The notes under the pieces: generated by a model | What the model was told of the DNA's origin: nothing | Database searches by the model: none | The model's input: the letters and a program-made list of their open reading frames with translations, nothing else | Shown here: positions 1-64,000 of the stretch, piece after piece | Layout of the letters: the number at the start of each line of letters is the position of its first letter | How positions within the stretch are numbered: the stretch's first letter is position 1 | Made by a program: the position numbers and the translations under genes | From: Shinella sp. CPCC 101442 | GTDB lineage: Bacteria > Pseudomonadota > Alphaproteobacteria > Rhizobiales > Rhizobiaceae | NCBI RefSeq assembly: GCF_024704725.1 | Contig: NZ_JALIQS010000002.1 | Span: 992,001 to 1,056,000 of the forward strand | Direction of reading: 5' to 3' | Length of the DNA stretch: 64,000 bases

Positions 1-2
1 TT

Positions 3-428
3 GCCGACGAGGCCGTGGCCGACAATGAGGAGGACGGGCGCAAGCACACCTGGGTGTTCGACATCAGAGAACCGTCGAACCCGATCAGCATCGCGACCTT
101 CCCGATCCCCGGCGAGATCGACTACACGAAAAAGGGCGGCCATTTCGGACCGCATAACCTGCATGAGAACCGGCCGGGATCGCTCGTTTCCGACACGCTG
201 GTCTTCACCACCTGGCAGAATGCCGGCATCCGCGCCTTCGACATTTCCGACCCGTACCGGCCGATCGAGACCGGGGCGCTGGTGCCTGCCGCGCCGAGAA
301 CGATGACCGACCGGCGCCCCGGTCGGCCAAAAGTCATCCAGTCGGCCGATGTCTTCGTCGATGCGCGCGGCCTGATCTACGCGACCGACTACAATGCCGG
401 CCTGGAGATTATCGAATACGGCGGCTGA
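3..428 (+). CDS. LVIVD repeat-containing protein, 3' fragment
   Basis: The window opens inside this gene, so only the last ~141 residues are seen. The fragment has beta-propeller-like repeats: VFDIREPSNPISIATFP, then FGPHNLHENRPG, then ..TWQNAGIRAFDISDPYRPIETG, and finally IYATDYNAGLEIIEYGG at the C-terminus. The pattern of (V/I)xDISDP followed by P(V/I)xxG is that of LVIVD-repeat proteins, usually secreted proteins of unknown role, and I infer no reaction. A GTG at 15 is in frame but is internal. The stop codon lies inside a 6-bp hairpin (420-438) that may serve this gene and the convergent metI as a weak shared terminator. Confidence 0.6.
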   Translation, partial: ADEAVADNEEDGRKHTWVFDIREPSNPISIATFPIPGEIDYTKKGGHFGPHNLHENRPGSLVSDTLVFTTWQNAGIRAFDISDPYRPIETGALVPAAPRTMTDRRPGRPKVIQSADVFVDARGLIYATDYNAGLEIIEYGG

Positions 429-449
429 CCGGGCCGCCATATCGTCTGT

Positions 450-1106
450 TCAACCGCGGTGATCGAGCCGCGCGACCCAACGGTCACCGATCCACTGGAT
501 GCCGCAGACCATGACGATGAGCACGGCGACGACGGCGACCATCACGGAGGTCTCGAAGCGCTGGTAGCCATAACGGATGGCAAGGTCGCCAAGACCGCCG
601 GCACCGATGGCTCCGGCCATGGCCGAAGCCCCGATCAGCGTGACCAACGTGACGGTGAAGCCCGCGACGATGCCGGGAAGCGCCTCGGGGACCAGCACCT
701 CGCGCACGATCGTCCAGCGGTTGCCGCCCATGGCGCGCACGGCCTCGATCAGACCGCGGTCCACCTCGCGCAGCGACACTTCGGCGATGCGCGCATAATA
801 GGGGGTCGCGGCAATCGACAGCGGCACGATGGCCGCCCAGGTGCCGATCGACGTACCGACGATGAGGCGCGTCACCGGTATGAGCGCGACCAGCAGGATG
901 ATGAAGGGCACAGAGCGGAAGCCGTTGATGACGGCACCGAGCACGCGGTTGACCCAGAGGTTTTCCGCGATCCCGCCGCGTGCGGTGGCCACCAGCGCCA
1001 GCCCGAGCGGCAGGCCGAAGACCAGCGAGATGATGCCGGAGGCGGCCGTCATCACGACGGTTTCCCAAAGCGAGCGGAAAAGAAGTTCAAGCATGATCGG
1101 CGACAT
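450..1106 (-). CDS. metI: Methionine ABC transporter permease MetI
   Basis: Membrane subunit of a D/L-methionine importer in the inner membrane, partner of MetN and MetQ. The 218-residue protein starts MSPIMLELL and has five to six hydrophobic segments. The permease motif that docks on the ATPase lies around EAVRAMGGNRWTIVREVLVPEALPG, as in MetI proteins (usual length ~217). I chose the ATG that overlaps the metN end by 20 bases rather than the upstream in-frame start, because it gives the family length. It is last in the minus-strand order metQ-metN-metI, and the overlap suggests translational coupling. The product name rests on the MetN NIL domain and MetQ next door. Confidence 0.9.
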   Translation of the reverse strand: MSPIMLELLFRSLWETVVMTAASGIISLVFGLPLGLALVATARGGIAENLWVNRVLGAVINGFRSVPFIILLVALIPVTRLIVGTSIGTWAAIVPLSIAATPYYARIAEVSLREVDRGLIEAVRAMGGNRWTIVREVLVPEALPGIVAGFTVTLVTLIGASAMAGAIGAGGLGDLAIRYGYQRFETSVMVAVVAVLIVMVCGIQWIGDRWVARLDHRG

Positions 1107-2157
1107 GGCCGAGGACCTCCACCTGGGCGCCGAGGCGCTCTGCATAGGATACGAGACCGACGGTCTTCTCAGCCGGCACCGCGAGGAAGAAGCGGCCTAC
1201 GGCCTGCTCCTGGATATGATCGACGCCGCCATGGATGAGACGGTAGCCGCCGGGGAATTCCTGCGAAAGCCCCTGGAACAGCGGACCGGTGGCGACGGGG
1301 CCGGCAATATCGATGCCGAGGATCGCTTCGCCGCCGACATCCGCCGTCAGCTTTTCGGCGATATGGGCGGGGAGTTGCGGACGGATGCTGCTGAGCAGGC
1401 TGCGCGTCGTCTCGGCCTGCGGGCGCGAAAAGACCTGCCAGACCGGGCCCTCCTCCACGACCCGGCCAGCATCGAGCACGGTCACGCGGTCGGCGATGCC
1501 GCGCACCACTTCCATCTCGTGCGTGATGAGCAGGATGGTGAGGCCGAGCTTGCGGTTGATGTCCTTCAGGAGCGCCAGGATCGAGCGGGTGGTTTCCGGG
1601 TCGAGTGCGGATGTCGCTTCGTCGGAAAGCAGCAGCGCAGGCTTGGCGGCAAGCGCGCGGGCAATGCCGACACGCTGCTTCTGGCCGCCCGAAAGCTCCG
1701 ACGGATAGGCCTTCGCCTTGCCGGTGAGGCCGACGAGTTCGAGCAATTCGGCGGCGCGCGCCAGGCGCTTGGCCTTCGGCCAGCCCTCGATCTTCAGCGG
1801 CAGTGCGACATTCTCCTCCACCGTCTTGGCGGAAAGCAGGTTGAAGTGCTGGAAGATCATACCGATACGGCGGCGCAGCGGCTGCAGGTCGGCCTCGCCG
1901 AGCCCGGTGATCTCACGGCCCTCGATCTCGATTGAGCCGCTATCGGGGCGTTCGAGACCGTTGAGGCAGCGGATCAGGGTCGACTTTCCGGCACCGCTGC
2001 GGCCGATGATGCCGAGGATTTCACCACGGCGGACATTGAGCGTCACGCCGTCCAGTGCCGCCGTTTCGCCAAAACGCCGGTGCACGTCCGCAAGACGGAT
2101 GACATCCGCCTCTTCGGTCGTGGCGGAAGCCGCTCTCCAGGTCACATGTGAGTTCAT
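1087..2157 (-). CDS. metN: Methionine ABC transporter ATP-binding protein MetN
   Basis: ATPase of the methionine importer. The 356-residue protein has the Walker A motif GRSGAGKST, the signature LSGGQKQ, Walker B LLLSDEATSALD and the H-loop ITHEM in the first ~250 residues. The last ~80 residues form the ligand-sensing NIL domain that separates MetN from other polar amino acid ATPases; by known MetN biology it binds methionine and inhibits transport. The start at MNSHVTW was preferred over an extension 41 residues upstream, because the extension is low-complexity and runs into the hairpin between metQ and metN. Confidence 0.93.
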   Translation of the reverse strand: MNSHVTWRAASATTEEADVIRLADVHRRFGETAALDGVTLNVRRGEILGIIGRSGAGKSTLIRCLNGLERPDSGSIEIEGREITGLGEADLQPLRRRIGMIFQHFNLLSAKTVEENVALPLKIEGWPKAKRLARAAELLELVGLTGKAKAYPSELSGGQKQRVGIARALAAKPALLLSDEATSALDPETTRSILALLKDINRKLGLTILLITHEMEVVRGIADRVTVLDAGRVVEEGPVWQVFSRPQAETTRSLLSSIRPQLPAHIAEKLTADVGGEAILGIDIAGPVATGPLFQGLSQEFPGGYRLIHGGVDHIQEQAVGRFFLAVPAEKTVGLVSYAERLGAQVEVLGHVADHA

Positions 2158-2183
2158 TGTGCGTCCTTCCGCAAATGCCAAGA

Positions 2184-2218
2184 CAGCCCGCGACGGCGTG
2201 TTGGCGCGTCGCGGGCTG
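2184..2218 (-). promoter_or_regulatory. Intercistronic hairpin between metQ and metN
   Basis: A perfect 12-bp inverted repeat (CAGCCCGCGACG at 2184-2195 and CGTCGCGGGCTG at 2207-2218) with an 11-base loop. It sits in the 82-base gap between the metQ stop and the metN start. No T-run follows on the minus strand, so a 3' stabiliser or partial terminator that lets the binding-protein message outlast the downstream message is more likely than a full terminator. Confidence 0.75.
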
Positions 2219-2239
2219 CCGGAACGGTTGTCTGGCGTC

Positions 2240-3073
2240 TTAGTAGGCGCTGATGCCGGTGCCCTTGTAGACGCGGTCAAACTCGGCCTTCACGGCGTCG
2301 TTCTGATAGGCTTCGACCAGCGGCTTGACCCAGGGCTCGTCCTTGGAAGCTTCACGCACGGCGATGAAGTTGCGGTACGGATTGTCGGCGACCGGCTCCT
2401 GCGCGATGCGGTTGTCCGCGGTGAGACCGCTCTTCAGCGCCCAGTCGGTGTTCACGACGGCGGCGTCGAGGTCTTCCACCGAGCGGCCGACGATGCCGGC
2501 GTCGAGTTCCTTGATCTCGAGCTTCTTCGGGTTTTCCGAGATGTCGGCGATGGTCGCCAGAATGCCCGTGCCGTCCTTGAGCTTGATCAGGCCCTCGTTC
2601 TGCAGCACGCGCAGCGCGCGGCCTTCGTTGGACGGGTCGTTCGGCACGCCGACGACGGCGCCCTCGGGCAGGTCGGCAAGCGTCTTGTGCTTGTTGGAAT
2701 AGAGGCCGATCGGCCAGACGCCGGTATAGCCGACGGGCACGATCTTGTAGCCGTTCGTCTTGATCTGGTTTTCCAGATACGGCAGGTGCTGGAAGGCGTT
2801 GGCGTCGATTTCGCCGCGCTCCAGCGCTTCGTTCGGCTGGGTGTAGTCGTTGAAGACGACGGTCTCGATGGTCAGGCCCTTCTTGGCGGCTTCCGCCGTG
2901 ACGACGCGCCAGACATCCTCGTCCTCGCCGGAGATGATGCCGACCTTCAGGTCCTTCTTGTCTTCCGCGACGGCGGGGCCCGAAACGGAAAGGACGGAGA
3001 CCGAAACGGCGGCCACGGCGATTGCTGCGAGCGCCACGCGGCGAGAGAGAAGATTTTTGGTGATATTCAACAT
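2240..3073 (-). CDS. metQ: Methionine ABC transporter substrate-binding protein MetQ
   Basis: Periplasmic methionine-binding protein (NlpA/MetQ family), 277 residues. Residues 1-36 form a Sec signal peptide ending GPAVAEDKK; there is no lipobox cysteine, so it should be soluble rather than a lipoprotein. The mature part begins LKVGIISGEDEDVW and contains VVFNDYTQPNEAL and DANAFQHLPYL, conserved stretches of the family. First gene of the metQ-metN-metI unit. The 5' leader was checked for the alphaproteobacterial SAM-II riboswitch and no convincing match was seen, so control is not apparent from the sequence. Confidence 0.92.
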   Translation of the reverse strand: MLNITKNLLSRRVALAAIAVAAVSVSVLSVSGPAVAEDKKDLKVGIISGEDEDVWRVVTAEAAKKGLTIETVVFNDYTQPNEALERGEIDANAFQHLPYLENQIKTNGYKIVPVGYTGVWPIGLYSNKHKTLADLPEGAVVGVPNDPSNEGRALRVLQNEGLIKLKDGTGILATIADISENPKKLEIKELDAGIVGRSVEDLDAAVVNTDWALKSGLTADNRIAQEPVADNPYRNFIAVREASKDEPWVKPLVEAYQNDAVKAEFDRVYKGTGISAY

Positions 3074-3269
3074 GATAGCCTGCTTTCGCGATTGGGAGGA
3101 TCGACGCTCGAAACCGACCCGGTTTCTGCAAGCAAAATCGCAAATGCCGCTTTCGTGAACAACGAATGGCGATTTATTGGGCAGCGCGAACGGGAACTTT
3201 CGCTCTCCGAAACGGCGGAAGAACGAGAAAATAATTTCTACTGATTTTATGAAGTACTCAAAAAGGTAA

Positions 3270-3292
3270 AGAGCGGCCCGTTCGGCCGCTCT
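3270..3292 (-). terminator. Rho-independent terminator of the DUF4360/beta-barrel gene
   Basis: Nine-base-pair stem AGAGCGGCC / GGCCGCTCT with a 5-base loop just after the stop of the gene at 3304. On the minus strand it is followed by a T-rich tract (TTTACCTTTTT), the classical intrinsic terminator layout. It separates that gene from metQ, which is read in the same direction. Confidence 0.8.
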
Positions 3293-3303
3293 CCTGTTCG
3301 AGA

Positions 3304-4698
3304 TCAGAAACTCGCCTTGAGCTGCAGGCCGGCATTCCAGCGCGGCTTGCTCTCCTCGGCGACCGTCAGGCTGGCGCGCGTATCGACCGCCCAGTTCTCA
3401 TGGAACTTCCAGCCGACGCGGGCGCCAACCGAACCGAAACGCCGTGCTTCCCAGCCACCCGTCGCCTGGCCGACCCAGTCGACATCCGCCTTGACCGCAT
3501 CGCCATTGCCAAAAGTCTGGCCGGCGGTGGCAAAGAGCGAGTAGTCGACCGCCGGATTCAGCGCATGCGTCCACATGACCGTGACATCGGCCGTATCGGC
3601 AACCGTACTCTTGCCGGAAAGGGCTGCAGCGAAGAGGTTGTCGGCGTCAGGCGTTTCCGCATAGGACGATACGTCCAGGGCGGAACGCGAAAGCCTGACG
3701 GCGGCGGTGAACTCGTTCTGCGTGTCCGGCGCATAGGCAACGCCCATGCGCACGTGACCACCGATCAGCGAGCCAGAAGCGTCCGTCGTACGGGAAACCA
3801 GCCTGCCGGCATTGATATAGTCACGACGGTATTTCGCCTCGACATCCGGCGTGCCCCAGATGCCGACTTCGCCAAAGGCCTTCCAGCCGCCATCGAGCGG
3901 CATGGCATAGCGCGCGGAGGCGGCAGCGATCAGCATGTTGTCCGCATCGGTGCCGGTCTGGCGGCCATCATAGCCGGCAAGGCCGCCCATCAGGGTGATC
4001 TCTTCGGTCGCATTCCACCGGGCATTGAAGCCCACCATGCCCTCGGTGCCGGCAAAGGCGGAAATATAGTCGTCGCCGGCGAAGGGGTCGGTGAGGCCGA
4101 GGATGCGGCCTGCAACGGTATCGATGCCCGTCATCAGCGAGCGGCGCTGCTCGGCAATTCCATCGAGCGAACCGGCGACGGATTCGCGCGTCGTAAAGCC
4201 GATGCGCGAGACGTCGAGCGTGTCGAGGAAGATCTGCGCGGCGTCGGGATCGCCGTCCCGGCCCCCGGCCGTCAGCAGGATGGAGAGGTCGAGCGTTTCG
4301 GAATCGACCGTGCCCATGCGGCGGTTGATTTCGTAGTCCTCCGAAACCTCGCCGTCCGGATTGTAGAGACGAACGCGATCGCCCTTCTTGCCGCCGTCGA
4401 GCGTCACCGTCTGGTCGCCGGTCTTCGTGGCGAAGCCGCGATAATCGACGGAGAACACCGAATAGCCCTTCGCCTGCGTGACCGGCGCGGAGAGCGAACA
4501 GGTCGTCCGGCCCGGGCCTTGCGTGCGATCGCTGATGGCGAAGAGAGAATCGAAGAGGAAACTCGTGGAATTCCTGTCCGGCGACAGGGTCGTGGAGAAG
4601 GTGCCCGGCGCACAGCCGTTGGCAGCTTGGGCGGAACCCGCCGCGAGCACGAGGCCCGTGAGGATCAGGGCACGATTTGCTTTTTTCAGAACCGTCAA
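3304..4698 (-). CDS. Secreted protein: DUF4360-like N-terminus fused to an outer-membrane beta-barrel
   Basis: 464 residues. A signal peptide (about 1-25, ending GSAQAANG) is followed by a domain with GCAPGTFSTTLSPD, SFLFDSLF, a cysteine near residue 68 and YSVFSVDYRGFA. This matches the DUF4360 pattern of the neighbouring gene position by position. From ~residue 190 to the end there are alternating amphipathic strands (RWNATEEITLMGGLAGYDGR, GWKAFGEVGIWG, DYSLFATAGQTFGNG) and a terminal phenylalanine (LQLKASF), as in autotransporter-type barrels. I infer an outer-membrane protein that displays the small domain. The start appears to be TTG behind GGTGAAG. The fusion is unusual and its function is unknown. 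Confidence 0.6.
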   Translation of the reverse strand: MTVLKKANRALILTGLVLAAGSAQAANGCAPGTFSTTLSPDRNSTSFLFDSLFAISDRTQGPGRTTCSLSAPVTQAKGYSVFSVDYRGFATKTGDQTVTLDGGKKGDRVRLYNPDGEVSEDYEINRRMGTVDSETLDLSILLTAGGRDGDPDAAQIFLDTLDVSRIGFTTRESVAGSLDGIAEQRRSLMTGIDTVAGRILGLTDPFAGDDYISAFAGTEGMVGFNARWNATEEITLMGGLAGYDGRQTGTDADNMLIAAASARYAMPLDGGWKAFGEVGIWGTPDVEAKYRRDYINAGRLVSRTTDASGSLIGGHVRMGVAYAPDTQNEFTAAVRLSRSALDVSSYAETPDADNLFAAALSGKSTVADTADVTVMWTHALNPAVDYSLFATAGQTFGNGDAVKADVDWVGQATGGWEARRFGSVGARVGWKFHENWAVDTRASLTVAEESKPRWNAGLQLKASF

Positions 4699-4729
4699 AA
4701 CTTCACCCGGTCTTAGTGATTACAAAGGA

Positions 4730-4745
4730 GCGGCCCGAGGGCCGC
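4730..4745 (-). terminator. Short GC hairpin after the DUF4360 gene
   Basis: A 7-bp stem GCGGCCC / GGGCCGC with a 2-base loop lies between the two DUF4360 genes and is followed on the minus strand by TCCTTTGTAAT. The tiny loop and weak T-run make it at best a leaky terminator; the two genes could still be partly co-transcribed. Confidence 0.4.
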
Positions 4746-4774
4746 CCCGATTTGCGACTACCGTTCTTAGCGGC

Positions 4775-5365
4775 TCAATTGCACTTGCGCCACTGCAGCT
4801 GGTACACGATGGCCGCCTTGACGTCCTGTGTGTCGACCGTCGCCATGGCTTCCTTGTTGCGCGTGGTGCTGACGCGGATCGAGGAATTGGTGCGCAGATT
4901 GACGTCCTGGCCGCAGGGCGACCAGACGAGCGCATCGGCGACGAGCTTGTTGGTGATCAGGTAATCGTCTTCCTTCGGGCCGACAAAGGTCTTGGCAAAG
5001 GACGGGCCGCGCGAGCCGGCGAAGAAGTATTCCACGCTGAACTGCGAACGGGCGCCGCGCGGCAGCTGGTTGAAGCCGCGATAGTCGATGGCCAGAACCG
5101 AGACGCTGCGGCCCTGCGGCACGTGAACCGGGATCGCGACGTTGCAGGTCTTGCGGTCCAGCGATTTGCCGGTCTCACCGCCAGCCTGGACGATGTATTC
5201 GTCGAACAGCAGGCTGAGCGACTTGGAGTCCGGGCTCAGGGTCGCCGAGACGCTGTCGGACGGGCAGCCGCTGCCGCCATAACCCGGTACGCCGAGCGCG
5301 ATATCGTCTGCATGGGCAACGGCAGCAAAGCCGAGAACGCCGATCAAAGCACCAACAATCTTCAT
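4775..5365 (-). CDS. DUF4360 family secreted protein
   Basis: 196 residues from MKIVGALIG, with a signal peptide (1-20, cleavage after VAHA). The mature protein has the DUF4360 landmarks: GSGCPSDSVSATLSPD, LSLLFDEYIVQAG, a conserved cysteine in KTCNVAIPVHVPQG, SVLAIDYRGFNQLP and FFAGSRGP, plus a C-terminal pair of cysteines. An upstream in-frame ATG would add 19 basic residues in front of the signal peptide and was rejected. DUF4360 is known mainly from secreted proteins of fungi and some bacteria and has no assigned reaction. It lies directly upstream, on the same strand, of the larger protein carrying the same domain. Confidence 0.75.
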   Translation of the reverse strand: MKIVGALIGVLGFAAVAHADDIALGVPGYGGSGCPSDSVSATLSPDSKSLSLLFDEYIVQAGGETGKSLDRKTCNVAIPVHVPQGRSVSVLAIDYRGFNQLPRGARSQFSVEYFFAGSRGPSFAKTFVGPKEDDYLITNKLVADALVWSPCGQDVNLRTNSSIRVSTTRNKEAMATVDTQDVKAAIVYQLQWRKCN

Positions 5366-5771
5366 GATTCTTCCTCTCGCAAGCCAACAGCGGCTTCTTG
5401 CGTTGCATATTCGGACATGCACCCTGAACGATGTCTGAGCGGATCATTCAGGGCGAGTTCAGCAAGAGAGATATAAACGGATGGTAAACATTGTATTAAG
5501 CATTTTAAGGACCGGGCTGCCTGCCAAGGCGACTTCCCCTTGAGCCACGACATGCGGGCCGCCCAGCCTGCAGCATTTTCGTCCTCGCGCCATATCGCCG
5601 ATATCGCATGAACATTCCGAGCCGGCTTTCTATGCCTGCACCCCGCTGGAACGGCTGCGACGCCTTGGCACTTCCGGTCGGACCCAAGTTGCGATAAAAG
5701 TGGCATCTCAAATACCTGTTTATCAATGTCGCTCCACCGATCCGGGCAAGCGGCCACCGAAGGATCACGCC
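5366..5771. other. Intergenic region between the DUF4360 gene and nsrR
   Basis: No convincing gene in these ~400 bases. It contains an AT-richer patch (about 5468-5512) in which, on the minus strand, TTAATA and TTATAT are spaced by 17 bases, a possible promoter for the DUF4360 pair. Just upstream of nsrR the stretch GTGGCATCTCAAATACC (around 5700) is a faint candidate for an Rrf2/NsrR-type site but lacks good symmetry. Confidence 0.4.
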
Positions 5772-6221
5772 ATGCGCTTGACGCTGCATACCGACTATGC
5801 GCTCCGCATGCTGATCTATATGGCGGCGCGACCCGATCGCTTCTGTACCGTCAACGACTTGGCGGAGGCCTACGGGCTTTCGCGCAACCATCTCCTCAAG
5901 GTGGCGCAGACCTTGCGCCACATCGGCCTCGTCGAAACGACACGCGGGCGGGCGGGCGGCATCCGGCTGGCCAGGGCGCCCGACAAGATCGGCGTCGGCG
6001 CGCTGGTGCGGGCGACGGAGGCGGAGTTTTCGCTGGCCGAATGCATGCAGTCGCAGGGCGACACCTGCTGCGCCATCTCGCCGGCCTGCCGGTTGAAGGG
6101 CATGCTGCACGAGGCGCTCGCCGCCTTTCTCGCCGTACTCGACAAATACACACTCGCCGACATCGTGCGCAATCGCGCCATGCTCGGCCCGCTGCTCGGT
6201 CTCGATACGGTCGCGGCCTGA
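5772..6221 (+). CDS. nsrR: Rrf2-family nitric oxide-sensing repressor NsrR
   Basis: 149 residues. The winged helix-turn-helix opens with MRLTLHTDYALRMLIYMAA, as in NsrR. The region after residue 90 has cysteines at 91, 99, 100 and 106 (AECMQSQGDTCC..SPAC), the set that would hold the NO-sensitive iron-sulphur cluster. The ATG behind AAGGATCACGCC was chosen; an upstream in-frame start adds a non-conserved 24-residue tail. It lies directly before a truncated haemoglobin gene on the same strand, the usual arrangement in which NsrR represses NO detoxification genes until NO destroys the cluster. Confidence 0.88.
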   Translation: MRLTLHTDYALRMLIYMAARPDRFCTVNDLAEAYGLSRNHLLKVAQTLRHIGLVETTRGRAGGIRLARAPDKIGVGALVRATEAEFSLAECMQSQGDTCCAISPACRLKGMLHEALAAFLAVLDKYTLADIVRNRAMLGPLLGLDTVAA

Positions 6222-6251
6222 AACGAAGGATTGATCGATGAAACGGACGAT

Positions 6252-6734
6252 ATGGAAAGCAACCCTATGAGAGGCCGCTCCGCACCCGAGCGCACCATCG
6301 TCATCGATGGAAAGCTTTTGCCCGATGTGCTCGACGATGCGATGATCCATGCCGTCGTGCATGGATTCTATGACGAGATCCGCCGGGACGACCTGCTCGG
6401 TCCCGTCTTCAACGGCATCATCGCGGCTGAGGACTGGCCGGTGCATCTTGCCAAGATGTGCGACTTCTGGTCCGCGACGCTGCTGCGCACCGGCCGCTAC
6501 GACGGCCGCCCGCTGCCGCCGCATCTCTCCATACCGGAGCTGGGAGAAGCGCATTTCCAGCGCTGGCTTTCGCTGTTTCACGCCACCGTCGAACGGCTCT
6601 GCCCGCCCGAGGTCGCCGATCTCTTCCTCGACCGGGCGCTGCGCATCGCCCATTCCTTCCGCCTCGCCATCGCCTTCCACCGTGGCGAGGACTCCATGAA
6701 GGTCCTGCCGATCTCGCGGGAGGCCCTGTCATGA
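6252..6734 (+). CDS. Group III truncated haemoglobin
   Basis: About 160 residues, matching group III (trHbP-like) globins: MIHAVVHGFYDEIRRDDLLGPVF, then MCDFWSATLLRTGRYDGRPLPPH, then HFQRWLSLFHATVERL, which carries the candidate proximal haem histidine. Members of this group bind oxygen and NO and are linked to NO dioxygenation. The start is uncertain: TTG at 6231, ATG at 6252 and ATG at 6267 are all in frame, and none has an ideal ribosome-binding site. The residues before RSAPERTI are not conserved. It follows nsrR by ~30 bases and overlaps the next gene by ATGA, so an NsrR-controlled operon is likely. Confidence 0.85.
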   Translation: MESNPMRGRSAPERTIVIDGKLLPDVLDDAMIHAVVHGFYDEIRRDDLLGPVFNGIIAAEDWPVHLAKMCDFWSATLLRTGRYDGRPLPPHLSIPELGEAHFQRWLSLFHATVERLCPPEVADLFLDRALRIAHSFRLAIAFHRGEDSMKVLPISREALS

Positions 6735-7021
6735 CCGCCGCCGCCCTCACCCTTGCCCGCGACGAAAGCGGCGAATTCCTGCTGCCGGCGGACATGCTGG
6801 CGGAGCGCTTCGGCTGGCCGACCGAGACCCTGCACGACATGATGCGTCGCGGCCTCGTTTCCTCCCGCGTCGAGCGTGGCGAAGGCGAGGATGCCGGCCG
6901 TTGGCGGCTTTCCGTCCGCTGCGGCAACCGGCGCTGGCAGGCGATCGTGGAAGCGGACGGCACCGTTGGCCAGCAGCGGATTGATGTCCTTCCCGCCGCC
7001 CCGGCGAGAAAACAGCGCTAG
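6731..7021 (+). CDS. DUF6522 family small protein
   Basis: 96 residues starting MTAAALTLARDESGEF, coupled to the globin gene by an ATGA overlap. It carries LPADMLAERFGWPTETLHDMMRRGLV and then a basic strand-rich half (GRWRLSVRCGNRRWQAIVEADG). This resembles the small DUF6522 proteins seen next to NsrR or denitrification-type genes; family assignment is from memory of the pattern. No catalytic motif or membrane segment is visible. The middle looks like a small HTH-like fold, but I infer no function beyond association with NO detoxification. Its stop codon lies three bases before an ECF-type promoter. Confidence 0.6.
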   Translation: MTAAALTLARDESGEFLLPADMLAERFGWPTETLHDMMRRGLVSSRVERGEGEDAGRWRLSVRCGNRRWQAIVEADGTVGQQRIDVLPAAPARKQR

Positions 7022-7023
7022 GC

Positions 7024-7053
7024 GGGAACTTTCCCGGCGCGATGGCATCCAAT
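7024..7053 (+). promoter_or_regulatory. ECF-type promoter of the sigma factor gene
   Basis: GGGAAC (-35, 7024-7029), 16 bases, then CATCCAAT (-10, 7046-7053), 20 bases before the sigma factor ATG. The same element with the same spacing recurs at 7758-7787, and the two also share CCGGCGCG in the spacer. GGAAC-type -35 boxes are typical of ECF sigma factors, so autoregulation is the simplest reading. Confidence 0.75.
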
Positions 7054-7073
7054 GGGGCGAAAGGAGCATCGAC

Positions 7074-7756
7074 ATGCCAGCTTTGCAGACCCGCCCCGCC
7101 GTCGCCGGAGACGAAACAGCGCTCGTGCGCCGCGCCGCCGCAGGCGATACCGCCGCCGTCAGGGAGATCATCAGGACCCACAACCAGCGCCTCTACCGGC
7201 TCGTGCGGGCGGTCGTTCGCAACAATGCGGATGCGAGGACGTGTTGCAGGAGGCCTATCTCAACGCCTTCGCCCGGCTCGACGGGTTCCACGGCGAGGCC
7301 TCGCTCTCGACCTGGCTGTCGCGCATCGCCCTCAATGCCGCACTGATGCGGCTACGCTCCCAGAAGCGCGTGAAGCGCGCGGCCCCGGCGTTCACAGCCG
7401 CCGACGCCGAGATCATCCCCTTCCCGCTTTCCTCCCCCACCGTCGATCCGGAGCGCGCCATGGCGCAGCGACAGCTTCTCCACCTCGTCGAGGAGGCGAC
7501 CGATGCGCTTCCCGAAACCTTCCGCCTCGTCTTCGTGGCCCGCGTCATCGAAGGGCTCAGCGTGGAGGAGACCGCGTCGCTGCTCGACCTGCCGGCCGCC
7601 ACGGTGAAGACACGCCTTCACCGGGCGCGAAAACTGATCCGCGACCGGCTGGAAGCGCAGATCGGTCCCGTGCTGATCGACGCCTTCCCCTTTGCCGGCG
7701 CACGCTGCGAGCGGCTGACCGAGGCTGTCATCGCAAAACTCGGGCTGGAAAAATAA
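7074..7756 (+). pseudogene. ECF sigma factor gene disrupted by a single-base frameshift
   Basis: The ATG behind AAGGAG encodes MPALQTRPAVAGDETALVRR and continues through the sigma region 2 start (NQRLYRLVRAVVRNNADA). At ~7233 the frame breaks: the expected acidic ADAEDVLQEAYLNAF continues only in the next frame, because one base is missing in GATGCGAGGAC. The second frame then gives region 2.4 (ASLSTWLSRIALNAALMRL) and region 4 (ALPETFRLVFVARVIEG, ETASLLDLPAATVKTRLHRA). Restoring one base gives 227 residues, normal for an ECF factor. No anti-sigma gene is adjacent. Either a true inactivating mutation or an assembly error; the intact codon pattern on both sides shows that any loss is recent. 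Confidence 0.85.
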
Positions 7757-7757
7757 C

Positions 7758-7787
7758 GGGAACCTCTCCGGCGCGCCGGCATCCAAT
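7758..7787 (+). promoter_or_regulatory. ECF-type promoter of the DUF4142/cupredoxin pair
   Basis: GGGAAC (7758-7763), 16 bases, CATCCAAT (7780-7787), 45 bases before the DUF4142 gene. It is almost the same as the element before the sigma gene, so this pair is the likely target of that sigma factor. Confidence 0.75.
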
Positions 7788-7832
7788 AGGCGTCAACCGA
7801 AACAGGCGCCTGATGGCGCCAGGGAGAACCCG

Positions 7833-8354
7833 ATGAAGACGCTTATTGCCGCGGTCAGCGCCGCCTGCCTCATGCTCACCGCCCCGCTCGCCATCGCCGC
7901 CGATGCGCCAAGCGATCCTGAGATCGCCCATATCGCCTACAGCGCCGGCGTCATCGACGTGGAGGCCGCCAAGCTCGCGCTTTCCAAGACGAAGAATGCC
8001 GACGTGAAGGCCTTCGCTGAATCGATGCAGAAGGACCACGAGGCCGTCAACGACATGGCGCTGGCGCTGGTCAAGAAACTGAACGTGACGCCTGAGGACA
8101 ACGCCACCAGCCAGGCGCTTGCCAAAGCCGGCGAAGAGAAGCGCGCCGAACTCGGCAAGCTCGATGGCTCGGCCTTCGACAAGGCCTATGTAGACAACGA
8201 GGTGGCCTATCACAAACAGGTCAACGGCGCGCTCGAGACGCTGCTGATCCCCTCCGCGCAGAACGCCGAGCTCAAGAGCCTGCTCGAAACCGGCCTGAAA
8301 CTCTTCCAGGGCCATCAGCAGCACGCCGAACATGTCGCTGCAGGCCTGAAATGA
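7833..8354 (+). CDS. DUF4142 periplasmic protein
   Basis: 173 residues with a clear signal peptide (MKTLIAAVSAACLMLTAPLA..IAADAPSD). The mature protein is a helical bundle with the DUF4142 features SAGVIDVEAAKLALSKTKNADVKAFAESMQKDH, then the central FDKAYVDNEVAYHKQV and the C-terminal GLKLFQGHQQHAEHV, rich in histidine and acidic residues. DUF4142 proteins are ferritin-like in predicted fold, but no enzymatic activity is established. It overlaps the cupredoxin gene by ATGA, and its own promoter copies that of the preceding ECF sigma gene, so a periplasmic stress function under that sigma factor is inferred. Confidence 0.85.
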   Translation: MKTLIAAVSAACLMLTAPLAIAADAPSDPEIAHIAYSAGVIDVEAAKLALSKTKNADVKAFAESMQKDHEAVNDMALALVKKLNVTPEDNATSQALAKAGEEKRAELGKLDGSAFDKAYVDNEVAYHKQVNGALETLLIPSAQNAELKSLLETGLKLFQGHQQHAEHVAAGLK

Positions 8355-8629
8355 CGACGGGCCTTCTCAACCGGCGGCAGGTGCTCGTGGCCGGCGCGGC
8401 GATGCTGGCCAGCACCGCGCTCGCCCGCGCGCATAACGGCACGGTCCATGTGACGATCGAATGGACGAACACCGACCCCTTCGCCCACACCGCCACCGTC
8501 AAGGGCGGCTGGGAGGTGACGATCCCGCCCGGCCAGAAAGCGACCCATGTCGTCACCGCCGATGACACCGTCGAGTACTACTGCCGCTTCCATCCCAACA
8601 TGAAGGGGCACATCAGGGTCGTCGGCTGA
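8351..8629 (+). CDS. Small cupredoxin-like copper protein, probably shortened
   Basis: 92 residues. NRRQVLVAG and a hydrophobic stretch suggest a Tat-type signal. The type 1 copper ligands are all visible: His in DPFAHTATV, Cys in VEYYCRF, His in FHPN and Met in NMKG. Unlike usual members, the first strand (VHVTIE) runs directly into WTNTDPFAH. About 17-20 residues that normally hold strands 2 and 3 are missing, and the sequence at the junction (ACGATCGA) could reflect deletion between short repeats. Copper binding may survive but the fold would be compromised. It is cotranscribed with the DUF4142 gene. Confidence 0.7.
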   Translation: MTTGLLNRRQVLVAGAAMLASTALARAHNGTVHVTIEWTNTDPFAHTATVKGGWEVTIPPGQKATHVVTADDTVEYYCRFHPNMKGHIRVVG

Positions 8630-8634
8630 TGACA

Positions 8635-8665
8635 GGGCTTGCCGGGCCGTACGCCCGGCAGGCCC
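8635..8665. terminator. Bidirectional terminator between convergent genes
   Basis: A 13-base stem with one G-T pair (GGGCTTGCCGGGC / GCCCGGCAGGCCC) and a 5-base loop fills the space between the cupredoxin stop and the convergent dioxygenase stop. T-runs are weak on either side. Confidence 0.65.
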
Positions 8666-8670
8666 GTCCC

Positions 8671-9609
8671 TTACCAGCGGGCAAGACCAAGCAGTTTTTC
8701 GCCGAGCGGCGACAGTCTTGCGGTCTCGGCATTGTGTTTCTCCCATTCGCGCGGGTCACCCGGAAAGGCGTCGCGCCTGGGGTGATCGAGTTCCCGCCAC
8801 AGCCGGATGCGTTCCTGTCGTTCCGCCGCGTTTTCCCATTCCGCCGGATGCATGGAAATGTACTGCGCCATACGCACGCGGTTTTCCGCGTGGTTGGGCC
8901 GCACGCCATGGGCCAGCAGCGAATTGAAGATCATGAGGTCACCGGGCTCCATGTCGATATTGACGGTGGCAAGGCCGGTCATGTCGGGATGCATGGGGTC
9001 GCGGTCCGCGGGCTGGTTTTTTTCCCATGTCTCGAAATGCTCGAAAAGAGCGGGCACGCACTGGAAGCCGCCGACATCGCCATCCTGCTTCTTCAGGCTC
9101 AGCACGCCCTGCACGCCTGTTGGCAGCGGGCGGATGGAGGTATCGACATCCCAGTGGATGAAACCGTTCGGATTGCCCTTCACCTTCTTCGGCGGGTTGA
9201 GATTGGCCCGGTCGATCGTCACCCATAGGTCCTCCCGATCCCAGATATCGACGAAGGCGTCGTAGACGCGCTGTTCCATCCGGTTGTCCCAGAGATACTG
9301 GTGATTGTAGATCTCCAGCATGCCCGTGCCGTTCAGTTCCTTCATCCTGTGCTCGCGCCGCTGCGGCGCATACCAGGTGGCGGGGTCGTTCGGATCCTTC
9401 TCGTCAAAACGCCAGAGCAGGTCGGCAAGCCGCTCGACATTGGCCGCAGGCACCGCCTGGCGGACAATCACATAGCCCTTCGTCGTCCAGTGCAGCCAGT
9501 CTGCCTTCGACAAAACGCGCAGCGGCAAGGTCTTCCTGATCTCCTTGAGCTGCGTGGAGGCGCTGGTGGTCGGATGGCTGTCGCGCTTGGCGGCGGTTTC
9601 GGTCTGCAT
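8671..9609 (-). CDS. Phytanoyl-CoA dioxygenase (PhyH) family protein
   Basis: 312 residues from MQTETAAK. PhyH-family enzymes are Fe(II)/2-oxoglutarate-dependent oxygenases. The iron-binding facial triad is visible as H and D in FIHWDVDTS and the distal H in LLAHGVRPNH, followed by the arginine ENRVR that would bind 2-oxoglutarate. The N-terminal part (WLHWTTKGYVIVRQAVPAANVERL) is the usual opening of the fold. An upstream in-frame start (9699) would add 30 unconserved residues. It is divergent from an AraC-type regulator, which is the likely controller. The substrate cannot be read from sequence; many bacterial members act on small metabolites rather than phytanoyl-CoA. Confidence 0.8.
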   Translation of the reverse strand: MQTETAAKRDSHPTTSASTQLKEIRKTLPLRVLSKADWLHWTTKGYVIVRQAVPAANVERLADLLWRFDEKDPNDPATWYAPQRREHRMKELNGTGMLEIYNHQYLWDNRMEQRVYDAFVDIWDREDLWVTIDRANLNPPKKVKGNPNGFIHWDVDTSIRPLPTGVQGVLSLKKQDGDVGGFQCVPALFEHFETWEKNQPADRDPMHPDMTGLATVNIDMEPGDLMIFNSLLAHGVRPNHAENRVRMAQYISMHPAEWENAAERQERIRLWRELDHPRRDAFPGDPREWEKHNAETARLSPLGEKLLGLARW

Positions 9610-9740
9610 ATCGGTCTCCCATTCGTGACGTCCCCAGATGGCGGGCGATGGAAGAAGGATAGGCTTTCCGGCGCCGGCATGTTGTCGGCGGCTGGCCAAT
9701 TCTGATACTATTCCGGCGTCTTCAACTCATTCTATGCGCT

Positions 9741-10589
9741 ATGCGGCCCTATCTCGAACATCTTCCCCCCTCACCCGATGCCTCCTGGAGCCGGCTGGAC
9801 CGCCGGCTAGAGGACGCCATTCCCTTCGAGTGGCACCACCATCCCGAATTCGAGCTGACGCTGACGCGCAATTCGCGCGGCCAGCGTTTCATCGGCGACC
9901 ATGTCGGCAGCTATGACGACGGCGACCTCGTGCTGATCGGCCCCAACCTGCCGCATACCTGGGCCTCGCGGGAGAAGATCCACGACGGCGCGCCGCATGT
10001 GGCGCTCGTCTTCTGGTTCGGCCGCGAGTGGATCGAGCGGCTGACCGGCGAGGCCGTGGAGCTGCGGCCGATCCGCCGCCTCATCGACCGCGCCGCCGCG
10101 GGCCTTGCCTTCGGCCCGGCGCTCGGCCTGTCGCTGGCGGGAGATTTCGAAGCGATCTATGCCCGCCCGCCGGCACAACGCCTTTTCGGCCTGCTCGACA
10201 TTCTCCTGCGTGTCGCGGAGGTCGACGGCCAGCGGCTTTCCACCACGGCGCCAACTCAGGCAGAGGCCGGCCGCGCGCGCATCGACCGGGTGCTGCAGCA
10301 CCTGCATCGCTCCTACCAGCAGCCTTTGCGCCTGGAGGAGTTGGCGGAGATCGCCGCCCTCAGCGTATCGGGCCTGCATCGGCTGTTTCGAAAGCACACG
10401 CAATCGACCGTCTCGGAATACCTCATCGGCCTTCGCATCGGCGAAGCCTGCTCGCGGCTTTCAGGCACGAGCCAGCCCATCCAGCACATCGCCGCCGAGG
10501 TCGGCTATGCTTCGCTTGCCAATTTCAACCGGCAGTTCCGGCGCCTGCGCGGCCTGTCGCCACGCGCCTATCGCGCGCTCTTCCGCTGA
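9741..10589 (+). CDS. AraC-family transcriptional regulator
   Basis: 282 residues. The N-terminal half is a cupin-like sensing domain (PFEWHHHPEFELTLTRNSRG..FIGDHVGSYDDGDLVLIGPNLPHTW) of the type that binds small ligands such as sugars. The C-terminal ~100 residues contain two helix-turn-helix units, one around LEELAEIAALSVSGLHRLFRK and the second around IQHIAAEVGYASLANFNRQFRR, ending in LSPRAYR, the AraC signature. It lies head-to-head with the PhyH dioxygenase gene across 131 bases, so control of that gene is likely. The inducer is unknown. Confidence 0.88.
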   Translation: MRPYLEHLPPSPDASWSRLDRRLEDAIPFEWHHHPEFELTLTRNSRGQRFIGDHVGSYDDGDLVLIGPNLPHTWASREKIHDGAPHVALVFWFGREWIERLTGEAVELRPIRRLIDRAAAGLAFGPALGLSLAGDFEAIYARPPAQRLFGLLDILLRVAEVDGQRLSTTAPTQAEAGRARIDRVLQHLHRSYQQPLRLEELAEIAALSVSGLHRLFRKHTQSTVSEYLIGLRIGEACSRLSGTSQPIQHIAAEVGYASLANFNRQFRRLRGLSPRAYRALFR

Positions 10590-10616
10590 CGGGCGCATCA
10601 GATTGACAGGATTTCA

Positions 10617-10652
10617 TTGTATGCAATAAGAGGCTTAATCTTGTACAATAAG
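10617..10652 (+). promoter_or_regulatory. Repeated palindromic operator before the amidohydrolase gene
   Basis: Two similar units, TTGTATGCAATAAG (10617-10630) and TTGTACAATAAG (10641-10652), lie 24 bases apart start to start. Each is nearly self-complementary in TTGTA..CAA. A -35-like TTGACA sits at 10603-10608, so binding here should affect transcription of the downstream gene. The pattern fits a GntR-type repressor; no such regulator is adjacent. Confidence 0.5.
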
Positions 10653-10663
10653 GGGCGGAGACC

Positions 10664-12166
10664 ATGACGACACTTCCTCAATCCGGACGTCTCGCCGGCC
10701 CGGTGCTCGTGACGGCCCGCTGGGTCGTCGGCCACCAGGACGGCCACCATGTGCTCTATGACGACGGCGTCGTCGTGTTCGAGGGCGATACGGTCGTCTT
10801 CGTCGGCCAGGACTATCCCGGCGAAGTCGCCCACCGCATCGACTATGGCAATGCCATTCTCTCGCCTGGCTTCATCGATCTCGATGCGTTGTCCGATCTC
10901 GACACGACGGTGCTCGCCTTCGACAACCAGCCCTCCTGGCGCACGGGCCGTGTCTGGCCGAAGACCTATATGGATCGCGGCCCCTACGAGATGTACACGC
11001 CGGAGGAGCTGGCCTTCCAGAAGCGCTACGCCTTCGCCCAGCTCATCCGCAACGGGGTGACGACAGCGCTGCCGATCGCCTCGCTGTTCTACCGCGAATG
11101 GGGCGAGACGGACGGCGAGTTTTCCGCAGCCGCCCATGCCGCCCATGACCTCGGCCTGCGCGTCTATCTCGGCCCGGCCTACCGCGCCGGCAACAGCTTC
11201 GTCGACGACAACGGCAAGATCGACTTCTATTTCGACGAGGAGCGCGGCCTCGCAAACCTCGCCGGCGCCGTCGCCTTCGCCGAGCGGATCGAAGCTATGG
11301 CCTCGCCGCTGGTGCGCGCCATGCTGGCGCCCGACCGCATCGAGACCGGCACCGCCGAATTCCTGCGCCGCACCGCCGCGGCCGGCAACGACCTCGACGT
11401 GCCGGTGCGGCTGCACTGCTGCCAGTCCGAACTGGAATTCGACCGCATCACCAGCGCCCATGACGCGACGCCGCTGGAATGGCTCGACAGCCTCGGCGTG
11501 CTCTCCGAGCGCATGCTGCTGCCGCATGGTGAACTCGTCGCCGGCACGCGCAATGTGGCACGCGCCGGGCGCGACCTCGATATCCTCGCCAATGCCGGCG
11601 CAACGCTGGTGCATTGCCCCATCGTATCCGCCCGCCACGGCGGCTTCATGGACAGTTTCAGCAAGTTCCGCGCGAAGGGCATACGCATCGGGCTTGGCAC
11701 CGATACGTGGCCGCCGGATTTCATCCAGAACATGCAGGTCGGAATCATGATCTCGCGCGTCATGGACGCCTCCATCGAAAGCGTGCGCTCGGAGCACTAT
11801 TTCGACGCCGCCACGATCCACGGCGCCGATGCGTTGCGCCGCCCCGATCTCGGCCGCCTCCAGCCGGGCGCCAAGGCCGACATTGTTGTGATCGACATGG
11901 GCCATGACCGCATCGGCCATGTCATCGATCCCATCCAGAGCCTGATGATGAATTCCTCCGGCCGCGACGTGCGCACCGTCATCATCGACGGCCGCTTCGT
12001 CATGGTCGACGGCAAAATCCCCGGCTTCGATGCGGCCGCCGAACAGGATCGCGCCCAGCGGCAGTTCGACGGCCTGCTCACCCGTTACCCGGACCGCACC
12101 TACGGCCACCCGCCGCTCGAAACGATCTTTTCGTCGAGCTACCCGCGCTTCGGCCGGACATCGTGA
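10664..12166 (+). CDS. Amidohydrolase-superfamily protein with a non-canonical metal site
   Basis: 500 residues with the composite fold of TrzA/AtzA-type deaminases and chlorohydrolases. An N-terminal beta-sandwich (TARWVVGHQDGHHVLYDDGVVVFEGDTVVFVG) leads to the barrel. Later metal ligands are present: the RLHCCQSELEF strand, the HGELV strand and the LGTDTWPPD aspartate. The first motif, usually HxH, reads GFIDLDALSDLD, so the two histidines are absent. The C-terminal sandwich (GAKADIVVIDM, VRTVIIDGRFVMVDGK) is normal. The enzyme may use one metal or another chemistry; the substrate is unknown. It stands alone between a regulatory repeat and a strong terminator. Confidence 0.75.
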   Translation: MTTLPQSGRLAGPVLVTARWVVGHQDGHHVLYDDGVVVFEGDTVVFVGQDYPGEVAHRIDYGNAILSPGFIDLDALSDLDTTVLAFDNQPSWRTGRVWPKTYMDRGPYEMYTPEELAFQKRYAFAQLIRNGVTTALPIASLFYREWGETDGEFSAAAHAAHDLGLRVYLGPAYRAGNSFVDDNGKIDFYFDEERGLANLAGAVAFAERIEAMASPLVRAMLAPDRIETGTAEFLRRTAAAGNDLDVPVRLHCCQSELEFDRITSAHDATPLEWLDSLGVLSERMLLPHGELVAGTRNVARAGRDLDILANAGATLVHCPIVSARHGGFMDSFSKFRAKGIRIGLGTDTWPPDFIQNMQVGIMISRVMDASIESVRSEHYFDAATIHGADALRRPDLGRLQPGAKADIVVIDMGHDRIGHVIDPIQSLMMNSSGRDVRTVIIDGRFVMVDGKIPGFDAAAEQDRAQRQFDGLLTRYPDRTYGHPPLETIFSSSYPRFGRTS

Positions 12167-12171
12167 CCGCG

Positions 12172-12199
12172 ATTGCCGGCGGGTCGCCCCGCCGGCAAT
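12172..12199. terminator. Bidirectional terminator between amidohydrolase and cytochrome c genes
   Basis: A perfect 12-bp stem, ATTGCCGGCGGG / CCCGCCGGCAAT, with a 4-base loop between two convergent genes. No long T-run on either strand, but position and strength support termination or mutual insulation. Confidence 0.7.
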
Positions 12200-12205
12200 G
12201 TCCAT

Positions 12206-12637
12206 TCACTCGATGCCGTTCGCCCGCTGCAATTCGCGGATATAGGCGATGACGGTCCTGAGATCCGCCTTTGTCAGGGCCGGCTGCGGCGGCATGTCGC
12301 CGAACCGCCAGTGATGCGCGCGCACGCCATTGGCGGCCGCCATCTCGAAGGCCTGGTCGCCATGGTGCGACGGCTCGTAAATCCGGTGCACCAGCGGCGG
12401 CCCCGTTTCGCTTCCTCCACCGTTGGCACCGTGGCAGGCGGCGCAAACCGCGTTGAACGCCCTTTCGCCCATCTGCGCTTCCGCCGAAAACGCGGCGGGG
12501 ACGACGACCTCCACCGGAATGCCTGCGCCGGAGGCAGCACCCGCAACGGGCCTCTTCGAATTGCCCGCCGTCCAGAAAGCAGCAGCTGCGATCCCGGCCG
12601 CAATGGCAATGAGGATGGCGATTTTTGCCTTGTTCAT
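12206..12637 (-). CDS. Membrane-anchored monohaem cytochrome c
   Basis: 143 residues from MNKAKIAILIAIAAGIAAAA, an uncleaved or cleavable N-terminal membrane segment. The class I cytochrome domain has the haem motif CAACHG preceded by GERAFNAV and the axial methionine in FGDMPPQPALTKADL, with the closing helix LRTVIAYIRELQ. It should pass electrons in the periplasm. Its start overlaps the stop of the preceding small gene by ATGA, so the two are translationally coupled. In related bacteria such a cytochrome often follows a multicopper oxidase; here that partner seems reduced to a stub. Confidence 0.85.
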   Translation of the reverse strand: MNKAKIAILIAIAAGIAAAAFWTAGNSKRPVAGAASGAGIPVEVVVPAAFSAEAQMGERAFNAVCAACHGANGGGSETGPPLVHRIYEPSHHGDQAFEMAAANGVRAHHWRFGDMPPQPALTKADLRTVIAYIRELQRANGIE

Positions 12638-12834
12638 CGTCCTGTCCCTCGCCCGGCAGCGCGGAATCCGGCCATCATGCCTGTCGCTCTGATCAACCCG
12701 AAAACGCCGCTGGAGATCGAACACGCAAGCCGGAGCGGCGAAGCCGCGCCGCCGAAGGCACGCGACGGGAATTGCGACGCGGCCGGCATGGCTGCGCCTG
12801 CGGCCGGTGAGCCGCGTCTGGAAAGATTTGTCAT
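12634..12834 (-). CDS. Short Tat-leader-like protein, possible remnant of a multicopper oxidase
   Basis: 66 residues from an ATG with a good Shine-Dalgarno (GAGGTGA) at proper distance. It begins MTNLSRRGSPAAGAAMPAAS, a twin-arginine leader pattern (SRRGxxAA), then continues with only ~40 residues (PLRLACSISSGVFGLI..) before a stop that overlaps the cytochrome c start. A full Tat substrate should follow. I infer that the body of an exported redox enzyme, perhaps a multicopper oxidase given the cytochrome partner, was deleted while translation signals remained. It may still act only as a coupling leader. No firm family match. Confidence 0.4.
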   Translation of the reverse strand: MTNLSRRGSPAAGAAMPAASQFPSRAFGGAASPLRLACSISSGVFGLIRATGMMAGFRAAGRGTGR

Positions 12835-12903
12835 AACTGTCACCTCGGGACGCCTGTCCCGTTTGAATCCGATGGGGAGCGGCGGGCAGAACCCGCAGCA
12901 GGT

Positions 12904-13254
12904 TCACAGGAGGTGCGCTATCGGAGGCCGGTGAAGACGGGACGGAGCAGTGGCGATCAGTGTCTTGCCGGGCTGGAGCCGAAATTCTTCGCGAAGGGTC
13001 ATCCGCCGTTCGGAGGCCCGCTCCGCCAGCAGGACCGCGCCCGCCCCCATGCAGACGAGAGAACAGAGGCCAGCATCGGCCTTGCAGCGCGCATCCTCGG
13101 CACAGGCGGCCTTCATCGGAGCGGCATGTTCCATATGCTGCATGCGGTTGGCGAATTCCCCGGAAACGGCCATGCCAGTCTCATGCGCGGAGGCCATGAA
13201 GGTGACCACCGCGAACAGGAAAGCCGTAAGGATAAACATCGTGGCCCGGAACAT
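12904..13254 (-). CDS. Small exported Met/His/Cys-rich hypothetical protein
   Basis: 116 residues. A hydrophobic leader (MFILTAFLFAVVTFMASAHE) is followed by a segment rich in possible metal ligands (MQHMEHAAPMKAACAEDARC and GLCSLVCMG, four cysteines in all), a short hydrophobic stretch and a polar tail ending LHRPPIAHLL. The layout recalls small DUF2946-like membrane proteins near copper genes, but the match is not firm. An alternative ATG five residues in is possible. It is first in a minus-strand row with the Tat-leader stub and cytochrome c, suggesting a former copper or respiratory module. Confidence 0.5.
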   Translation of the reverse strand: MFRATMFILTAFLFAVVTFMASAHETGMAVSGEFANRMQHMEHAAPMKAACAEDARCKADAGLCSLVCMGAGAVLLAERASERRMTLREEFRLQPGKTLIATAPSRLHRPPIAHLL

Positions 13255-13317
13255 GACGGGAAAATAGGAGCATCATCCGGCCTTGTCCATCGCCGCAAAA
13301 TGCCGCGCCCATCGATG

Positions 13318-14442
13318 TCAGGGCGCCGGAAACATCCCCGTGTCGAGGAAAGTCTCGATGGCATGACACCAGGGGGCGATATCGATGTTGTTGCTGGCCA
13401 GCCAGTCGGCATTGAAATAGGTGCCGGCATAGCGGTCGCCGCTGTCGCAGATCAGCGTGACGAGCGAGCCTTCGCGCCCTTCCTTCATCATGCCGTTGGC
13501 AATCGAGAGGAGGCCGAAGAAATTCGTGCCGGTCGAGGCGCCGACGCGGCGGAAGAGGCGGTCGGACAGGACGTGGGCGGCGGCGATGGAGGCCGCGTCC
13601 GGCACCTTGATCATGTGATCGATGACGGTGGGGATGAAGGACGGCTCGACGCGCGGACGGCCGACGCCTTCGATGCGCGAGGGCTGCGTGCAGGTCGCCT
13701 CCAGGTCGCGATCCTTCCAGGCATCGTAGAAAACGGAATTCTCGACATCCGTGACGCAGAGCCGCGTCGAGAGGTTGCGGTAGCGGATGTAGCGACCGAT
13801 GGTGGCCGAGGTGCCGCCGGTGCCGGCACCCATGATCACCCAGCTCGGCACCGGATGCGCTTCCCGCTCCATCTGGCCGAAGATGCTCTCGGCGATGTTG
13901 TTGTTGCCGCGCCAGTCGGTGGCGCGTTCGGCATTGGTGAACTGGTCGAGATAATGGCCACCGGTTTCCGCCGCAATTCGTGTCGCGGTGTCGTAGACCT
14001 CCCGCGGACTATCCACGAAGGCGCAGCGTCCGCCAAAACGCTCGATGACATCGATCTTTGTCTTGCTGGTGCTGCGCGGCATCACGGCGATGAAGGGCAG
14101 CTCGAGCAGATTGGCGAAATAGGCTTCCGAGACGGCGGTGGAGCCCGAGGAGGCCTCCACCAGCGTGGTGCCCTTGCAGATCCGCCCGTTGCAGATGCCA
14201 TAGAGGAAAAGCGAGCGGGCGAGCCGGTGTTTCAGGCTGCCCGTCGGGTGCGTGCTCTCATCCTTGAGGTAGATCGAAATGCCCTTGAGGCCCTTGAACA
14301 CCGGGTTGACGAGATGCGTATCCGCCGAGCGGCGCGCATCGCCCTCCAGAATGCCGATGGCGTGGCGCGCCCAGGCGCGGTCGGCGCAATCATCGAGCGA
14401 GGGCGCCGGTTCGGCGTCGAAAAGGGCCGGTGTCGTGTCCAT
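13318..14442 (-). CDS. PLP-dependent cysteine synthase/desulfhydrase family protein
   Basis: 374 residues of fold-type II PLP enzyme. The PLP lysine lies in [17 protein letters not shown]. The asparagine/serine loop is [18 protein letters not shown], the phosphate-binding glycines are [17 protein letters not shown], and the C-terminal STGTNFFG and CDSGDRY complete the active site. The divergence from CysK (no SxxNPxxSxK variant) and the length fit the Cds1-type L-cysteine desulfhydrase group, which releases H2S, pyruvate and ammonia from cysteine. That assignment is by resemblance. It follows the AgaS-ROK gene on the same strand at 138 bases and is probably expressed on its own or by read-through. 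Confidence 0.75.
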
Positions 14443-14580
14443 GGCAAGTCCTCCGAGAAGAGAGAGATCGTGCGGTATTTTCCGTGGAGGATCAACAGGT
14501 TCCTGTGCTTGCCTTCCGATGGGCGGAGCGATCTCGCCGGGATGTCCATGGCTTCACCGCAGCCACGCGCATGCCGGCGA

Positions 14581-16632
14581 TCAAGCCCCTGTCGACTGGC
14601 GGGCAAGGATGGCGGCGCCGCGTGTGCCGCTGGCATCGCCATGGTCGGCGATCCTGAAGACCGGGCTGCGCACGCCGGGCAACTTGTGGGCCTCGAAGAC
14701 CCTGGCCAGGTCCTCCGCAAGACCGGCCATCCGCGAAAGACCACCGCCGAACACGACGCAATCGGCATCGACGGTCAGCTGGATCGTGTGAACGAGCTCG
14801 GCCAGGAGATCGAGCCAGATGTCTCGCACGTTCCGCATCGCCACGTCGCCTGCCGCCGCGCCGGCAATCTCCTCTGCCGCCACAGGCCGGCCGGTGACAT
14901 GTGCCGCGATGCGCGACAGGCCGGGACCCGAGACATAGGTTTCGTAGCAGCCGGTGCGACCGCAGCCGCAGGCGACGAGCGGCAATCCGTATTTCGCGAC
15001 ACGCTCTGCTGGCAGGCCGAAATGGCCGACTTCGCCCGGCAAACCGTTCAACCCCTTCACCAGCCGGCCATCGACGCAGACGCCGCCGCCGACACCGGTG
15101 CCGAGGATGAGACCGAAGACCGTGCGATAACCGGCCCCCGCCCCGCCATTGGCCTCCGAGAGGGCAAAGCACTTGCAGTCGTTTTCGACCGGCACGCGGC
15201 GGCCGAGGCGTGCCGAGATATCGGCGCTCAGGCTGCGGCCGGTCGCCGGCAGATTGGAGGTAATCGAAAGACCGGTGGTGGTATCGACGAGACCTGGCAG
15301 GCCAATGCCGATGCCGGCGAGACTGGCGTCTTTCGCTTCCAGCCACCGGGCCTGCTCGACGATTGCCTCCACGAGGGTCTCGTAGCTTTCCTTTCGCGTA
15401 TCGATGCGGCGCTTCTCTATTGGCAGCAAATCGTTGCCGAAGAGCGCCGCCTCGATCTTGGAACCTCCCACATCGATGGCACCGTAGGTCGCCGGCACCG
15501 GTTTCGGCAGGTCGTAGAGCTTCACACCGGCGACGACGCGGGTGAGGTTTCGGCCGGCGAAGGGGTCGTCGACGGCAAAGCCCAGGCGCTCCGACCAGAT
15601 CACGGCCAGCATCTGCGCGACAAGCACATGCAGCACGGAGCCCCAGGCGTCGTTGCCGATGGCGGGCACGGCGATATCGGCGCCGGTTTGCGCCGCGCCG
15701 AGGCGCAGGATTGTCTGCGGGCTGAACTGTGACGCGATCTCGTCGGCAAGGTCGATGTCGTAGGCCTGCGTAAAGGGATCGGCCGATTGCAGCACGAAGA
15801 CCAGCGTCCTGTCGTTGACGACCGCCTTCGGGCCATGGCGAAAGCCGAGCGTCGAATCCCATGAGGTCGTGATCTTTCCGGCGGTCAGCTCCAGCACCTT
15901 GAGGGCACATTCGCGGGCCGAGCCGGTGAGCGGGCCGGAGCCGAGGAAGACGGCACGCTCGGGCGCCTCCAGCCGCGCGAGATCGCGAAAGCCGCGCTCG
16001 ATCATATCTTCTGCCGCATCGGCAAGCCGCGCGAGCAGCGTGGCAGGCGCCTCCGGCGGTGCGGGGTCGAAACAGGCGAGCGCGGCGAGCAGCATCGTCG
16101 TGTAGCTCGACGTCATGGCAAAGCCGCGGTCGTTCGTCTCCGGCGGCAGAACCAGCGTGCGCTGTTCGCCCGGCCCCCGCATGCGGGGCTGCGCCAAAGC
16201 ACTGTCGCCATTGCAGGTGATGTGCAGGCGGTCGGCCTCCGGAGCGTGCGCATTCAGCAGGTCGAGCGTGCCAAGGCTTTCCGAGCTGTTGCCGCTGCGC
16301 CCGAAGGAGACGACGAGTGTGCGCAGGCCGGGGCGCAGGAAACCGCGCGGACTGGAGACAAGATCGGTGGTCGGCACGGCGCGGAAGCGCGCGGGGCCGG
16401 GCGTGCGATTGAGATAGGCCGCCAGCGTCTCGCCGATGAAGGCGGAGGTGCCGGCGCCGCAGAACCAGATTTCGTCATGCGCACGCGCTTTCAGCCATGC
16501 GCCGGTTTCCACCGCGAAAGCCGAAAGCTGCGGCGCGAAGGCACGCCACACCCTGGGCTGCTGGGCGATTTCGCGGGTGGTCGCCCAGCGTTCGAGGCCT
16601 TCGGCGACAGGGGAAGCACTATGCGGGTTCAT
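14581..16632 (-). CDS. Fusion of AgaS-like sugar-phosphate isomerase/deaminase and ROK-family sugar kinase
   Basis: 683 residues from MNPHSASPVAEGLERW behind AGAGAA. Residues ~1-375 hold two SIS folds as in AgaS/GlmS-type isomerases: FCGAGTSAF, SFGRSGNSSES, FLGSGPLTGSARECALKVLELTAGK, TLGFRHGPK and the AgaS-like end DPFAGRNLTRVVAGVKLYDL. Residues ~382-683 form a ROK kinase: AIDVGGSKIEAALFG (ATP site), GIGIGLPGLVD, LGTGVGGG, GEVGHFGL and the zinc motif CGCGRTGC. I infer a bifunctional enzyme that phosphorylates an amino sugar and then isomerises/deaminates the phosphate. Both halves look intact. The fusion order, isomerase before kinase, is unusual. Confidence 0.8.
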   Translation of the reverse strand: MNPHSASPVAEGLERWATTREIAQQPRVWRAFAPQLSAFAVETGAWLKARAHDEIWFCGAGTSAFIGETLAAYLNRTPGPARFRAVPTTDLVSSPRGFLRPGLRTLVVSFGRSGNSSESLGTLDLLNAHAPEADRLHITCNGDSALAQPRMRGPGEQRTLVLPPETNDRGFAMTSSYTTMLLAALACFDPAPPEAPATLLARLADAAEDMIERGFRDLARLEAPERAVFLGSGPLTGSARECALKVLELTAGKITTSWDSTLGFRHGPKAVVNDRTLVFVLQSADPFTQAYDIDLADEIASQFSPQTILRLGAAQTGADIAVPAIGNDAWGSVLHVLVAQMLAVIWSERLGFAVDDPFAGRNLTRVVAGVKLYDLPKPVPATYGAIDVGGSKIEAALFGNDLLPIEKRRIDTRKESYETLVEAIVEQARWLEAKDASLAGIGIGLPGLVDTTTGLSITSNLPATGRSLSADISARLGRRVPVENDCKCFALSEANGGAGAGYRTVFGLILGTGVGGGVCVDGRLVKGLNGLPGEVGHFGLPAERVAKYGLPLVACGCGRTGCYETYVSGPGLSRIAAHVTGRPVAAEEIAGAAAGDVAMRNVRDIWLDLLAELVHTIQLTVDADCVVFGGGLSRMAGLAEDLARVFEAHKLPGVRSPVFRIADHGDASGTRGAAILARQSTGA

Positions 16633-16854
16633 TTTCTCTTCTCTACGATCGGCTCGACGCGACGGGTACGATAACAGGCGTCTCGATGGCGGCAACCCTA
16701 TCGTGATCTCGATCAGGGAGAGCGGCGAGGCGCGAGGCGACCGCCCGTTGGGTCGCGCTACTTGCGGCCGGCCGCATCGCTCATCCGCCGGTAGACAGGT
16801 CCTCGCGCTCCGGTCTCTCCACCCCGGCTGCGGCCTGACCGGCGAAAAAAGAAA

Positions 16855-16877
16855 ACCCCGCCCTGAAGGCGGGGTTC
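16855..16877 (-). terminator. Rho-independent terminator of the amidase gene
   Basis: A perfect 9-bp stem AACCCCGCC / GGCGGGGTT with a 5-base loop, followed on the minus strand by TTCTTTTTTC. It lies just after the amidase stop and is the clearest intrinsic terminator in the window. Confidence 0.92.
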
Positions 16878-16885
16878 AATGCGCC

Positions 16886-18316
16886 TTAGCGGGCGGCGTG
16901 GACGGGGGCGCGCAAGGCGCTCCAGGGGCGCGCGTCCTCCAGGTCGCGGGCAACGCGCACCAGCGTCGCCTCGTCGGCAAAACGGCCGACGACCTGGATG
17001 CCGATCGGCATGCCGTTGCCGTCGAGACCGAGCGGCAGGCTGACGGAGGGTTGGCCGGTGGCGTTGAAAGTGCCGAGGAAGGTGAAGAGCGTGGTGTCGC
17101 CTTCGGAAAATTCCGCGGCCGTCAGATCCTCGCGCGTCGTGGCGAACCGGCCGTGCTCGGGCGCCGTCACCGGCGTCGTCGGCGTCAGCAGGATATCGAA
17201 GCGCTGCGTGGCGATGGCGACGTCGTGGCGGATCTTGCGCATGACCTCGAAGATGTTGACGATCTCGGCCGGCGACATGGCGAGCGTCTGCTCCGTCAGC
17301 TTCAGCAGCACCGGCTCCATCGTGGTGGCGTCGAGCGGCCTGTTCAGCGAACGGGCAAGTGCCGGCATGTCGGCCAGGCCGAGATTGAAGCCGCCCATGA
17401 CCCCGACCATGATATCCTCGGGATCGGCCGGCGGTGCGATCTCTTCGATCTCGTGCCCCATGGCGGCAAGCAACGCCGCCGTCTCGTCGAGTACGGCAAG
17501 CACATCCGCCGCGATCGGCACCCTGCCCCAGGCCGTGCGCGCCAGACCGACACGGAGTTTGCCGGTCGGGCGCTGCAACTCTTCCAGATAGGGCCGTTCC
17601 GGCCGGGCGATGATGAAGGGATCGCCCGGCTCCGGGCCTGCAAAGACATCGAGGGCTGCAGCCATGTCGCGCACCGTGCGGCAGACGACGAATTCGCGCG
17701 CCAGACCGAAGAGCGAATCCTGATTGTCCGGCCCGCCCGATACCCGGCCACGCGAGGGATTGAGCCCGACGAGGCCGCACCAGCCGGCGGGAATGCGGAT
17801 CGAGCCGCCGCCATCGGAAGCATGCGCCATGGGGACGACACCCGCCGCCACCGCCGCAGCCGCGCCGCCGGAGGAGCCGCCGGCCGAGCGATCGAGGCTC
17901 CAGGGATTGCGCGTAACGCCTTCGAGCAGCGTTTCGGTGAAACCGGCAAAAGCGAATTCCGGCACGGCGCTGCGGCCGGCATAGCGCAGGCCCGCACCCT
18001 TGGCGCGCGCCGTGTAATAGCTGTCTGCCTTGGCGACATTGCCTTTCATCAGGCGGCTGCCGCATTCCTGCAGGCGGCCGGCCTCCGTGGAACCGATATC
18101 CTTGCGCAGGAACGGCACGCCGACGAAGGCGCCCTCCTCGGGGCCGCTCACCGTCTCCGCATCGGCATAGAATTCGACGACCGCATTGATTTCGGGATCG
18201 ACCTTCTCATGCGCCGCGCGGGCAGCCTCGGTCAGTTCGCGGGCGGACACCTCCCCGCGCCGGACCAGATCGGCAAGACCCGTGGCGTCGTGGCTGCAAT
18301 AGTCTGAAAGGTTCAT
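16886..18316 (-). CDS. Amidase signature family protein
   Basis: 476 residues. The Ser-cisSer-Lys triad of the amidase signature family is visible: Lys in GVPFLRKDIGS, the glycine/serine-rich stretch NPWSLDRSAGGSSGGAAAAV with the middle serine, and the nucleophile in SDGGGSIRIPAGWCG. The C-terminus has the usual PSVSLPLGLDGNGMPIGIQVVG. Reaction: hydrolysis of a carboxamide to acid and ammonia; the substrate is not readable, although small aliphatic or aryl amides are typical. It sits downstream of an orphan binding protein and regulators on the same strand, but hairpins on both sides suggest a separate transcript. Confidence 0.88.
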   Translation of the reverse strand: MNLSDYCSHDATGLADLVRRGEVSARELTEAARAAHEKVDPEINAVVEFYADAETVSGPEEGAFVGVPFLRKDIGSTEAGRLQECGSRLMKGNVAKADSYYTARAKGAGLRYAGRSAVPEFAFAGFTETLLEGVTRNPWSLDRSAGGSSGGAAAAVAAGVVPMAHASDGGGSIRIPAGWCGLVGLNPSRGRVSGGPDNQDSLFGLAREFVVCRTVRDMAAALDVFAGPEPGDPFIIARPERPYLEELQRPTGKLRVGLARTAWGRVPIAADVLAVLDETAALLAAMGHEIEEIAPPADPEDIMVGVMGGFNLGLADMPALARSLNRPLDATTMEPVLLKLTEQTLAMSPAEIVNIFEVMRKIRHDVAIATQRFDILLTPTTPVTAPEHGRFATTREDLTAAEFSEGDTTLFTFLGTFNATGQPSVSLPLGLDGNGMPIGIQVVGRFADEATLVRVARDLEDARPWSALRAPVHAAR

Positions 18317-18363
18317 GGCAAATTCCGTATTTCATGACTGACGGTGCGGACTGTAGCAAGAAC

Positions 18364-18407
18364 GCCCGTCGCCGTCGCGCCCTTGTAGGACGCCGACGGC
18401 GACGGGC
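18364..18407 (-). terminator. Strong hairpin after the orphan binding-protein gene
   Basis: A perfect 14-bp stem (GCCCGTCGCCGTCG at 18364-18377 and CGACGGCGACGGGC at 18394-18407) with a 16-base loop, ten bases past the stop. It is followed on the minus strand by GTTCTTGCT. Likely terminator or 3' stabiliser of the binding-protein message. Confidence 0.7.
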
Positions 18408-18416
18408 ATCATCCGC

Positions 18417-19490
18417 TCACTTCAGGACGTCAGTCCAGATTTTCGTGTAGAGCGCCTGCACATCCGGCGGGCAGGCGACGCTGAATTCGCCGGCCGCCTT
18501 CAGCGCCTCGGGAATGTTCAGCTCGGGTGCGTCCCGCATGTCGGCGGGCATGAATTTTTCCGAGCCCAGGATACCATTGCCATAGCGGGCGAAGGCGGAG
18601 ATCAGCGCGGCGTTTTCCGGGTCCATCACGAAATTCAGGAAGAGTTTTGCATTCTCGACATTCTTCGCGTCCTTCAGGATGGCAAGGCTGTCCGTCCACA
18701 GCGGATACCCCTCCCTGGGATAGCCGAAGACGACATCGGGATTGAGCAGCCGCGCACGGAACGTCGCCCCGTTCCACGAGGTGCCGCCGGCGAAATCGCC
18801 CTTCGAGACCTGTTCGATCGTGCCGTAGTCGACCGCCAGCCACTTCGGCTTGGCCGCCACCAGCAGGTCGCGCACTTTCTTGAGAACGGTGAGATCGCTC
18901 TCGCAGACCTTGCCGCCGGAATAATGGATGGCCATGAACATCACATCCGACATTTCCGGGATGACGTTCAGCTTTCCGGCAAGCTCCGGCGGCGGATCGA
19001 GGAAAATCGCCGAGGTGTTCGGATCGCCCTTGTAGACGGATTTGTTGACCATGACGCCCGTCACGCCCCATTGCCACGGCACGGAATAGTGCCGGCCGGG
19101 ATCGAAGGGCACGTCCACCCATTTCGGATCGACGTTCTTGAAGTTCTCCATCCGGTTCGGCTCGGACTTGAGCAGCAGGCCCTCGCCGATCCAGGCATCC
19201 ATGGCATAGCTCGACGGCACGACCATGTCGAAGCCGTGGCCGCCCTGCCGCACCTTGGCAAGCGCCGTCTCGTTGGAATCGTAGTCCGTCACGGTGACCT
19301 TGACGCCGTATGTCTGCTCGAAGCGTTTGACGAGCTCCGGATTGGTATAGTTGCCCCAATTGAAGATGTTGAGCTCGCCCGCGGCGAAGGCGGCGGTGGA
19401 GCCGAGAAGCGCGAAGCCGAAGGCGGCGCACCCCAAAAACCTGCCGACCGAAGCCGATACGTCCGCGTGTCTGTCATGTGTCACGATCAT
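18417..19490 (-). CDS. Orphan ABC transporter substrate-binding protein, PotD/spermidine-putrescine type
   Basis: 357 residues. A long leader (to about residue 37, ending STAAFAAGE) precedes the mature start [41 protein letters not shown], which matches periplasmic polyamine-binding proteins, as does [14 protein letters not shown]. The WxGxY-type aromatic residues that grip polyamines are partly present (NWGNY, VPWQWG). No cognate permease or ATPase is adjacent, so it either shares a transporter encoded elsewhere or works as a sensor. A LysR-type gene lies upstream on the same strand at 99 bases. The ligand could also be another amine or amino acid. Confidence 0.8.
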
Positions 19491-19589
19491 TCCCCCTTGT
19501 CCTCACTCGGCGGAATGGTCTGTGAGAACGAGGGCCGAGACAAATATCATTTCCGCATGTCGAGGTGCGGAAAACTCACCCATACGGGT

Positions 19590-20501
19590 TCAGGCGAGGC
19601 CCATGGCGCGCCTGTGCGCCTCGATCTGGAGGTCCAGCCAGTCGCGGAAGAGACGGATGCCAGGCTTGCCGGCTGCGCCGGTGCGCTGGCGCAAATAGTA
19701 CCCGGCCTTCAGGCGATGGCGGTGTGGCAGTGGCGCGACCAACGCGCCGCGTGCCAGAAAATCCTCCGCCATGATCGTATCGGCAAGCGCGATGCCGCTC
19801 CCCTTCACCGCCTCGCGCATCAGGAGGACGGGATCGTGGAACATGGCGCCGGCCTTCGCCTCGGCGGGTGACGCCACACCTTCGCGCGCCAGCCATTCCT
19901 CCCACCAGGCGGTGGTGCCCTCGTGCAGCAGGCGATGGCCAAGGAGATCGGCGGGCGTATGGATCGGGCGCTCCCGCAGCAGTGACGGCGCGCAGACCGG
20001 CGTGATGGCCAGCGGCAGCAGGGGCTTGAAGGAGGGATCGTTGTGGTTTTCGAATTCGGAGAAAATGAAGAGGTCGTTGTCGCCGATCTCGTTGGCCGAA
20101 GATGTCGAGACCTCGAATTCGTATTCCGGGTGCAGCGCGCGAAACTGCTCCAGCCGGTCGACCAGCCACAGGCTGATGAAGGTGGTTTCGCCGCCGAGCG
20201 TGATGAAGCGGGCGCGGTTCGGCCGCACCTTCATATGCACCGCCGCCTCCTCCGTCGCCGTCTCGATGATACGAAAGGCCTCGTGCAGACGGTGCGCATA
20301 ACTTTCGCCGCGGCCGGTCAGGGTGACGCCGCGCGTGCCCCGGGTGAAAAGCCGTGCGCCAAGCGTATCCTCCAGCGACGCGATGTGGCGGCTGACGGCG
20401 GAGGGGGAGAGGCCAAGCTCGGCCGCGGCCGCCTTCAGGCTGCCGAGACGGGCGGTGGCCTCGAAAACCCTGATGGCGTTGAGCGAGGGAAGCAACATCA
20501 T
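19590..20501 (-). CDS. LysR-family transcriptional regulator
   Basis: 303 residues. The N-terminal winged HTH reads LPSLNAIRVFEATARLGSLK and then AELGLSPSAVSRHIASLEDTLGARLFTRGTRGVTLT, the LysR signature, close to the GcvA subgroup. The remainder is the periplasmic-binding-like effector domain (ITLGGETTFISLWLVDRL..). The start MMLLPSLN lies 28 bases after the RpiR-type gene on the same strand. It probably regulates the binding-protein gene downstream or the amidase; no divergent gene is present, which is atypical for LysR. The inducer is unknown. Confidence 0.88.
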   Translation of the reverse strand: MMLLPSLNAIRVFEATARLGSLKAAAAELGLSPSAVSRHIASLEDTLGARLFTRGTRGVTLTGRGESYAHRLHEAFRIIETATEEAAVHMKVRPNRARFITLGGETTFISLWLVDRLEQFRALHPEYEFEVSTSSANEIGDNDLFIFSEFENHNDPSFKPLLPLAITPVCAPSLLRERPIHTPADLLGHRLLHEGTTAWWEEWLAREGVASPAEAKAGAMFHDPVLLMREAVKGSGIALADTIMAEDFLARGALVAPLPHRHRLKAGYYLRQRTGAAGKPGIRLFRDWLDLQIEAHRRAMGLA

Positions 20502-20529
20502 CCATGCAAAGCGGATGGGCCGCGCGGCG

Positions 20530-21393
20530 TCAATCCCCGAGCAGCTGGCGGTCGTCGCCGTCGCGGCGGCTGACGAGTTCCTGCTTGATGCCGCGCAACG
20601 TTCTCAGCGCCTTGTCGCGATCGGCATAGGCGACAAGATTGGCGAGCATGTCGATGACGGCGAGATAGGCGTAGCGCGTCGAGGTGGGGCGAAAGATGTT
20701 GCGGCCTTCCGGCAGGTCAACGGAAAGGACGACATCGGCCGCTGCCGCCACGGGCGAGCCGCTCTGCGTGATGACGATGGTCGGCACGTTGCGCTCGCGC
20801 AGAAGCTCCAGACAATGAACGAGCGCCGGGTCGCGCCCGGTGAAGGAGGAGCCGAACACCACCGTGCCCGGCTGCGCCGCCGCCGCTAGCATGGCATTCA
20901 TGTTGTGATCGTTCGAGGCGCTAATGCGGCAGCCGAGGCGGAAGAGCCGGTTGTGCAGCTCGTTGACGATCATCGCCGAATTGCCGCTCGCGCCGAAGGC
21001 CTGGATGAAGTCGGCGCCGCTCAACAGGCGGGCGGCCGTTTCCAGCGCGGCGAAATCGAGCTGGCGGTGGAGCTGGAACAGGGCATTCTGGGCTTTCGCG
21101 ATGATATCACCGGCCACCTCCCCGGGTGTTTCGGTCGGCACGTCGGGCTTCACATAGCGCAGCCCCACGGAGGTGAGCCTGGCAAGCTGCACCTTGAAAT
21201 CGGGGAAGCCCTTGCAGCCGAGCCTTCGGCAGAAGCGTGTAACCGTGGGTGGCGACACGCCGGCGCGCGCGGCCATCTCGCCGATCGAAGCATTGACGAC
21301 GAAATCGACGTCATCCAGCGCAAGCTGCGCCAGCCGCCTGTCGAGGGCGGAACGTTTTTCGTTCCCATCCGCCAATGCGTGAAAAAGGTCCAT
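20530..21393 (-). CDS. RpiR/MurR-family transcriptional regulator
   Basis: 287 residues from MDLFHALADGNEKR. The N-terminal HTH_6 domain contains NASIGEMAARAGVSPPTVTRFCRRLGCKGFPDFK, and the C-terminal SIS domain has GASGNSAMIVNELHNRLFRLG and the second motif FGSSFTGRDPALVHCLELLR. SIS domains of this family sense phosphosugars or related ligands, although many alphaproteobacterial members control amino acid and amine use. The gene is divergent from the M81 metallopeptidase across a long AT-richer gap and upstream of the LysR gene. An in-frame start 26 residues further up lies in the AT-rich leader and was not used. Confidence 0.88.
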   Translation of the reverse strand: MDLFHALADGNEKRSALDRRLAQLALDDVDFVVNASIGEMAARAGVSPPTVTRFCRRLGCKGFPDFKVQLARLTSVGLRYVKPDVPTETPGEVAGDIIAKAQNALFQLHRQLDFAALETAARLLSGADFIQAFGASGNSAMIVNELHNRLFRLGCRISASNDHNMNAMLAAAAQPGTVVFGSSFTGRDPALVHCLELLRERNVPTIVITQSGSPVAAAADVVLSVDLPEGRNIFRPTSTRYAYLAVIDMLANLVAYADRDKALRTLRGIKQELVSRRDGDDRQLLGD

Positions 21394-21932
21394 CGGTTCT
21401 CTCTGCCACGGCTGCCATATCGTGAAAACAAATTTCCGAGGCAAAACTGCCGTACCACAGAACGAGAGCACATCAAGTCATCGAATTCGGCGATGGAGCG
21501 CCGCTGAAAGCCCGAAATTCCAGCCCACCACCCATCAAATCTGGAAAATTTTCGACAAAAAATCCAAGACATTCGCAGGCGAGGCGAAAGACGATGAAAT
21601 TCTCAAAGGTTTTTCAGACGATTGTTTCACAGCCCCTTTTCAGCATCGACAGAAAACGGCGCACAGGCCTTGGTCTATCACCTTGATATAAAGGACAATC
21701 TGCAGAATTCCTGACCCCGCGTTACTCCTCGTCCATGTTTGCGCACTGAAAATTTCCCCGCTTTCGGAACCGCTTTTAACGCAGTCGCCGGAGACGCAGC
21801 GACCATAGCTAATACATTGACTTTTCGTGATTTTTTTACTCTTTAAGAAAATAAATTACATCACTCGCGCAAGACGAAGCGGCGACCAGGTCACAATTTT
21901 TCGGGCGTCGGAAACGATGGGAACGAACGGAT
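21394..21932. other. Long AT-richer divergent intergenic region
   Basis: About 540 bases between rpiR-type and M81 genes with visibly lower GC than the neighbours. No coding pattern was found on either strand. It holds poly-A/T tracts near 21535-21620 and a possible promoter toward the metallopeptidase (TTGACT at 21817-21822 with a weak -10 around TCTTTA at 21840). The size suggests room for several regulator sites. Confidence 0.5.
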
Positions 21933-23423
21933 ATGCGCATTTTCACGGCTTCGCTTGCGACCGAAACCAACACGTTTTCACCCGTGCCCACGGATATGAA
22001 CGCCTTCAAGGCCGCCTTCTATGCGGGGCCGGGCGAGCATCCGGATACGCCGACGCTCTGCTCCTCCGTCGTGCCGATCCTGCGCCGGCGCGGCCGTGCG
22101 GAAGGGTTTACCGTCATCGAGGGTACGTCCTGCTGGGCCGAGCCCGCCGGTCTCATCCAGCGCCGGACCTATGAGACGCTGCGCGACCAGATCCTCGGCG
22201 AACTCACCGCGGCGCTGCCCGTCGATGCCGTCGTGCTCGGCCTGCATGGCGCGATGGTGGCGCAAGGGTATGACGACCCCGAGGGCGATTTCCTGGCGCG
22301 TATCCGCAGCCTCGTCGGCCCGGATGTATTGATCGCGGTGGAATTCGACCCGCACAGCCACCTCACCGCCAAGCGCGTCGCCAATCTCGACCTGATGGCG
22401 GCCTTCCTCGAATTCCCGCATACGGATTTCGAGGAACGCGGCGAACATGTCGTGGAACTGGCGCTGCGCACGCTGAAGGGCGAGATCCGCCCCGTCGTCT
22501 CCACCTTCGACTGCCAGATGATCACCATCTACCCGACGAGCCGCGAACCGATGCGTTCCTTCGTCGATAGGTTGAAGGCGCTGGAGGGCAAGGACAGCAT
22601 TCTGTCGATTTCCGTCATCCACGGCTTCATGGCCGGCGACGTGCCGGATATGGGAACGCGCATCGTCGTCGTTACCGACGATGCCAAGGCCAAGGGCGAT
22701 GCGCTGGCAAAGACGCTCGGCCACGAACTCTATCGCCTGCGCAAACACACGGCCATGCCGATGCTCGATACCGAGGCGGGTCTCGACAAGGCCCTGACGA
22801 TCCAGGCAGACCAGCCGGAAAAACCTGTGGTCATCGCCGACGTCTGGGACAATCCGGGCGGCGGCGTTGCGGGCGACGCGACCTTCATCCTGCGCCGCAT
22901 GATCGAGCGCGGCTTTGAAAACGTGGCGGTCGCGACGATCTGGGACCCCATCGCCGTCTCCTTCTGCCATGCGGCGGGAGAAGGGGCGGAGCTGGCGCTT
23001 CGCTTCGGCGGCAAATCCGGCCCGCAGGGCGGCGAGCCGCTGGACCTGCGCGTGACCGTCCGGCACGTCTTCGATGCCGGCTGGCAGAGCTTTCGCAACA
23101 GCCGCGTGACGCTCGGCAGCACGGCAGTCGTGCGTCCCGTCGGCACTTCGATCGATATCGTGCTGATCACCAGCCGCACGCAGACCTACGAGCCCGACAT
23201 TTTCTCCAACCAAGGCGTGGATTTTTCGAAAAAGGCCTTCCTGCTGGTCAAGTCCACCAACCATTTCCATGCCGGCTTCCAGCCGATTTCGTCCGAGATC
23301 GTCTATATCGCCGCGCCCACCTCCTACCCGACAGACCCCGCGACGACGCCCTATCGCAAGGCGCGCGCCGACCTGTGGCCGCGCGTCGCCGACCCGCTGG
23401 GACTGGACACCGCGGCAGGCTGA
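21933..23423 (+). CDS. M81-family metallopeptidase (MlrC-like)
   Basis: 496 residues. The N-terminal motif MRIFTASLATETNTFSPVPTD and the segment LGLHGAMVAQGYDDPEGDFL, with FDPHSHLTAKRV (candidate metal ligands D, H and H), match MlrC/M81 proteins. DNPGGGVAGDATFILR and the C-terminal KSTNHFHAGFQPI are also conserved. MlrC completes microcystin breakdown in sphingomonads, but rhizobial homologues are common beside transporters and probably cleave or hydrolyse other small peptides or amides. Divergent from the RpiR gene, which is the likely regulator. The true substrate is unknown. Confidence 0.85.
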   Translation: MRIFTASLATETNTFSPVPTDMNAFKAAFYAGPGEHPDTPTLCSSVVPILRRRGRAEGFTVIEGTSCWAEPAGLIQRRTYETLRDQILGELTAALPVDAVVLGLHGAMVAQGYDDPEGDFLARIRSLVGPDVLIAVEFDPHSHLTAKRVANLDLMAAFLEFPHTDFEERGEHVVELALRTLKGEIRPVVSTFDCQMITIYPTSREPMRSFVDRLKALEGKDSILSISVIHGFMAGDVPDMGTRIVVVTDDAKAKGDALAKTLGHELYRLRKHTAMPMLDTEAGLDKALTIQADQPEKPVVIADVWDNPGGGVAGDATFILRRMIERGFENVAVATIWDPIAVSFCHAAGEGAELALRFGGKSGPQGGEPLDLRVTVRHVFDAGWQSFRNSRVTLGSTAVVRPVGTSIDIVLITSRTQTYEPDIFSNQGVDFSKKAFLLVKSTNHFHAGFQPISSEIVYIAAPTSYPTDPATTPYRKARADLWPRVADPLGLDTAAG

Positions 23424-23537
23424 CCGACCATCAACCCCGTGTGGCCGAGCGGCTGCTTTTGGCGGTCGCCCTTTGCAATGCCTCGGTGATCTCCTCGTCT
23501 CGGATCGGATGGTCTGGGCCTGCCGCTCGTCCGTCAG

Positions 23538-23651
23538 CTTCAGCAGGGCGCGCCCCAATACCTGAAAATAGGCCTCGCCATCGACCAGAACGCTGAGGCG
23601 TTCGGCTTTGACCACGCGCCACACGTTCTCGCTCGGCCGGGCAATCGAAAC
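23538..23651 (-). pseudogene. N-terminal stub of a phospholipase D-like protein
   Basis: In one minus-strand frame the gap between the M81 and SDR genes encodes NVWRVVKAERLSVLVDG, EAYFQVLGRALLK and then loses similarity. This resembles the start of PLD-superfamily proteins of rhizobia (R..KA.R...VDA..YF...R.A...A). The HKD catalytic repeats are absent, and there is no fitting start or stop. Probably the leftover N-terminus of a deleted gene. Confidence 0.4.
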
Positions 23652-23691
23652 AGGCGCGGAAATTCGCGAGAATACGGTTGGTTCCGTGGCA

Positions 23692-24474
23692 TCAGCGCAG
23701 CAGCCCCTGCCCGCCATCGATCCAGAGCGGAACACCGGTGATGTGTCGCGCCTTCGAGGAGGCGAGAAAGAGGATAGCGTCCGCGACATCCGCCGCCGTG
23801 CCCGGTTCGCCCGACGAAATCGGGACTTCGCCTTTCGGCCAGACGACGGGAATGCCGGCCTCGGCCGCGCCGCGCTGGCGGGTGTTGTCGTCTATGCTCG
23901 TCTCGATGGACCCGGGGCAGATGGCGTTGACGCGGATCCGCGACTTGCCGAGTTCCAGCGCGAGCTGCTGCACCATCGCGAGCTGCGCGGCCTTGGTTGC
24001 GGCGTAAGCGGTTGCGCCCGGCGTGGTGAAGGTGCGCGTGCCGTTGATGGAGGAGACGACCACGATGACCCCTTCTCCTGCCGCCCTGAGATACGGCACG
24101 GTGAGGTGGAGGGTCAGATAGGTTCCGCGCAGGTTGACGGCGATCGTTTCGTCCCATTCGGCAGGTTTCAGGTCATCGATCGGCGCCCAGACACCGTTGA
24201 TGCCGGCGTTCGCTACCACGATATCGAGAGCACCGAAGCCGCCGGCAACCCGGTCGACAGCCGCCCGCATGGAGGCTTCGTCCGAGACATCGGCGACCAG
24301 CGCCATGGCATCTCCCCCGAGTGCGCGAATCTCCCGCACCACGGCCTCCACCTCCTCATCGGTACGGCTCAGCACGCCGACACTGGCGCCATGGCGGGCA
24401 AAGGCCTCCGCCGTCGCCCTGCCGATCCCGGATCCCGCACCCGTCACGAGTGCCACCTTTCCTGCAAAAAGCAT
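23692..24474 (-). CDS. Short-chain dehydrogenase/reductase
   Basis: 260 residues from [25 protein letters not shown]. Rossmann glycines [11 protein letters not shown] in VVANAGING, the catalytic Ser (VVSSING) and YxxxK (AYAATKAAQLA) are all present, followed by PGSIETSID. Classical SDRs oxidise or reduce alcohol/keto groups with NAD(P). The C-terminus (ITGVPLWIDGGQGLLR) is typical. The start chosen is the one with the Rossmann strand at the N-terminus; upstream in-frame codons run through the promoter area. No clear operon partner; the substrate is not predictable. Confidence 0.88.
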   Translation of the reverse strand: MLFAGKVALVTGAGSGIGRATAEAFARHGASVGVLSRTDEEVEAVVREIRALGGDAMALVADVSDEASMRAAVDRVAGGFGALDIVVANAGINGVWAPIDDLKPAEWDETIAVNLRGTYLTLHLTVPYLRAAGEGVIVVVSSINGTRTFTTPGATAYAATKAAQLAMVQQLALELGKSRIRVNAICPGSIETSIDDNTRQRGAAEAGIPVVWPKGEVPISSGEPGTAADVADAILFLASSKARHITGVPLWIDGGQGLLR

Positions 24475-24539
24475 GGCGTTTCTCCGTTGCAAAGCCCGAC
24501 AGGAATGCCCCTGGAGCGGTCCGGTTCCGAGATTTTTCG

Positions 24540-24564
24540 GGAACCATGACCGGACACCGACGTT
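24540..24564 (+). promoter_or_regulatory. EcfG/RpoE2-type general stress promoter
   Basis: GGAAC (24540-24544), 16 bases, CGTT (24561-24564), the full alphaproteobacterial EcfG consensus. It lies 36 bases before the small basic protein that leads the CBS-DUF982-DUF2934 row. Confidence 0.8.
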
Positions 24565-24600
24565 TGCTTCAGACACAAAACCAATATGCAGGAGTTTTAC

Positions 24601-24807
24601 GTGCGCCAGAAGAAAAAGCCGCTCGCCCGCAAACCCGCCTCTCACCCGGATGCCGACACCAGCCACCGGAACAAACGTCGCAACTCCTGGGAGCCGCAGG
24701 TCGTCGTGCCACATCAGGTCGATCTGACGCTAGACCAGGGGCGGCGCGACGAGGTTGTCGTGCCCGCAGCGGCAAACGGCCGGAGCCTCTCCAATGGCCG
24801 GCTTTGA
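24601..24807 (+). CDS. Small basic stress-island protein of unknown function
   Basis: 68 residues from a GTG placed eight bases after CAGGAG; an ATG 15 bases earlier overlaps that ribosome-binding site and is less likely. The sequence is hydrophilic and basic at the start (VRQKKKPLARKPASHPD), with a short ordered-looking centre (VVVPHQVDLTLDQGRRDEVVVPA). No known motif. It is directly behind an EcfG-type promoter and 15 bases before a CBS-domain gene, so it is probably a general stress response protein. Confidence 0.6.
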   Translation: MRQKKKPLARKPASHPDADTSHRNKRRNSWEPQVVVPHQVDLTLDQGRRDEVVVPAAANGRSLSNGRL

Positions 24808-24822
24808 AGGAGGCGACCGGAG

Positions 24823-25212
24823 ATGCTTGTGAAGGACGTGATGTCCGCCCAGATCGTAACGGCCTCCCCCAATGACACGGCCCAGTCGGCCGCCAGGCTG
24901 ATGGCGGAAACGGAAGTCGGCGCGCTTCCCGTGGAGGTGCCCGGCGTCGGCGCCATCGTCGGCATCATCACCGATCGCGACATCGTCGTTTCGGTGCTGG
25001 CAAAGGGTCTTTCGACCTCGACGGGCATTGCCGAATTCATGACCGTGTCGCCTGAGGTGTGTAACGAGGATGACGAGACGGCCGCTGTTGCGGCGCGTAT
25101 GCGCAATCTTGCGGTACGGCGCCTCGTGGTCGTCAACGGTGAGCGGCGCGTGGTCGGCATCGTCAGTCTGGTGGATATCCCGGCCGAACCAGCGGCGGAG
25201 GGCGCAGCATGA
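24823..25212 (+). CDS. CBS-domain pair protein
   Basis: 129 residues forming two CBS motifs in tandem: MLVKDVMSAQIVTASPNDT with GIITDRDIVVSVLAKG, and IAEFMTVSPEVCNEDDE with RRLVVVNGERRVVGIVSLVDI. Such stand-alone Bateman modules bind adenine nucleotides and sense energy state. It overlaps the next gene by ATGA and shares the EcfG-type promoter upstream. A second CBS protein of similar size lies at 30142, after treZ, so the island carries a pair. What it controls is unknown. Confidence 0.88.
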   Translation: MLVKDVMSAQIVTASPNDTAQSAARLMAETEVGALPVEVPGVGAIVGIITDRDIVVSVLAKGLSTSTGIAEFMTVSPEVCNEDDETAAVAARMRNLAVRRLVVVNGERRVVGIVSLVDIPAEPAAEGAA

Positions 25213-25475
25213 CGATCTATGCTACGGACAGACTGTGGGACGAGGCTGTCATCCTCGAGGGTGAAGGCCGGGTTCTGCGCGTGCACAGCACGCGCGACGC
25301 CCTGCTCTGCCTCAAGAACCACTGGCCGATCGAAGACGGCCCTGCCCTGCTGACGGCGACTGACGTCGGCGAGCAGGGGCTGAACAACGACGACGACCCG
25401 GCCTTTGCCCGCCGGGCCTTTATCGAAGCCGCCAAGGAAGCCGGCTTCAGTGTGAACACGTGGACGGCGGCATAG
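25209..25475 (+). CDS. DUF982 family protein
   Basis: 88 residues, coupled to the CBS gene by ATGA. It has the DUF982 layout: a first strand with WDEAVILEGEGRVLRVHSTRDALLCLKNHWP, a variable middle and the closing FARRAFIEAAKEAGFSV. DUF982 is a small family largely restricted to Rhizobiales, with many paralogues and no known role. Under the same stress promoter as its neighbours. A second copy, only distantly similar, lies at 30646. Confidence 0.82.
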   Translation: MTIYATDRLWDEAVILEGEGRVLRVHSTRDALLCLKNHWPIEDGPALLTATDVGEQGLNNDDDPAFARRAFIEAAKEAGFSVNTWTAA

Positions 25476-25505
25476 ACCGCTGACACTTTCGAAGGGACAT
25501 CAATC

Positions 25506-25766
25506 GTGCAAGACGAACGCCAGGAATGGATCAGCAAACGCGCCTATAGCTTGTGGGAGGCCTCCGGTCGCCAGCATGGCGAGGATCATGAGCACTGGGA
25601 ACAGGCCGTGCGCGAACGCGCCGATCTCGAAAAGGTCGCCCTTCCCGAGCATCTGCGAACGAAACGCAATTCGCTCGATGCCGACGCGGCCACCCAGAAG
25701 GCTATCGCCTCGCGCCGCCAGCCAAGGCCGAAACCGAGCGGCGAGGTGCCATCGCTCCGCCCGTAG
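25506..25766 (+). CDS. DUF2934 domain protein
   Basis: 86 residues from GTG. The first 40 residues (WISKRAYSLWEASGRQHGEDHEHWEQA) are the short DUF2934 motif; the rest is basic and low-complexity. The family is common in rhizobial stress islands and has no assigned function. It ends the row begun by the small basic protein, with a 30-base gap to the DUF982 gene, and is convergent with a topoisomerase remnant. Confidence 0.8.
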   Translation: MQDERQEWISKRAYSLWEASGRQHGEDHEHWEQAVRERADLEKVALPEHLRTKRNSLDADAATQKAIASRRQPRPKPSGEVPSLRP

Positions 25767-25787
25767 GGACATGGCCGTTTGGGACGA

Positions 25788-26006
25788 CTACTGACCACCC
25801 GCCACCTTGCGCGGACGGTTTCCCTTGGGCGTTTTCTCCCGCAACGCGTTCGGGCCATCAGGACTCGGCAGCCCGAGCGCGGATATGCGGGCTTTCAGCG
25901 CCGCATCCCGCACAACGCGCCATCGGGTAAGCGGTAGCAAAACCCAGGCCGGCTCGCTGTCGGAGACATAGACGAGGCCGGTTTCCGAGAACGTCTCAGG
26001 CGCCAT
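25788..26006 (-). pseudogene. Decayed N-terminus of a type IB DNA topoisomerase gene
   Basis: A short frame of 72 codons begins METFSETGLVYVSDSEP-like, the opening of bacterial topoisomerase IB. The basic RRxRRGxG stretch that should follow SEPG is deleted. FCYRLPDGA then appears in the next frame, and VRDAALKARISALGLP returns in the first. The central domains and the catalytic tyrosine are missing altogether. Gene loss by deletion and frameshift is inferred. Intact copies usually sit in rhizobial stress islands, which fits the location next to glgX. Confidence 0.6.
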
Positions 26007-26015
26007 GGCGGACCG

Positions 26016-28100
26016 TCAGCTCACGGGTTCGAACACGGCGATACTTGCGCCATAGACCGTGGCGGGGCTTTCCGCCCGATGCTCGGTGAAGGCGTCGTCC
26101 GCCGCGCCTGTATCCAAGACACGTTTCCAGGCCTTGATGCCGTTCACCGACGGCAATTTCACCGTGCAGTCGCCGCCCGCATTGCACACGAGGAAGAGGT
26201 GATCTCCCCCCTCCCCATTGGCAGGCTTCGAGAGGAAGAGGCCCAGCGCGCGCAGATTGCCGTCCTTCCAGGCGGCATCGGTCATGAACGCGCCGTCGGG
26301 CTTGTACCAGGCGATCTCGATTGTGCCATCTTCGGCCGCATCCCCTGTGAGGAACCGTTCCTGCCGCAGCGCCGGATGCGCCTTGCGGAAGGCGATGGCG
26401 CCCTTGCAGAAATTCAGGAACGGATCGTCAAGTCCGCTCCAGTCCGTCCAGCCAGTCTCGTTGTCCTGGCAATAGGCGTTGTTGTTGCCGCCCTGGCTGT
26501 TGCCGAGTTCGTCGCCGCCCAGCAGCATGGGCACGCCCTGGCTCAGCATAAGCGTCGCGATCATGTTGCGGCGGCGACGGTCGCGGGCGGCCACGATATC
26601 GGCGTTGTCGCTCGGCCCTTCGGCGCCCATGTTGTGCGAATGGTTGTCGGAATGGCCGTCGCGGTTTTCCTCGCCGTTCGCCTCGTTGTGCTTGCCGTCG
26701 TAGGAGACCGTGTCCATGAGGGTGAAACCGTCATGGGCGCTGATGAGGTTGATCGAGGAGGTCGAACCGCGATCCGAATGGTTGAACTGCGGCGCCGAAC
26801 CGGTCAGGCGCGAGGCGAGGCCTGCGACGAGACCCCCGTCGCCCTTCCAGAACCGGCGCACGTCGTCACGGTATTTGTCGTTCCACTCGCGGAACGGATA
26901 GGGGAAGCCGCCGACCTGGTAGCCGCCGTCACCAATATCCCAGGGCTCGGCGATCAGCTTCACGCCGGACAGGATCGGGTCCTGCCGGATAGCATCGAAG
27001 AACGCACCGTCGCGATCGAACTCGATATGACGCGTACGGCCGAGCGTGCTCGCAAGATCGAAGCGGAAGCCATCGACATGCATGGCGTTGACCCAGTAGC
27101 GCAGGCTGTCCAGCACCATGCGCAGCACCATGGGATGCGCGATGTTGACGGTGTTGCCGGTGCCCGTCGTGTCATAGGAATGGCGCGGATCGTCCGGTGA
27201 AAGGCGGTAATAGCTGAGATTGTCGAGGCCACGGAAGCTGAGCGTCGGGCCGCGCTCGGAGCCTTCGGCCGTGTGATTGTAGACCACGTCCATGATGACC
27301 TCGATGCCGGCGGCATGGAAGCGCTTCACCATGGTCTTGAACTCGGTAATGGCCTTGCCGGAGAGGAAACGCGGCTGCGGCGCGAAGAAGCCGAGCGTCT
27401 GGTAGCCCCAATAATTGCGCAGGCCCTTTTCGAGCAGGTAGCGGTCGTCGGGGTAATACTGGATCGGCAACAGCTCGATTGCCGAAATTCCCATATCGAC
27501 GAGATGCTCGATGATCGCATCGCTCGCCATGCCCATGAAGGTGCCGCGCAACGCTTCCGGCACGCCGGGATGCGTCATCGTCATGCCGCGCACATGGGCT
27601 TCGTAGATGATCGTCTCCGTCCAGGGGCGGCGGATGGCGGCATCGCCCGTCCAGTCGAAATCCGGATCCTGCACCATGCCCTTGACCATGAAGGGGGCGC
27701 TGTCGCGATCGTCGAAGGACAGGTCTTCCGCCGCATCTCCGATGCGGTAGCCGTAGAGCGCATCGTCCCACTGGAGTTCACCCAGCACCTGCTTGGCATA
27801 GGGGTCGAGCAACAGCTTGTTCGGGTTGAAGCGGTGGCCGGCCTTCGGATCATAGGGCCCATGCGCGCGGTAGCCGTAGACGGTACCGGGCTTCAATCCC
27901 GCGATATAGCCCGACCAGATATCGCCCTCGCGCTTGGGCAGCGCCAGGCGGGCGGTTTCCTCCTTGCCATCAGGGGAGAAGAGACAAAGCTCCATCTGCT
28001 CCGCATGGGCGGAGAAGACCGCGAAATGCGTGCCCTCCCCGGTGAATTCGGCGCCAAGCTCCGGCTTCATGAAGTCGAGTTCGGAAAATGAATAGCTCAT
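26016..28100 (-). CDS. glgX: Glycogen debranching enzyme GlgX
   Basis: 694 residues from MSYSFSELDFMKPELGAEF behind GAAGGGGA. N-terminal CBM48-type domain (~15-110), then the GH13 barrel. The catalytic residues are visible as Asp in VDGFRFDLAST, Glu in KLIAEPWDIGDGGYQVG and HD in SAHDGFTLMDTVSY, plus VYNHTAEG. It hydrolyses alpha-1,6 branches left after phosphorylase action, releasing maltodextrins. It is divergent from treZ across a double EcfG-type promoter, so stress induction is likely; its maltodextrins could feed the TreY/TreZ route to trehalose. TreY is not in the window. Confidence 0.93.
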   Translation of the reverse strand: MSYSFSELDFMKPELGAEFTGEGTHFAVFSAHAEQMELCLFSPDGKEETARLALPKREGDIWSGYIAGLKPGTVYGYRAHGPYDPKAGHRFNPNKLLLDPYAKQVLGELQWDDALYGYRIGDAAEDLSFDDRDSAPFMVKGMVQDPDFDWTGDAAIRRPWTETIIYEAHVRGMTMTHPGVPEALRGTFMGMASDAIIEHLVDMGISAIELLPIQYYPDDRYLLEKGLRNYWGYQTLGFFAPQPRFLSGKAITEFKTMVKRFHAAGIEVIMDVVYNHTAEGSERGPTLSFRGLDNLSYYRLSPDDPRHSYDTTGTGNTVNIAHPMVLRMVLDSLRYWVNAMHVDGFRFDLASTLGRTRHIEFDRDGAFFDAIRQDPILSGVKLIAEPWDIGDGGYQVGGFPYPFREWNDKYRDDVRRFWKGDGGLVAGLASRLTGSAPQFNHSDRGSTSSINLISAHDGFTLMDTVSYDGKHNEANGEENRDGHSDNHSHNMGAEGPSDNADIVAARDRRRRNMIATLMLSQGVPMLLGGDELGNSQGGNNNAYCQDNETGWTDWSGLDDPFLNFCKGAIAFRKAHPALRQERFLTGDAAEDGTIEIAWYKPDGAFMTDAAWKDGNLRALGLFLSKPANGEGGDHLFLVCNAGGDCTVKLPSVNGIKAWKRVLDTGAADDAFTEHRAESPATVYGASIAVFEPVS

Positions 28101-28229
28101 GCAATGCGTCCCCTTCAAGCGAACAGATGGCCTCCCCGGATGACGCTGCGACAGGCTGCAGCAGTTGCGGGTTCACACCCCAAGGCTCTCCACGAGTCCT
28201 TTGGCGGAGATGCGAAAATGCGATGGTGC

Positions 28230-28254
28230 AACGCGAAATGAGGAGGATTGTTCC
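28230..28254 (-). promoter_or_regulatory. EcfG-type promoter for glgX (minus strand)
   Basis: On the minus strand GGAAC (complement of 28250-28254), 16 bases and CGTT (complement of 28230-28233): a perfect consensus. Its -35 box forms half of the palindrome GTTCCGGAAC shared with the opposite promoter. The glgX leader would be ~120 bases. Confidence 0.8.
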
Positions 28255-28279
28255 GGAACATTCTGCCGCTCGCCCGGTT
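28255..28279 (+). promoter_or_regulatory. EcfG-type promoter for treZ (plus strand)
   Basis: GGAAC (28255-28259), 16 bases, GGTT (28276-28279), one base off the CGTT consensus. The treZ ATG follows at ~30 bases. The -35 abuts that of the glgX promoter at the centre of GTTCCGGAAC (28250-28259). Confidence 0.75.
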
Positions 28280-28309
28280 CTCGCCTTGGCGAACAGAAAG
28301 AGGTAGCGG

Positions 28310-30163
28310 ATGACGGAGCCATCGACGACGCGGCGCAGCTGGGGACCGGTTCTGGAAAAGGATGGCGGCGTCACGTTTCGCCTCTGGGCACCGGCGGAGG
28401 AAGCCGTCACGCTCGTCTTTGGCGGGCGCGAGATCGCCATGCAGCAGACGGGCGATGGCTGGCATCGCCTGCGCACGGACGCAAAAGCCGGCGACGACTA
28501 TGCTTTCCGCCTTCCCGACGGCACCACGCTTCCCGACCCCGCCGCCCATGCGCAGGCGGCCGGTGTCCACGGTCCCTCCCGCATCGTCGATCACGACGCA
28601 TATTCCTGGAAAAACACCAACTGGACGGGACGCCCCTGGGAAGAGGCGATCCTCTACGAACTGCACATCGGCGCCTTCACACCCGAAGGCACGTTCCGCG
28701 CCGCAATCGAGCGCCTGCCGCACCTGCGAGATATCGGCATCACCGCCATCGAGATCATGCCGGTATCCCAGTTCGCGGGGGAGCGCGGCTGGGGCTATGA
28801 CGGCGTGCTGCCCTATGCACCGCACCCCGCCTATGGCACGCCCGACGACCTCAAGGCACTGATCGACGCCGCGCACGGTCATGGGATCATGGTGTTGCTC
28901 GACGTCGTCTACAACCACTTCGGTCCGGTCGGAAACGCCCTGCCGCGCCTTGCACCGCGCTTCTTCCATCCCGAACGCCACACGCCCTGGGGTGCCTCGA
29001 TTGCGTTCGACGAGGAGGCGGTGCGGCGCTATTTCATCGAAAACGCATTGCACTGGGTTGTCGACTACCGTTTCGATGGCCTTCGGCTCGACGCGACCGA
29101 GGAGATCGTCGACGACAGCGCGCCTCACCTGCTCATCGAACTGGCGGAAACCGTGCGGACGGCGGCGCGCGGCCGGCATGTCCACCTTGCCGTCGAGGAC
29201 CTCTTGAGCCGCAGGAGCCTGCTGAACCGCGACGGAGGCATCAGCCGTCATTATACCGCCGGTTGGAACGATGAGTTCCACCATGCCTTGCATGTCGTCG
29301 CGACCGGCGAAACGGGCGGCTACTACAAGGATTTCCTCGACGATACGCTCGGCACGCTCCAGCAGGCCGCCGCGAAGGGGTTTGCCCGCGCCGACCGTGC
29401 GAAGGATCGTATCGGAGCGGCACCGCAGGATCCCCTGCCACCCGACGTCAACATCAACTTCCTGCAGAACCACGACCAGATCGGCAACCGTGCCTTCGGC
29501 GACCGGCTGACCACGCTTGCCGACCCCGACCTGCTCAAGGTCATGATGGCGCTGATGATGCTCTCACCGCCCGTACCGCTCGTCTTCATGGGCGAGGAAT
29601 ACGGCGAAGAACAGCCCTTCCTGTTCTTCGTGGATTTCGAAGGCGAGCTTGCCCAGGCGACAAAGGCGGGACGAGAGGCGGAGGCGGAAAAATTCGGCGG
29701 CATGCCGGAAGGCAAAACCAGGGACGACCTGCCCAATCCGCTCGCCAGCGAAACCTTCCAGCGCTCGAAGCTCGACTGGTCGCGCGCAGCCTCCCCGGAG
29801 GGGCGGAAGCATATGGATTTCTTCCGCGACCTGACCCGCCTCCGGCGGCAGCATATCGTGCCTCTGCTGAAAAACAGGCGGGTGGAACCGCATATCCTGC
29901 CGGCCTGTGGCGGCATGATCGCGATCGACTGGCGCTCTCCCGCGGGGACGCTCCTGCTTCGCGCAAATCTGTCGGCGGGGGGCGAGGCGCAGTCCGCCAT
30001 GCCGGGTGAAACGATCTTCACACTTCCGCCGCGCGAAAACAGCGGCCCCTGGATATCCGTCGCTTTCGATCAAACCCAACGTATCCTGGAACCAAAAAAG
30101 CCTTCGGCTGTTCCTACACGAGTGATTTTCGAGAGGCCCCCATGCACATCGGCGACATCATGA
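28310..30163 (+). CDS. treZ: Malto-oligosyltrehalose trehalohydrolase TreZ
   Basis: 617 residues. N-terminal CBM-like domain (SWGPVLEKDGGVTFRLWAPAEEAVTLVF), GH13 barrel with YELHIGAFTPEGTF, the nucleophile region FDGLRLDATEEIVDD, the acid in HLAVEDLL and NFLQNHDQIGNRAFG. It cleaves trehalose from maltooligosyl trehalose; the partner TreY is not in the window. The family end would be near GPWISVAFDQTQ, but the frame stays open for ~27 more residues (to TSATS) and overlaps the CBS gene by 22 bases, so the original stop has probably been lost. The EcfG-type promoter predicts induction by osmotic and stationary-phase stress. Confidence 0.92.
   Translation: MTEPSTTRRSWGPVLEKDGGVTFRLWAPAEEAVTLVFGGREIAMQQTGDGWHRLRTDAKAGDDYAFRLPDGTTLPDPAAHAQAAGVHGPSRIVDHDAYSWKNTNWTGRPWEEAILYELHIGAFTPEGTFRAAIERLPHLRDIGITAIEIMPVSQFAGERGWGYDGVLPYAPHPAYGTPDDLKALIDAAHGHGIMVLLDVVYNHFGPVGNALPRLAPRFFHPERHTPWGASIAFDEEAVRRYFIENALHWVVDYRFDGLRLDATEEIVDDSAPHLLIELAETVRTAARGRHVHLAVEDLLSRRSLLNRDGGISRHYTAGWNDEFHHALHVVATGETGGYYKDFLDDTLGTLQQAAAKGFARADRAKDRIGAAPQDPLPPDVNINFLQNHDQIGNRAFGDRLTTLADPDLLKVMMALMMLSPPVPLVFMGEEYGEEQPFLFFVDFEGELAQATKAGREAEAEKFGGMPEGKTRDDLPNPLASETFQRSKLDWSRAASPEGRKHMDFFRDLTRLRRQHIVPLLKNRRVEPHILPACGGMIAIDWRSPAGTLLLRANLSAGGEAQSAMPGETIFTLPPRENSGPWISVAFDQTQRILEPKKPSAVPTRVIFERPPCTSATS
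30088..30112 (+). promoter_or_regulatory. Probable EcfG-type promoter inside the treZ 3' end
   Basis: GGAAC (30088-30092), 16 bases, TGTT (30109-30112), 30 bases before the CBS gene ATG. It would let the CBS gene be read independently of treZ. Confidence 0.6.
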
Positions 30164-30519
30164 CCCGCAACGTCCACCTCGTCCGCCCCGAGGAAACCTT
30201 GCACTATGCCGCAAATCTCATGGCGGAATGGGACATCGCCTTCCTGCCGGTCGCCGATGCCAGCGGGCTTGTCGGCACGCTGACGGACCGCGACATCATC
30301 CTGCGCGCCGTTGCCCCCGGCCTCGACGCCGAAACCACCAGGGTCGCCGACATCATGACGACCAACGTCACCTACTGCTACGACGATGAGGAGCCGGCCG
30401 GCGTGCTCGCCAACATGCAATCCCTGCATCTGCGCCGCCTCGCCGTGCTGGACCGCCAGAGCCGCCTTTCCGGCGTGGTGTCGCAGACGGATTTCAAACG
30501 TCATCAGATCCACACCTGA
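30142..30519 (+). CDS. CBS-domain pair protein
   Basis: 125 residues with two CBS motifs: MHIGDIMTRNVHLVRPEET with GTLTDRDIILRAVAPG, and VADIMTTNVTYCYDDEE with RRLAVLDRQSRLSGVVSQTDF. A stand-alone nucleotide-sensing Bateman module. It overlaps the treZ tail and has its own probable stress promoter. It is a paralogue of the CBS protein at 24823, and the two may form heteromers. Target unknown. Confidence 0.88.
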   Translation: MHIGDIMTRNVHLVRPEETLHYAANLMAEWDIAFLPVADASGLVGTLTDRDIILRAVAPGLDAETTRVADIMTTNVTYCYDDEEPAGVLANMQSLHLRRLAVLDRQSRLSGVVSQTDFKRHQIHT

Positions 30520-30588
30520 ACCCAGGAATGCGTCCCCAGATACGGCATGCCATCGGAAGTCCTCCGGCCGGTCCACGCGCCCTCGAAT

Positions 30589-30613
30589 GGAACTTTTGCC
30601 GCCATCCCTGATT
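30589..30613 (+). promoter_or_regulatory. Possible stress promoter before the second DUF982 gene
   Basis: GGAAC (30589-30593), 16 bases, GATT (30610-30613), keeping only the TT of the -10. It matches the looser GGAAC-N18-TT form described for rhizobial RpoE2. The gene start is 33 bases downstream. Confidence 0.5.
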
Positions 30614-30645
30614 GTATGGGTGAGAGCAGCGGAAGGAGGCACGTC

Positions 30646-30900
30646 ATGGAAAACACGCACAATTGGCCGATGCCCGTCGTGGTGACCAACGACGAAGCAC
30701 AATCCTTCGTAGTGGTGCGCAGCTCCCTCGAAGCGGCGGCCTATCTCCTGGAATTCTGGCCGAAGCAACATGGCGCGGCCTTCTACAACGCCATCCGCAT
30801 CTGCGCGGATGCGCTCGATGGCGACGTGCAGGATGGAGACGTGCGCGATGCCTTCCTGGCCGCTGCCTATGACGCGAATATCGCAATCACCGTTCATTGA
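30646..30900 (+). CDS. DUF982 family protein
   Basis: 84 residues from ATG behind AAGGAGG. It shows the DUF982 pattern: WPMPVVVTNDEAQSFVVVRSSLEAAAYLLEFWPKQHG, then ICADALDGD and the end VRDAFLAAAYDANIAI. Small, cytoplasmic, no motif of known activity. Behind a possible stress promoter and after the CBS gene. A short hairpin (CCCGGC / GCCGGG, 30914-30931) follows and may terminate the message. Confidence 0.78.
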   Translation: MENTHNWPMPVVVTNDEAQSFVVVRSSLEAAAYLLEFWPKQHGAAFYNAIRICADALDGDVQDGDVRDAFLAAAYDANIAITVH

Positions 30901-31117
30901 TGAAAGCGGCCGACCCGGCCAGGATGCCGGGCCAGACTTTCTGACTTTCAACCCTATTCATCGACGCCGCGCATAACGAGACGTCGGCCTCAATCGCGCG
31001 CAACCCCGTCACGGATGGCGATCTCAAGCGAATCGAGATCAGAGCGGCCGTCGTCTTGGAGCAGCTATGCGATGCGGTCTTCGAGGTGGCGGCAGGCTTT
31101 TGGTGCCGGTGCCGGTA

Positions 31118-31897
31118 TCAGCTGGCGGCAAGAACCTTCAGCGCCTGTGCATGCAGTTCCGGGTCCCCGGCCGCGACGACGCAGCCCTTCCAGTCGAGAT
31201 CGAGCGCACCGCCCTGCCAGTCGGTGACGATGCCGCCTGCGCCCTCGATGATGGCGGTGGGAGCAAAGAGGTCGTAGGCATCGAAGCCGGCATCCACCGC
31301 GAGGTCCGTGCGACCGCGTGCCAGGCAGGCATAGCTGTAGCAGCTGCCGCCGTACTGGGTGAACTGAACCGCATTGTCGAGCCGCGCGAAGGGTGCGCGG
31401 TCGGCTTCGGGCACGAAGCGGGGATTGGAAGACGTCATGTAGGCGTCGGCAAGGGCCGTACCCTTGCGGCAGCGGATCGGTCTGCCGTTATGCCAGGCGC
31501 CTTGGCCGGAAATGCCGGTCAGCCGCTCGGCGGTGGCGGGGAGATCGATGACGCCGATCAAGGGTTTTCCACCGTGCGCCAGCGAAATCAGCGTACCGTA
31601 GACAGGAATGCCGGCCACCCAGGCGGCGGTGCCGTCGATTGGGTCGAGCACCCAGACGAATTCGGCGTCCAGCCGCTCGCTGCCATATTCCTCGCCCATG
31701 ATGCCGTGATCGGGGAAGGCCGCGCGGATGAGTTCGCGCAGCCGGGCCTCCACGGCGCGGTCGGTGGCGGTGACGAAGCTCGCATCCTGCTTCAGGTCGA
31801 CGCGGGGCGCCTCTTCGGCGGCGGCCAGAAGCAGGGCGCGGGAGCTGTCGGCGATTTTTTCGGCGAAGGCGAGGAAGGTTTCGGTGCTATCGGTCAT
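31118..31897 (-). CDS. Inositol monophosphatase family protein, histidinol-phosphatase-like
   Basis: 259 residues from MTDSTETFLAFAEKIADSS. Metal-binding motifs of the IMPase superfamily are present: GEEYGSE, DPIDGTAAWVAG, and a late aspartate in AGFDAYDLFAPTAIIEGAGG. The DPIDGT context with AWVAGIPVYGTLISL suggests the HisN-type histidinol-phosphate phosphatases over inositol enzymes. It follows the ATPase gene of an amino acid importer by 11 bases and is the last gene of that unit, which again hints at a nitrogenous phosphate as substrate. It could also be a general sugar-phosphate or nucleotide phosphatase. Confidence 0.78.
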   Translation of the reverse strand: MTDSTETFLAFAEKIADSSRALLLAAAEEAPRVDLKQDASFVTATDRAVEARLRELIRAAFPDHGIMGEEYGSERLDAEFVWVLDPIDGTAAWVAGIPVYGTLISLAHGGKPLIGVIDLPATAERLTGISGQGAWHNGRPIRCRKGTALADAYMTSSNPRFVPEADRAPFARLDNAVQFTQYGGSCYSYACLARGRTDLAVDAGFDAYDLFAPTAIIEGAGGIVTDWQGGALDLDWKGCVVAAGDPELHAQALKVLAAS

Positions 31898-31908
31898 GAC
31901 TGTTCTTC

Positions 31909-32646
31909 TCAATGGGCAAGAATCTGTCCGAGGAAGGTGCGGGCACGCTCGGACCTGGGGGCTGCGAAGAATTCGGCGGGGGTGGACACTTCGACGATCT
32001 CGCCCTGGTCCATGAAGACGATGCGGTCGGCGACGGAGCGGGCAAAACCCATCTCGTGCGTCACGCAGACCATCGTCATGCCCTCGCGGGCAAGGTCCGT
32101 CATCACGTCGAGCACTTCAGAGATCATTTCCGGGTCGAGCGCCGATGTCGGCTCGTCGAAGAGCATGACCTCCGGGTTCATGCAGAGCGCCCGGGCAATC
32201 GCGACGCGCTGCTGCTGGCCGCCCGAGAGCTGCGAGGGATATTTGTGCGCCTGGTCGGGAATGCGCACGCGGGTCAGATATTTCATGGCGATGGCTTCCG
32301 CCTCTGCCGTCGCCATCTTGCGCACCAGGCGCGGCGCCAGCGTCAGGTTCTCCAGCACGGTCATGTGCGGGAAGAGGTTGAAGCTCTGGAACACCATGCC
32401 AACCTCGCGGCGCACGAGGTCGATCTTCTTCTCGTCGTCGGTCAGCTCCTCGCCAGCAACGACGATACGGCCGCTGTTATGCTCCTCCAGCCGGTTGATG
32501 CAGCGGATCATGGTCGATTTTCCCGAGCCCGAGGGACCGCAGACCACGACCTTCTCGCCCTTGGAGATCGAGAGATTGACATCCTTCAGCGCGTGATAGG
32601 TGCCATAGAACTTGTTCATCTTTTCCAGGACAATGATATCGGCCAT
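31909..32646 (-). CDS. Polar amino acid ABC transporter ATP-binding protein
   Basis: 245 residues from [20 protein letters not shown]. Walker [10 protein letters not shown], signature LSGGQQQ, Walker [14 protein letters not shown]-loop VTHEM, all typical of GlnQ/HisP-type importers. Its ATG overlaps the stop of the preceding permease (TGATG), so translation is coupled. Fourth gene of the operon binding protein, permease, permease, ATPase, phosphatase. Confidence 0.93.
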
Positions 32647-33338
32647 CAGGTCTTTCTCACATGGCGGTTCGCATAGGTCTCGATCAGCGTGAAGCCGGTC
32701 TGGATGATCCAGACGAGCACGAGATAGATGATCGTCGCGGCGATGAAGATCTCGTAGGGGGCGAAGGTGTCGGCCACGATGGTGCGGGCGACGCCCGTCA
32801 TTTCCATCAGCGTGACGGTGGAGGCGAGCGCCGTCGACTTCAGCATGGAGACGATCTCGTTGCTGTAGGCGGGAAGCGCCAGCCTGACGGCGAGCGGGGC
32901 GGTGATGCGGGTGGTGCGTTGGAACTTGGAAAGGCCGAGCGCCTTGCCGGCCTCGACAAACCCCTTGTCGACGCCGAGCACGCCGCCACGCAGAATTTCC
33001 GAGACATAGGCGGCCGTGTTGAGCGACAGCGCTATGACAGAGCACCAGTAGGGCTCGCGCAGGATCGGCCAGAGCACACTCTGCCGGATGAACCCGAACT
33101 GCGGCAGCCCGTGATAGATGATGAAGAGCTGGACCAGCAACGGCGTGCCGCGGAAGAAGTAGATATAGGCCTTGGCCGGCCAGACCAGCCAGGACCGGCG
33201 GGAGAGCCGCATCAGGAGAATGCCGACGGCAAGGACCAGACCAAACAAGGTCGAGACGACCAGAAGATTGAGGGTCAGCCCGAGGCCCTGCAGGATTTTC
33301 GGCAGGCTGGAGGCGATCAGCGACAGGTCGAAGCTCAT
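32646..33338 (-). CDS. Polar amino acid ABC transporter permease
   Basis: 230 residues from [16 protein letters not shown]. HisM/ArtM-type membrane subunit with five transmembrane segments and the coupling motif [33 protein letters not shown]. Overlaps the end of the other permease by ATGA and the next ATPase start by one base. The two different permeases should form a heterodimer. Confidence 0.92.
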
Positions 33339-34030
33339 CGGGCACCTCTGAGATGACGGTTCGCACGCGTTTCGAGCCAGCCCACGGCGAAGGTGATCAC
33401 CGTCGTCATCGCCAGATAGATCAGCGCGACGGTCATGTAGAGCAGGAAGGGGCGGTGCAGGAGGGAGTTGGCCATCTTGGCGACGAAGAGGATTTCCTCG
33501 AGGCCGATAATGGAGACGAGCGCCGTATCCTTCATGATGGAGAGCATGTGATTGCCGAAATTCGGCAAAGCAAGCCGCCACATCTGCGGAAGCCGCACAT
33601 AGCGGAAGATCTGGTGGCGCTTCAGGCTGAGCGCCCGCGCCGCCTCGACCTGTCCGCGATCGACGCCGAGAAACGCGCCGCGGAAGGTCTCCGTCATATA
33701 GGCGCCGACGATGAGGCCGATGGCGATGGAGCCTGCCCAGAACGGCGGCAGATCGATGAACTTCACCGAGGGATCGACGAGCTGGACCAGTTGGGTCAGC
33801 GCGATCGCCATGCCGAAATAGAAGAGCAGCAGCACGAGCAGTTCCGGCGCGCCCCGGAACACGATGGTGTAGCCTTGGGCGATGCCGCGCAGGATGCGGC
33901 TTTTGGACAGTTTTGCCGAGGCGCCGAGGAGGCCGCAGACGACCGCGATCACCAGGGACACCGAAAAGACCTGCAACACCGTCATCAGGCCAAAGAAGAA
34001 ATCATCCCACCAGCCGTCGAGGATCGACAT
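33335..34030 (-). CDS. Polar amino acid ABC transporter permease
   Basis: 231 residues starting [20 protein letters not shown]. HisQ/ArtQ-like permease with the motif [33 protein letters not shown]. First permease after the binding-protein gene, separated from it by a perfect hairpin. The opine/octopine-type permeases are the closest in feel, but substrate is set by the binding protein. Confidence 0.92.
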
Positions 34031-34059
34031 GCCCTACCTCCATATTCGTCATGCAGATC

Positions 34060-34084
34060 GGGCGTCGCGTCTGACGCGACGCCC
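34060..34084 (-). promoter_or_regulatory. Intercistronic hairpin after the amino acid binding-protein gene
   Basis: A perfect 10-bp stem GGGCGTCGCG / CGCGACGCCC with a 5-base loop, in the 65-base gap between the binding protein stop and the permease start. No T-run. A stabiliser of the binding-protein message or a partial terminator is inferred. Confidence 0.75.
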
Positions 34085-34095
34085 GGAGGTCATGC

Positions 34096-34908
34096 TTACT
34101 GGCCGACGCCCTTCCAGTTTGCCGGCTGGATGGAGAAGGGGAAATATTTCAGGCTGAACTTTTCGAGCGAACCGTCCTTGATCATCTCCTCGAGCGCCTT
34201 GTCGATCTTAGCGAGCAGCGCGTCATTGCCCTTGCGCAGGCCCACACCGACACCCGGACCGAAATATTCGACCTCGTCGATCGGCGGCGAGACGAATTCG
34301 AAGCCGGCACCGTTCTCCTTGCTGAGGAAGTCGAGATAGGCCTTCATGGGGTTGGTGATGGCGATATCGATGCGGCCGTTCTGCAGGTCGAGCAGCATGG
34401 GCTGGGCGCCGTCATAGAGCGCGATTTCCGCACCCGGCAGCTTGGCCTCCACCCACTTCGCATAGGTCGAGGCGCGCTCCACGCCGAAGCGCAAGCCGTT
34501 GAAGGCATCCGGGATCGGCTTGCCGGCATCGTCGAACAGTTTCAGCGCGGCGTCCTTCGAACCGAGGATGCGGCCGAGCGAGACGCGATAGGGAACCGAG
34601 AAATCGATCTTCTGCTTGCGCTCCTCGGTGATCGACATGGAGGCGACGATGAGGTCGAACTTGCTGGCGAGCAGCGCCGGGATCATGCCGTCCCATTCCT
34701 GGCAGACATAATCGAGTTCCACGCCGATGCGCTCGGCGATGCCCTTGGCGACGTCGACGTCGTAGCCCGCCATCTCGCCTTCGGGCGTGCGGTAGTTGAA
34801 GGGCGCATAGGTGCATTCCATACCCACACGCAGCGTTTCGGCTTTTGCGGGCAAGGCAGCCGCCAGGCTGACGATTGCGGCAGACAGCAGACCGGTCATG
34901 AATTTCAT
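34096..34908 (-). CDS. Polar amino acid ABC transporter substrate-binding protein
   Basis: 270 residues. Signal peptide (1-23, ALPAKAE), then TLRVGMECTYAPFNYRTPEGEMAGYDVDVAKGIAERIG, the usual start of family 3 solute-binding proteins, with FDLIVASMSITEERKQKIDFSVPY and the ligand arginine segment. Binds an amino acid or opine in the periplasm. The upstream gap to a divergent aminotransferase holds repeated motifs, so importer and aminotransferase are probably controlled together and act on the same amino acid. Confidence 0.9.
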   Translation of the reverse strand: MKFMTGLLSAAIVSLAAALPAKAETLRVGMECTYAPFNYRTPEGEMAGYDVDVAKGIAERIGVELDYVCQEWDGMIPALLASKFDLIVASMSITEERKQKIDFSVPYRVSLGRILGSKDAALKLFDDAGKPIPDAFNGLRFGVERASTYAKWVEAKLPGAEIALYDGAQPMLLDLQNGRIDIAITNPMKAYLDFLSKENGAGFEFVSPPIDEVEYFGPGVGVGLRKGNDALLAKIDKALEEMIKDGSLEKFSLKYFPFSIQPANWKGVGQ

Positions 34909-34996
34909 GGCATTCCCCTTCTTTGTTTGGTCAGTCTTGCGACGGTCCTCACTCCGCCGATGGGCAACGATGCGCCGCCGGGAGGGGGGAGGAAAT

Positions 34997-35079
34997 CCAC
35001 CTAGGGGATGATGCCCGTCACCTCAGGGATGAGGCTTCCCATCAACCTCGGGGTGGATGGAATGTGACATCAGGTTGAT
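34997..35079. repeat. Triple direct repeat and inverted repeat in a divergent promoter region
   Basis: Three related units, CCACCTAGGGGATGATG (34997), TCACCTCAGGGATGAGG (35018) and TCAACCTCGGGGTGGATGG (35042), are spaced 21 and 24 bases apart, about two helical turns. The middle one is itself a palindrome CCTCA-GGGA-TGAGG. An inverted repeat ATCAACCT (35041-35048) / AGGTTGAT (35072-35079) overlaps the last. Likely operator array between the importer operon and the aminotransferase; the LuxR-type regulator at 36264 is the nearest candidate. Confidence 0.6.
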
Positions 35080-35114
35080 CTAGCCCTTTGTCATGCAGGC
35101 CAGAGGAGAGCCCC

Positions 35115-36227
35115 ATGAAATATGTCCGCATGCCCATCGAGCTGGAATCGCCCGAACAGCTCGGTTACGACACGATCCGCTACAATCTCTCGGAGAGCTC
35201 GGTGGCCGACCGCCGGCTCGGCGAACTGAACCTCAAGCTGGACGATATCCTGCTGTGCTACGGCGACCATCGCGGTGCGCCGGATTTGCGGGGCCTCATC
35301 GCCGGCACGGGTGAAAGCCTTGCGGCCGATGACGTGCTGGTCACGGCGGGTGCAGCGGGCGCGCTCTTCATCATCGCGACGTCGATGCTGAACGCCGGCG
35401 ACCATATCGTGGTGGTGCGGCCGAACTATGCGACGAACCTGGAAACGCCGCGCACCATCGGCGCCGACATGAGCATCGTCGATCTCACCTTTGAGACCGG
35501 CTACCGGCTCGACCTCCAGGCGATCGAAGCGGCGATCCGGCCGGAAACGAAATATGTCTCGGTCACCTATCCGCACAACCCGACCGGCGTGATGATTTCC
35601 GAGAGCGAGCTGAAGGCGCTGGTCGCCCTCATCGAGCGCAAGGGCACACGCCTGCTCTTCGACGAGACCTATCGCGAGATGACCTCGGGCACGATGCTGC
35701 CGGTCGCCGCCAGCCTGTCCGACCGGGTGATCAGCGTCTCCTCGCTCTCCAAGACCTACGGCATTCCCGGCATCCGTATCGGCTGGCTGATCACGCGCGA
35801 TACGGCGCTGATGGAAACCTTCCTCGCCGCGCGCGAACAGATCGGCATTTCCGGCAGCACGGTGGATGAATACATCGCCTATGTCGCGCTCAGCCAGCGT
35901 GACGCATGGCTTGCCTTCAACAATGCCCGCATCGCCAGCGCCTTCGCCATCGTGAAGGACTGGATCGCCTCCGAACCGCTCGTCGAGTGGATCGAACCGT
36001 CGGGCGGCTGCGTCTGTTTCCCACGCATCGTGCCCTCGGCGAATGTCGATCTCGCCGGCTTCCACGAGAGCCTCTACAGCCGCCACCAGGCCTATGTCGG
36101 CCGCGGCAGCTGGTTCGAGCAGGACGACCGCCACTTCCGCGTCGGCTATGCCTGGCCGACCGAGGACGAACTGCGCAAGGGCCTCGCGGCCATCTCGGCC
36201 GCCATCCGCGAGAATCTCAAGGGTTGA
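35115..36227 (+). CDS. Class I/II PLP-dependent aminotransferase
   Basis: 370 residues from MKYVRMPIELESPEQLGYD behind GAGGAGAG. Fold-type I aminotransferase: VTAGAAGALFIIATSMLNAGD, the NPTG loop in YPHNPTGVMISE, the aspartate/tyrosine of LLFDETYREM, the PLP lysine in SVSSLSKTYGIPGIRIGW and the carboxylate-binding arginine in FRVGYAWP. The subgroup is close to capreomycidine-synthase-like or aspartate-type enzymes, so an amino acid is the substrate. It is divergent from an amino acid importer. A terminator with T-run follows. Confidence 0.88.
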   Translation: MKYVRMPIELESPEQLGYDTIRYNLSESSVADRRLGELNLKLDDILLCYGDHRGAPDLRGLIAGTGESLAADDVLVTAGAAGALFIIATSMLNAGDHIVVVRPNYATNLETPRTIGADMSIVDLTFETGYRLDLQAIEAAIRPETKYVSVTYPHNPTGVMISESELKALVALIERKGTRLLFDETYREMTSGTMLPVAASLSDRVISVSSLSKTYGIPGIRIGWLITRDTALMETFLAAREQIGISGSTVDEYIAYVALSQRDAWLAFNNARIASAFAIVKDWIASEPLVEWIEPSGGCVCFPRIVPSANVDLAGFHESLYSRHQAYVGRGSWFEQDDRHFRVGYAWPTEDELRKGLAAISAAIRENLKG

Positions 36228-36236
36228 AGAACAGGA

Positions 36237-36261
36237 GGGGCGAACCGGGTTCGCCCCTTTT
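36237..36261 (+). terminator. Intrinsic terminator after the aminotransferase
   Basis: A 9-bp stem GGGGCGAAC / GTTCGCCCC with a 3-base loop followed by TTTTCC on the plus strand. It lies between the convergent aminotransferase and LuxR genes and could serve both. Confidence 0.85.
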
Positions 36262-36263
36262 CC

Positions 36264-37082
36264 TCAGAGATTGAGGCTGCGCAGGAACATCGAAAACAGC
36301 TCCTGCTGCGTGGAGAGATTGAGCTTGGCGTAAAGCTTCTGGCGATGCGTCTTCACCGTCGCGATCGAAATGCCCAGGTGATAGCTGATCGATTCACTGG
36401 AATGGCCCTTGAGGATCAGAAGCGCCACTTCCCGCTCCCGCGGACTCAACAGATCCCGTCCGAAATCACTGAAGAGATCGTCGATCGGACGCGCCTGCGG
36501 AAGGCTGTCGCTGCGCGAAAGATGCGTCCAGAGCCGGCGGAAAATGGCCGCGATCAGCGGATGCGCCTCGCGCAGCCGTGCTACGGACGCCGCGTCGAAG
36601 CCGCCCTCGCTGCGGATGCGCGACAGGCTGATTTCCGCCATTTCGCCACTGGGCAGCTCGATGGCGATCAGAAGCTCCTCCATGCCCTCGGGCCAGCCAT
36701 GGGTGCGATAGCCGAGTTCCTCGTCCTCATGGCGACGGATGTCGAGACCGCGATAGAGATCGGAGCCGAGATAGTCGTCAGGCGCGAGGTCGCGCATCAG
36801 GTAGATGCCGGCCGGCAGGCCGGCGAGATAGGCGTTGTAGAAAGGGTTGAGCAGGTAGGTGCCGGCGATGAACAGCTGGACCGCCCGCTTGGCCTTGGGG
36901 CCGGAAAACGTGTCGAAGACGTAGCTCGGCCCGCCGTTCTTGCGATGCACGACCGACAGCGCCAGATGGAACCGCGCCACCGAACCGATGGCCGCCAGCA
37001 GCGCCGCAACGCTATCGGGCTGATCGTAGCGGTCGAGGGCGTGAGCGAAAGGCTCTATCCAGCTGGCGGCGGTGTCCGTCAT
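36264..37082 (-). CDS. LuxR-family transcriptional regulator (orphan)
   Basis: 272 residues. The C-terminal GerE-type HTH is clear: LLSPREREVALLILKGHSSESISYHLGISIATVKTHRQKLYAKL. The N-terminal ~190 residues are a sensor region without the conserved W-Y-D-P-W-G set of acyl-homoserine-lactone receptors, so quorum sensing is unlikely. No autoinducer synthase is near. It follows the class V aminotransferase-fold gene on the same strand at 61 bases and ends at the terminator of the class I aminotransferase. Probably it controls the amino acid importer and aminotransferase genes around it. Confidence 0.85.
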   Translation of the reverse strand: MTDTAASWIEPFAHALDRYDQPDSVAALLAAIGSVARFHLALSVVHRKNGGPSYVFDTFSGPKAKRAVQLFIAGTYLLNPFYNAYLAGLPAGIYLMRDLAPDDYLGSDLYRGLDIRRHEDEELGYRTHGWPEGMEELLIAIELPSGEMAEISLSRIRSEGGFDAASVARLREAHPLIAAIFRRLWTHLSRSDSLPQARPIDDLFSDFGRDLLSPREREVALLILKGHSSESISYHLGISIATVKTHRQKLYAKLNLSTQQELFSMFLRSLNL

Positions 37083-37143
37083 GGGTTCATCTGCAAGATT
37101 CCGGAAGAAAAACGGCTACTTATACCCTTTATGACAGCCGATC

Positions 37144-38379
37144 TCATGCGACAAGCTTGTTGATTGCCGCAAGCGTGCGCTCGATTTCGTCAGCGGAATT
37201 GTAGTGGGCGATACCGATCCGCACCACGCCCTCATCCTCGGAAAGGCCGAGATGGCGGGCCGGTTCGAGCGCATAGTTATGGCCGGACCAGACATTGATA
37301 TCCTCCGCCGCCAGCACTTCGGCAAAACGATGGGTCGAGATGCGGTCATGCGTGAACGAGATCGTCGGCACGCGGTGGGCGAAGAGATTGGGATTGGCGA
37401 TGCCGATCAGCCGCACACCCGCAATCGACGTCAGCCCGCCGATCAGCCGGCGGGTCAGGCCCGCCTCATAGGCATCGAAAGCCTGATAGGCGCCGGCCAT
37501 TTTCTCGCGGCGCGTGCCGGTGCTGCCGGTCGCTTCGCCGGCGGAAGCGAGATAGTCGATCGTCGCGGTGAGGCCGGCGAGAAGCTCGGTCTGCGGCGTG
37601 CCGGTGCAGAAACGATCCGGAATGTCATCGCTCTGGCAGCGCACGCGATGCGGCGGCAGCGCGCGCAGAAGGTCTCCGCGACCCCAGAGCACGCCGAGAT
37701 GCGGCCCAAAGAACTTGTAGGACGAGCAGACGAGGAAATCGCAGCCGATCGCCTGCACGTCCGGCAGGCGGTGCGGGGCGAGCTGCACCGCGTCGATCCA
37801 GACGAGCGCGCCGGCATCGCGCGCCAGTGCCGACAGCATGGCGACGTCGTTGATGCTGCCGGTCATGTTCGAGGCATAGTTGAGGGCAAGGAATTTCGTG
37901 CGCGGCGTGAGAAGGGCTGCAAGGTCTTCCGGCTCGATGCGCCAGCTCTCCTTGTTGAACGGCAGCCACTTCACGACGAGCCCGTAGGCCTCGGCCATGG
38001 CAAGCCAGGGCGAGACGTTGCCCTCATGGTCCATGCGCGTGACGATGATCTCGTCGCCCGGCGAAAGGGTGCTGCCGATGACACGCCCCATCTGGAAGGC
38101 GAGCGTCGTCATGTTCGGGCCGATCACCATTTCCTGCCAGGAGGCGGCGTTGACGAACTCCGCCGCCGCATCATGCGCCGCGCGCCAGGTGGCGTCCGCG
38201 CGCTGCGAAGCGGCAAAGCGCCCGCCGAGATTGGACGAGGCCGTCGCCATTGCCCCGGCCACGGCATCGATGACCATTTTCGGCACGAGCGTTCCAGCGG
38301 GATTGTCGAGATAAGCGGTGCGCGAATTCTCCAGGGCGGGGAAGGAAGCGCGGATCAGGTCGATCGGATAGGCGGTCAT
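37144..38379 (-). CDS. Cysteine desulfurase-like class V aminotransferase-fold protein
   Basis: 411 residues starting MTAYPIDLIRASFPALENSR, with AYLDNPAGTLVPKMVIDA. PLP-binding histidine/aspartate in WIDAVQLAPH, PLP lysine in CSSYKFFGPHLGVLWG and the C-terminal arginine in VVRIGIAHYNSADEIE. Sequence style fits the VC1184 subfamily of cysteine desulfurase-like proteins, whose reaction is not established; the catalytic cysteine loop of true IscS/SufS was not recognised. Cotranscribed with the LuxR gene downstream. A palindromic CTCCTAGGAGATGAGG similar to the repeats at 35 kb lies ~65 bases upstream. Confidence 0.78.
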   Translation of the reverse strand: MTAYPIDLIRASFPALENSRTAYLDNPAGTLVPKMVIDAVAGAMATASSNLGGRFAASQRADATWRAAHDAAAEFVNAASWQEMVIGPNMTTLAFQMGRVIGSTLSPGDEIIVTRMDHEGNVSPWLAMAEAYGLVVKWLPFNKESWRIEPEDLAALLTPRTKFLALNYASNMTGSINDVAMLSALARDAGALVWIDAVQLAPHRLPDVQAIGCDFLVCSSYKFFGPHLGVLWGRGDLLRALPPHRVRCQSDDIPDRFCTGTPQTELLAGLTATIDYLASAGEATGSTGTRREKMAGAYQAFDAYEAGLTRRLIGGLTSIAGVRLIGIANPNLFAHRVPTISFTHDRISTHRFAEVLAAEDINVWSGHNYALEPARHLGLSEDEGVVRIGIAHYNSADEIERTLAAINKLVA

Positions 38380-38448
38380 GGCGGCACCCTTTTGCAGAAC
38401 GCTGTTGTCGTCCCTGTGTGCCGCGTTCCGCCCTCCGTCGCTATCCTC

Positions 38449-40407
38449 CTAGGAGATGAGGCCGGCGGCAAACATCGGCCCGCCCTTGTGTGCGGGAAAA
38501 CCGTAACCGTTGATCATCACCAGATCGATATCGCTTGAGCGCGCGGCAATGCCCTCCGAAAGCAGCGCCCTGCCCTCGTCGACCATCGCCTTGAGCAGCC
38601 GCTCCATGATCGCGTCCGTGGTGAAGGTGTGCGGCACGATGCCTTTTGCCGCCCGCGCCGCTTCGATCACGGCGGTGACGGCAGGATCGACGGTCTTCTC
38701 GCCGTTCGGATAGGCATACCAGCCGCGCCCGGTCTTGCGGCCAAGACGGCCCGCCTCGCAGAGCCTGTCGGCGATCTCGACATAGCGCTCGGCGGGATCG
38801 CGGGTCGCGGCCTGCCGCTTGCGGCGCGCCCAGGCGATATCGAGCCCGGCCATGTCGCTGACGGCGAAAAAGCCCATCGGGAAACCATAGGCCTCCATCG
38901 CCGCATCGATCTCCTGCGGCAGGGCGCCGTCCTCCACCATGAATTCCGCCTCGCGGCGATAGGCGGAGAAAATGCGGTTGCCGACGAACCCTTCCGTGAC
39001 GCCGCAGACGATCGGAAGCTTGCCGAGACGCTTGACGAAGGCAAGCGCGCTCGCCAGCACGTCCGGCGCGGTTTGCGCGCAATCGACGACCTCGACGAGG
39101 CGCATGACGTTGGCGGGTGAAAAGAAATGCAGGCCGACCACGCGGGACGGGTCGGCGGTCACTGCCGCGATCGCGTCTGGGTCGAGATAGCTCGTATTGG
39201 TCGCCAGAATGGCATGCGGTGCAACGATGCCGTCGAGCCTGCGAAACAGCTCCGTCTTGACCGTGAAGTCATCGAAGACGGCCTCGACGACAAGATCGGC
39301 CGTTGCAAGACCCGTGGCCTCGGCGGTCGTATGCAGGCGTGCGAGACAGGCGTCGCGGCCTTCCACGGTCAGGCGCTTGGACTGGACGGCCTTGTCGAGG
39401 AGGCCGGCGATACGGGCATGGCCGCTCTCGGCGGCTTCTGTCGTCTGTTCCAGCGCGACCACGCGGTAACCGCTGGTCAGCGCGGAGACCGCGATACCGG
39501 ACCCCATCAGTCCCGTGCCGACCACGCCAATGGTTTCGATGCGCCGCGGTTGCACATCATCGAGCGTATCGACCTTGCCGGCGGCGCGCTCGGCAAAAAA
39601 GACGTGCCGGAGCGCGGCGGATTCCCTGGAATCGCGAAGGCGCAGGAAAGTGGCGCGCTCCTCCGCCAACCCCTGTTCGAGATCGAGCAGCCCCGCGGCC
39701 TTGACGAGGCGGATGGCCTCGACTGGCGCGGCCTGGCCGCGGCTCTTGGCGACGATCTTAGCCTCGGCTGCGCTGACGGCGGCATCGTCGGTCCCGGGAA
39801 TGGCGATTGCGCCCGTCCGGCGAAGCGGCTGCACGGCCACTTCCCGCGCGACGTTGGCGGCCATGGCCAGGGGATCGGTAGCGACGGCATCGGCGAGGCC
39901 CAGCGCAACGGCTTCGGCAACCTTGACCGCGCGTCCCGTGCCGATGAGGTCGATGGCCGCAACCATGCCGATCAGGCGTGGCAGGCGCTGGGTGCCGCCG
40001 GCACCGGGAACGAGGCCAAGCTTCACCTCCGGCAGGCCGAAGGAAGCGCCTTCCCCGGCAATACGGCCGTGACAGGCCAAAACCACCTCGCAGCCACCCC
40101 CCAGTGCCGCACCGGCAACGGCGCAGATGACGGGCTTTTCAGAGGCCTCGATGCGCTCGATCACCTCCGGCAGAAGCGGTTCGACCGGCGGCTTGCCGAA
40201 TTCCCTGATGTCCGCCCCGCCGATGAAGGTTCGGCCCGCGCCCGTTATGACGAGCCCGACAATATCGGATGCGTCGGCGGCATGGTCCAACGCCGCGATC
40301 AGACCGGATCGAACGTGCGCCGAAAGCGCATTGACGGGCGGATTGTCGATGGTGACGACGAGCACGCCGTCTTCCATATGGGCCGAAACGCTCTCGGAAA
40401 ATCGCAT
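38449..40407 (-). CDS. FadB/FadJ-like 3-hydroxyacyl-CoA dehydrogenase / enoyl-CoA hydratase
   Basis: 652 residues from MRFSESVSAHMEDGVLVVTI. Residues ~1-190 form a crotonase domain (NPPVNALS, FIGGADIREF, ALGGGCEVVLACHGRI). Residues ~290-650 form the dehydrogenase with the NAD site IGVVGTGLMGSGIAVSALTSGY, the catalytic His in VVGLHFFSPANVMRLVEVV and the C-terminal repeat. It hydrates enoyl-CoA and oxidises the 3-hydroxyacyl-CoA. Last gene of the minus-strand operon starting with the 2-aminobenzoyl-CoA monooxygenase/reductase, where it would finish ring-derived C7 acyl-CoA degradation. The hydratase glutamates should be checked. Confidence 0.88.
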   Translation of the reverse strand: MRFSESVSAHMEDGVLVVTIDNPPVNALSAHVRSGLIAALDHAADASDIVGLVITGAGRTFIGGADIREFGKPPVEPLLPEVIERIEASEKPVICAVAGAALGGGCEVVLACHGRIAGEGASFGLPEVKLGLVPGAGGTQRLPRLIGMVAAIDLIGTGRAVKVAEAVALGLADAVATDPLAMAANVAREVAVQPLRRTGAIAIPGTDDAAVSAAEAKIVAKSRGQAAPVEAIRLVKAAGLLDLEQGLAEERATFLRLRDSRESAALRHVFFAERAAGKVDTLDDVQPRRIETIGVVGTGLMGSGIAVSALTSGYRVVALEQTTEAAESGHARIAGLLDKAVQSKRLTVEGRDACLARLHTTAEATGLATADLVVEAVFDDFTVKTELFRRLDGIVAPHAILATNTSYLDPDAIAAVTADPSRVVGLHFFSPANVMRLVEVVDCAQTAPDVLASALAFVKRLGKLPIVCGVTEGFVGNRIFSAYRREAEFMVEDGALPQEIDAAMEAYGFPMGFFAVSDMAGLDIAWARRKRQAATRDPAERYVEIADRLCEAGRLGRKTGRGWYAYPNGEKTVDPAVTAVIEAARAAKGIVPHTFTTDAIMERLLKAMVDEGRALLSEGIAARSSDIDLVMINGYGFPAHKGGPMFAAGLIS

Positions 40408-40414
40408 CTTGCGC

Positions 40415-40810
40415 CTATTCGGGAATGACGGCCGTGGCCTGAATTTCGATCTTGGCACGGTCCTCCACCAGCGCCACCACCTGCATGGCCGCCATGGCGG
40501 GATAATGCCGGCCGATGGTTTCGCGATAGGCCTGGCCGATGCCGCGCAGGTTGCCGAGATATTCCTGCTTGTCGGTGAAGTACCAGGTCATGGTGGTGAT
40601 GTGGTGCGGCTCAGCGCCACCGGCGGTGAGCACGGCGACGACGTTCTTCAGCGTCTGGCGCACCTGCTCGACGAAATCGTCGGTTTCGAATTCGGCGTTC
40701 GCGTTCCAGCCGATCTGACCGCCGACGAAAAGCGTGCGGCCACTCGCCGCCATGCCGTTGGCATAGCCGATGGGCTTTACCCAGCCTTCAGGTTGCAGGA
40801 TCGTGTGCAT
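40415..40810 (-). CDS. RidA-family enamine/imine deaminase
   Basis: 131 residues. RidA/YjgF fold with GRTLFVGGQIGWNANAEF, VRQTLKNVVAVLTAGGAEPHHITTMTWYFTDK, and the C-terminal signature PAMAAMQVVALVEDRAKIEIQATAV. RidA proteins speed hydrolysis of enamines and imines to ketones and ammonia. It overlaps the thioesterase start by 23 bases within the anthranilate operon, so I infer that it removes the amino nitrogen from the enamine-like product of 2-aminobenzoyl-CoA reduction. The conserved arginine that binds carboxylates was not identified with certainty (R in VEDRAKIEI is a candidate). Confidence 0.85.
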   Translation of the reverse strand: MHTILQPEGWVKPIGYANGMAASGRTLFVGGQIGWNANAEFETDDFVEQVRQTLKNVVAVLTAGGAEPHHITTMTWYFTDKQEYLGNLRGIGQAYRETIGRHYPAMAAMQVVALVEDRAKIEIQATAVIPE

Positions 40811-41219
40811 GGGGCGTCTCCAGATGATGGGTCAGTGCGGCGCGGATATCGTCCGGCCAGGCAAGCGAGGCGTTCGTGTCGAGCGACGTGGCGACGATGC
40901 GGTGTTTGGCCGTCCAGAGAACGGTTTCACCTCTGGAAACCGTGTGTTCCAGATCGAGTGACGAACGGCCGATGGCGCAAACCGAAAGCGCGAATGTCAG
41001 TTCATCGCCCTGAAAGCCCGGGTTCCGGAACGTCAGGTCGAGACGTACCGTCGGCACGCTCATGCGCCGCACTTCGTTCATTACCCGCCAGGGAAAGCCG
41101 AGTGAGGCGAAAAAATCCTCCAGCACGCCCACGAGGATATTCAGATAGGACGGGAAATAGGCGATCCCCGAGGGATCGCAGTCTCCGAAGCGCAGCGGCT
41201 TTGTGATCGCAAACACCAT
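40788..41219 (-). CDS. Acyl-CoA thioesterase (hotdog fold, 4-HBA-CoA type)
   Basis: 143 residues. The hotdog pattern FGDCDPSGIAYFPSYLNILVGVLEDFFASLG contains the catalytic Asp (D of CDPSG) of the Pseudomonas-type 4-hydroxybenzoyl-CoA thioesterases. It hydrolyses an aromatic or alicyclic acyl-CoA, perhaps releasing CoA from dead-end intermediates. Within the anthranilate operon, nine bases after the acyl-CoA dehydrogenase stop. Confidence 0.85.
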   Translation of the reverse strand: MVFAITKPLRFGDCDPSGIAYFPSYLNILVGVLEDFFASLGFPWRVMNEVRRMSVPTVRLDLTFRNPGFQGDELTFALSVCAIGRSSLDLEHTVSRGETVLWTAKHRIVATSLDTNASLAWPDDIRAALTHHLETPHAHDPAT

Positions 41220-41227
41220 GGCCGGCC

Positions 41228-42415
41228 CTATCGCGCCGGCGCTTTCATCAGCTCGCGGCCGATGATGAGCTTTTGCACCTCCGTCGCGCCCTCATAGATG
41301 CGCAACGCGCGGATTTCGCGGTAGAGCCGTTCGGTGATCTCGCCTACGCGCACGCCGCGACCGCCGAACAGCTGCAGCGCCTGGTCGATGACCCATTGCG
41401 CGTTTTCCGTTGCCGTCATCTTCGCCATGGCCGCCTCGCGGGTCGTCGGCAGCTTCTGCACGTCGCGCTTCCACGCCGTGCGGCTGGTCAGGAGGGCTGC
41501 GGCATCGATGGCCGTCGCCATCTCGCCAAGCGTGCTTTGCGCCGTCGGCAGATCGGAGAGCGTGGCACCGAACATCTTTCGGCTTTTCGCATGCGCCACC
41601 GCTTCATCGAGCGCCCTGCGGGCAAAGCCGGTCGCTGCGGCGGCGACGGACGGGCGAAAAATGTCGAGCGTTCGCATGGCGATCTTAAATCCCTCGCCGG
41701 GGCTGCCAAGCAGCTGTGCGGCCGGGATGCGGCACTTGTCGAAGCGGATGCGGGCCAGCGGATGCGGCGCGATGGTCTCGAGACGCTCGACGATGCTGAA
41801 GCCCGGCGTATCGGCGAAGACGACGAAGGCGGAGATGCCACGCGTGCCGGGCGCTTCGCCGGTGCGGGCGAAGACCGTGTAGACATCGGCGATGCCGCCG
41901 TTGGAAATCCAGGTCTTTTCGCCGTCGAGAATGAAATCGTCCCCCTCGCGCCGGGCCGCACAGGCCATGGCGGCGACGTCGGAGCCGGCGTCGGGCTCGG
42001 AGAGGGCGAAAGCGGAAATCCATTCGCCGCTGGCGACCCTGGGCAGAACCAGCTCCTTCAGCGCCTGCGAACCGGACAGGCTGATCGCACCGGTACCGAG
42101 ACCCTGCATGGCGAAAGCAAAATCCGCCAGGCCATCCGCATAAGCCAATGTCTCGCGCACCAGGCAGAGCGCCCGGCTGTCGATCTCCTCGCTTGCCCCG
42201 CCGAACGCCTTCGGCACGCAATGGCGCAGAATTCCGGCGCCACCGAGTGCCGCAACCAGCTGCCGGCAAGCCGTGTCGACATTGCCGTGGTCGATATTGT
42301 CGAGGCCGCCACGGGCGACGAAGCCGTCGAGTTCGACCGCAAGCGCGCGGTGGCTGTCGTCGAAGAACGGCCAGTCGAGATGATCGCGCGTGGGCGCCAT
42401 GGCGGGAGGCTGCAT
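41228..42415 (-). CDS. Acyl-CoA dehydrogenase
   Basis: 395 residues. FAD-dependent acyl-CoA dehydrogenase with [36 protein letters not shown], the C-terminal [45 protein letters not shown] and the catalytic base probably Glu in IYEGATEV. It introduces a 2,3-double bond; in this operon the likely substrate is the ring-reduced or ring-opened CoA ester derived from anthranilate. One base separates it from the hydratase upstream, so the two are tightly coupled. MAPTRD (five residues in) is an alternative start. Confidence 0.9.
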
Positions 42416-42416
42416 G

Positions 42417-43259
42417 TTACTTCCCTTCGAACACGGGTCTGGCCTTGGCGGCGAAGGCTTCGAAGGCGCGGCGGAAATCGCCCGTCGCCATGCAGATCGC
42501 CTGCGCCTGCGCCTCCGCCTCGATCATCTGGTCGATGCCCATCGCCCATTCCTGGTCGAGCATCTTCTTCGTCATGGCATGGGCGAACCACGGGCCATCG
42601 GCGATGTTCCGGGCGAATTTCTGAGCCTCGGCAAGCACCATATCGCGCTCGTGCAGGGCGTTGTAGAAACCCCAGGAATGGCCTTCCACGGCGCTCATCA
42701 CGCGACCGGTGAACAGAAGTTCGGCGGCACGGCCCTGACCGATGATGCGGGGAAGGATGCCGCAGGCGCCCATATCGGCGCCCGCCAGCCCAACGCGGGT
42801 GAAGAGGAAGGCGGTCTTCGCCTCCGGCGTCGCCACGCGGTAGTCCGAAGCCATGGCGAGGATTGCACCGGCACCGGCGCAGATACCGTCGACGGCGGCG
42901 ATGATCGGTTGCGGGCAGGCGCGCATCTGGCGCACCAGTTCACCCGTCATGCGGGTGAAGGCGAGAAGGTCGGGCATCGCCATCTCGGTCAGCGGCTCGA
43001 TGATATCGAACACGTCGCCGCCGGAGGAGAAGTTGCCGGCAGCGCCCGTCAGCACCACGGCGCGCACATCGCTGGCGCGCGTCAGCGCGCGGAAGAGATC
43101 GCCCAGCTCCTCGTAGCTTTCGAAGGTCAGCGGGTTCTTCTTGTCCGGGCGATTGAGCGTGATCGTCGCGACGCGGCCATCGACATCCGTTTCGAACAGG
43201 AAGTGTTTGGCTTGATGACCCTTGAAGGGACGCTGCTTGGCCTGCATGGGGTTCGTCAT
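42417..43259 (-). CDS. Enoyl-CoA hydratase/isomerase family protein
   Basis: 280 residues. Crotonase fold: [21 protein letters not shown], oxyanion hole in [13 protein letters not shown] and [50 protein letters not shown]. The second catalytic glutamate of true hydratases (GLxxxE) is replaced around AGADMG, so hydration versus another crotonase reaction such as ring hydrolysis is open. It lies between the SDR and dehydrogenase genes in the anthranilate operon, consistent with work on an alicyclic CoA thioester. Confidence 0.87.
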
Positions 43260-43270
43260 GTCGTCTTCCT

Positions 43271-44041
43271 TCAGAGAATTTCGCCACCGGCGACCGCGAT
43301 GGCCTGGCCGGTGATCGCGCTCGCCCCTTCGGAGACGAGCCAGGAAACCGTGTGCGCCACCTCGCCCGGGCTCACCAGCCGGCCCTGCGGATTGGAGCGT
43401 GCGAGGCTGGCGCGCGCTTCCTCGCGCGAACGGCCGGTCTTCTCGCTGATCGTGTCGAGGGCGCCGTCGATCAGCGGCGTATCGGTAAAGCCGGGGCAGA
43501 CGGCGTTAACGGTGACGTCGCTGCGCGCCAGCTCCAGCGCGAGCGCCCGCGTCAGGCCGATGACACCGTGTTTGGAGGCGCAATAGGCGGAGACATAGGC
43601 GTAGCCGGTAAGGCCGGCGGTGCTGGCGACATTGACGATACGGCCCTTGCCGGCCCGGCGCACGGAGGCGAGTGCCGCCTGCGTGACCAGATAGACGCCC
43701 GTTAGGTTGATGGAGAGCACGCGCTGCCAGAGCGCGAAATCGGTCTTTTCGAAGGGTGCGGAGGGTGCTTCACCGGCGCAGTTGACGAGCACGGCGATGT
43801 CTCCCGCTGCCGCGATGGCAGCACGGATGCCGCGCTCGACGGCTGCGGCATCCGTCACATCGAAACCGTCCTGCACGAAGGCTTCGCCGCCGGCCGCGCG
43901 GATGTCGTCGCGCACCGCCTCCAAAGGCCCTGCCCGCCGACCGGCGAGGCTGACGATATGGCCCTCGGCAGCAAGCGCCAGCGCGATGGCCTTGCCGATG
44001 CCGCTGCCGGCACCCGTGACGAAGGCGTGCCGCTTGCTCAT
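43271..44041 (-). CDS. SDR-family 3-hydroxyacyl-CoA/alcohol dehydrogenase
   Basis: 256 residues from [21 protein letters not shown]. Rossmann [12 protein letters not shown] ([10 protein letters not shown]), Ser in VASTAG and YxxxK in [16 protein letters not shown]. The style is that of FabG/PhaB-like dehydrogenases acting on CoA or cyclic ketone substrates. It overlaps the monooxygenase/reductase end by 4 bases (ATGA) and is second in the operon. I infer reduction or oxidation of the cyclic 3-oxo/3-hydroxy CoA ester that follows dearomatisation. Confidence 0.88.
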
Positions 44042-46356
44042 GGCTTACCCGCCGTCGCCGCACGGGCAAGGTTGTTCACATATTGCGCGCGGGCGGAATA
44101 ATATTGTTTTGGCCAGGGCTGGGCATCATAGCCGATCTTCGCCGCCTCGTGCATGACGAAGGACGGGTCGGCCAGATGCGGACGGGCGACGGCGCAGAGA
44201 TCGGCGCGACCCGCTGCGATGATCGAATTGGCGTGATCGGCCTCGGAAATCGCGCCGACGGCGATGGTCGGCACCTGGATTTCGTTGCGGATCTTGTCGG
44301 AGAACGGTGTCTGGAACAGGCGGCCATAGACCGGCCTCTCCTCCTTCACCACCTGGCCGGACGAGCAGTCGATCATGTCGGCGCCGGCCTCCTTGAACAT
44401 TTTAGCGAAGATCGCCGCATCCTCGGGCGTGTTGCCGCCCTCGTGCCAGTCGTTGGTCGAGAGGCGCACGGAGATCGGCTTGTCCTCAGGCCAGACCTTG
44501 CGGATGGCGTGGAACACTTCGAGCGGGAAGCGGGCGCGCGCCGCATGGTCGCCGCCGTAGTCGTCGGTGCGATGGTTGGTCAGCGGCGACAGGAAGCTCG
44601 ACAGCAGATAGCCGTGCGCGGCGTGCAGTTCGATTATGTCGAAGCCGATGTCGCGGGCCCGTTCGGTCGCCGTCACGAAATCCGCGACGACGCGGTCCAT
44701 ATCCGCACGGGTCATTTCGCGCGGCGTCTCGGAATGCGCGAGATAGGGCACGGCCGAGGCCGAGATCAGCGGCCAGCCACCGTCGGAGAGCGGCTGGTCG
44801 ATGCCCTCCCAGGCAAGTTTCGTCGCACCCTTGCGGCCGGCATGACCGAGCTGGATGCCGATCTTCGCCGGCGTCTCGTGGTGGACGAAATCGACGATGC
44901 GCTTGAAGGCCTGCTGCTGCTCATCGTTCCAGAGGCCGAGGCAGCCGGGCGTGATGCGCGCATCGGGCGACACGCAGGTCATTTCGGGGAAGACGAGAGC
45001 CGCGCCACCCATGGCGCGGGCGCCGAGATGGACGAGGTGGAAATCGCCCGGCAGGCCATCCGTCGCCGAATACATCGCCATCGGCGACACGACGATGCGG
45101 TTGCGAAGTGTCATCCCCCGCAGCTTGAAGGGCGTGAACATCGGCGGCGGCACGGCACCATCAGCCGCCTTTTCCGCACCCGCCCGCTCGGCGAACCAGC
45201 GCTCGAAACCTTCGAGCCAATCCCTGTCGCGCAGGCGTAAGTTCTCGTGGCTGATGCGCTGCGAGCGCGTCAGCATGGAATACATGAACTGTTCCGGCTC
45301 CAGCGTATCGGCATAACGCGTGCCCACCACCTCGAACCATTCCATGGCGTTGCGCGCGGCATTCTGGATACGGGCGACATCGACGCGGCGCACCTCCTCG
45401 TAAGCGGCGAGCACGGCCGGGATATTGGCCTTGTCATGGCCGATCAGGTCGAACTGGCGTGTGAGTTCGATCGCATCGTCGATGGCGAGCTTGGTGCCCG
45501 AGCCGATGGCGAAATGCGCGGTATGGGCGCTGTCGCCCATCAGCACCACATGGCTGTTGCCGTTGAAATGGCTCCACTTCTCGCAGATCAGCCGGCCGAA
45601 ATTCAGCCAGGCCGAGCCGCGCAGGTGGCGCGCATTGGTCATGAGGCTGTGGCCGTCGAGCGTTTCGGCAAAGAGCTTTTCACAGAAATCGATCGACTGG
45701 TCCTGGTCCATCTGGTCAAGCCCGTGGGCCTTGAAAACCTCGTCCGTCGTCTCGACGATGAAGGTCGAGGTCGTGTCGTCGAAGCGATAGACATGCGCCT
45801 GGAACCAGCCGTGTTCGGTGCGCTGGAAATCGAAGGTGAAGGCGTCGAACGGCTTGTTGGTGCCGAGCCAGATATAGCGGTTCGGCCGCATGACCATATC
45901 CGGCTGGAAGACATCGGCATATCGGTTGCGGATGCGGGAATTGACGCCATCGGCCGCGATGATGAGGTCGGCGTCCGGGAATTCCTCGTCGTCCTGCACG
46001 TCGCGTTCGAACAGCAGTTCGACGCCGAGTTCCAGGCAGCGGTCCTGCAGGATGTTGAGCATCTTCTTGCGGCCGATGCCGACGAAGCCGTGGCCGGTCG
46101 TGCGGATCTTGCGGCCCTTGAAGACCAGCTCGATATCGTCCCAATGGTTGAACGAAATCTCGATCGCCTCGGCCGTTTCCGGGTCCCACTGGCGCATCGA
46201 CTGCATGGTTGCATCGGAGAAGACGACGCCCCAGCCGAATGTGTCGAAAGCCCGGTTGCGCTCGACGACGGTGACGTGATGTTCGGGATGCTGTCGCTTC
46301 ATCAGAAGCGCGAAATAGAGACCGGCAGGCCCACCACCGATACAGACGATCCGCAT
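44038..46356 (-). CDS. 2-aminobenzoyl-CoA (anthraniloyl-CoA) monooxygenase/reductase-like two-domain flavoprotein
   Basis: 772 residues from [20 protein letters not shown]. Residues ~1-390 form a salicylate-hydroxylase-type FAD monooxygenase: GGGPAG near 8, [14 protein letters not shown] near 132 and [15 protein letters not shown] near 273. Residues ~405-772 are an old-yellow-enzyme domain: [54 protein letters not shown]. This exact architecture is known for 2-aminobenzoyl-CoA monooxygenase/reductase and the related salicylyl-CoA 5-hydroxylase. It hydroxylates and then reduces the ring, producing a non-aromatic amino-oxo-cyclohexene CoA ester. First gene of a seven-gene operon. Anthranilate is preferred over salicylate because kynA and kynU lie in the same island. 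Confidence 0.85.
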
Positions 46357-46447
46357 GTCGTTCTCCTCCCTAGCTCCGGCTGCGTGTGTCGCGGATGCAT
46401 GTGGCATCTGGACTATGAAAGGCAGGATGGACTCGTTTCGGAGAAAC

Positions 46448-46459
46448 TTCAAGCTTAAA
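46448..46459. promoter_or_regulatory. Candidate operator of the anthranilate operon
   Basis: TTCAAGCTTAAA, an imperfect palindrome centred on AAGCTT, ~90 bases before the monooxygenase/reductase ATG. A near-identical copy lies at 60355-60366 before the CoA ligase and formamidase genes; both are followed by related T-rich sequence and end near ATTGCC/AATGCC. The adjacent MarR-type regulator is the likely binder. Confidence 0.6.
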
Positions 46460-46546
46460 ATTGTTTTTGATGCGGCAATGCCTGGAAGGGCACGCACCGG
46501 ACGCGGCGCGCCCTCACGACGTCATCGAGAATGGGAAAGCAGCGCC

Positions 46547-47071
46547 TCAGGCGCCGCGTGCGAGCGAGGCGATGACCGAGCGCTTGAGCTTGGCAAGTTC
46601 GTCCATCAGAACGCCGCCATCCGCCGGTGCGAGACCGGCGAAGAGATCGGAAATCCAGTCGGCATGACGCGCCGCCATCTTTTCGAATTCGGCGCGGCCG
46701 AAGGCGGTGAGCGCGATGATCTGCACGCGGCGGTCGGTCGGAAGCGTCGCGCGGCTGAGATGCCCGCTCTCCGTCAATCGCTCCACGAGAACAGTGATGT
46801 TGCCGGGCGAGACCATCATGCGCCTGGAGACCTCGCCGAGCACCATGCCGTCAGGTGCGCGCTCGAGCTGGGCCATCAGGTCGAAGCGCGGCAGGGTGGA
46901 ATCGAACTCCTCACGCAGCCGTCGGCGGACCTCGCTCTCGACCAGCGTCGAGCAGGTCAGAAGGCGCAGCCAGAGCCGCAGCTCGGCACGATGATCGTGC
47001 GGCGCCTCGAGGGCCTTGGTTTCGCCATCCAGCCAGTCCGGCGCGATGGCGAATTCGTCGTCACCCGTCAT
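46547..47071 (-). CDS. MarR-family transcriptional regulator
   Basis: 174 residues. Winged HTH of the MarR family: STLPRFDLMAQLERAPDGMVLGEVSRRMMVSPGNITVLVERLTESGHLSRATLPTDRRVQIIALTAFGRAEFEKM, with the conserved DRR of the wing. MarR members near aromatic CoA pathways typically bind the aryl-CoA and release DNA. It lies upstream of the monooxygenase/reductase gene on the same strand, separated by a 190-base region containing the TTCAAGCTTAAA palindrome. I infer control of the anthranilate operon and of the ligase/kynA unit. Confidence 0.85.
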   Translation of the reverse strand: MTGDDEFAIAPDWLDGETKALEAPHDHRAELRLWLRLLTCSTLVESEVRRRLREEFDSTLPRFDLMAQLERAPDGMVLGEVSRRMMVSPGNITVLVERLTESGHLSRATLPTDRRVQIIALTAFGRAEFEKMAARHADWISDLFAGLAPADGGVLMDELAKLKRSVIASLARGA

Positions 47072-47139
47072 AACAAAGGTCCGCCTCTTGTCCCGTCGCC
47101 TTGCCTTTTAGAGATGTTTGCAGCACTTGGACAGCGCTG

Positions 47140-47904
47140 TCATTTATGGGCATGCAGAGCGGAAAGCTGCGCCTCGGAACGGTCACCGTCCTCCGACTGG
47201 GCAAAAACATTCACCGTCAGGCCGATATGCTCGGCCATCAGGGCCTGCGCACGCGCGGCATCCCGGTCGAGCACGGCCTCCATCAGCTCGGTATGGTGCT
47301 CGATCGACATGGCATCATGAAGCGCGGCGACCGCCGCCTCATAGCCCTCCGTCCTGCCCTCGGCCGCCCTGAGCGCCGGGGCAAGGCTGAGGAAACGGTG
47401 GTGGCGGCGCAGCTGGTCGGAAACCGTGGCCTGAAAGCGCATGAGCCAGTTCGACCGGGCAGCGCTGATCAACGCGGTGTGGAAGGCGGCATGCCTTTCA
47501 TCCCACTCGTCGATCTCGGCCTCCGTCGCCGCCTCGACGACAAGCTTGCACCGCGAGAGCCGGTAGTGGGCCGTTACGACCTCCGATTCCCAGGCGCTGT
47601 CGCCGCCCGCGATCGATTCCAGAAGGAGCGGAATTTCCACGACCATACGGGCACGCGTGAGATCTTCCAGCGCATCGAGAGAGACCGGCGCTACCGCAAA
47701 ACCGCGATTGCTGATCGCCGTGACCAGCCCCTCGGCCTCCAGCCGCGACAGCGCCTCGCGCAGCGGCGTCCAGCCGATTTCGTAGCGGTCGCGCAACGCG
47801 CCGAGCTTCATGGGCGCGCCCGGCTTCAGCCGCGTTGCGAGAATATCGCGGCGCAGCAGCCGGTAGGCGGATTCGGTCTTGGTCGATTGCTCGTGCTCTT
47901 GCAT
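47140..47904 (-). CDS. GntR-family regulator (FadR/FCD type)
   Basis: 254 residues from MQEHEQSTKTESAYRLLRRD. N-terminal wHTH: LKPGAPMKLGALRDRYEIGWTPLREALSRLEAEGLVTAISNRGFAVAPVS, the GntR signature. The C-terminal FCD domain has a potential metal site (RHAAFHTALISAAR and EHHTELMEAVLDRD). Divergent from the TrpX-like importer and kynU genes across an AT-rich operator, so it probably represses them and responds to an acid such as anthranilate or kynurenine. The in-frame ATG 28 residues upstream lies in the operator and was not used. Confidence 0.87.
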   Translation of the reverse strand: MQEHEQSTKTESAYRLLRRDILATRLKPGAPMKLGALRDRYEIGWTPLREALSRLEAEGLVTAISNRGFAVAPVSLDALEDLTRARMVVEIPLLLESIAGGDSAWESEVVTAHYRLSRCKLVVEAATEAEIDEWDERHAAFHTALISAARSNWLMRFQATVSDQLRRHHRFLSLAPALRAAEGRTEGYEAAVAALHDAMSIEHHTELMEAVLDRDAARAQALMAEHIGLTVNVFAQSEDGDRSEAQLSALHAHK

Positions 47905-47937
47905 CGAGGTCCCCTGGCGCCGGTATGTCTTCACATC

Positions 47938-48010
47938 AAATATATATACTTTTGGAGATGCAATCAAAATATATATATTATTTGACAAGCCGCTCCACCG
48001 TCGCCATGAT
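47938..48010 (+). promoter_or_regulatory. Operator/promoter region of the TrpX-like operon
   Basis: Two AT blocks, AAATATATATA (from 47938) and AATATATATATT (near 47968-47979), sit ~30 bases apart. They are followed by a sigma-70-like promoter: TTGACA (47982-47987), 17 bases, CATGAT (48005-48010). The AT blocks are the likely operator of the divergent GntR regulator, placed just upstream of the -35. The transporter gene starts 53 bases after the -10. Confidence 0.6.
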
Positions 48011-48063
48011 CCCCGTCAAGCCGCTGAGGAACGGCGGCCGCTTGTCGTATCTGGGAGGATTTC

Positions 48064-49050
48064 ATGAGCAGGCTTACAAAGACGTGGTTTTCGGGATTGG
48101 TCATGGCGGGCGCACTCGCCTTGAGCGCTGCAACCGCGGCCGCAGAGCCGATCCGCATCGGCATCGCCAATTTCGGTGAACATCCGCAGCTCGCGGCATC
48201 GATCACCGGCTTCAAGAAGGCTTTGGCCGAGAACGGCTTCGTCGAGGGCACCGACGTCGTCTACACCGAGAGCCACACCAACTTCGACGCATCGCTGGTG
48301 CCGCAGATGATCGCCAAGCTTCAGGCCGAACAGCCGAAGCTGATCTATACCATCACCACCCCCGTCTCGCAGATTGCCAAGAAGGCGCTTGCCGGCTCCG
48401 GCATTCCGGTCGTCTTCTCCGCCGTCACCGATCCCGTGGCTGCCAAGCTGGTTCCCTCCTGGGAGGCCGGCGACGAGGGCATGACGGGTGCGACCGACCT
48501 TCAGGACGTCGCAGCCGTGATGGAATTCGCCCACAAGCTGCTGCCGAACGCCAAGCGTTTCGGCGTTCCCTACAATCCGGGCGAGGCGAACGACGTGGCG
48601 CTGCTCGACAAGATCAAGGAAGCCGCCCCCGCGGCCGGCTTCGAGGTCGTGGATGTCGGCGTCGACAACGTCAACGACATCCAGCAGCGCATCGCCTCCT
48701 TCGCAGGCAAGGCCGATGTGATCTACACGCCCGCATCCAACCTGCTCCAGCCGGCGATCGCCGCCGTTTCGGCCGCCGCACGCCAGGCGCAGATCCCGAT
48801 CGTCAACTCCGATGACGGTGCCGTGCGCGATGGCGTCGTTCCGGCAAGCTTTGCCGTGAACTACGAGCAGGTCGGCCTTGCCGCCGGCAAGATCGCCGCG
48901 GACATCCTGAAGGGCAAGGACCCGAAGTCCATCGCCCCGTGGCGCCCGGCCTATGAGGACCACAAGCCGCTGATCTCCAAGAAGACGCTCGCCGCCTTCG
49001 GCCTCGAAGTGCCCGCTTCGCTTGCCGATTGCGGCTGCCTGATCGACTGA
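48064..49050 (+). CDS. ABC transporter substrate-binding protein, TrpX-like
   Basis: 328 residues. Signal peptide to ~27 (ATAAAEP), then IRIGIANFGEHPQLAASITGFKKALAENGFVEGTDV. This is the ABC_sub_bind family that includes the tryptophan-binding TrpX. Later motifs: IYTITTPVSQIAKKAL, VFSAVTDPVAAKLVPSW and YTPASNLLQPAIAAVSAAA. It binds an aromatic amino acid or derivative in the periplasm. First gene of an operon with ATPase, permease and kynU, so tryptophan or kynurenine is the likely ligand. A strong hairpin follows the stop. Confidence 0.85.
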   Translation: MSRLTKTWFSGLVMAGALALSAATAAAEPIRIGIANFGEHPQLAASITGFKKALAENGFVEGTDVVYTESHTNFDASLVPQMIAKLQAEQPKLIYTITTPVSQIAKKALAGSGIPVVFSAVTDPVAAKLVPSWEAGDEGMTGATDLQDVAAVMEFAHKLLPNAKRFGVPYNPGEANDVALLDKIKEAAPAAGFEVVDVGVDNVNDIQQRIASFAGKADVIYTPASNLLQPAIAAVSAAARQAQIPIVNSDDGAVRDGVVPASFAVNYEQVGLAAGKIAADILKGKDPKSIAPWRPAYEDHKPLISKKTLAAFGLEVPASLADCGCLID

Positions 49051-49069
49051 TCCGACCTCGCTTCTATCC

Positions 49070-49096
49070 GGTGACGGCGCTTTCGGCGCCGTCACC
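49070..49096 (+). promoter_or_regulatory. Intercistronic hairpin after the TrpX-like gene
   Basis: A perfect 11-bp stem GGTGACGGCGC / GCGCCGTCACC with a 5-base loop TTTCG, in the 66-base gap before the ATPase gene. No T-run follows directly. As with the other importers here, it probably raises the binding protein relative to the membrane parts. Confidence 0.8.
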
Positions 49097-49116
49097 CCAT
49101 AATAAAGGGGGAGCCA

Positions 49117-49896
49117 ATGCTGGAAATCCAGTCGGCACGAAAAGTGTTCTACAAGGGGCAGGCGGACGAAAAGACCGCGCTCAACGACCTCAACCTGCGG
49201 CTCGGAACAGGCGAGTTCGGCGTCGTCATCGGCTCCAACGGCGCCGGCAAGAGCAGCATGCTCAATGCCATCTCCGGCGCACTCGTGCTCGACACGGGCA
49301 AGATTCTCATCAACGGCGACGACGTGACGGCGATGCCGGTGCACAAGCGCGCCATGCGCCTCGCACGCGTTTTCCAGGACCCGATGAAGGGCACCGCTGC
49401 CTCGATGACAGTGGCCGAAAACATGTTGCTGGCGGAACTGCGCGCCAACAAGCGCACGCTGCGCCGCGGCCTCAACCCGGCGCGGCTCGCCGCCTACAAG
49501 GAGCGGCTCTCGCTGCTCGGCCTCGGCCTCGAAAACCGTTTGAATACACGCGTGGAACTGCTTTCCGGCGGACAGCGGCAATCGCTTTCGCTGATCATGG
49601 CGGTCGGTGGCTCGCCGGAGCTGCTTTTGCTCGACGAACACACCGCAGCGCTCGATCCGCGCACCGCCGACATCGTGATGCAGGCGACGATCCGCGCCGT
49701 CGAGGCGCTGAAGCTCACCACGCTGATGGTGACGCACAACATGCAGCACGCCGTGGATTTCGGCCACCGGGTCATCATGCTCGATGCCGGCCGCGTGCGC
49801 CTCGAAATCGCTGGCGCCGAGAAGACGGCGATCACGGTCCCGGACCTGATCGGCCATTTCTCCGTCAAAACCGACCGCATGTTTCTGGCGAGCTGA
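49117..49896 (+). CDS. ABC transporter ATP-binding protein of the TrpX-type importer
   Basis: 259 residues. Walker A GSNGAGKSS, signature LSGGQRQ, Walker B LLLLDEHTAALD and H-loop VTHNM are present. The Q-loop variant VFQDPMKGTAASMTV is characteristic of ATPases paired with ABC_sub_bind importers. The start is behind AAAGGGGGAG. Five bases separate it from the permease gene. Confidence 0.9.
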   Translation: MLEIQSARKVFYKGQADEKTALNDLNLRLGTGEFGVVIGSNGAGKSSMLNAISGALVLDTGKILINGDDVTAMPVHKRAMRLARVFQDPMKGTAASMTVAENMLLAELRANKRTLRRGLNPARLAAYKERLSLLGLGLENRLNTRVELLSGGQRQSLSLIMAVGGSPELLLLDEHTAALDPRTADIVMQATIRAVEALKLTTLMVTHNMQHAVDFGHRVIMLDAGRVRLEIAGAEKTAITVPDLIGHFSVKTDRMFLAS

Positions 49897-49901
49897 CGAC
49901 C

Positions 49902-50825
49902 ATGGATTTCCTGCAAAACACCCTTGCGAGCTTCGTCTCGCTCGTTCCCGTCACGCTGGCGCAGAGCCTCATCCTCGCCTTCGTCGTGCTCGGCATCATG
50001 ATCCCCTTCCGCATGCTTAGCTTTCCGGACCTGACCAGCGAGGGCGCTTTCCCGCTCGGCGGCTGCGTCTGCGGCGTGCTGATGGCGGCGGGAATGTCTC
50101 CCCTGCCGGCGATCCTGGTCGCGCTTCTCGCCGGCTTCGTCGCCGGCTGCTGCACCGCCTTCATCCATCTGCGTTTCCGCATCCATACGCTGCTCGCGGG
50201 CATCCTGATGATGACGATGCTCTATTCGATCAACCTGCGCATCATGGGCCGCTCGAACCTCTCGGTCTTCGGCTCGACCACCGTGTTCGACTGGGTGCCT
50301 TTCCTGCAGCCGGGCTTTCCGGCGAGCAAGATCGTGATGGCCGGCCTGATCGGTCTCATCGTCTTCGCGCTGCTTCTGCATTTCTTCCGCACGGAGAAGG
50401 GCACGGCGGTTCGCGCGGTCGGCGCCAATCCCGACATGGCCGAGGCGCAGGGCATCAATGTCTGGCTCGCCACCATCGGCGGCGTCGGACTTGCCGGAGC
50501 GTTTTCCGCCACGGGCGGCGCGCTGATGGTGCAGTCGCAGGGCTTTGCCGACGTCAATATGGGTCTCGGCATTCTGATCAACGGCCTTGCGGCCCTGATG
50601 ATCGGCGAGGCGATCGTCGGCAAGAGCAGCGTGCCGCGCCAGCTCGCCGCCCCCTTCGTCGGCGCCATCGTCTATTACCAGCTCGTCTCCTTCTGCCTTG
50701 CCGCCGGCATGCCGCCGCCGGATCTAAAGCTGGCGACAGGCCTCTTCGTGCTCGCCATGCTGGCCCTGCCGAGCCTCAAGCGCAGCCGTGGCCCCGCGCC
50801 CGCCCGCGAAACCGTTCGTGAATAG
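49902..50825 (+). CDS. ABC transporter permease of the TrpX-type importer
   Basis: 307 residues from MDFLQNTLASFVSLVPVTLA. Eight or so hydrophobic helices; the EAQGINVWLATIGGVGLAGAFSATGGALM stretch is the LivH-like permease core. Only one permease gene is present, so a homodimer is expected. The end has a basic tail (SRGPAPARE). Nine bases before kynU, supporting import of a kynurenine pathway substrate. Confidence 0.88.
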   Translation: MDFLQNTLASFVSLVPVTLAQSLILAFVVLGIMIPFRMLSFPDLTSEGAFPLGGCVCGVLMAAGMSPLPAILVALLAGFVAGCCTAFIHLRFRIHTLLAGILMMTMLYSINLRIMGRSNLSVFGSTTVFDWVPFLQPGFPASKIVMAGLIGLIVFALLLHFFRTEKGTAVRAVGANPDMAEAQGINVWLATIGGVGLAGAFSATGGALMVQSQGFADVNMGLGILINGLAALMIGEAIVGKSSVPRQLAAPFVGAIVYYQLVSFCLAAGMPPPDLKLATGLFVLAMLALPSLKRSRGPAPARETVRE

Positions 50826-50834
50826 GATTTTCCG

Positions 50835-52082
50835 ATGACTGCCATTCCCGATTTCGTCCAGATCGAAGCCATGGACGCGGCCGACGGGCTGCGGGCCTTC
50901 CGCGAGCGCTTCATCCTGCCGGATGGTCTCATCTATCTCGACGGCAATTCGCTGGGCGTCGCCTCCAAGGCCGCTTTCACGGAGTTGCAGAAGGCGGCCA
51001 CGGAGGAGTGGGCGCACGATCTCATCCGCAGCTGGAACACGGCCGGCTGGTTCGACATGCCGCTGACGCTCGGCGACCGCGTCGGCCGGCTGATCGGTGC
51101 GGCGGCCGGCCAGACTGCGGTTTGCGACACGACCTCGATCAACATCTACAAGGCGCTGCACGCGGCGATGGCGCTCAGGCCCGACCGCTCGGTGATCGTC
51201 AGCGAAGGCGGCAGTTTTCCGACGGACCTCTACATGGCGGAAGGCGCGCTCTCGACGCGGCCCGGCGGATCGCTCCGCCTCGAAGGCGTCGATGCGCCTG
51301 ATATAGAGGCGCTGATCGACAGCGATGTCGCCGTGGTTCTGGTCAACCACGTCAACTACAAGTCCGGCGAACTGCGCGACATGGCGGCACTAACGAAGAA
51401 GGCGCACGAACATGGCGCGCTCGTCATCTGGGATCTCTGCCATACGGCGGGCGCCCTGCCTGTCGATCTCGACGGCGCCAATGTCGATTTCGCCGTCGGC
51501 TGCACCTACAAATACCTGAACGGCGGCCCCGGTGCGCCGGCCTTCATCTATGCCGCCACCCGCCACCACGGCGATATCAGCCAGCCGCTCAGCGGCTGGT
51601 GGGGCCATGCACGCCCCTTCGCCTTCGAAAAGAGCTATGCAGCCGGCCAGGGTATCCGCCGCTTTCTCTGCGGCACCCAGCCGATCCTGTCGCTGCGCGC
51701 GCTGAAAGGGGCGCTCGACATCTGGGAGGAGGTCGACATGGCGGCGCTCCGCGAAAAGAGCCTCGGCCTCACCGATCTCTTCATTGCGCTCGTCGAGGAA
51801 AAATGCGCCGCCTATGGCCTCGAACTGGAAAGCCCACGCGACCGGTCGAAGCGCGGCAGCCAGGTCTCGTTCAGCCATCCGAACGCCTACGAGATCATGC
51901 AGGCCCTGATCGCCCGCGATGTCATTGGCGATTTCCGGGCACCCTCCACCATGCGCTTCGGCTTCACGCCGCTTTATGTGAGCTATGCCGATGTGTGGAA
52001 GGCGGTCGAGATCCTCGAGGAGATCCTGCGCACCGACGCATGGCGGGATGCACGTTTCGCCGTGCGCGCGGCCGTGACCTGA
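50835..52082 (+). CDS. kynU: Kynureninase
   Basis: 415 residues. Fold-type I PLP enzyme: IYLDGNSLGVASKAA, DTTSINIYKALHAAM (phosphate site), VNHVNYKSGELRDM, WDLCHTAGALPVDLDGANVDFAVGCTYKYLNGGPGAPAF with the PLP lysine in TYKYL, and the substrate-binding FSHPNAYEIMQALIAR. It cleaves L-kynurenine to anthranilate and alanine. It lies in an importer operon, while kynA is ~6 kb away on the other strand. The product anthranilate is the substrate of the CoA ligase in the same island. The DNA matches the codon use of its neighbours. Confidence 0.93.
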   Translation: MTAIPDFVQIEAMDAADGLRAFRERFILPDGLIYLDGNSLGVASKAAFTELQKAATEEWAHDLIRSWNTAGWFDMPLTLGDRVGRLIGAAAGQTAVCDTTSINIYKALHAAMALRPDRSVIVSEGGSFPTDLYMAEGALSTRPGGSLRLEGVDAPDIEALIDSDVAVVLVNHVNYKSGELRDMAALTKKAHEHGALVIWDLCHTAGALPVDLDGANVDFAVGCTYKYLNGGPGAPAFIYAATRHHGDISQPLSGWWGHARPFAFEKSYAAGQGIRRFLCGTQPILSLRALKGALDIWEEVDMAALREKSLGLTDLFIALVEEKCAAYGLELESPRDRSKRGSQVSFSHPNAYEIMQALIARDVIGDFRAPSTMRFGFTPLYVSYADVWKAVEILEEILRTDAWRDARFAVRAAVT

Positions 52083-52138
52083 GCTTACGGCCGCGGCCGG
52101 TTTTACCGCCTACGGCCTCTCAACCCCGTGGACCTTTC

Positions 52139-53107
52139 ATGATCGCGCCACATCGTCCGACACTTGAGGAAATCACCGAGGCGCGCAGGCGCATCGCCCC
52201 CCATCTCGCCCGCACGCCACTGGCCAAACTCGATCTCGGCCTTCGGGACCGGCAGATTTTTCTCAAGCTTGAAACCCTGTCGCCGATCGGCGCCTTCAAG
52301 CTGCGCCCTGCCCTGAACGCCGTGTTGTCGCGCGATCCCGCAACCCTTCGCCACGGCATCGCGGTCACCAGTTCCGGCAACATGGCCTATGGCATGGCCT
52401 GGGCGGCGCGGCTCGTCGGCGTGCCGATGGTCGCCTACATGTATCGCGGCGCGCCGCAGACCAAGATCGACGGCGTGCGCGCCCTTGGCGGCGAGGTGCG
52501 CTTCATCAGCGCCGAGACCTGGTGGGACTACATCGTCGGCGCGGACCGCCCGGACGCGCCGGAGTTGCTGATCAACCCCGTGACCGACCAGACAGTGCTC
52601 GACGGCAACGGCTCCATCGGCATGGAGATCGTCGAGGACCTGCCCGAGGTCGATGCGGTGCTCACCCCCTATGGCGGCGGCAGTATGACCACGGGCGTCG
52701 CCAGCGCCATCAAGGCCGTTTGCGGGCGGGCGCGTGTCTTTGCCATCGAGGATGACAGCGCCGCACCCCTCACCGCAGCACTGTCGGCCGGAAAGATCGT
52801 GACGATCGAAACCCGCCCGTCCTTCATCAAGAGCATCGGCGGACCGTCGCTGGTGCCGCAGATCTGGCCTATCGCCAAGGACCTGATCGACGGCGCCATC
52901 GCCGTCAGCCCCCGTGAGGTTACGGAAGCGATGCGGCTCCTGTTCCGGAAAGCCAAGATCGTGGCCGAGGGTGCAGGGGCGGCCGCGGTCGCGGCGGCCA
53001 TCGCAAGGCCGGATCTGACCGGCAACGTCGTCTGCGTTGTCTCCGGCGGCAACATCGATGCCGAGGCCTATTCCGCGGTGCTCGCGGGCGGCATCCCGGC
53101 CGCCTGA
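52139..53107 (+). CDS. Threonine/serine dehydratase-like PLP enzyme
   Basis: 322 residues, fold-type II. LARTPLAKLDLGLRDRQIFLKLETLSPIGAFKLRPALNAVL holds the PLP lysine (AFKLR), and SSGNMAYGMAWAARLVGVPMVAYMY the serine/asparagine loop. The glycine-rich PYGGGSMTTGVASAIK binds the PLP phosphate. Family members deaminate serine, threonine or related amino acids, or racemise them. It follows kynU at 56 bases. A role in alanine, serine or hydroxy-amino acid use linked to kynurenine breakdown is possible but unproven. It ends three bases from the convergent livF stop with no terminator visible between them. Confidence 0.82.
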   Translation: MIAPHRPTLEEITEARRRIAPHLARTPLAKLDLGLRDRQIFLKLETLSPIGAFKLRPALNAVLSRDPATLRHGIAVTSSGNMAYGMAWAARLVGVPMVAYMYRGAPQTKIDGVRALGGEVRFISAETWWDYIVGADRPDAPELLINPVTDQTVLDGNGSIGMEIVEDLPEVDAVLTPYGGGSMTTGVASAIKAVCGRARVFAIEDDSAAPLTAALSAGKIVTIETRPSFIKSIGGPSLVPQIWPIAKDLIDGAIAVSPREVTEAMRLLFRKAKIVAEGAGAAAVAAAIARPDLTGNVVCVVSGGNIDAEAYSAVLAGGIPAA

Positions 53108-53110
53108 GGA

Positions 53111-53793
<683 letters not shown>

Positions 53794-53797
<4 letters not shown>

Positions 53798-54543
53798 GCG
53801 GCCTCTCCCAGATAGGCACGGCGCACTTCGGGGTCGCGGCGGATTTCATCGACCGTGCCGGTCGCGATGATACGGCCATAGACGAGCACCGAGATGCGGT
53901 CGGCGAGCGCGAAGACGGCGTCCATGTCATGCTCCACCAGCAGCATCGGCGCTTCCTGACGCAGGCCGTCGAGGAAGGCGGTCAGCTGCTTGGAGCTTTC
54001 CGGCCCCATTCCCGCCATGGGCTCATCGAACAGAAAGGCCTTTGGCGACAGCGCCAGCGCGATGGCGATTTCGAGCTGCCGGCGTTCGCCATGGGAAAGC
54101 TCGGCTGCCGATATCTGCGCGCGGTGGGCCAGGCCGACGCGCTCCAGCACGGTCATGGCGGGGTCGATCAGGCTCCTGTCGGCGGTCACCTGCCGGAAGA
54201 AGCGGAAGCTGCTGCCCTCCTTCGCCTGGACCGCCAGCATGACGTTTCGGAGCGCTGAGAACTCCTGGGCGAGCGACGAAATCTGAAAGCTGCGGGCAAG
54301 GCCAAGCCTTGCACGCGCGGCCATGTCGAGCCCACCGATATCCTGGCCGAGGAAGCGGATGGTGCCGCTGTCGGCTTTGAGCGAACCGGCGATCTGGTGG
54401 ATGAGCGTGCTCTTGCCCGCACCGTTCGGGCCGATCAGCGCGTGGATCTGGCCGGGATGGAGGTCGAGGCTGACGCCGTCCGTCGCCTTGAGCGCGTTGA
54501 AGGACTTTCGGAGATCGCGAATTTCGAGAATGGGCTCAGACAT
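53794..54543 (-). CDS. livG: Branched-chain/aromatic amino acid ABC transporter ATP-binding protein LivG
   Basis: 249 residues from MSEPILEIRDLRKSFNALK. Walker A GPNGAGKST, ARARLGLARSFQISSL, signature LSHGERR, Walker B FLFDEPMAGMGP and the H-loop LVEHDMD. The short length fits LivG after the usual long loop. It overlaps livM by 8 bases and livF by 4. Confidence 0.93.
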
Positions 54544-55507
54544 GGCGCGGCTTTCCCGAAACGAGACCAAGGAACCCGCCGCGCGCAAAGAGCACGATGC
54601 CGAGCAGGATGAGGCCGAGGAAGAACTGCCAGCGCTCGGTGATGCCGCCAAGCACATATTCGAGGCTGACGAAGATCATGGCACCGGCGACCGGCCCGAA
54701 CAGCCGCCCCTTGCCGCCAAGGATGATCAGCACCATCAGCTCGCCCGACATGTGCCAGGAAAGCATGGACGGGCCGACGAAGCGGTTGAGATCGGCATAG
54801 AGTGCGCCGGCAAGGCCGGTGATCATCGCCGACAGCATGAAAGCGACGAGGCGGATCTTGAACGGCGGAATGCCGACGGCGGCAAGACGCACGCCATTCT
54901 GCCGCGCCGCCTGCAAAGCACTGCCGAAGCGCGAGCCCTCGATGAGCCGGAAGAGCAGGAGTGCTGCCATGAGGACGGCGAAGCATACCAGGAAATAGGG
55001 CAGCGGCTGCGCGGTGTTGATGCCCGGGAAGGCGTTGCGCACGTAGATCGACAGCCCGTCCTCGCCGCCATAGGCCGGCCAGGAAATCGCGAAATAGTAG
55101 ATCATCTGCGCGAAGGCGAGCGTGATCATGATGAAATAGACGCCCGTGGTGCGCAGGCTGATCGCACCGATCGGTAGGGCGACGAGGCCGGCGACGAGGA
55201 CAGCGACCAGCCAGATCAGCGGCATCGAGGTCGTGCCGGGAATGCCGGCGAAAAGCGGTTCGGCATTGAAGGCATGGGTCGCCAGGATGCCGGCGGCATA
55301 GCCGCCGAGGCCGAAGAAGGCGGCGTGGCCAAAGGAGAGCAGCCCGCCCAGACCCAGCGCCAGATTGAGGCCGACGGCGGCGAGCGCAAGCACGACGACG
55401 CGGGTCGCGAGCGTCACATAGAAGGGTTCCCCCATGCCGGCCGCAACCAGCGGCAAGGCGAGAAGAACAGCGGCGAGCAACAGGTTGATGGTAGTTTCGC
55501 GCTTCAT
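54536..55507 (-). CDS. livM: Branched-chain/aromatic amino acid ABC transporter permease LivM
   Basis: 323 residues from MKRETTINLLLAAVLLALPL. Typical LivM: LALGLGGLLSFGHAAFFGLGGYAAGIL, ALQAARQNGVRLAAVGIPPFKIRLVAFMLSAMITGLAGAL (coupling loop) and LGGKGRLFGPVAGA. Nine to ten transmembrane segments. Heterodimer partner of LivH. Overlaps the livG start. Confidence 0.93.
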   Translation of the reverse strand: MKRETTINLLLAAVLLALPLVAAGMGEPFYVTLATRVVVLALAAVGLNLALGLGGLLSFGHAAFFGLGGYAAGILATHAFNAEPLFAGIPGTTSMPLIWLVAVLVAGLVALPIGAISLRTTGVYFIMITLAFAQMIYYFAISWPAYGGEDGLSIYVRNAFPGINTAQPLPYFLVCFAVLMAALLLFRLIEGSRFGSALQAARQNGVRLAAVGIPPFKIRLVAFMLSAMITGLAGALYADLNRFVGPSMLSWHMSGELMVLIILGGKGRLFGPVAGAMIFVSLEYVLGGITERWQFFLGLILLGIVLFARGGFLGLVSGKPRHV

Positions 55508-55514
55508 CGGGGCC

Positions 55515-56435
55515 TCACGATTGCGCCGCGAACAGGCCGCTCGGCCTGAAGGCGAGGATGAGGGCCATGACGACATAGATCAGCATGGAAGCGAGAGCTG
55601 CACCGATGGTCGTGGCCTGCGCGGCGGGCATGGTGAGCGCAAGCAGCGAGGGCAGCAGGAAACGCCCCATCGTATCCACCACGCCGACGATGACGGCACC
55701 GACGAGCGCGCCTTTGATGGAACCTATGCCGCCGATGACGATGACGACGAAAGCGAGGATGAGCACCGGTTCGCCCATGCCGACCTGCACGGACTGCAGC
55801 GCGCCGACCAGCGCGCCGGCAAGGCCCGCAAGGGCGGCACCGAGCGCGAACACGACCGTATAGAGCGTGCTGATATCGACGCCGAGGGCGCCAATCATCT
55901 CGCGGTCGGACTCACCGGCGCGGATACGCATGCCAAGGCGGGTTTTCGAGATCAGCAGGTAGAGACCGACGGCGACCAGGATGCCGACGGCAATGATGGC
56001 CAGACGATAGAGCTGGTATTGCCCGCCGCCCGGCAGCGGCACGGCCCCCTGCAGCAGTTTCGGAATATCGAGATAGAGCGGGAAGGAGCCGAAGAGCCAG
56101 CGCGCGCCCTCGGAGAGGATCAGGATCAGCGCGAAGGTGGCGAGCACCTGATCGAGATGATCACGGTCGTAGAGCCGTCTGATGACGGCGACCTCGATCA
56201 GCGCTCCGACGCCGGCCGCCGCCGCAAGGCTGGCGATGAGGCCGAGCCAGAAGGAACCGGTGGCAGCCGCCACCGTGGCGCAGGCGAAGGCGCCGATCAT
56301 GTAGAGCGAGCCATGCGCGAGATTGATGAGGCCCATGACGCCGAAGATCAGCGTCAGGCCGGCGGCCATCAGGAACAGCATCACGCCGAGCTGCAGCCCG
56401 TTGAGCAGTTGTTCGATCAGAAGTGCGGTGAACAC
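55515..56435 (-). CDS. livH: Branched-chain/aromatic amino acid ABC transporter permease LivH
   Basis: 306 residues. LivH features: LLNGLQLGVMLFLMAAGLTLIFGVMGLINLAHGSLYMIGAF, RAGESDREMIGALGVDISTLYTVVFALGAALAGLAGAL and VVIVIGGIGSIKGALVGA. Follows livK across an 86-base gap holding a hairpin, and precedes livM at seven bases. Confidence 0.93.
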   Translation of the reverse strand: MFTALLIEQLLNGLQLGVMLFLMAAGLTLIFGVMGLINLAHGSLYMIGAFACATVAAATGSFWLGLIASLAAAAGVGALIEVAVIRRLYDRDHLDQVLATFALILILSEGARWLFGSFPLYLDIPKLLQGAVPLPGGGQYQLYRLAIIAVGILVAVGLYLLISKTRLGMRIRAGESDREMIGALGVDISTLYTVVFALGAALAGLAGALVGALQSVQVGMGEPVLILAFVVIVIGGIGSIKGALVGAVIVGVVDTMGRFLLPSLLALTMPAAQATTIGAALASMLIYVVMALILAFRPSGLFAAQS

Positions 56436-56470
56436 GGCGTCGGTCCGGGCTTCGGGTCACAGGATACCGA

Positions 56471-56500
56471 CCGGGCGCCGGCACAAGGCCGCACGCCCGG
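56471..56500 (-). promoter_or_regulatory. Intercistronic hairpin between livK and livH
   Basis: A 7-bp outer stem CCGGGCG / CGCCCGG plus a 4-bp inner stem, without a T-run. It is the fourth case in this window of a GC hairpin directly after the binding-protein gene and before the next transporter gene. Confidence 0.6.
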
Positions 56501-56521
56501 GCGATCAGACGTCAGCGAGCC

Positions 56522-57658
56522 TTAGAGGCCGCACTGTTCGGCGTAGGCGTCCTTATGCTTTTCGAAGGCGGTCGCGACGATCTTGTTGGTCAAGACATCG
56601 CCATCCTTCACCACTTCGCGCACATAGATGTTCTGGATCGGGTGCTGGTTGGTGTTGAAGGTGAAATCGCCGCGCACGGACTTGAAATCCGCAGCCTTCA
56701 GCGCTGCGCGGAAGGCGTCCTTGTCCTTGACGCTCGCCTTGGAAAGCGCCGAGAGGATGAGGTTGGCCGTATCCCAGCTCTGCGCCGCGTAAACCGACGG
56801 CAGGCGGTTGTATTCGGCCTTGAAGGCCTGGACGAAGGCCTTGCTCGCCTCGTTGTCGAGGTCCGGCGACCAGCTGGCGGAGTTCTTCACGCCGAGTGCT
56901 GCGTCACCCACGGCCGGCAGAACGTCCTGGTCGAAGGAGAAGGCCGGGCCCATGACCGGGATGCCGACGCCCGACTGGGCATATTGCTTCATGAAGGCGA
57001 TGCCCATGCCGCCGGGCAGGAAGAAGTAGACGGAATCGGCACCGGAAGCGCGGATCTGGGCGATCTCCGCCGCATAGTCCGTCTGGCCGACCTGGGTATA
57101 GACCTCACCCGAGAGCGCGCCCTTGTAGAAGCGCTTGAAGCCGGTCAGGGCGTCCTTGCCGGCGGGATAGTTCGGCGCGAGGACAAAGGTGTTCTTGTAG
57201 TCCTTGTTGGCGTATTCGCCCATGCCCTCGTGGAAATTGTCGTTCTGGTAGGCGACGTTGAAATAGTTCGCGTTGCAGTTCGCACCGGCGAGCGCCGACG
57301 GGCCGGCATTCGGCGAGAGGTAGATGACGTCCTGCGCCACCGTGTTCGGCACGACGGCCATGGCGAGGTTGGACCAGATGATGCCGGTCATCAGGTCGAC
57401 CTTGTCGCCCTGGATCATCTTTTCCGCGATCTGAACGGCCAGTTCCGGCTTCTGCGCGTCGTCCTCCACGACGAGCTCGATATCCTTGTTGCCCGACTGC
57501 TTGATGGCGAGCTGGAAGGCATCGCGCATGTCGATGCCGAGACCGGCACCACCGCCGGAAAGCGTGGTGATCACGCCGATCTTGACCGGCTCGGCATAGG
57601 CGAGGCCGGATGTCGCGAGCGAAAGGCCAAAGAGGCTTGCTGCCAGAATGCGCTTCAT
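56522..57658 (-). CDS. livK: ABC transporter substrate-binding protein, Liv (type I periplasmic) family
   Basis: 378 residues. Signal peptide MKRILAASLFGLSLATSGLAYAE, then PVKIGVITTLSGGGAGLGIDMRDAFQLAIKQSG, the LivK/Peripla_BP_6 start. Further conserved parts: DLMTGIIWSNLAMAVVPN, DSVYFFLPGGMGIAFMKQ and VYAAQSWDTANLILSAL. The subgroup in rhizobia is often linked to aromatic acids. Located 40 bases after kynA on the same strand, so aromatic substrates of the kynurenine/anthranilate route are expected. Two cysteines (NCNAN, QCGL) may form a disulfide. Confidence 0.9.
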   Translation of the reverse strand: MKRILAASLFGLSLATSGLAYAEPVKIGVITTLSGGGAGLGIDMRDAFQLAIKQSGNKDIELVVEDDAQKPELAVQIAEKMIQGDKVDLMTGIIWSNLAMAVVPNTVAQDVIYLSPNAGPSALAGANCNANYFNVAYQNDNFHEGMGEYANKDYKNTFVLAPNYPAGKDALTGFKRFYKGALSGEVYTQVGQTDYAAEIAQIRASGADSVYFFLPGGMGIAFMKQYAQSGVGIPVMGPAFSFDQDVLPAVGDAALGVKNSASWSPDLDNEASKAFVQAFKAEYNRLPSVYAAQSWDTANLILSALSKASVKDKDAFRAALKAADFKSVRGDFTFNTNQHPIQNIYVREVVKDGDVLTNKIVATAFEKHKDAYAEQCGL

Positions 57659-57697
57659 GCTGTTCTCCTCATATAGTTCGGTTTTTATTGTGTTCTA

Positions 57698-58534
57698 TCA
57701 AAGGTCTGTACGAACATGCCATAGCTCGGGGAAGAGTTCCACTTCCAGCATTTTCTTGAGATAGGATGCCCCGGAGGTGCCGCCCGTGCCGCGCTTGAAA
57801 CCGATGATGCGCTCGACGGTCGTCACATGGTTGAAGCGCCAGCGCCGGAAATAATCTTCGAAATCGACCAGTTTTTCCGCCAACTCGTAGAGCATCCAAT
57901 AGCGCTGCGGATTGCGGTAGACGGTCTGCCAGGCGGCAAAGACCTTGTCGTTCTCGGCGCGCGTCTCACGCCAATCGCTGCGATCGGCGTCTTCGCCTAT
58001 ATCGAAACCGTTGCGGCCGAGAAGCAGGATCGCCTCGTCGTAGAGCGAGGGCGCTGCGAGGATCGCCTCCAGTTTTTCCATAATATCGGGGCGATGTGCG
58101 TGCGGGCGCAGCATGGCGGGGTTGCGATTGCCGGCCAGGAACTCGATTGCCCGGTACTGCCAGGACTGGAAGCCCGAGGATTGCCCGAGCGAATCCCGGA
58201 ACTCGGTATATTCGCTCGGCGTCATCGTGCGCAGCACGTCCCAGGCGCTGTTCAGCTGTTCGAAAATGCGGGCAACACGCGACAGCATCTTGAAGGCGGG
58301 CTCCAGGCGATCTTCCCGGAGCGACCGGATCGCCGAACTGATCTCATGCAAGGCAAGCTTCATCCAGAGCTCGGAAGTCTGGTGCTGGATGATGAACAGC
58401 ATCTCGTCATGGGCGGTGGAGAGCGGCTCCTGCGCGGTCAGGACCTTCTCCAGCATCAGATAGTCGCTGTAGGACATGCGCCCTTCGAACGACATCTGCG
58501 CGCCTTCCTTCGAGGGGTCATAGGGCTTGCTCAT
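57698..58534 (-). CDS. kynA: Tryptophan 2,3-dioxygenase
   Basis: 278 residues. Haem enzyme opening tryptophan's indole ring to N-formylkynurenine. Conserved parts: [20 protein letters not shown] with [23 protein letters not shown] (substrate pocket), [18 protein letters not shown], the haem ligand His in [32 protein letters not shown], and [10 protein letters not shown] at the end. One base after the CoA ligase stop and 40 bases before livK, so it is co-transcribed with both. The first step of the island's pathway. Confidence 0.95.
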
Positions 58535-58535
58535 G

Positions 58536-60152
58536 TCAATGCTCCCGCAGGCGAAAACGCTGGATTTTCCCGGTCGCCGTCTTCGGCAGGGCTTCCAGGA
58601 ACTTCACCGAACGCGGGTATTTGTAGGGAGCGATCAGGGCCTTCACATGATCCTGCAGCCGCTTGATCGTCGCTTCGTCCGGCACCACGCCGGCCACCAG
58701 CACGACATGGGCCTCGACGATCTGGCCGCGCTCGCCATCCGGCGCGCCGACGACGGCACATTCGGCGACTTCGGCATGGGCGATCAGCGCCGCCTCCACC
58801 TCGGGGCCGGCAATGTTGTAGCCAGCGCTGATGATCATGTCGTCGGAACGGGCGGCGAAATGGAAGAAGCCGTCCTCATCCTGCAGGAAGGCGTCACCGG
58901 TGAGGTTCCAGCCGTCGCGCACATAGTCGCGCTGGCGGTCGTCGGACATGTAGCGGCAGCCGGTCGGCCCGCGCACGGCGAGCCTGCCCACCGTACCGCG
59001 CGGCACTTCGTGCATTTCCCCATCGACGATCCGCGCCTCGTAGCCGCCAACCGGCTTGCCGGTGGAGGCCGCCTTGCGATCCTCGAAACGGTTGGAGATG
59101 AAGATGTGCAGCATTTCCGTCGCGCCGATACCGTCAAGGATCGGCTTGCCGGTCTTCTCCGTCCATTCCTCGAAAACGGGGCCGGGCAAGGTCTCGCCGG
59201 CGGATATGGCAACGCGCAGCGAGGAAAGGTCCGCGCCGGCGTCCATCGCCTTCAGCATGGCGCGGTAGGCGGTGGGGGCGGTAAACGAGATCGTCGCCTT
59301 GTAGGTCTCGATGATCTCGACCATGTTCGGCGGCGTCGCCTGTTCCAGCAGCGTCGCGGCTGCGCCGAAGCGCAGCGGAAAGATCGCAAGGCCGCCGAGG
59401 CCGAAGGTGAAGGCGAGCGGCGGCGAGCCGACGAAGATGTCGTCGGGCGTCACGCCGAGCACTTCCCTCGCGTATCCGTCGGCAATCACCAGCAGGTCCC
59501 GGTGGAAATGCATCGTCGCCTTAGGCACGCCCGTCGTGCCGGAGGTGAAGCCGAGCAACGCCACGTCGTCGCGGCCGGTTTTCACGGCGTCGAAGATCAC
59601 CGATTTGTCGAGGGCGATACGGTCCAGTTCGGCATCGTGATTGGCGGTGCCGTCGAAGCCGACGACCTGCTTCAGGTAGCGGCTGTCCTTGGCGCAGGCG
59701 ATCACCTCGTCCATCAGGCGCGTATCGCAGAGCGCGAGACTGATCTCCGCCTTGTCGACGATCTTGGCGAGCTCACCGGCCCGCAGCATCGGCATCGTGT
59801 TGACGACGACCGCGCCCGCCTTGGTGGCGGCGAGCCAGCAGGCGACCATGGCGGGGTTGTTGGCCGAGCGGATGAGGATGCGGTTGCCCGGCTTCACGCC
59901 GTAGTTTTCGACAAGCACATGGGCGAGCCTGTTCGTCCAGTCGGAGAGTTCCTTATAGGTGCGCCGCCGCCCGTTGCCGATCAGAGCCGTGCGGTCACCA
60001 AAACCCCTGGCAACCATCGCATCCGTCAGTTCCACGGCGGCATTGATATGGTCCGGATAGTCAAACCCCTCGAGCAGGAACTCCGGCCACGCCTCCGGCG
60101 GCGGCAGGTTATCGCGGGTGAACGTATCGACGTGAGCGGTCGGTCCAAGCAT
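58536..60152 (-). CDS. 2-aminobenzoate (anthranilate)-CoA ligase-like acyl-CoA synthetase
   Basis: 538 residues from [19 protein letters not shown], with AGGGGGA at an acceptable distance; a start 12 residues further up lacks a site. ANL superfamily: [19 protein letters not shown] (P-loop), [15 protein letters not shown] (A5), [31 protein letters not shown] and the C-terminal lysine [10 protein letters not shown]. It adenylates an aryl acid and forms the CoA ester; the closest known activities are 2-aminobenzoate- and benzoate-CoA ligases. First gene of the ligase-kynA-liv unit. Divergent from the formamidase gene. Confidence 0.85.
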
Positions 60153-60354
60153 ATGACGGCTATTCCCCCTGTTCGTGCCCGCCTGCATGGTCAAAGCCGG
60201 CCGGTCTTCAAGTCGTCGCGCGGGTCCATGCGGCCGGGCTGAGCTTTGCCGGACCGTGTCGTCGCGCGGGAAAAATCATCTGTCGTGATGGGCACAGCGA
60301 AGACCTCCACTTCCGCGCTGAACATAAGACAGCATGGCACCTGTCAAAAATTAT

Positions 60355-60366
60355 TTCAAGCCTAAA
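60355..60366. promoter_or_regulatory. Second copy of the candidate anthranilate-pathway operator
   Basis: TTCAAGCCTAAA, 11 of 12 bases as in the copy before the monooxygenase/reductase operon. It sits in the 296-base divergent region between the CoA ligase and the formamidase-like gene, where one regulator could act on both directions. Confidence 0.6.
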
Positions 60367-60448
60367 GTTTCTTGCTTCGACAGCATTGCCTTTGTCCTCC
60401 ATCCGCGCGATTTCTATGCCGCTGGCAACACGAGGGAGGAGCGCTACG

Positions 60449-61282
60449 ATGCTGGAACACCGGATTTCGGACTGGGACAATGCCTATGCCAATACCGTGA
60501 ACATCGCGGGCGGCGAGCGCTGGCCCGCGGCCTGGATCGAGCCCGCCGAGACGTTCCGCAACACGCTTGCCGCCGCCGGCCGCGCAAAGCTCGACCTGGC
60601 CTATGGCGAAGGACCGCGCAACCGCATGGACCTCTTTCTCCCGGAAGGTCCGGCAAAAGGGCTCGTCGTTTTCGTGCACGGAGGCTACTGGGTCTATCTC
60701 GACAAGAGCTACTGGTCGCACCTCGCCGCCGGCAGCGTGGCCAGCGGCTATGCCGTCGCCATGCCGTCCTACACGCTCTGCCCTGATATCCGCATCGCCG
60801 GCATCGTGAAGGAAATCGCGGCGGCGATCACGGAGGGCGCAAGACAGGTCGACGGACCGCTGATGCTGACTGGGCATTCGGCCGGCGGCCATCTCGTCAG
60901 CCGGATGGTGACGGCAACGGCACCGCTCGCGCCCGATGTGCAGCGGCGCATCCGCAACGTCGTCTCGATTTCCGGGCTGCACGATCTGCGCCCGTTGCTT
61001 TCGACCGCCATGAACGAGAAGCTTGCCCTGGACGAGGCGGAAGCGCTGGCGGAGAGCCCGGCGCTGCTGCGCCCGATGGAGAATGCCCGCATCACCTGCT
61101 GGGCCGGCGGCAACGAGCGCGCGGAATTCCTGCGCCAGAACGCGCTGCTCGCCAATATCTGGACGGGCCTCGGCGCGACCACCGCCGCGGTCGCCGAGCC
61201 GGACAGGCACCACTACACCGTCATCGACGGCCTGACCGATGCCAACCACCCGCTGACGCGGCGGCTGCTTTCGGAGGCATAA
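60449..61282 (+). CDS. Alpha/beta hydrolase, probable N-formylkynurenine formamidase
   Basis: 277 residues from MLEHRISDWDNAYANTVNIAG behind GGGAGGAG. HGGYWVYLDKSYWSHLAAG is the oxyanion motif seen in AFMID-type arylformamidases; the nucleophile is in TGHSAGGHLVSRM and the catalytic histidine probably in DRHHYTVIDGL. It would release formate from N-formylkynurenine, the kynA product, giving the kynU substrate. It belongs to the alpha/beta-hydrolase formamidases rather than the metal-dependent KynB cyclase-like family, so I do not use that symbol. Divergent from the CoA ligase with a shared candidate operator. Confidence 0.8.
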   Translation: MLEHRISDWDNAYANTVNIAGGERWPAAWIEPAETFRNTLAAAGRAKLDLAYGEGPRNRMDLFLPEGPAKGLVVFVHGGYWVYLDKSYWSHLAAGSVASGYAVAMPSYTLCPDIRIAGIVKEIAAAITEGARQVDGPLMLTGHSAGGHLVSRMVTATAPLAPDVQRRIRNVVSISGLHDLRPLLSTAMNEKLALDEAEALAESPALLRPMENARITCWAGGNERAEFLRQNALLANIWTGLGATTAAVAEPDRHHYTVIDGLTDANHPLTRRLLSEA

Positions 61283-61287
61283 TGGAA

Positions 61288-61310
61288 CGGCGCCGGCAAG
61301 ACCGGCGCCG
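61288..61310. terminator. Hairpin between convergent formamidase and permease genes
   Basis: A perfect 9-bp stem CGGCGCCGG / CCGGCGCCG with a 5-base loop between the two stop codons. T-runs are short (TTCCATTAT on the minus strand), so it is a probable bidirectional terminator. Confidence 0.65.
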
Positions 61311-61319
61311 CTCGATCAA

Positions 61320-62762
61320 TCAGGCGCGGTTCTGGCCCATGCGGGCATAGGCCGCCGGGTCGGACGCCTTCAGCCGGCTCGCCATCAGGAAGCCGGCAAT
61401 GCCCGCGACCGGGATCAGCGCCGGCAGGATGATGCCGAGCGAACCGCCGGCGGTCTGGGTGAGATCGCCGAAATTGATGAAGATGTAGACGAAGAGCGCC
61501 GCCATCACGAGGCCGGAGACGGCCGGCAGGATGAGCGTCGTCAGCACCGGATTGTCGCCGCCCTTCTTGCGGAAGAAGACGATGACCGAGATCGAGGTGA
61601 TCGTCATCATGCCGAGCACGCCGAGCGTGCCGACCTGGCTGATCCAGGTGAACATGTTGAGCACCGGATCGAGCCCGAGGCCGGCAAAGACCGCCAGCAC
61701 GGCAAGCGCCATCACCGTCTGCACGACCGAGCCGACATGCGGGCTCTGGTGCGCATCATGCGTGCGGCCGAAAGCGGCCGGCAGCAGACCCTCGCGGCCG
61801 GCGACATAGCTGTAGCGGGCAATGTAGTTGTGGAAGGCGCTGATTGCGGCAAACAGGCTCGAGACGAGCAGCAGGCCGGCAATGGCCGGCACCGGACCGC
61901 CGACATAGGTACCGGCAAGGTCGAAGAAGAACGCGGTCGGATCCGGCAGGGCGCCGATGGTCGGCAGGAGCTTGTCGGCGCCGACGCCGGCAATCATCAG
62001 CCAGGTCGTGAAGACGAAGAACAGGCCGATCATCAGCACCGAGAGATAGGTCGCGCGCGGAATGGTCTTTTCCGGATCGCGCGCCTCCTCGGCATAGATC
62101 GTCGTCGCCTCGAAGCCAATGAAGGAGCCGAGGCAGAACAGGACCGCCGCCGTCAGCGAGCCGGAGAACATGGCCGTCGTATCGAAGAAATTGAAGGACA
62201 GCGTGCCCGCCCCGCCCTTGGCGAGTATGGCGAAATCGACGATGAGCACGATGAGATATTCGAGCAGCACCAGCACGATCATCACTTTTGCAGAGAGATC
62301 GACCTGTCGGTAACCGAGGATACCCACGAGGGCGACGGCGATCAGGCTCCAGAGATACCAGGGCAGCTCGATGCCGAAGCCGGAGAAGACGCCGCTCGCC
62401 ACGCCGCCGAGCAGACCGATCAGGCCGAACTGCATGGCGTTATAGGCGACGACGGCGATGATCGCGACGGCACCGGCCATGCGCCCGCCAAGCCCCCGCG
62501 CGGCATAGGCGTAGAAGGCGCCGGCATTGGTGACGTGGCGCGACATCGCCACGTAGCCGACCGAGAAGGCCAGCATGATCAGCGTCATCAGAAGGAAGGT
62601 GGCGGGAACACCCGTGCCGTTGCCGAGCAGGAAGGCGATCGGTACCGCACCGGCAACGCCGGTCAGCGGGGCGGCGGCCGAGATGACCATGAAGGTCACG
62701 GCGATCAGCCCCAGCGAATTTCTGCGGAGTTGGTTTACCCCCGCCGTCGTCACGTCAGTCAT
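61320..62762 (-). CDS. APC-superfamily amino acid/amine permease
   Basis: 480 residues, about 12 transmembrane segments. The first helix region LGLIAVTFMVISAAAPLTGVAG and the conserved SFIGFEATTIYAEEARDPEKTIPRATYLSV are typical of APC amino acid permeases. The protein should co-import an amino acid or amine with protons. The PuuA-like gene upstream hints at a polyamine, while the convergent formamidase gene would allow tryptophan. It follows the flavin reductase gene at 76 bases on the same strand. Confidence 0.85.
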   Translation of the reverse strand: MTDVTTAGVNQLRRNSLGLIAVTFMVISAAAPLTGVAGAVPIAFLLGNGTGVPATFLLMTLIMLAFSVGYVAMSRHVTNAGAFYAYAARGLGGRMAGAVAIIAVVAYNAMQFGLIGLLGGVASGVFSGFGIELPWYLWSLIAVALVGILGYRQVDLSAKVMIVLVLLEYLIVLIVDFAILAKGGAGTLSFNFFDTTAMFSGSLTAAVLFCLGSFIGFEATTIYAEEARDPEKTIPRATYLSVLMIGLFFVFTTWLMIAGVGADKLLPTIGALPDPTAFFFDLAGTYVGGPVPAIAGLLLVSSLFAAISAFHNYIARYSYVAGREGLLPAAFGRTHDAHQSPHVGSVVQTVMALAVLAVFAGLGLDPVLNMFTWISQVGTLGVLGMMTITSISVIVFFRKKGGDNPVLTTLILPAVSGLVMAALFVYIFINFGDLTQTAGGSLGIILPALIPVAGIAGFLMASRLKASDPAAYARMGQNRA

Positions 62763-62838
62763 TGGTCTCTCCAGTTTTGTTCCCCATTCGCCGGCTCACC
62801 CCACCGGCATCCGCAGCCTCTTTTCGTTTTTATGTGCG

Positions 62839-63345
62839 CTACGGCAATTGAACCGCCCGGTGATAGGCCCGGTGGCCGTAGAGCAGAGAGGCCGGATTTT
62901 CCGACAAGCGGACGTTCATGACGCGTCCGACGATGATGTGATGCGTTTCCCAGAGCACCGAGGTCGCGACCTGGCACTGGAAGCTGGCGGTGGCCCCCTC
63001 AAGAGAGGGCTGGCCGAGTTCGCCCGAAGACCACGGCGTGCGCTCGAAACGTTCGGCATGTTCGCCGGCCGAAAGCCGTCCCGCAAAAAGATCGGAGACC
63101 TGATGCTGGTCCTCGTGGAGGAGGTTGGCGCAGAAGGAGCGGTTTTTCAGGATCGCCGCGGCGACCGGGCTCATGTGATGGAGGCAGGCGAGCAGCGAGG
63201 GATGCTCGCCATCGGCCGAGACCGATGTGAGGGAACTGATCGTGACGCCGAAGCGTCCCGCCTCGCCATCCGTCGTCACCACGGCGACGAAGGTTGCGGC
63301 GCGGCTCATGCCTTCCAGGAATTGCAGGCGAAGTTCCGGTTTCAT
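62839..63345 (-). CDS. Flavin reductase family protein
   Basis: 168 residues from MKPELRLQFLEGMSRAATFV. FMN-binding split-barrel of the HpaC/RutF type: FVAVVTTDGEAGRFGVTISSLTSVSADGEHPSLLACLHHMSP, SFCANLLHEDQHQVSDLFAG, and the C-terminal VGRVMNVRLSENPASLLYGHRAYHRAV. Such enzymes supply reduced flavin to a monooxygenase. No partner oxygenase of the two-component type is in view; the gene lies four bases after the PuuA-like gene, so they are coupled. The monooxygenase in the anthranilate operon has its own flavin and is an unlikely client. Confidence 0.83.
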   Translation of the reverse strand: MKPELRLQFLEGMSRAATFVAVVTTDGEAGRFGVTISSLTSVSADGEHPSLLACLHHMSPVAAAILKNRSFCANLLHEDQHQVSDLFAGRLSAGEHAERFERTPWSSGELGQPSLEGATASFQCQVATSVLWETHHIIVGRVMNVRLSENPASLLYGHRAYHRAVQLP

Positions 63346-63349
63346 GGCG

Positions 63350-64000
63350 CTACCCCAGATCAAAGAAGCGTTGCAGTTCTACATCGGGTACTTTCTTGCA
63401 GAATTCGTCATGCTGGCTCTGGCGGCTCGCGGCGAAGGCCTCGACGAAACGCTCGCCGAGCCAGTCCCTGGCGAAGGCGGAGTTGCGCAGGCGCTGGATC
63501 GCCTCCGGCATGGAGCGGGCGAAGTCCGGCCCGGCACCCGCCTGCACATAGCCGTTGCCGATGACCTCAGGCTCCGGCTCGATGCCCTCGACGATGCCGG
63601 CGACACCGGCCGCGACCGTCGCGGCGACCGTCAGATAGGGGTTGGTATCGGCGCCCGGCAGGCGGTTTTCGACGCGCAGCGAACCCGCATCATGACCGAC
63701 GACACGGAAGCAGGTCGTGCGGTTCTCGAAACCCCAGGTGAGACCCGGCGGCGCGAAGGTGCCCGGCGCGAAGCGGCGGTAGGAATTGACGGTCGGCTGG
63801 AAGATCAGCGTCATGTCGCCGATATATTTCTGCAGGCCGCCGATGAAGTGGCGGAAGGTCTGCGACATGCCGTTCCTGCCGGCGGGATCGTGGAAGACTT
63901 TTCCGCCGTCCTTGTCCATGAGGCTGACATGGAGATGGATCGACTGGCTGTCGGCCTCCTCCGTCCAGCGCGGCATGAAGGTGACGCATTTGCCCTGCCG
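63350..64000 (-). CDS. Glutamine synthetase-family protein, PuuA-like, 3' part
   Basis: The last ~216 residues of a gene whose start lies beyond the window. GS catalytic-domain motifs are visible: SQSIHLHVSLMDKDGGKVFHD (His of the metal site), PTVNSYRRFAPGTFAPPGLTWGFENRTTCFRV and ENRLPGADTNPYLTVAATVAAG. NRxPGADxNPYL is the form seen in gamma-glutamylpolyamine synthetases and other amine-glutamylating GS homologues rather than GlnA. Next genes are a flavin reductase and an APC permease, fitting an amine-catabolic unit. The amine substrate is not determined. Confidence 0.8.
   Translation of the reverse strand, partial: RQGKCVTFMPRWTEEADSQSIHLHVSLMDKDGGKVFHDPAGRNGMSQTFRHFIGGLQKYIGDMTLIFQPTVNSYRRFAPGTFAPPGLTWGFENRTTCFRVVGHDAGSLRVENRLPGADTNPYLTVAATVAAGVAGIVEGIEPEPEVIGNGYVQAGAGPDFARSMPEAIQRLRNSAFARDWLGERFVEAFAASRQSQHDEFCKKVPDVELQRFFDLG

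What the first reader, a model, noticed from the sequence alone, without database searches (positions are those of the whole stretch)
38449..61282. A complete candidate route from tryptophan through anthraniloyl-CoA to beta-oxidation in one island
Seen: kynA, an AFMID-like formamidase, kynU, an aryl-CoA ligase, a two-domain monooxygenase/OYE protein and an operon of SDR, crotonase, acyl-CoA dehydrogenase, thioesterase, RidA and FadB-like genes, plus two importers. Known: the aerobic 2-aminobenzoate-CoA pathway uses such a ligase and such a fused monooxygenase/reductase. Inference: tryptophan is used fully as carbon and nitrogen source, avoiding catechol. The joining of the kynurenine and CoA branches in one locus of a rhizobium is noteworthy.
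Basis: partly seen in the sequence, partly recalled or inferred. Interest (0 to 1): 0.75.

Follow-up and report, generated by a model that had tools for sequence, protein, structure and literature searches.

The report
Tryptophan-to-anthraniloyl-CoA degradation regulon in rhizobia
A rhizobial gene cluster carries, probably under one shared DNA switch, enzymes predicted to take tryptophan apart through a coenzyme-A-bound ring instead of catechol, and related clusters point to candidates for the unsolved second half of that route.

Summary
The genes are there as described. kynA, kynU and the fused monooxygenase/OYE protein pass curated cut-offs; the ligase's best solved match is an anthranilate-CoA ligase. 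The formamidase is only AFMID-like and no thiolase lies in the locus.

Four lines tie the two branches together. (1) In 397 genomes of the order, 69 of 73 with kynA also carry the fused enzyme, against 53 of 324 without; an anthranilate-dioxygenase-like protein occurs in 1 of 73. (2) The block recurs in 11 named Shinella, Ensifer/Sinorhizobium and Aminobacter genomes. (3) In 7 of 14 further genomes fetched, kyn genes share one same-strand run with the fused enzyme. (4) A palindrome precedes the fused enzyme in 73 of 80 loci; the window's only two good matches lie at that operon and at the ligase-kynA/formamidase divergent promoter.

The chemistry is known in outline, its lower half not (PMC9007349). 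Sixteen of 80 related operons carry a glutaryl-CoA-dehydrogenase-type gene, suggesting that intermediate. The Rid-like and crotonase proteins lack standard catalytic residues.

The parts
38449..40407 (-). FadB-like bifunctional enoyl-CoA hydratase / 3-hydroxyacyl-CoA dehydrogenase (ORF to 40458; native ATG inferred at 40407)
   Evidence: ECH_1 and 3HCDH domains; E124 and E144 conserved in at least 97% of 43 homologues
40415..40810 (-). Rid-like protein (Ribonuc_L-PSP), proposed to release the ring nitrogen; lacks the catalytic Arg of RidA
   Evidence: PF01042 69.5 bits; the Arg position (alignment) is Met in 56 of 58 aligned sequences
40788..41219 (-). 4HBT thioesterase
   Evidence: PF13279; found in 45 of 80 loci at 45% identity or more
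41228..42415 (-). acyl-CoA dehydrogenase
   Evidence: Pfam; Glu375 in a YEG motif conserved in at least 97% of 43; closest PDB 5idu 500.9 bits
42417..43259 (-). crotonase-fold protein of NF006107; not a standard hydratase
   Evidence: NF006107 469.3 bits, cut-off 330; hydratase Glu positions hold I133 and F153; D162 conserved in at least 97% of 39
43271..44041 (-). short-chain dehydrogenase
   Evidence: adh_short; found in 69 of 80 loci at 45% identity or more
44038..46356 (-). anthraniloyl-CoA monooxygenase/reductase (ACMR) type fused FAD monooxygenase / OYE protein; native ATG 46356
   Evidence: NF006101 1353.7 bits, cut-off 1078; single full-length copy in the genome; start codon and RBS
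46445..46462 (.). predicted operator site 1, 88 bp upstream of the ACMR ATG
   Evidence: 22.2 bits with a matrix trained without the 17 island-type loci; spacing
46547..47071 (-). MarR-family regulator, probable owner of the operator
   Evidence: MarR_2; a MarR lies in the same run of genes in L134-L139
47140..47988 (-). GntR/FCD regulator, CsiR-like
   Evidence: NF008576 149.9 bits, below its cut-off of 218
48064..49050 (+). TrpX-like ABC substrate-binding protein
   Evidence: PF04392 190.4 bits; NF041285 177.3, below its cut-off of 390
49117..49896 (+). ABC ATPase of the TrpX-like importer
   Evidence: ABC_tran
49893..50825 (+). ABC permease of the TrpX-like importer (start inferred)
   Evidence: BPD_transp_2
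50835..52082 (+). kynU, kynureninase
   Evidence: TIGR01814 369.8 bits, cut-off 246.4
52079..53107 (+). PLP-dependent serine/threonine dehydratase-like protein (start inferred), role unexplained
   Evidence: PALP; none of its 17 NCBIfam matches passes a cut-off
53111..57658 (-). Liv-type ABC importer (livF, livG, livM, livH, livK)
57698..58534 (-). kynA, tryptophan 2,3-dioxygenase
   Evidence: TIGR03036 427.4 bits, cut-off 390.7; one match in the own genome at 1e-40
58536..60194 (-). aryl-CoA ligase, proposed anthranilate-CoA ligase
   Evidence: best PDB match 4wv3 anthranilate-CoA ligase 296.6 bits; TIGR02262 369.1, just below cut-off 375.25
60352..60369 (.). predicted operator site 2, in the ligase-kynA / formamidase divergent promoter
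   Evidence: 22.6 bits with a matrix trained without the 17 island-type loci; third-best place in the window scores 7.0
60449..61282 (+). AFMID-like alpha/beta hydrolase, proposed N-formylkynurenine formamidase (ORF from 60386; ATG with RBS at 60449)
   Evidence: NF058665 364.7; 2pbl 266.5 and 4e11 58.9 bits; start

Best explanation
The locus is one regulon for tryptophan catabolism. Tryptophan is imported and opened by KynA. An AFMID-like hydrolase removes the formyl group. KynU splits kynurenine into alanine and anthranilate. The ligase makes anthraniloyl-CoA. The fused monooxygenase/OYE enzyme hydroxylates and reduces the ring to 2-amino-5-oxocyclohex-1-ene-carboxyl-CoA, so no catechol is made. 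These upper steps follow from family membership and published chemistry of the families. The lower steps are inferred: an SDR acts on the ring ketone, a Rid-like protein releases ammonia to give a 2-oxo ring thioester, the crotonase-fold protein opens the ring between C1 and C2 (or shifts a double bond), and acyl-CoA dehydrogenase plus FadB-like protein degrade the C7 dicarboxyl-CoA, probably to glutaryl-CoA and acetyl-CoA with a thiolase from elsewhere. A MarR repressor probably binds one palindrome before the fused-enzyme operon and one between ligase-kynA and the formamidase, and an anthranilate-type ligand would release it (inferred).
For: Curated cut-offs passed for kynA, kynU and ACMR; ligase nearest a solved anthranilate-CoA ligase. 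69 of 73 kynA genomes among 397 of the order have ACMR, against 53 of 324 without kynA (odds ratio 88); the control family PaaA occurs in 48 of the 73 (odds ratio 11); among genomes without PaaA, 23 of 25 with kynA have ACMR against 34 of 276. An anthranilate-dioxygenase-like protein occurs in 8 of 397, 0 over cut-off, 1 of the 73. kynA lies within 40 kb of ACMR in 19 of 69. Block conserved in 11 named genomes. kyn genes in one same-strand run with ACMR in 7 of 14 further genomes fetched. Palindrome: 73 of 80 ACMR loci, 15 of 1491 control segments; two sites in the window at 22.6 and 22.2 bits, third place 7.0. Glutaryl-CoA-dehydrogenase-type cluster beside the operon's acyl-CoA dehydrogenase in 16 of 80 loci, one member 725.4 bits to 3gnc, and in L140. 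Published LC-MS in Arthrobacter Rue61a found anthraniloyl-CoA and a C7H8O4-CoA that its authors say might be cyclohexanedione-carboxyl-CoA, as deamination predicts (PMC3534580, passages).
Against: No activity, growth or expression data. NCBIfam names the fused family salicylyl-CoA 5-hydroxylase. The Rid-like protein lacks the Arg that imine hydrolysis by RidA needs (PMC4433059, passages). The formamidase fits a lipase-named family. The 29-bit lead of the anthranilate over the benzoate ligase is modest. No thiolase in the window. The glutaryl-CoA-dehydrogenase-type gene is not in this operon but elsewhere, at 70% identity. Nine of 80 loci have SDR and Rid-like genes but no crotonase, acyl-CoA dehydrogenase or FadB-like within 10 kb. 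53 of 122 ACMR genomes lack kynA, so ACMR also serves other sources. Two kynA-kynU stretches not linked to ACMR (L121, L122) have no palindrome. A MarR at 45% identity or more lies within 10 kb in only 42 of 80 loci. The C5 oxygen must be removed before glutaryl-CoA can form, and no gene is clearly assigned to that.
Confidence: 0.82

Rival explanations
1. The ligase and fused enzyme serve salicylate (salicylyl-CoA to gentisyl-CoA), and the kyn genes are an unrelated neighbour.
For: [quoted passage not shown] the ligase matches many families and passes the cut-off of none of the 25 shown.
Against: kynA (and mostly kynU) lie in one same-strand run with ACMR in relatives; shared palindrome; Rid-like gene in 76 of 80 loci at 45% identity or more, hard to explain for a substrate without nitrogen, though its activity is unknown; kynA-ACMR co-occurrence.
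Confidence: 0.07
2. The importers and kyn genes feed anthranilate into another route (catechol or 3-hydroxyanthranilate), and the CoA operon is fed by indole-3-acetate or indole.
For: In some Bradyrhizobium and Rhizobium loci the same palindrome and ACMR sit beside iad-like or possibly indole-oxidising modules.
Against: Own genome: nothing for the anthranilate dioxygenase family at 1e-80; three Rieske proteins, two GbcA-like and one unnamed; two adjacent intradiol dioxygenase matches, the one scanned protocatechuate-type. Both branches here share the palindrome. The 3-hydroxyanthranilate route was not searched.
Confidence: 0.06
3. The upper route is right, but the lower half runs to 4-oxopimelyl-CoA or 2-oxoglutarate-type products, not to glutaryl-CoA, with the thioesterase releasing a free acid.
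For: The C5 oxygen sits gamma to the thioester after ring opening (chemical inference); a thioesterase is in 45 of 80 loci; an FAH-family alternative lower branch may exist.
Against: Glutaryl-CoA-dehydrogenase-type gene in the operon in 16 of 80 loci and in L140.
Confidence: 0.35

Closest known systems
Aerobic 2-aminobenzoyl-CoA (abm) pathway of Azoarcus evansii
   Same: Anthranilate-CoA ligase plus fused monooxygenase/reductase, then beta-oxidation (review passages in PMC4539516)
   Different: Here joined to kynA, kynU, a formamidase candidate and importers, with a shared palindrome; the original 2001 paper was not held, so its gene order was not compared
Quinaldine/anthranilate CoA route of Arthrobacter sp. 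Rue61a
   Same: An anthranilate-producing upper pathway linked on one plasmid to ligase and ACMR; ligase activity and anthraniloyl-CoA shown (PMC3534580, passages)
   Different: Upper pathway is quinaldine, not tryptophan; a different phylum (recalled)
kyn plus abm genes of Cupriavidus
   Same: Both gene sets predicted in C. metallidurans CH34 (PMC8879955, passages); abm genes in C. necator JMP134 (PMC2842291, passages)
   Different: Listed as separate pathways; CH34 did not grow on anthranilate and is reported unable to use tryptophan
iad locus for indole-3-acetate (Variovorax, Bradyrhizobium)
   Same: Makes anthranilate, MarR-controlled (PMC9613470 and PMC12633357, passages)
   Different: Different upstream enzymes; the passages seen follow the route to anthranilate

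Membership tests
Bacterial kynurenine pathway to anthranilate | tryptophan 2,3-dioxygenase (TIGR03036 cut-off) | tested here: met
   427.4 against 390.7 bits
Bacterial kynurenine pathway to anthranilate | kynureninase (TIGR01814 cut-off) | tested here: met
   369.8 against 246.4 bits
Bacterial kynurenine pathway to anthranilate | N-formylkynurenine formamidase | tested here: inconclusive
   AFMID-like alpha/beta hydrolase in the island, 58.9 bits to kynurenine formamidase 4e11; two cyclase-family (PF04199) matches elsewhere in the genome, neither in the window
Aerobic 2-aminobenzoyl-CoA pathway | fused FAD monooxygenase/OYE protein over the NF006101 cut-off | tested here: met
   1353.7 against 1078 bits
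Aerobic 2-aminobenzoyl-CoA pathway | anthranilate-CoA ligase | tested here: inconclusive
   best solved match is an anthranilate-CoA ligase, 29 bits ahead of benzoate-CoA ligase; substrate not assayed
Aerobic 2-aminobenzoyl-CoA pathway | formation of 2-amino-5-oxocyclohex-1-ene-carboxyl-CoA | not testable with these tools
   needs an enzyme assay
Anthranilate 1,2-dioxygenase / catechol route | antA large subunit (TIGR03228) | tested here: not met
   no match in the own genome at 1e-80; three Rieske proteins, two GbcA-like (below that cut-off) and one with no NCBIfam match at 1e-40
Anthranilate 1,2-dioxygenase / catechol route | catechol 1,2-dioxygenase | tested here: inconclusive
   two adjacent Dioxygenase_C matches; one is protocatechuate 3,4-dioxygenase beta, the other was not scanned and is read as its partner
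3-hydroxyanthranilate route | kynurenine 3-monooxygenase / 3-hydroxyanthranilate dioxygenase | not tested
RidA imine deaminase | catalytic Arg105 | tested here: not met
   Met in 56 of 58 and Ile in 2 of 58; the Arg's role from PMC4433059 passages
Enoyl-CoA hydratase (the separate crotonase) | two catalytic glutamates, as in the FadB-like domain of the same operon | tested here: not met
   E124 and E144 of the FadB-like align with I133 and F153; that these are the catalytic pair is recalled
TrpXYZ tryptophan importer | NF041285 cut-off | tested here: not met
   177.3 against 390 bits

The most novel reading that the evidence does not exclude
One MarR-type operator system in this order (Hyphomicrobiales, name recalled) runs a plug-in pathway: a conserved anthraniloyl-CoA core fed by exchangeable anthranilate-making modules (tryptophan, indole-3-acetate, indole). 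Its unsolved lower half uses a Rid-like deaminase without the usual Arg and a crotonase-fold ring-opening hydrolase on the way to glutaryl-CoA, with an FAH-family enzyme replacing the crotonase branch in some lineages.
Probability: 0.4. Interest if true: 0.72.

Novelty: new variant of a known kind. Interest (0 to 1): 0.55.

Why it matters
[quoted passage not shown] This locus and its relatives give a bounded list of candidate genes for the missing steps, a predicted intermediate (glutaryl-CoA) and a testable operator. In this order kynA goes with the CoA-route enzyme in 69 of 73 genomes sampled, so annotations that assume catechol there deserve a second look.

Tried and rejected
Island by composition: rejected, GC equals the flanks. 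Terminators and promoters: 18 terminator-like sites against 9.6 expected and 4 promoter-like sites against 2.0; too weak to use. A first search for inverted repeats in the window's intergenic regions missed the operator; it was found by aligning the ligase-formamidase intergenic region of relatives. The first matrix's random-segment control was spoiled by segments overlapping real sites; it was replaced by a Markov-1 control (170 real sites of 14 bits or more, 2 in the control) and by a matrix trained without 17 island-type loci (30 distinct sites). That second matrix is not fully independent: its training sites were picked with the earlier matrix, which included island sites, and one training locus (L039) is a Shinella. 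L053 is counted as lacking a site because the start pattern failed there; one search shows a 33.3-bit site at 8013, just before its match at 8073. Solved structures: none of the 60 rows shown of 148 spans both domains of the fused enzyme. 2-Aminomuconate deaminase was looked at as a Rid-family precedent for ring-nitrogen release; it keeps a conserved cleft Arg (PMC6742747, passages), so it does not explain the missing Arg here. A biotin-synthesis paper that came up for glutaryl-CoA was not relevant (PMC7645780, passages), nor was a soil metagenome paper (PMC7658278, passages). No structure predictions were run: they would not settle substrates. The 2001 A. evansii paper is not held. In the ten paper searches I saw no paper describing a joint kyn-ACMR locus or glutaryl-CoA as an intermediate of this route; most papers were seen only as listing rows, and only open-licence papers are searched.

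Limits: 397 genomes were drawn evenly from the order; thresholds were E 1e-250 (ACMR), 1e-40 (kynA), 1e-80 (antA, PaaA). Fisher values ignore kinship. Gene clusters (c-numbers) were made with a simple ORF caller and 40% identity linking, and Pfam or PDB was run on one member each. In one search, 50 of the 80 loci were given and 49 searched (L076 not held). Of the 18 other genomes with kynA within 40 kb of ACMR, 14 were fetched (G068, G113, G176, G265 were not); in one of them (L123) the stretch ends before kynA.


Full report
What is there. The window lies at G000:C2:992001-1056000 of a 6.1-Mb genome. The nearest listed relative of its fused monooxygenase/OYE protein is in Shinella sp. WSJ-2, at 96%. 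The enzyme genes of the finding exist as coding-type open frames with the expected domains. kynA, kynU and the fused enzyme pass curated cut-offs. The ligase's best solved match is an anthranilate-CoA ligase at 296.6 bits, then benzoate-CoA ligase at 267.8. The formamidase is an AFMID-like alpha/beta hydrolase: it passes a 'hormone-sensitive lipase' family and matches 2pbl at 266.5 and a kynurenine formamidase at 58.9 bits. The fused enzyme starts at ATG 46356. The own-genome search lists ten Thiolase_N matches, none in the window.

Which anthranilate route the genome has. The fused enzyme is present in one full-length copy. Of three Rieske alpha subunits, two are most like glycine betaine monooxygenase (below that family's cut-off) and one matches nothing at 1e-40. 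The anthranilate dioxygenase family finds nothing at 1e-80 in the own genome. There are two adjacent intradiol dioxygenase matches; the one scanned is protocatechuate 3,4-dioxygenase beta, and I read the other as its partner without having scanned it. So a catechol route is unlikely. The 3-hydroxyanthranilate route was not searched.

Are the two branches linked? Four lines say yes. First, co-occurrence: in 397 genomes of the order, 122 carry the fused enzyme and 73 carry kynA; 69 carry both, where 22.4 would be expected by chance. That is 69 of 73 with kynA against 53 of 324 without. The control family PaaA, from another catabolic pathway, occurs in 48 of the 73, so general catabolic richness explains part but not all (odds ratio 11 against 88); among genomes without PaaA it is still 23 of 25 against 34 of 276. 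The 69 genomes fall in 32 genera and 18 families. An anthranilate-dioxygenase-like protein occurs in 8 of 397, none over the cut-off, and in 1 of the 73. Kinship is not corrected for.

Second, the block is conserved. In 49 genomes searched, 25 have kynA. Two Mesorhizobium loci (L016, L031) have a compact version. In M. composti the kyn block and the fused-enzyme operon are on one contig but more than 150 kb apart. In E. adhaerens ST2 kynA is on another contig. So the block is not universal even among close relatives.

Third, elsewhere in the order the genes are interleaved. kynA lies within 40 kb of the fused enzyme in 19 of the 69 genomes, the window's own included. Of the 14 others fetched, seven (L133-L139) have kynA, mostly with kynU and ligase, on the same strand in one run with the fused enzyme; gaps between matches are at most about 200 bases except one of 473 in L138 and one of 452 in L139. 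Several different gene orders occur, which suggests repeated association.

Fourth, regulation. The intergenic region between ligase-kynA and the formamidase holds a block conserved in the window and 12 relatives. The same palindrome, roughly TATTTTAAGCTTAAAATA, lies upstream of the fused enzyme in 73 of 80 loci, against 15 of 1491 random segments of the same loci. Across the 80 loci there are 170 sites of 14 bits or more, against 2 in a Markov-1 control. A matrix trained without 17 island-type loci puts two places of the 64-kb window first: 60352-60369 (22.6 bits) and 46445-46462 (22.2 bits); the third scores 7.0 (its training sites were picked with an earlier matrix that included island sites). 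All 18 loci have at least one site of 12 bits or more; two kynA-kynU stretches not linked to the fused enzyme (L121, L122) have none. The MarR gene next to the fused enzyme, also found in the same run in L134-L139, is the likely regulator; that is inference, and only 42 of 80 loci have a MarR of 45% identity or more within 10 kb.

How the lower half may work. Of 80 loci, the SDR is found in 69, the Rid-like in 76, acyl-CoA dehydrogenase in 63, crotonase in 59, FadB-like in 49 and thioesterase in 45, at 45% identity or more. In 16 of 80 the operon also carries a protein cluster whose one member compared matches bacterial glutaryl-CoA dehydrogenase at 725.4 bits; L140 has one beside acyl-CoA dehydrogenase and Rid-like genes and near kynA, kynU and ligase. 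The own genome has one elsewhere at 70% identity. This points to glutaryl-CoA as an intermediate, hence to a C7 dicarboxyl-CoA after ring opening. Published LC-MS in Arthrobacter Rue61a reports a C7H8O4-CoA ester that its authors say might be cyclohexanedione-carboxyl-CoA (PMC3534580, passages), as expected if nitrogen is lost before ring opening. Two labels need care. The Rid-like protein has Met where RidA has its catalytic Arg in 56 of 58 sequences, and subfamilies without this Arg are set apart from those predicted to hydrolyse imines (PMC4433059, passages). The crotonase lacks both hydratase glutamates that the FadB-like protein of the same operon keeps, and has an Asp162 conserved in at least 97% of 39 sequences. 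I therefore propose ring opening or double-bond shift for it, not hydration; similar single-acid crotonases (PaaG, BadI) are recalled, not tested. Nine of 80 loci have the SDR and Rid-like genes but no crotonase, acyl-CoA dehydrogenase or FadB-like within 10 kb; eight of these carry an FAH-family gene, six of the eight with a cupin gene beside it. This looks like an alternative lower branch, with the FAH protein as a possible substitute cleaving enzyme. What removes the C5 oxygen is unassigned.

What is known. The CoA route for anthranilate is established in outline (PMC4539516, PMC3534580, passages). A Cupriavidus genome has been annotated with kyn and abm genes (PMC8879955, passages). A pathway-annotation study names tryptophan degradation via this enzyme and leaves it out for lack of knowledge (PMC9007349, passage). 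So the concept is known. The joint locus, the shared palindrome, the tight pairing in this order and the glutaryl-CoA lead were not seen in the ten paper searches made (listed under Tried and rejected), which cover open-licence papers only.

Verdict. The finding is real and its main inference well supported; it is a variant of a known kind. Its interest lies in turning the unsolved lower half of the pathway into a short list of testable genes.

Noticed in passing
L019, L029, L038, L045, L048, L056, L058, L060: Near the Rid-like gene and instead of crotonase, acyl-CoA dehydrogenase and FadB-like, these loci carry an FAH-family gene (with a small cupin gene called in six of them): a possible second lower branch (Pfam run on the L019 members only).
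   Followed up: partly
L063, L068, L070, L071, L074, L075: Bradyrhizobium loci in which the same palindrome lies upstream of cluster c45, the start of an iad-like run (in L063/L068: racemase, OsmC, thiolase, SDR, cyclase, SBP, ligase clusters), and again before ACMR: indole-3-acetate breakdown may continue through the CoA route.
   Followed up: partly
L019, L020, L024, L025, L026, L058: Rhizobium/Agrobacterium loci with a styrene-monooxygenase-like protein near ACMR, most with a flavin reductase and five of the six with the palindrome at the module: perhaps indole oxidation to anthranilate.
   Followed up: no
L016 1576-5297, L031 and others (clusters c17, c29): TPP-enzyme and POR-domain genes, probably an aryl-pyruvate:ferredoxin oxidoreductase, lie near the locus; cluster c17 is seen in 14 of 80 loci.
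   Followed up: no
G413:C9:18981-19712, beside L019 (Rhizobium alvei): A degenerate kynA match with five internal stops lies next to the ACMR locus, as if the tryptophan branch had been lost there (same contig inferred from coordinates).
   Followed up: no
L040: A record titled Bacillus subtilis SK6B4 holds a rhizobial-type ACMR locus arranged like Pseudochrobactrum L043; the record is probably mislabelled or contaminated.
   Followed up: no
window 52079-53107: A PLP-dependent dehydratase-like gene follows kynU and is found in 10 of 80 ACMR loci at 45% identity or more (Shinella, Ensifer/Sinorhizobium, Aminobacter); its role in the route is unexplained.
   Followed up: no
order-wide ACMR scores: ACMR scores fall into three groups (61 genomes at 1200 bits or more, 49 at 1080-1163, 12 below); the lower two also include kynA-linked loci (2 and 3 of the 19), so the groups may not be substrate classes.
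   Followed up: partly
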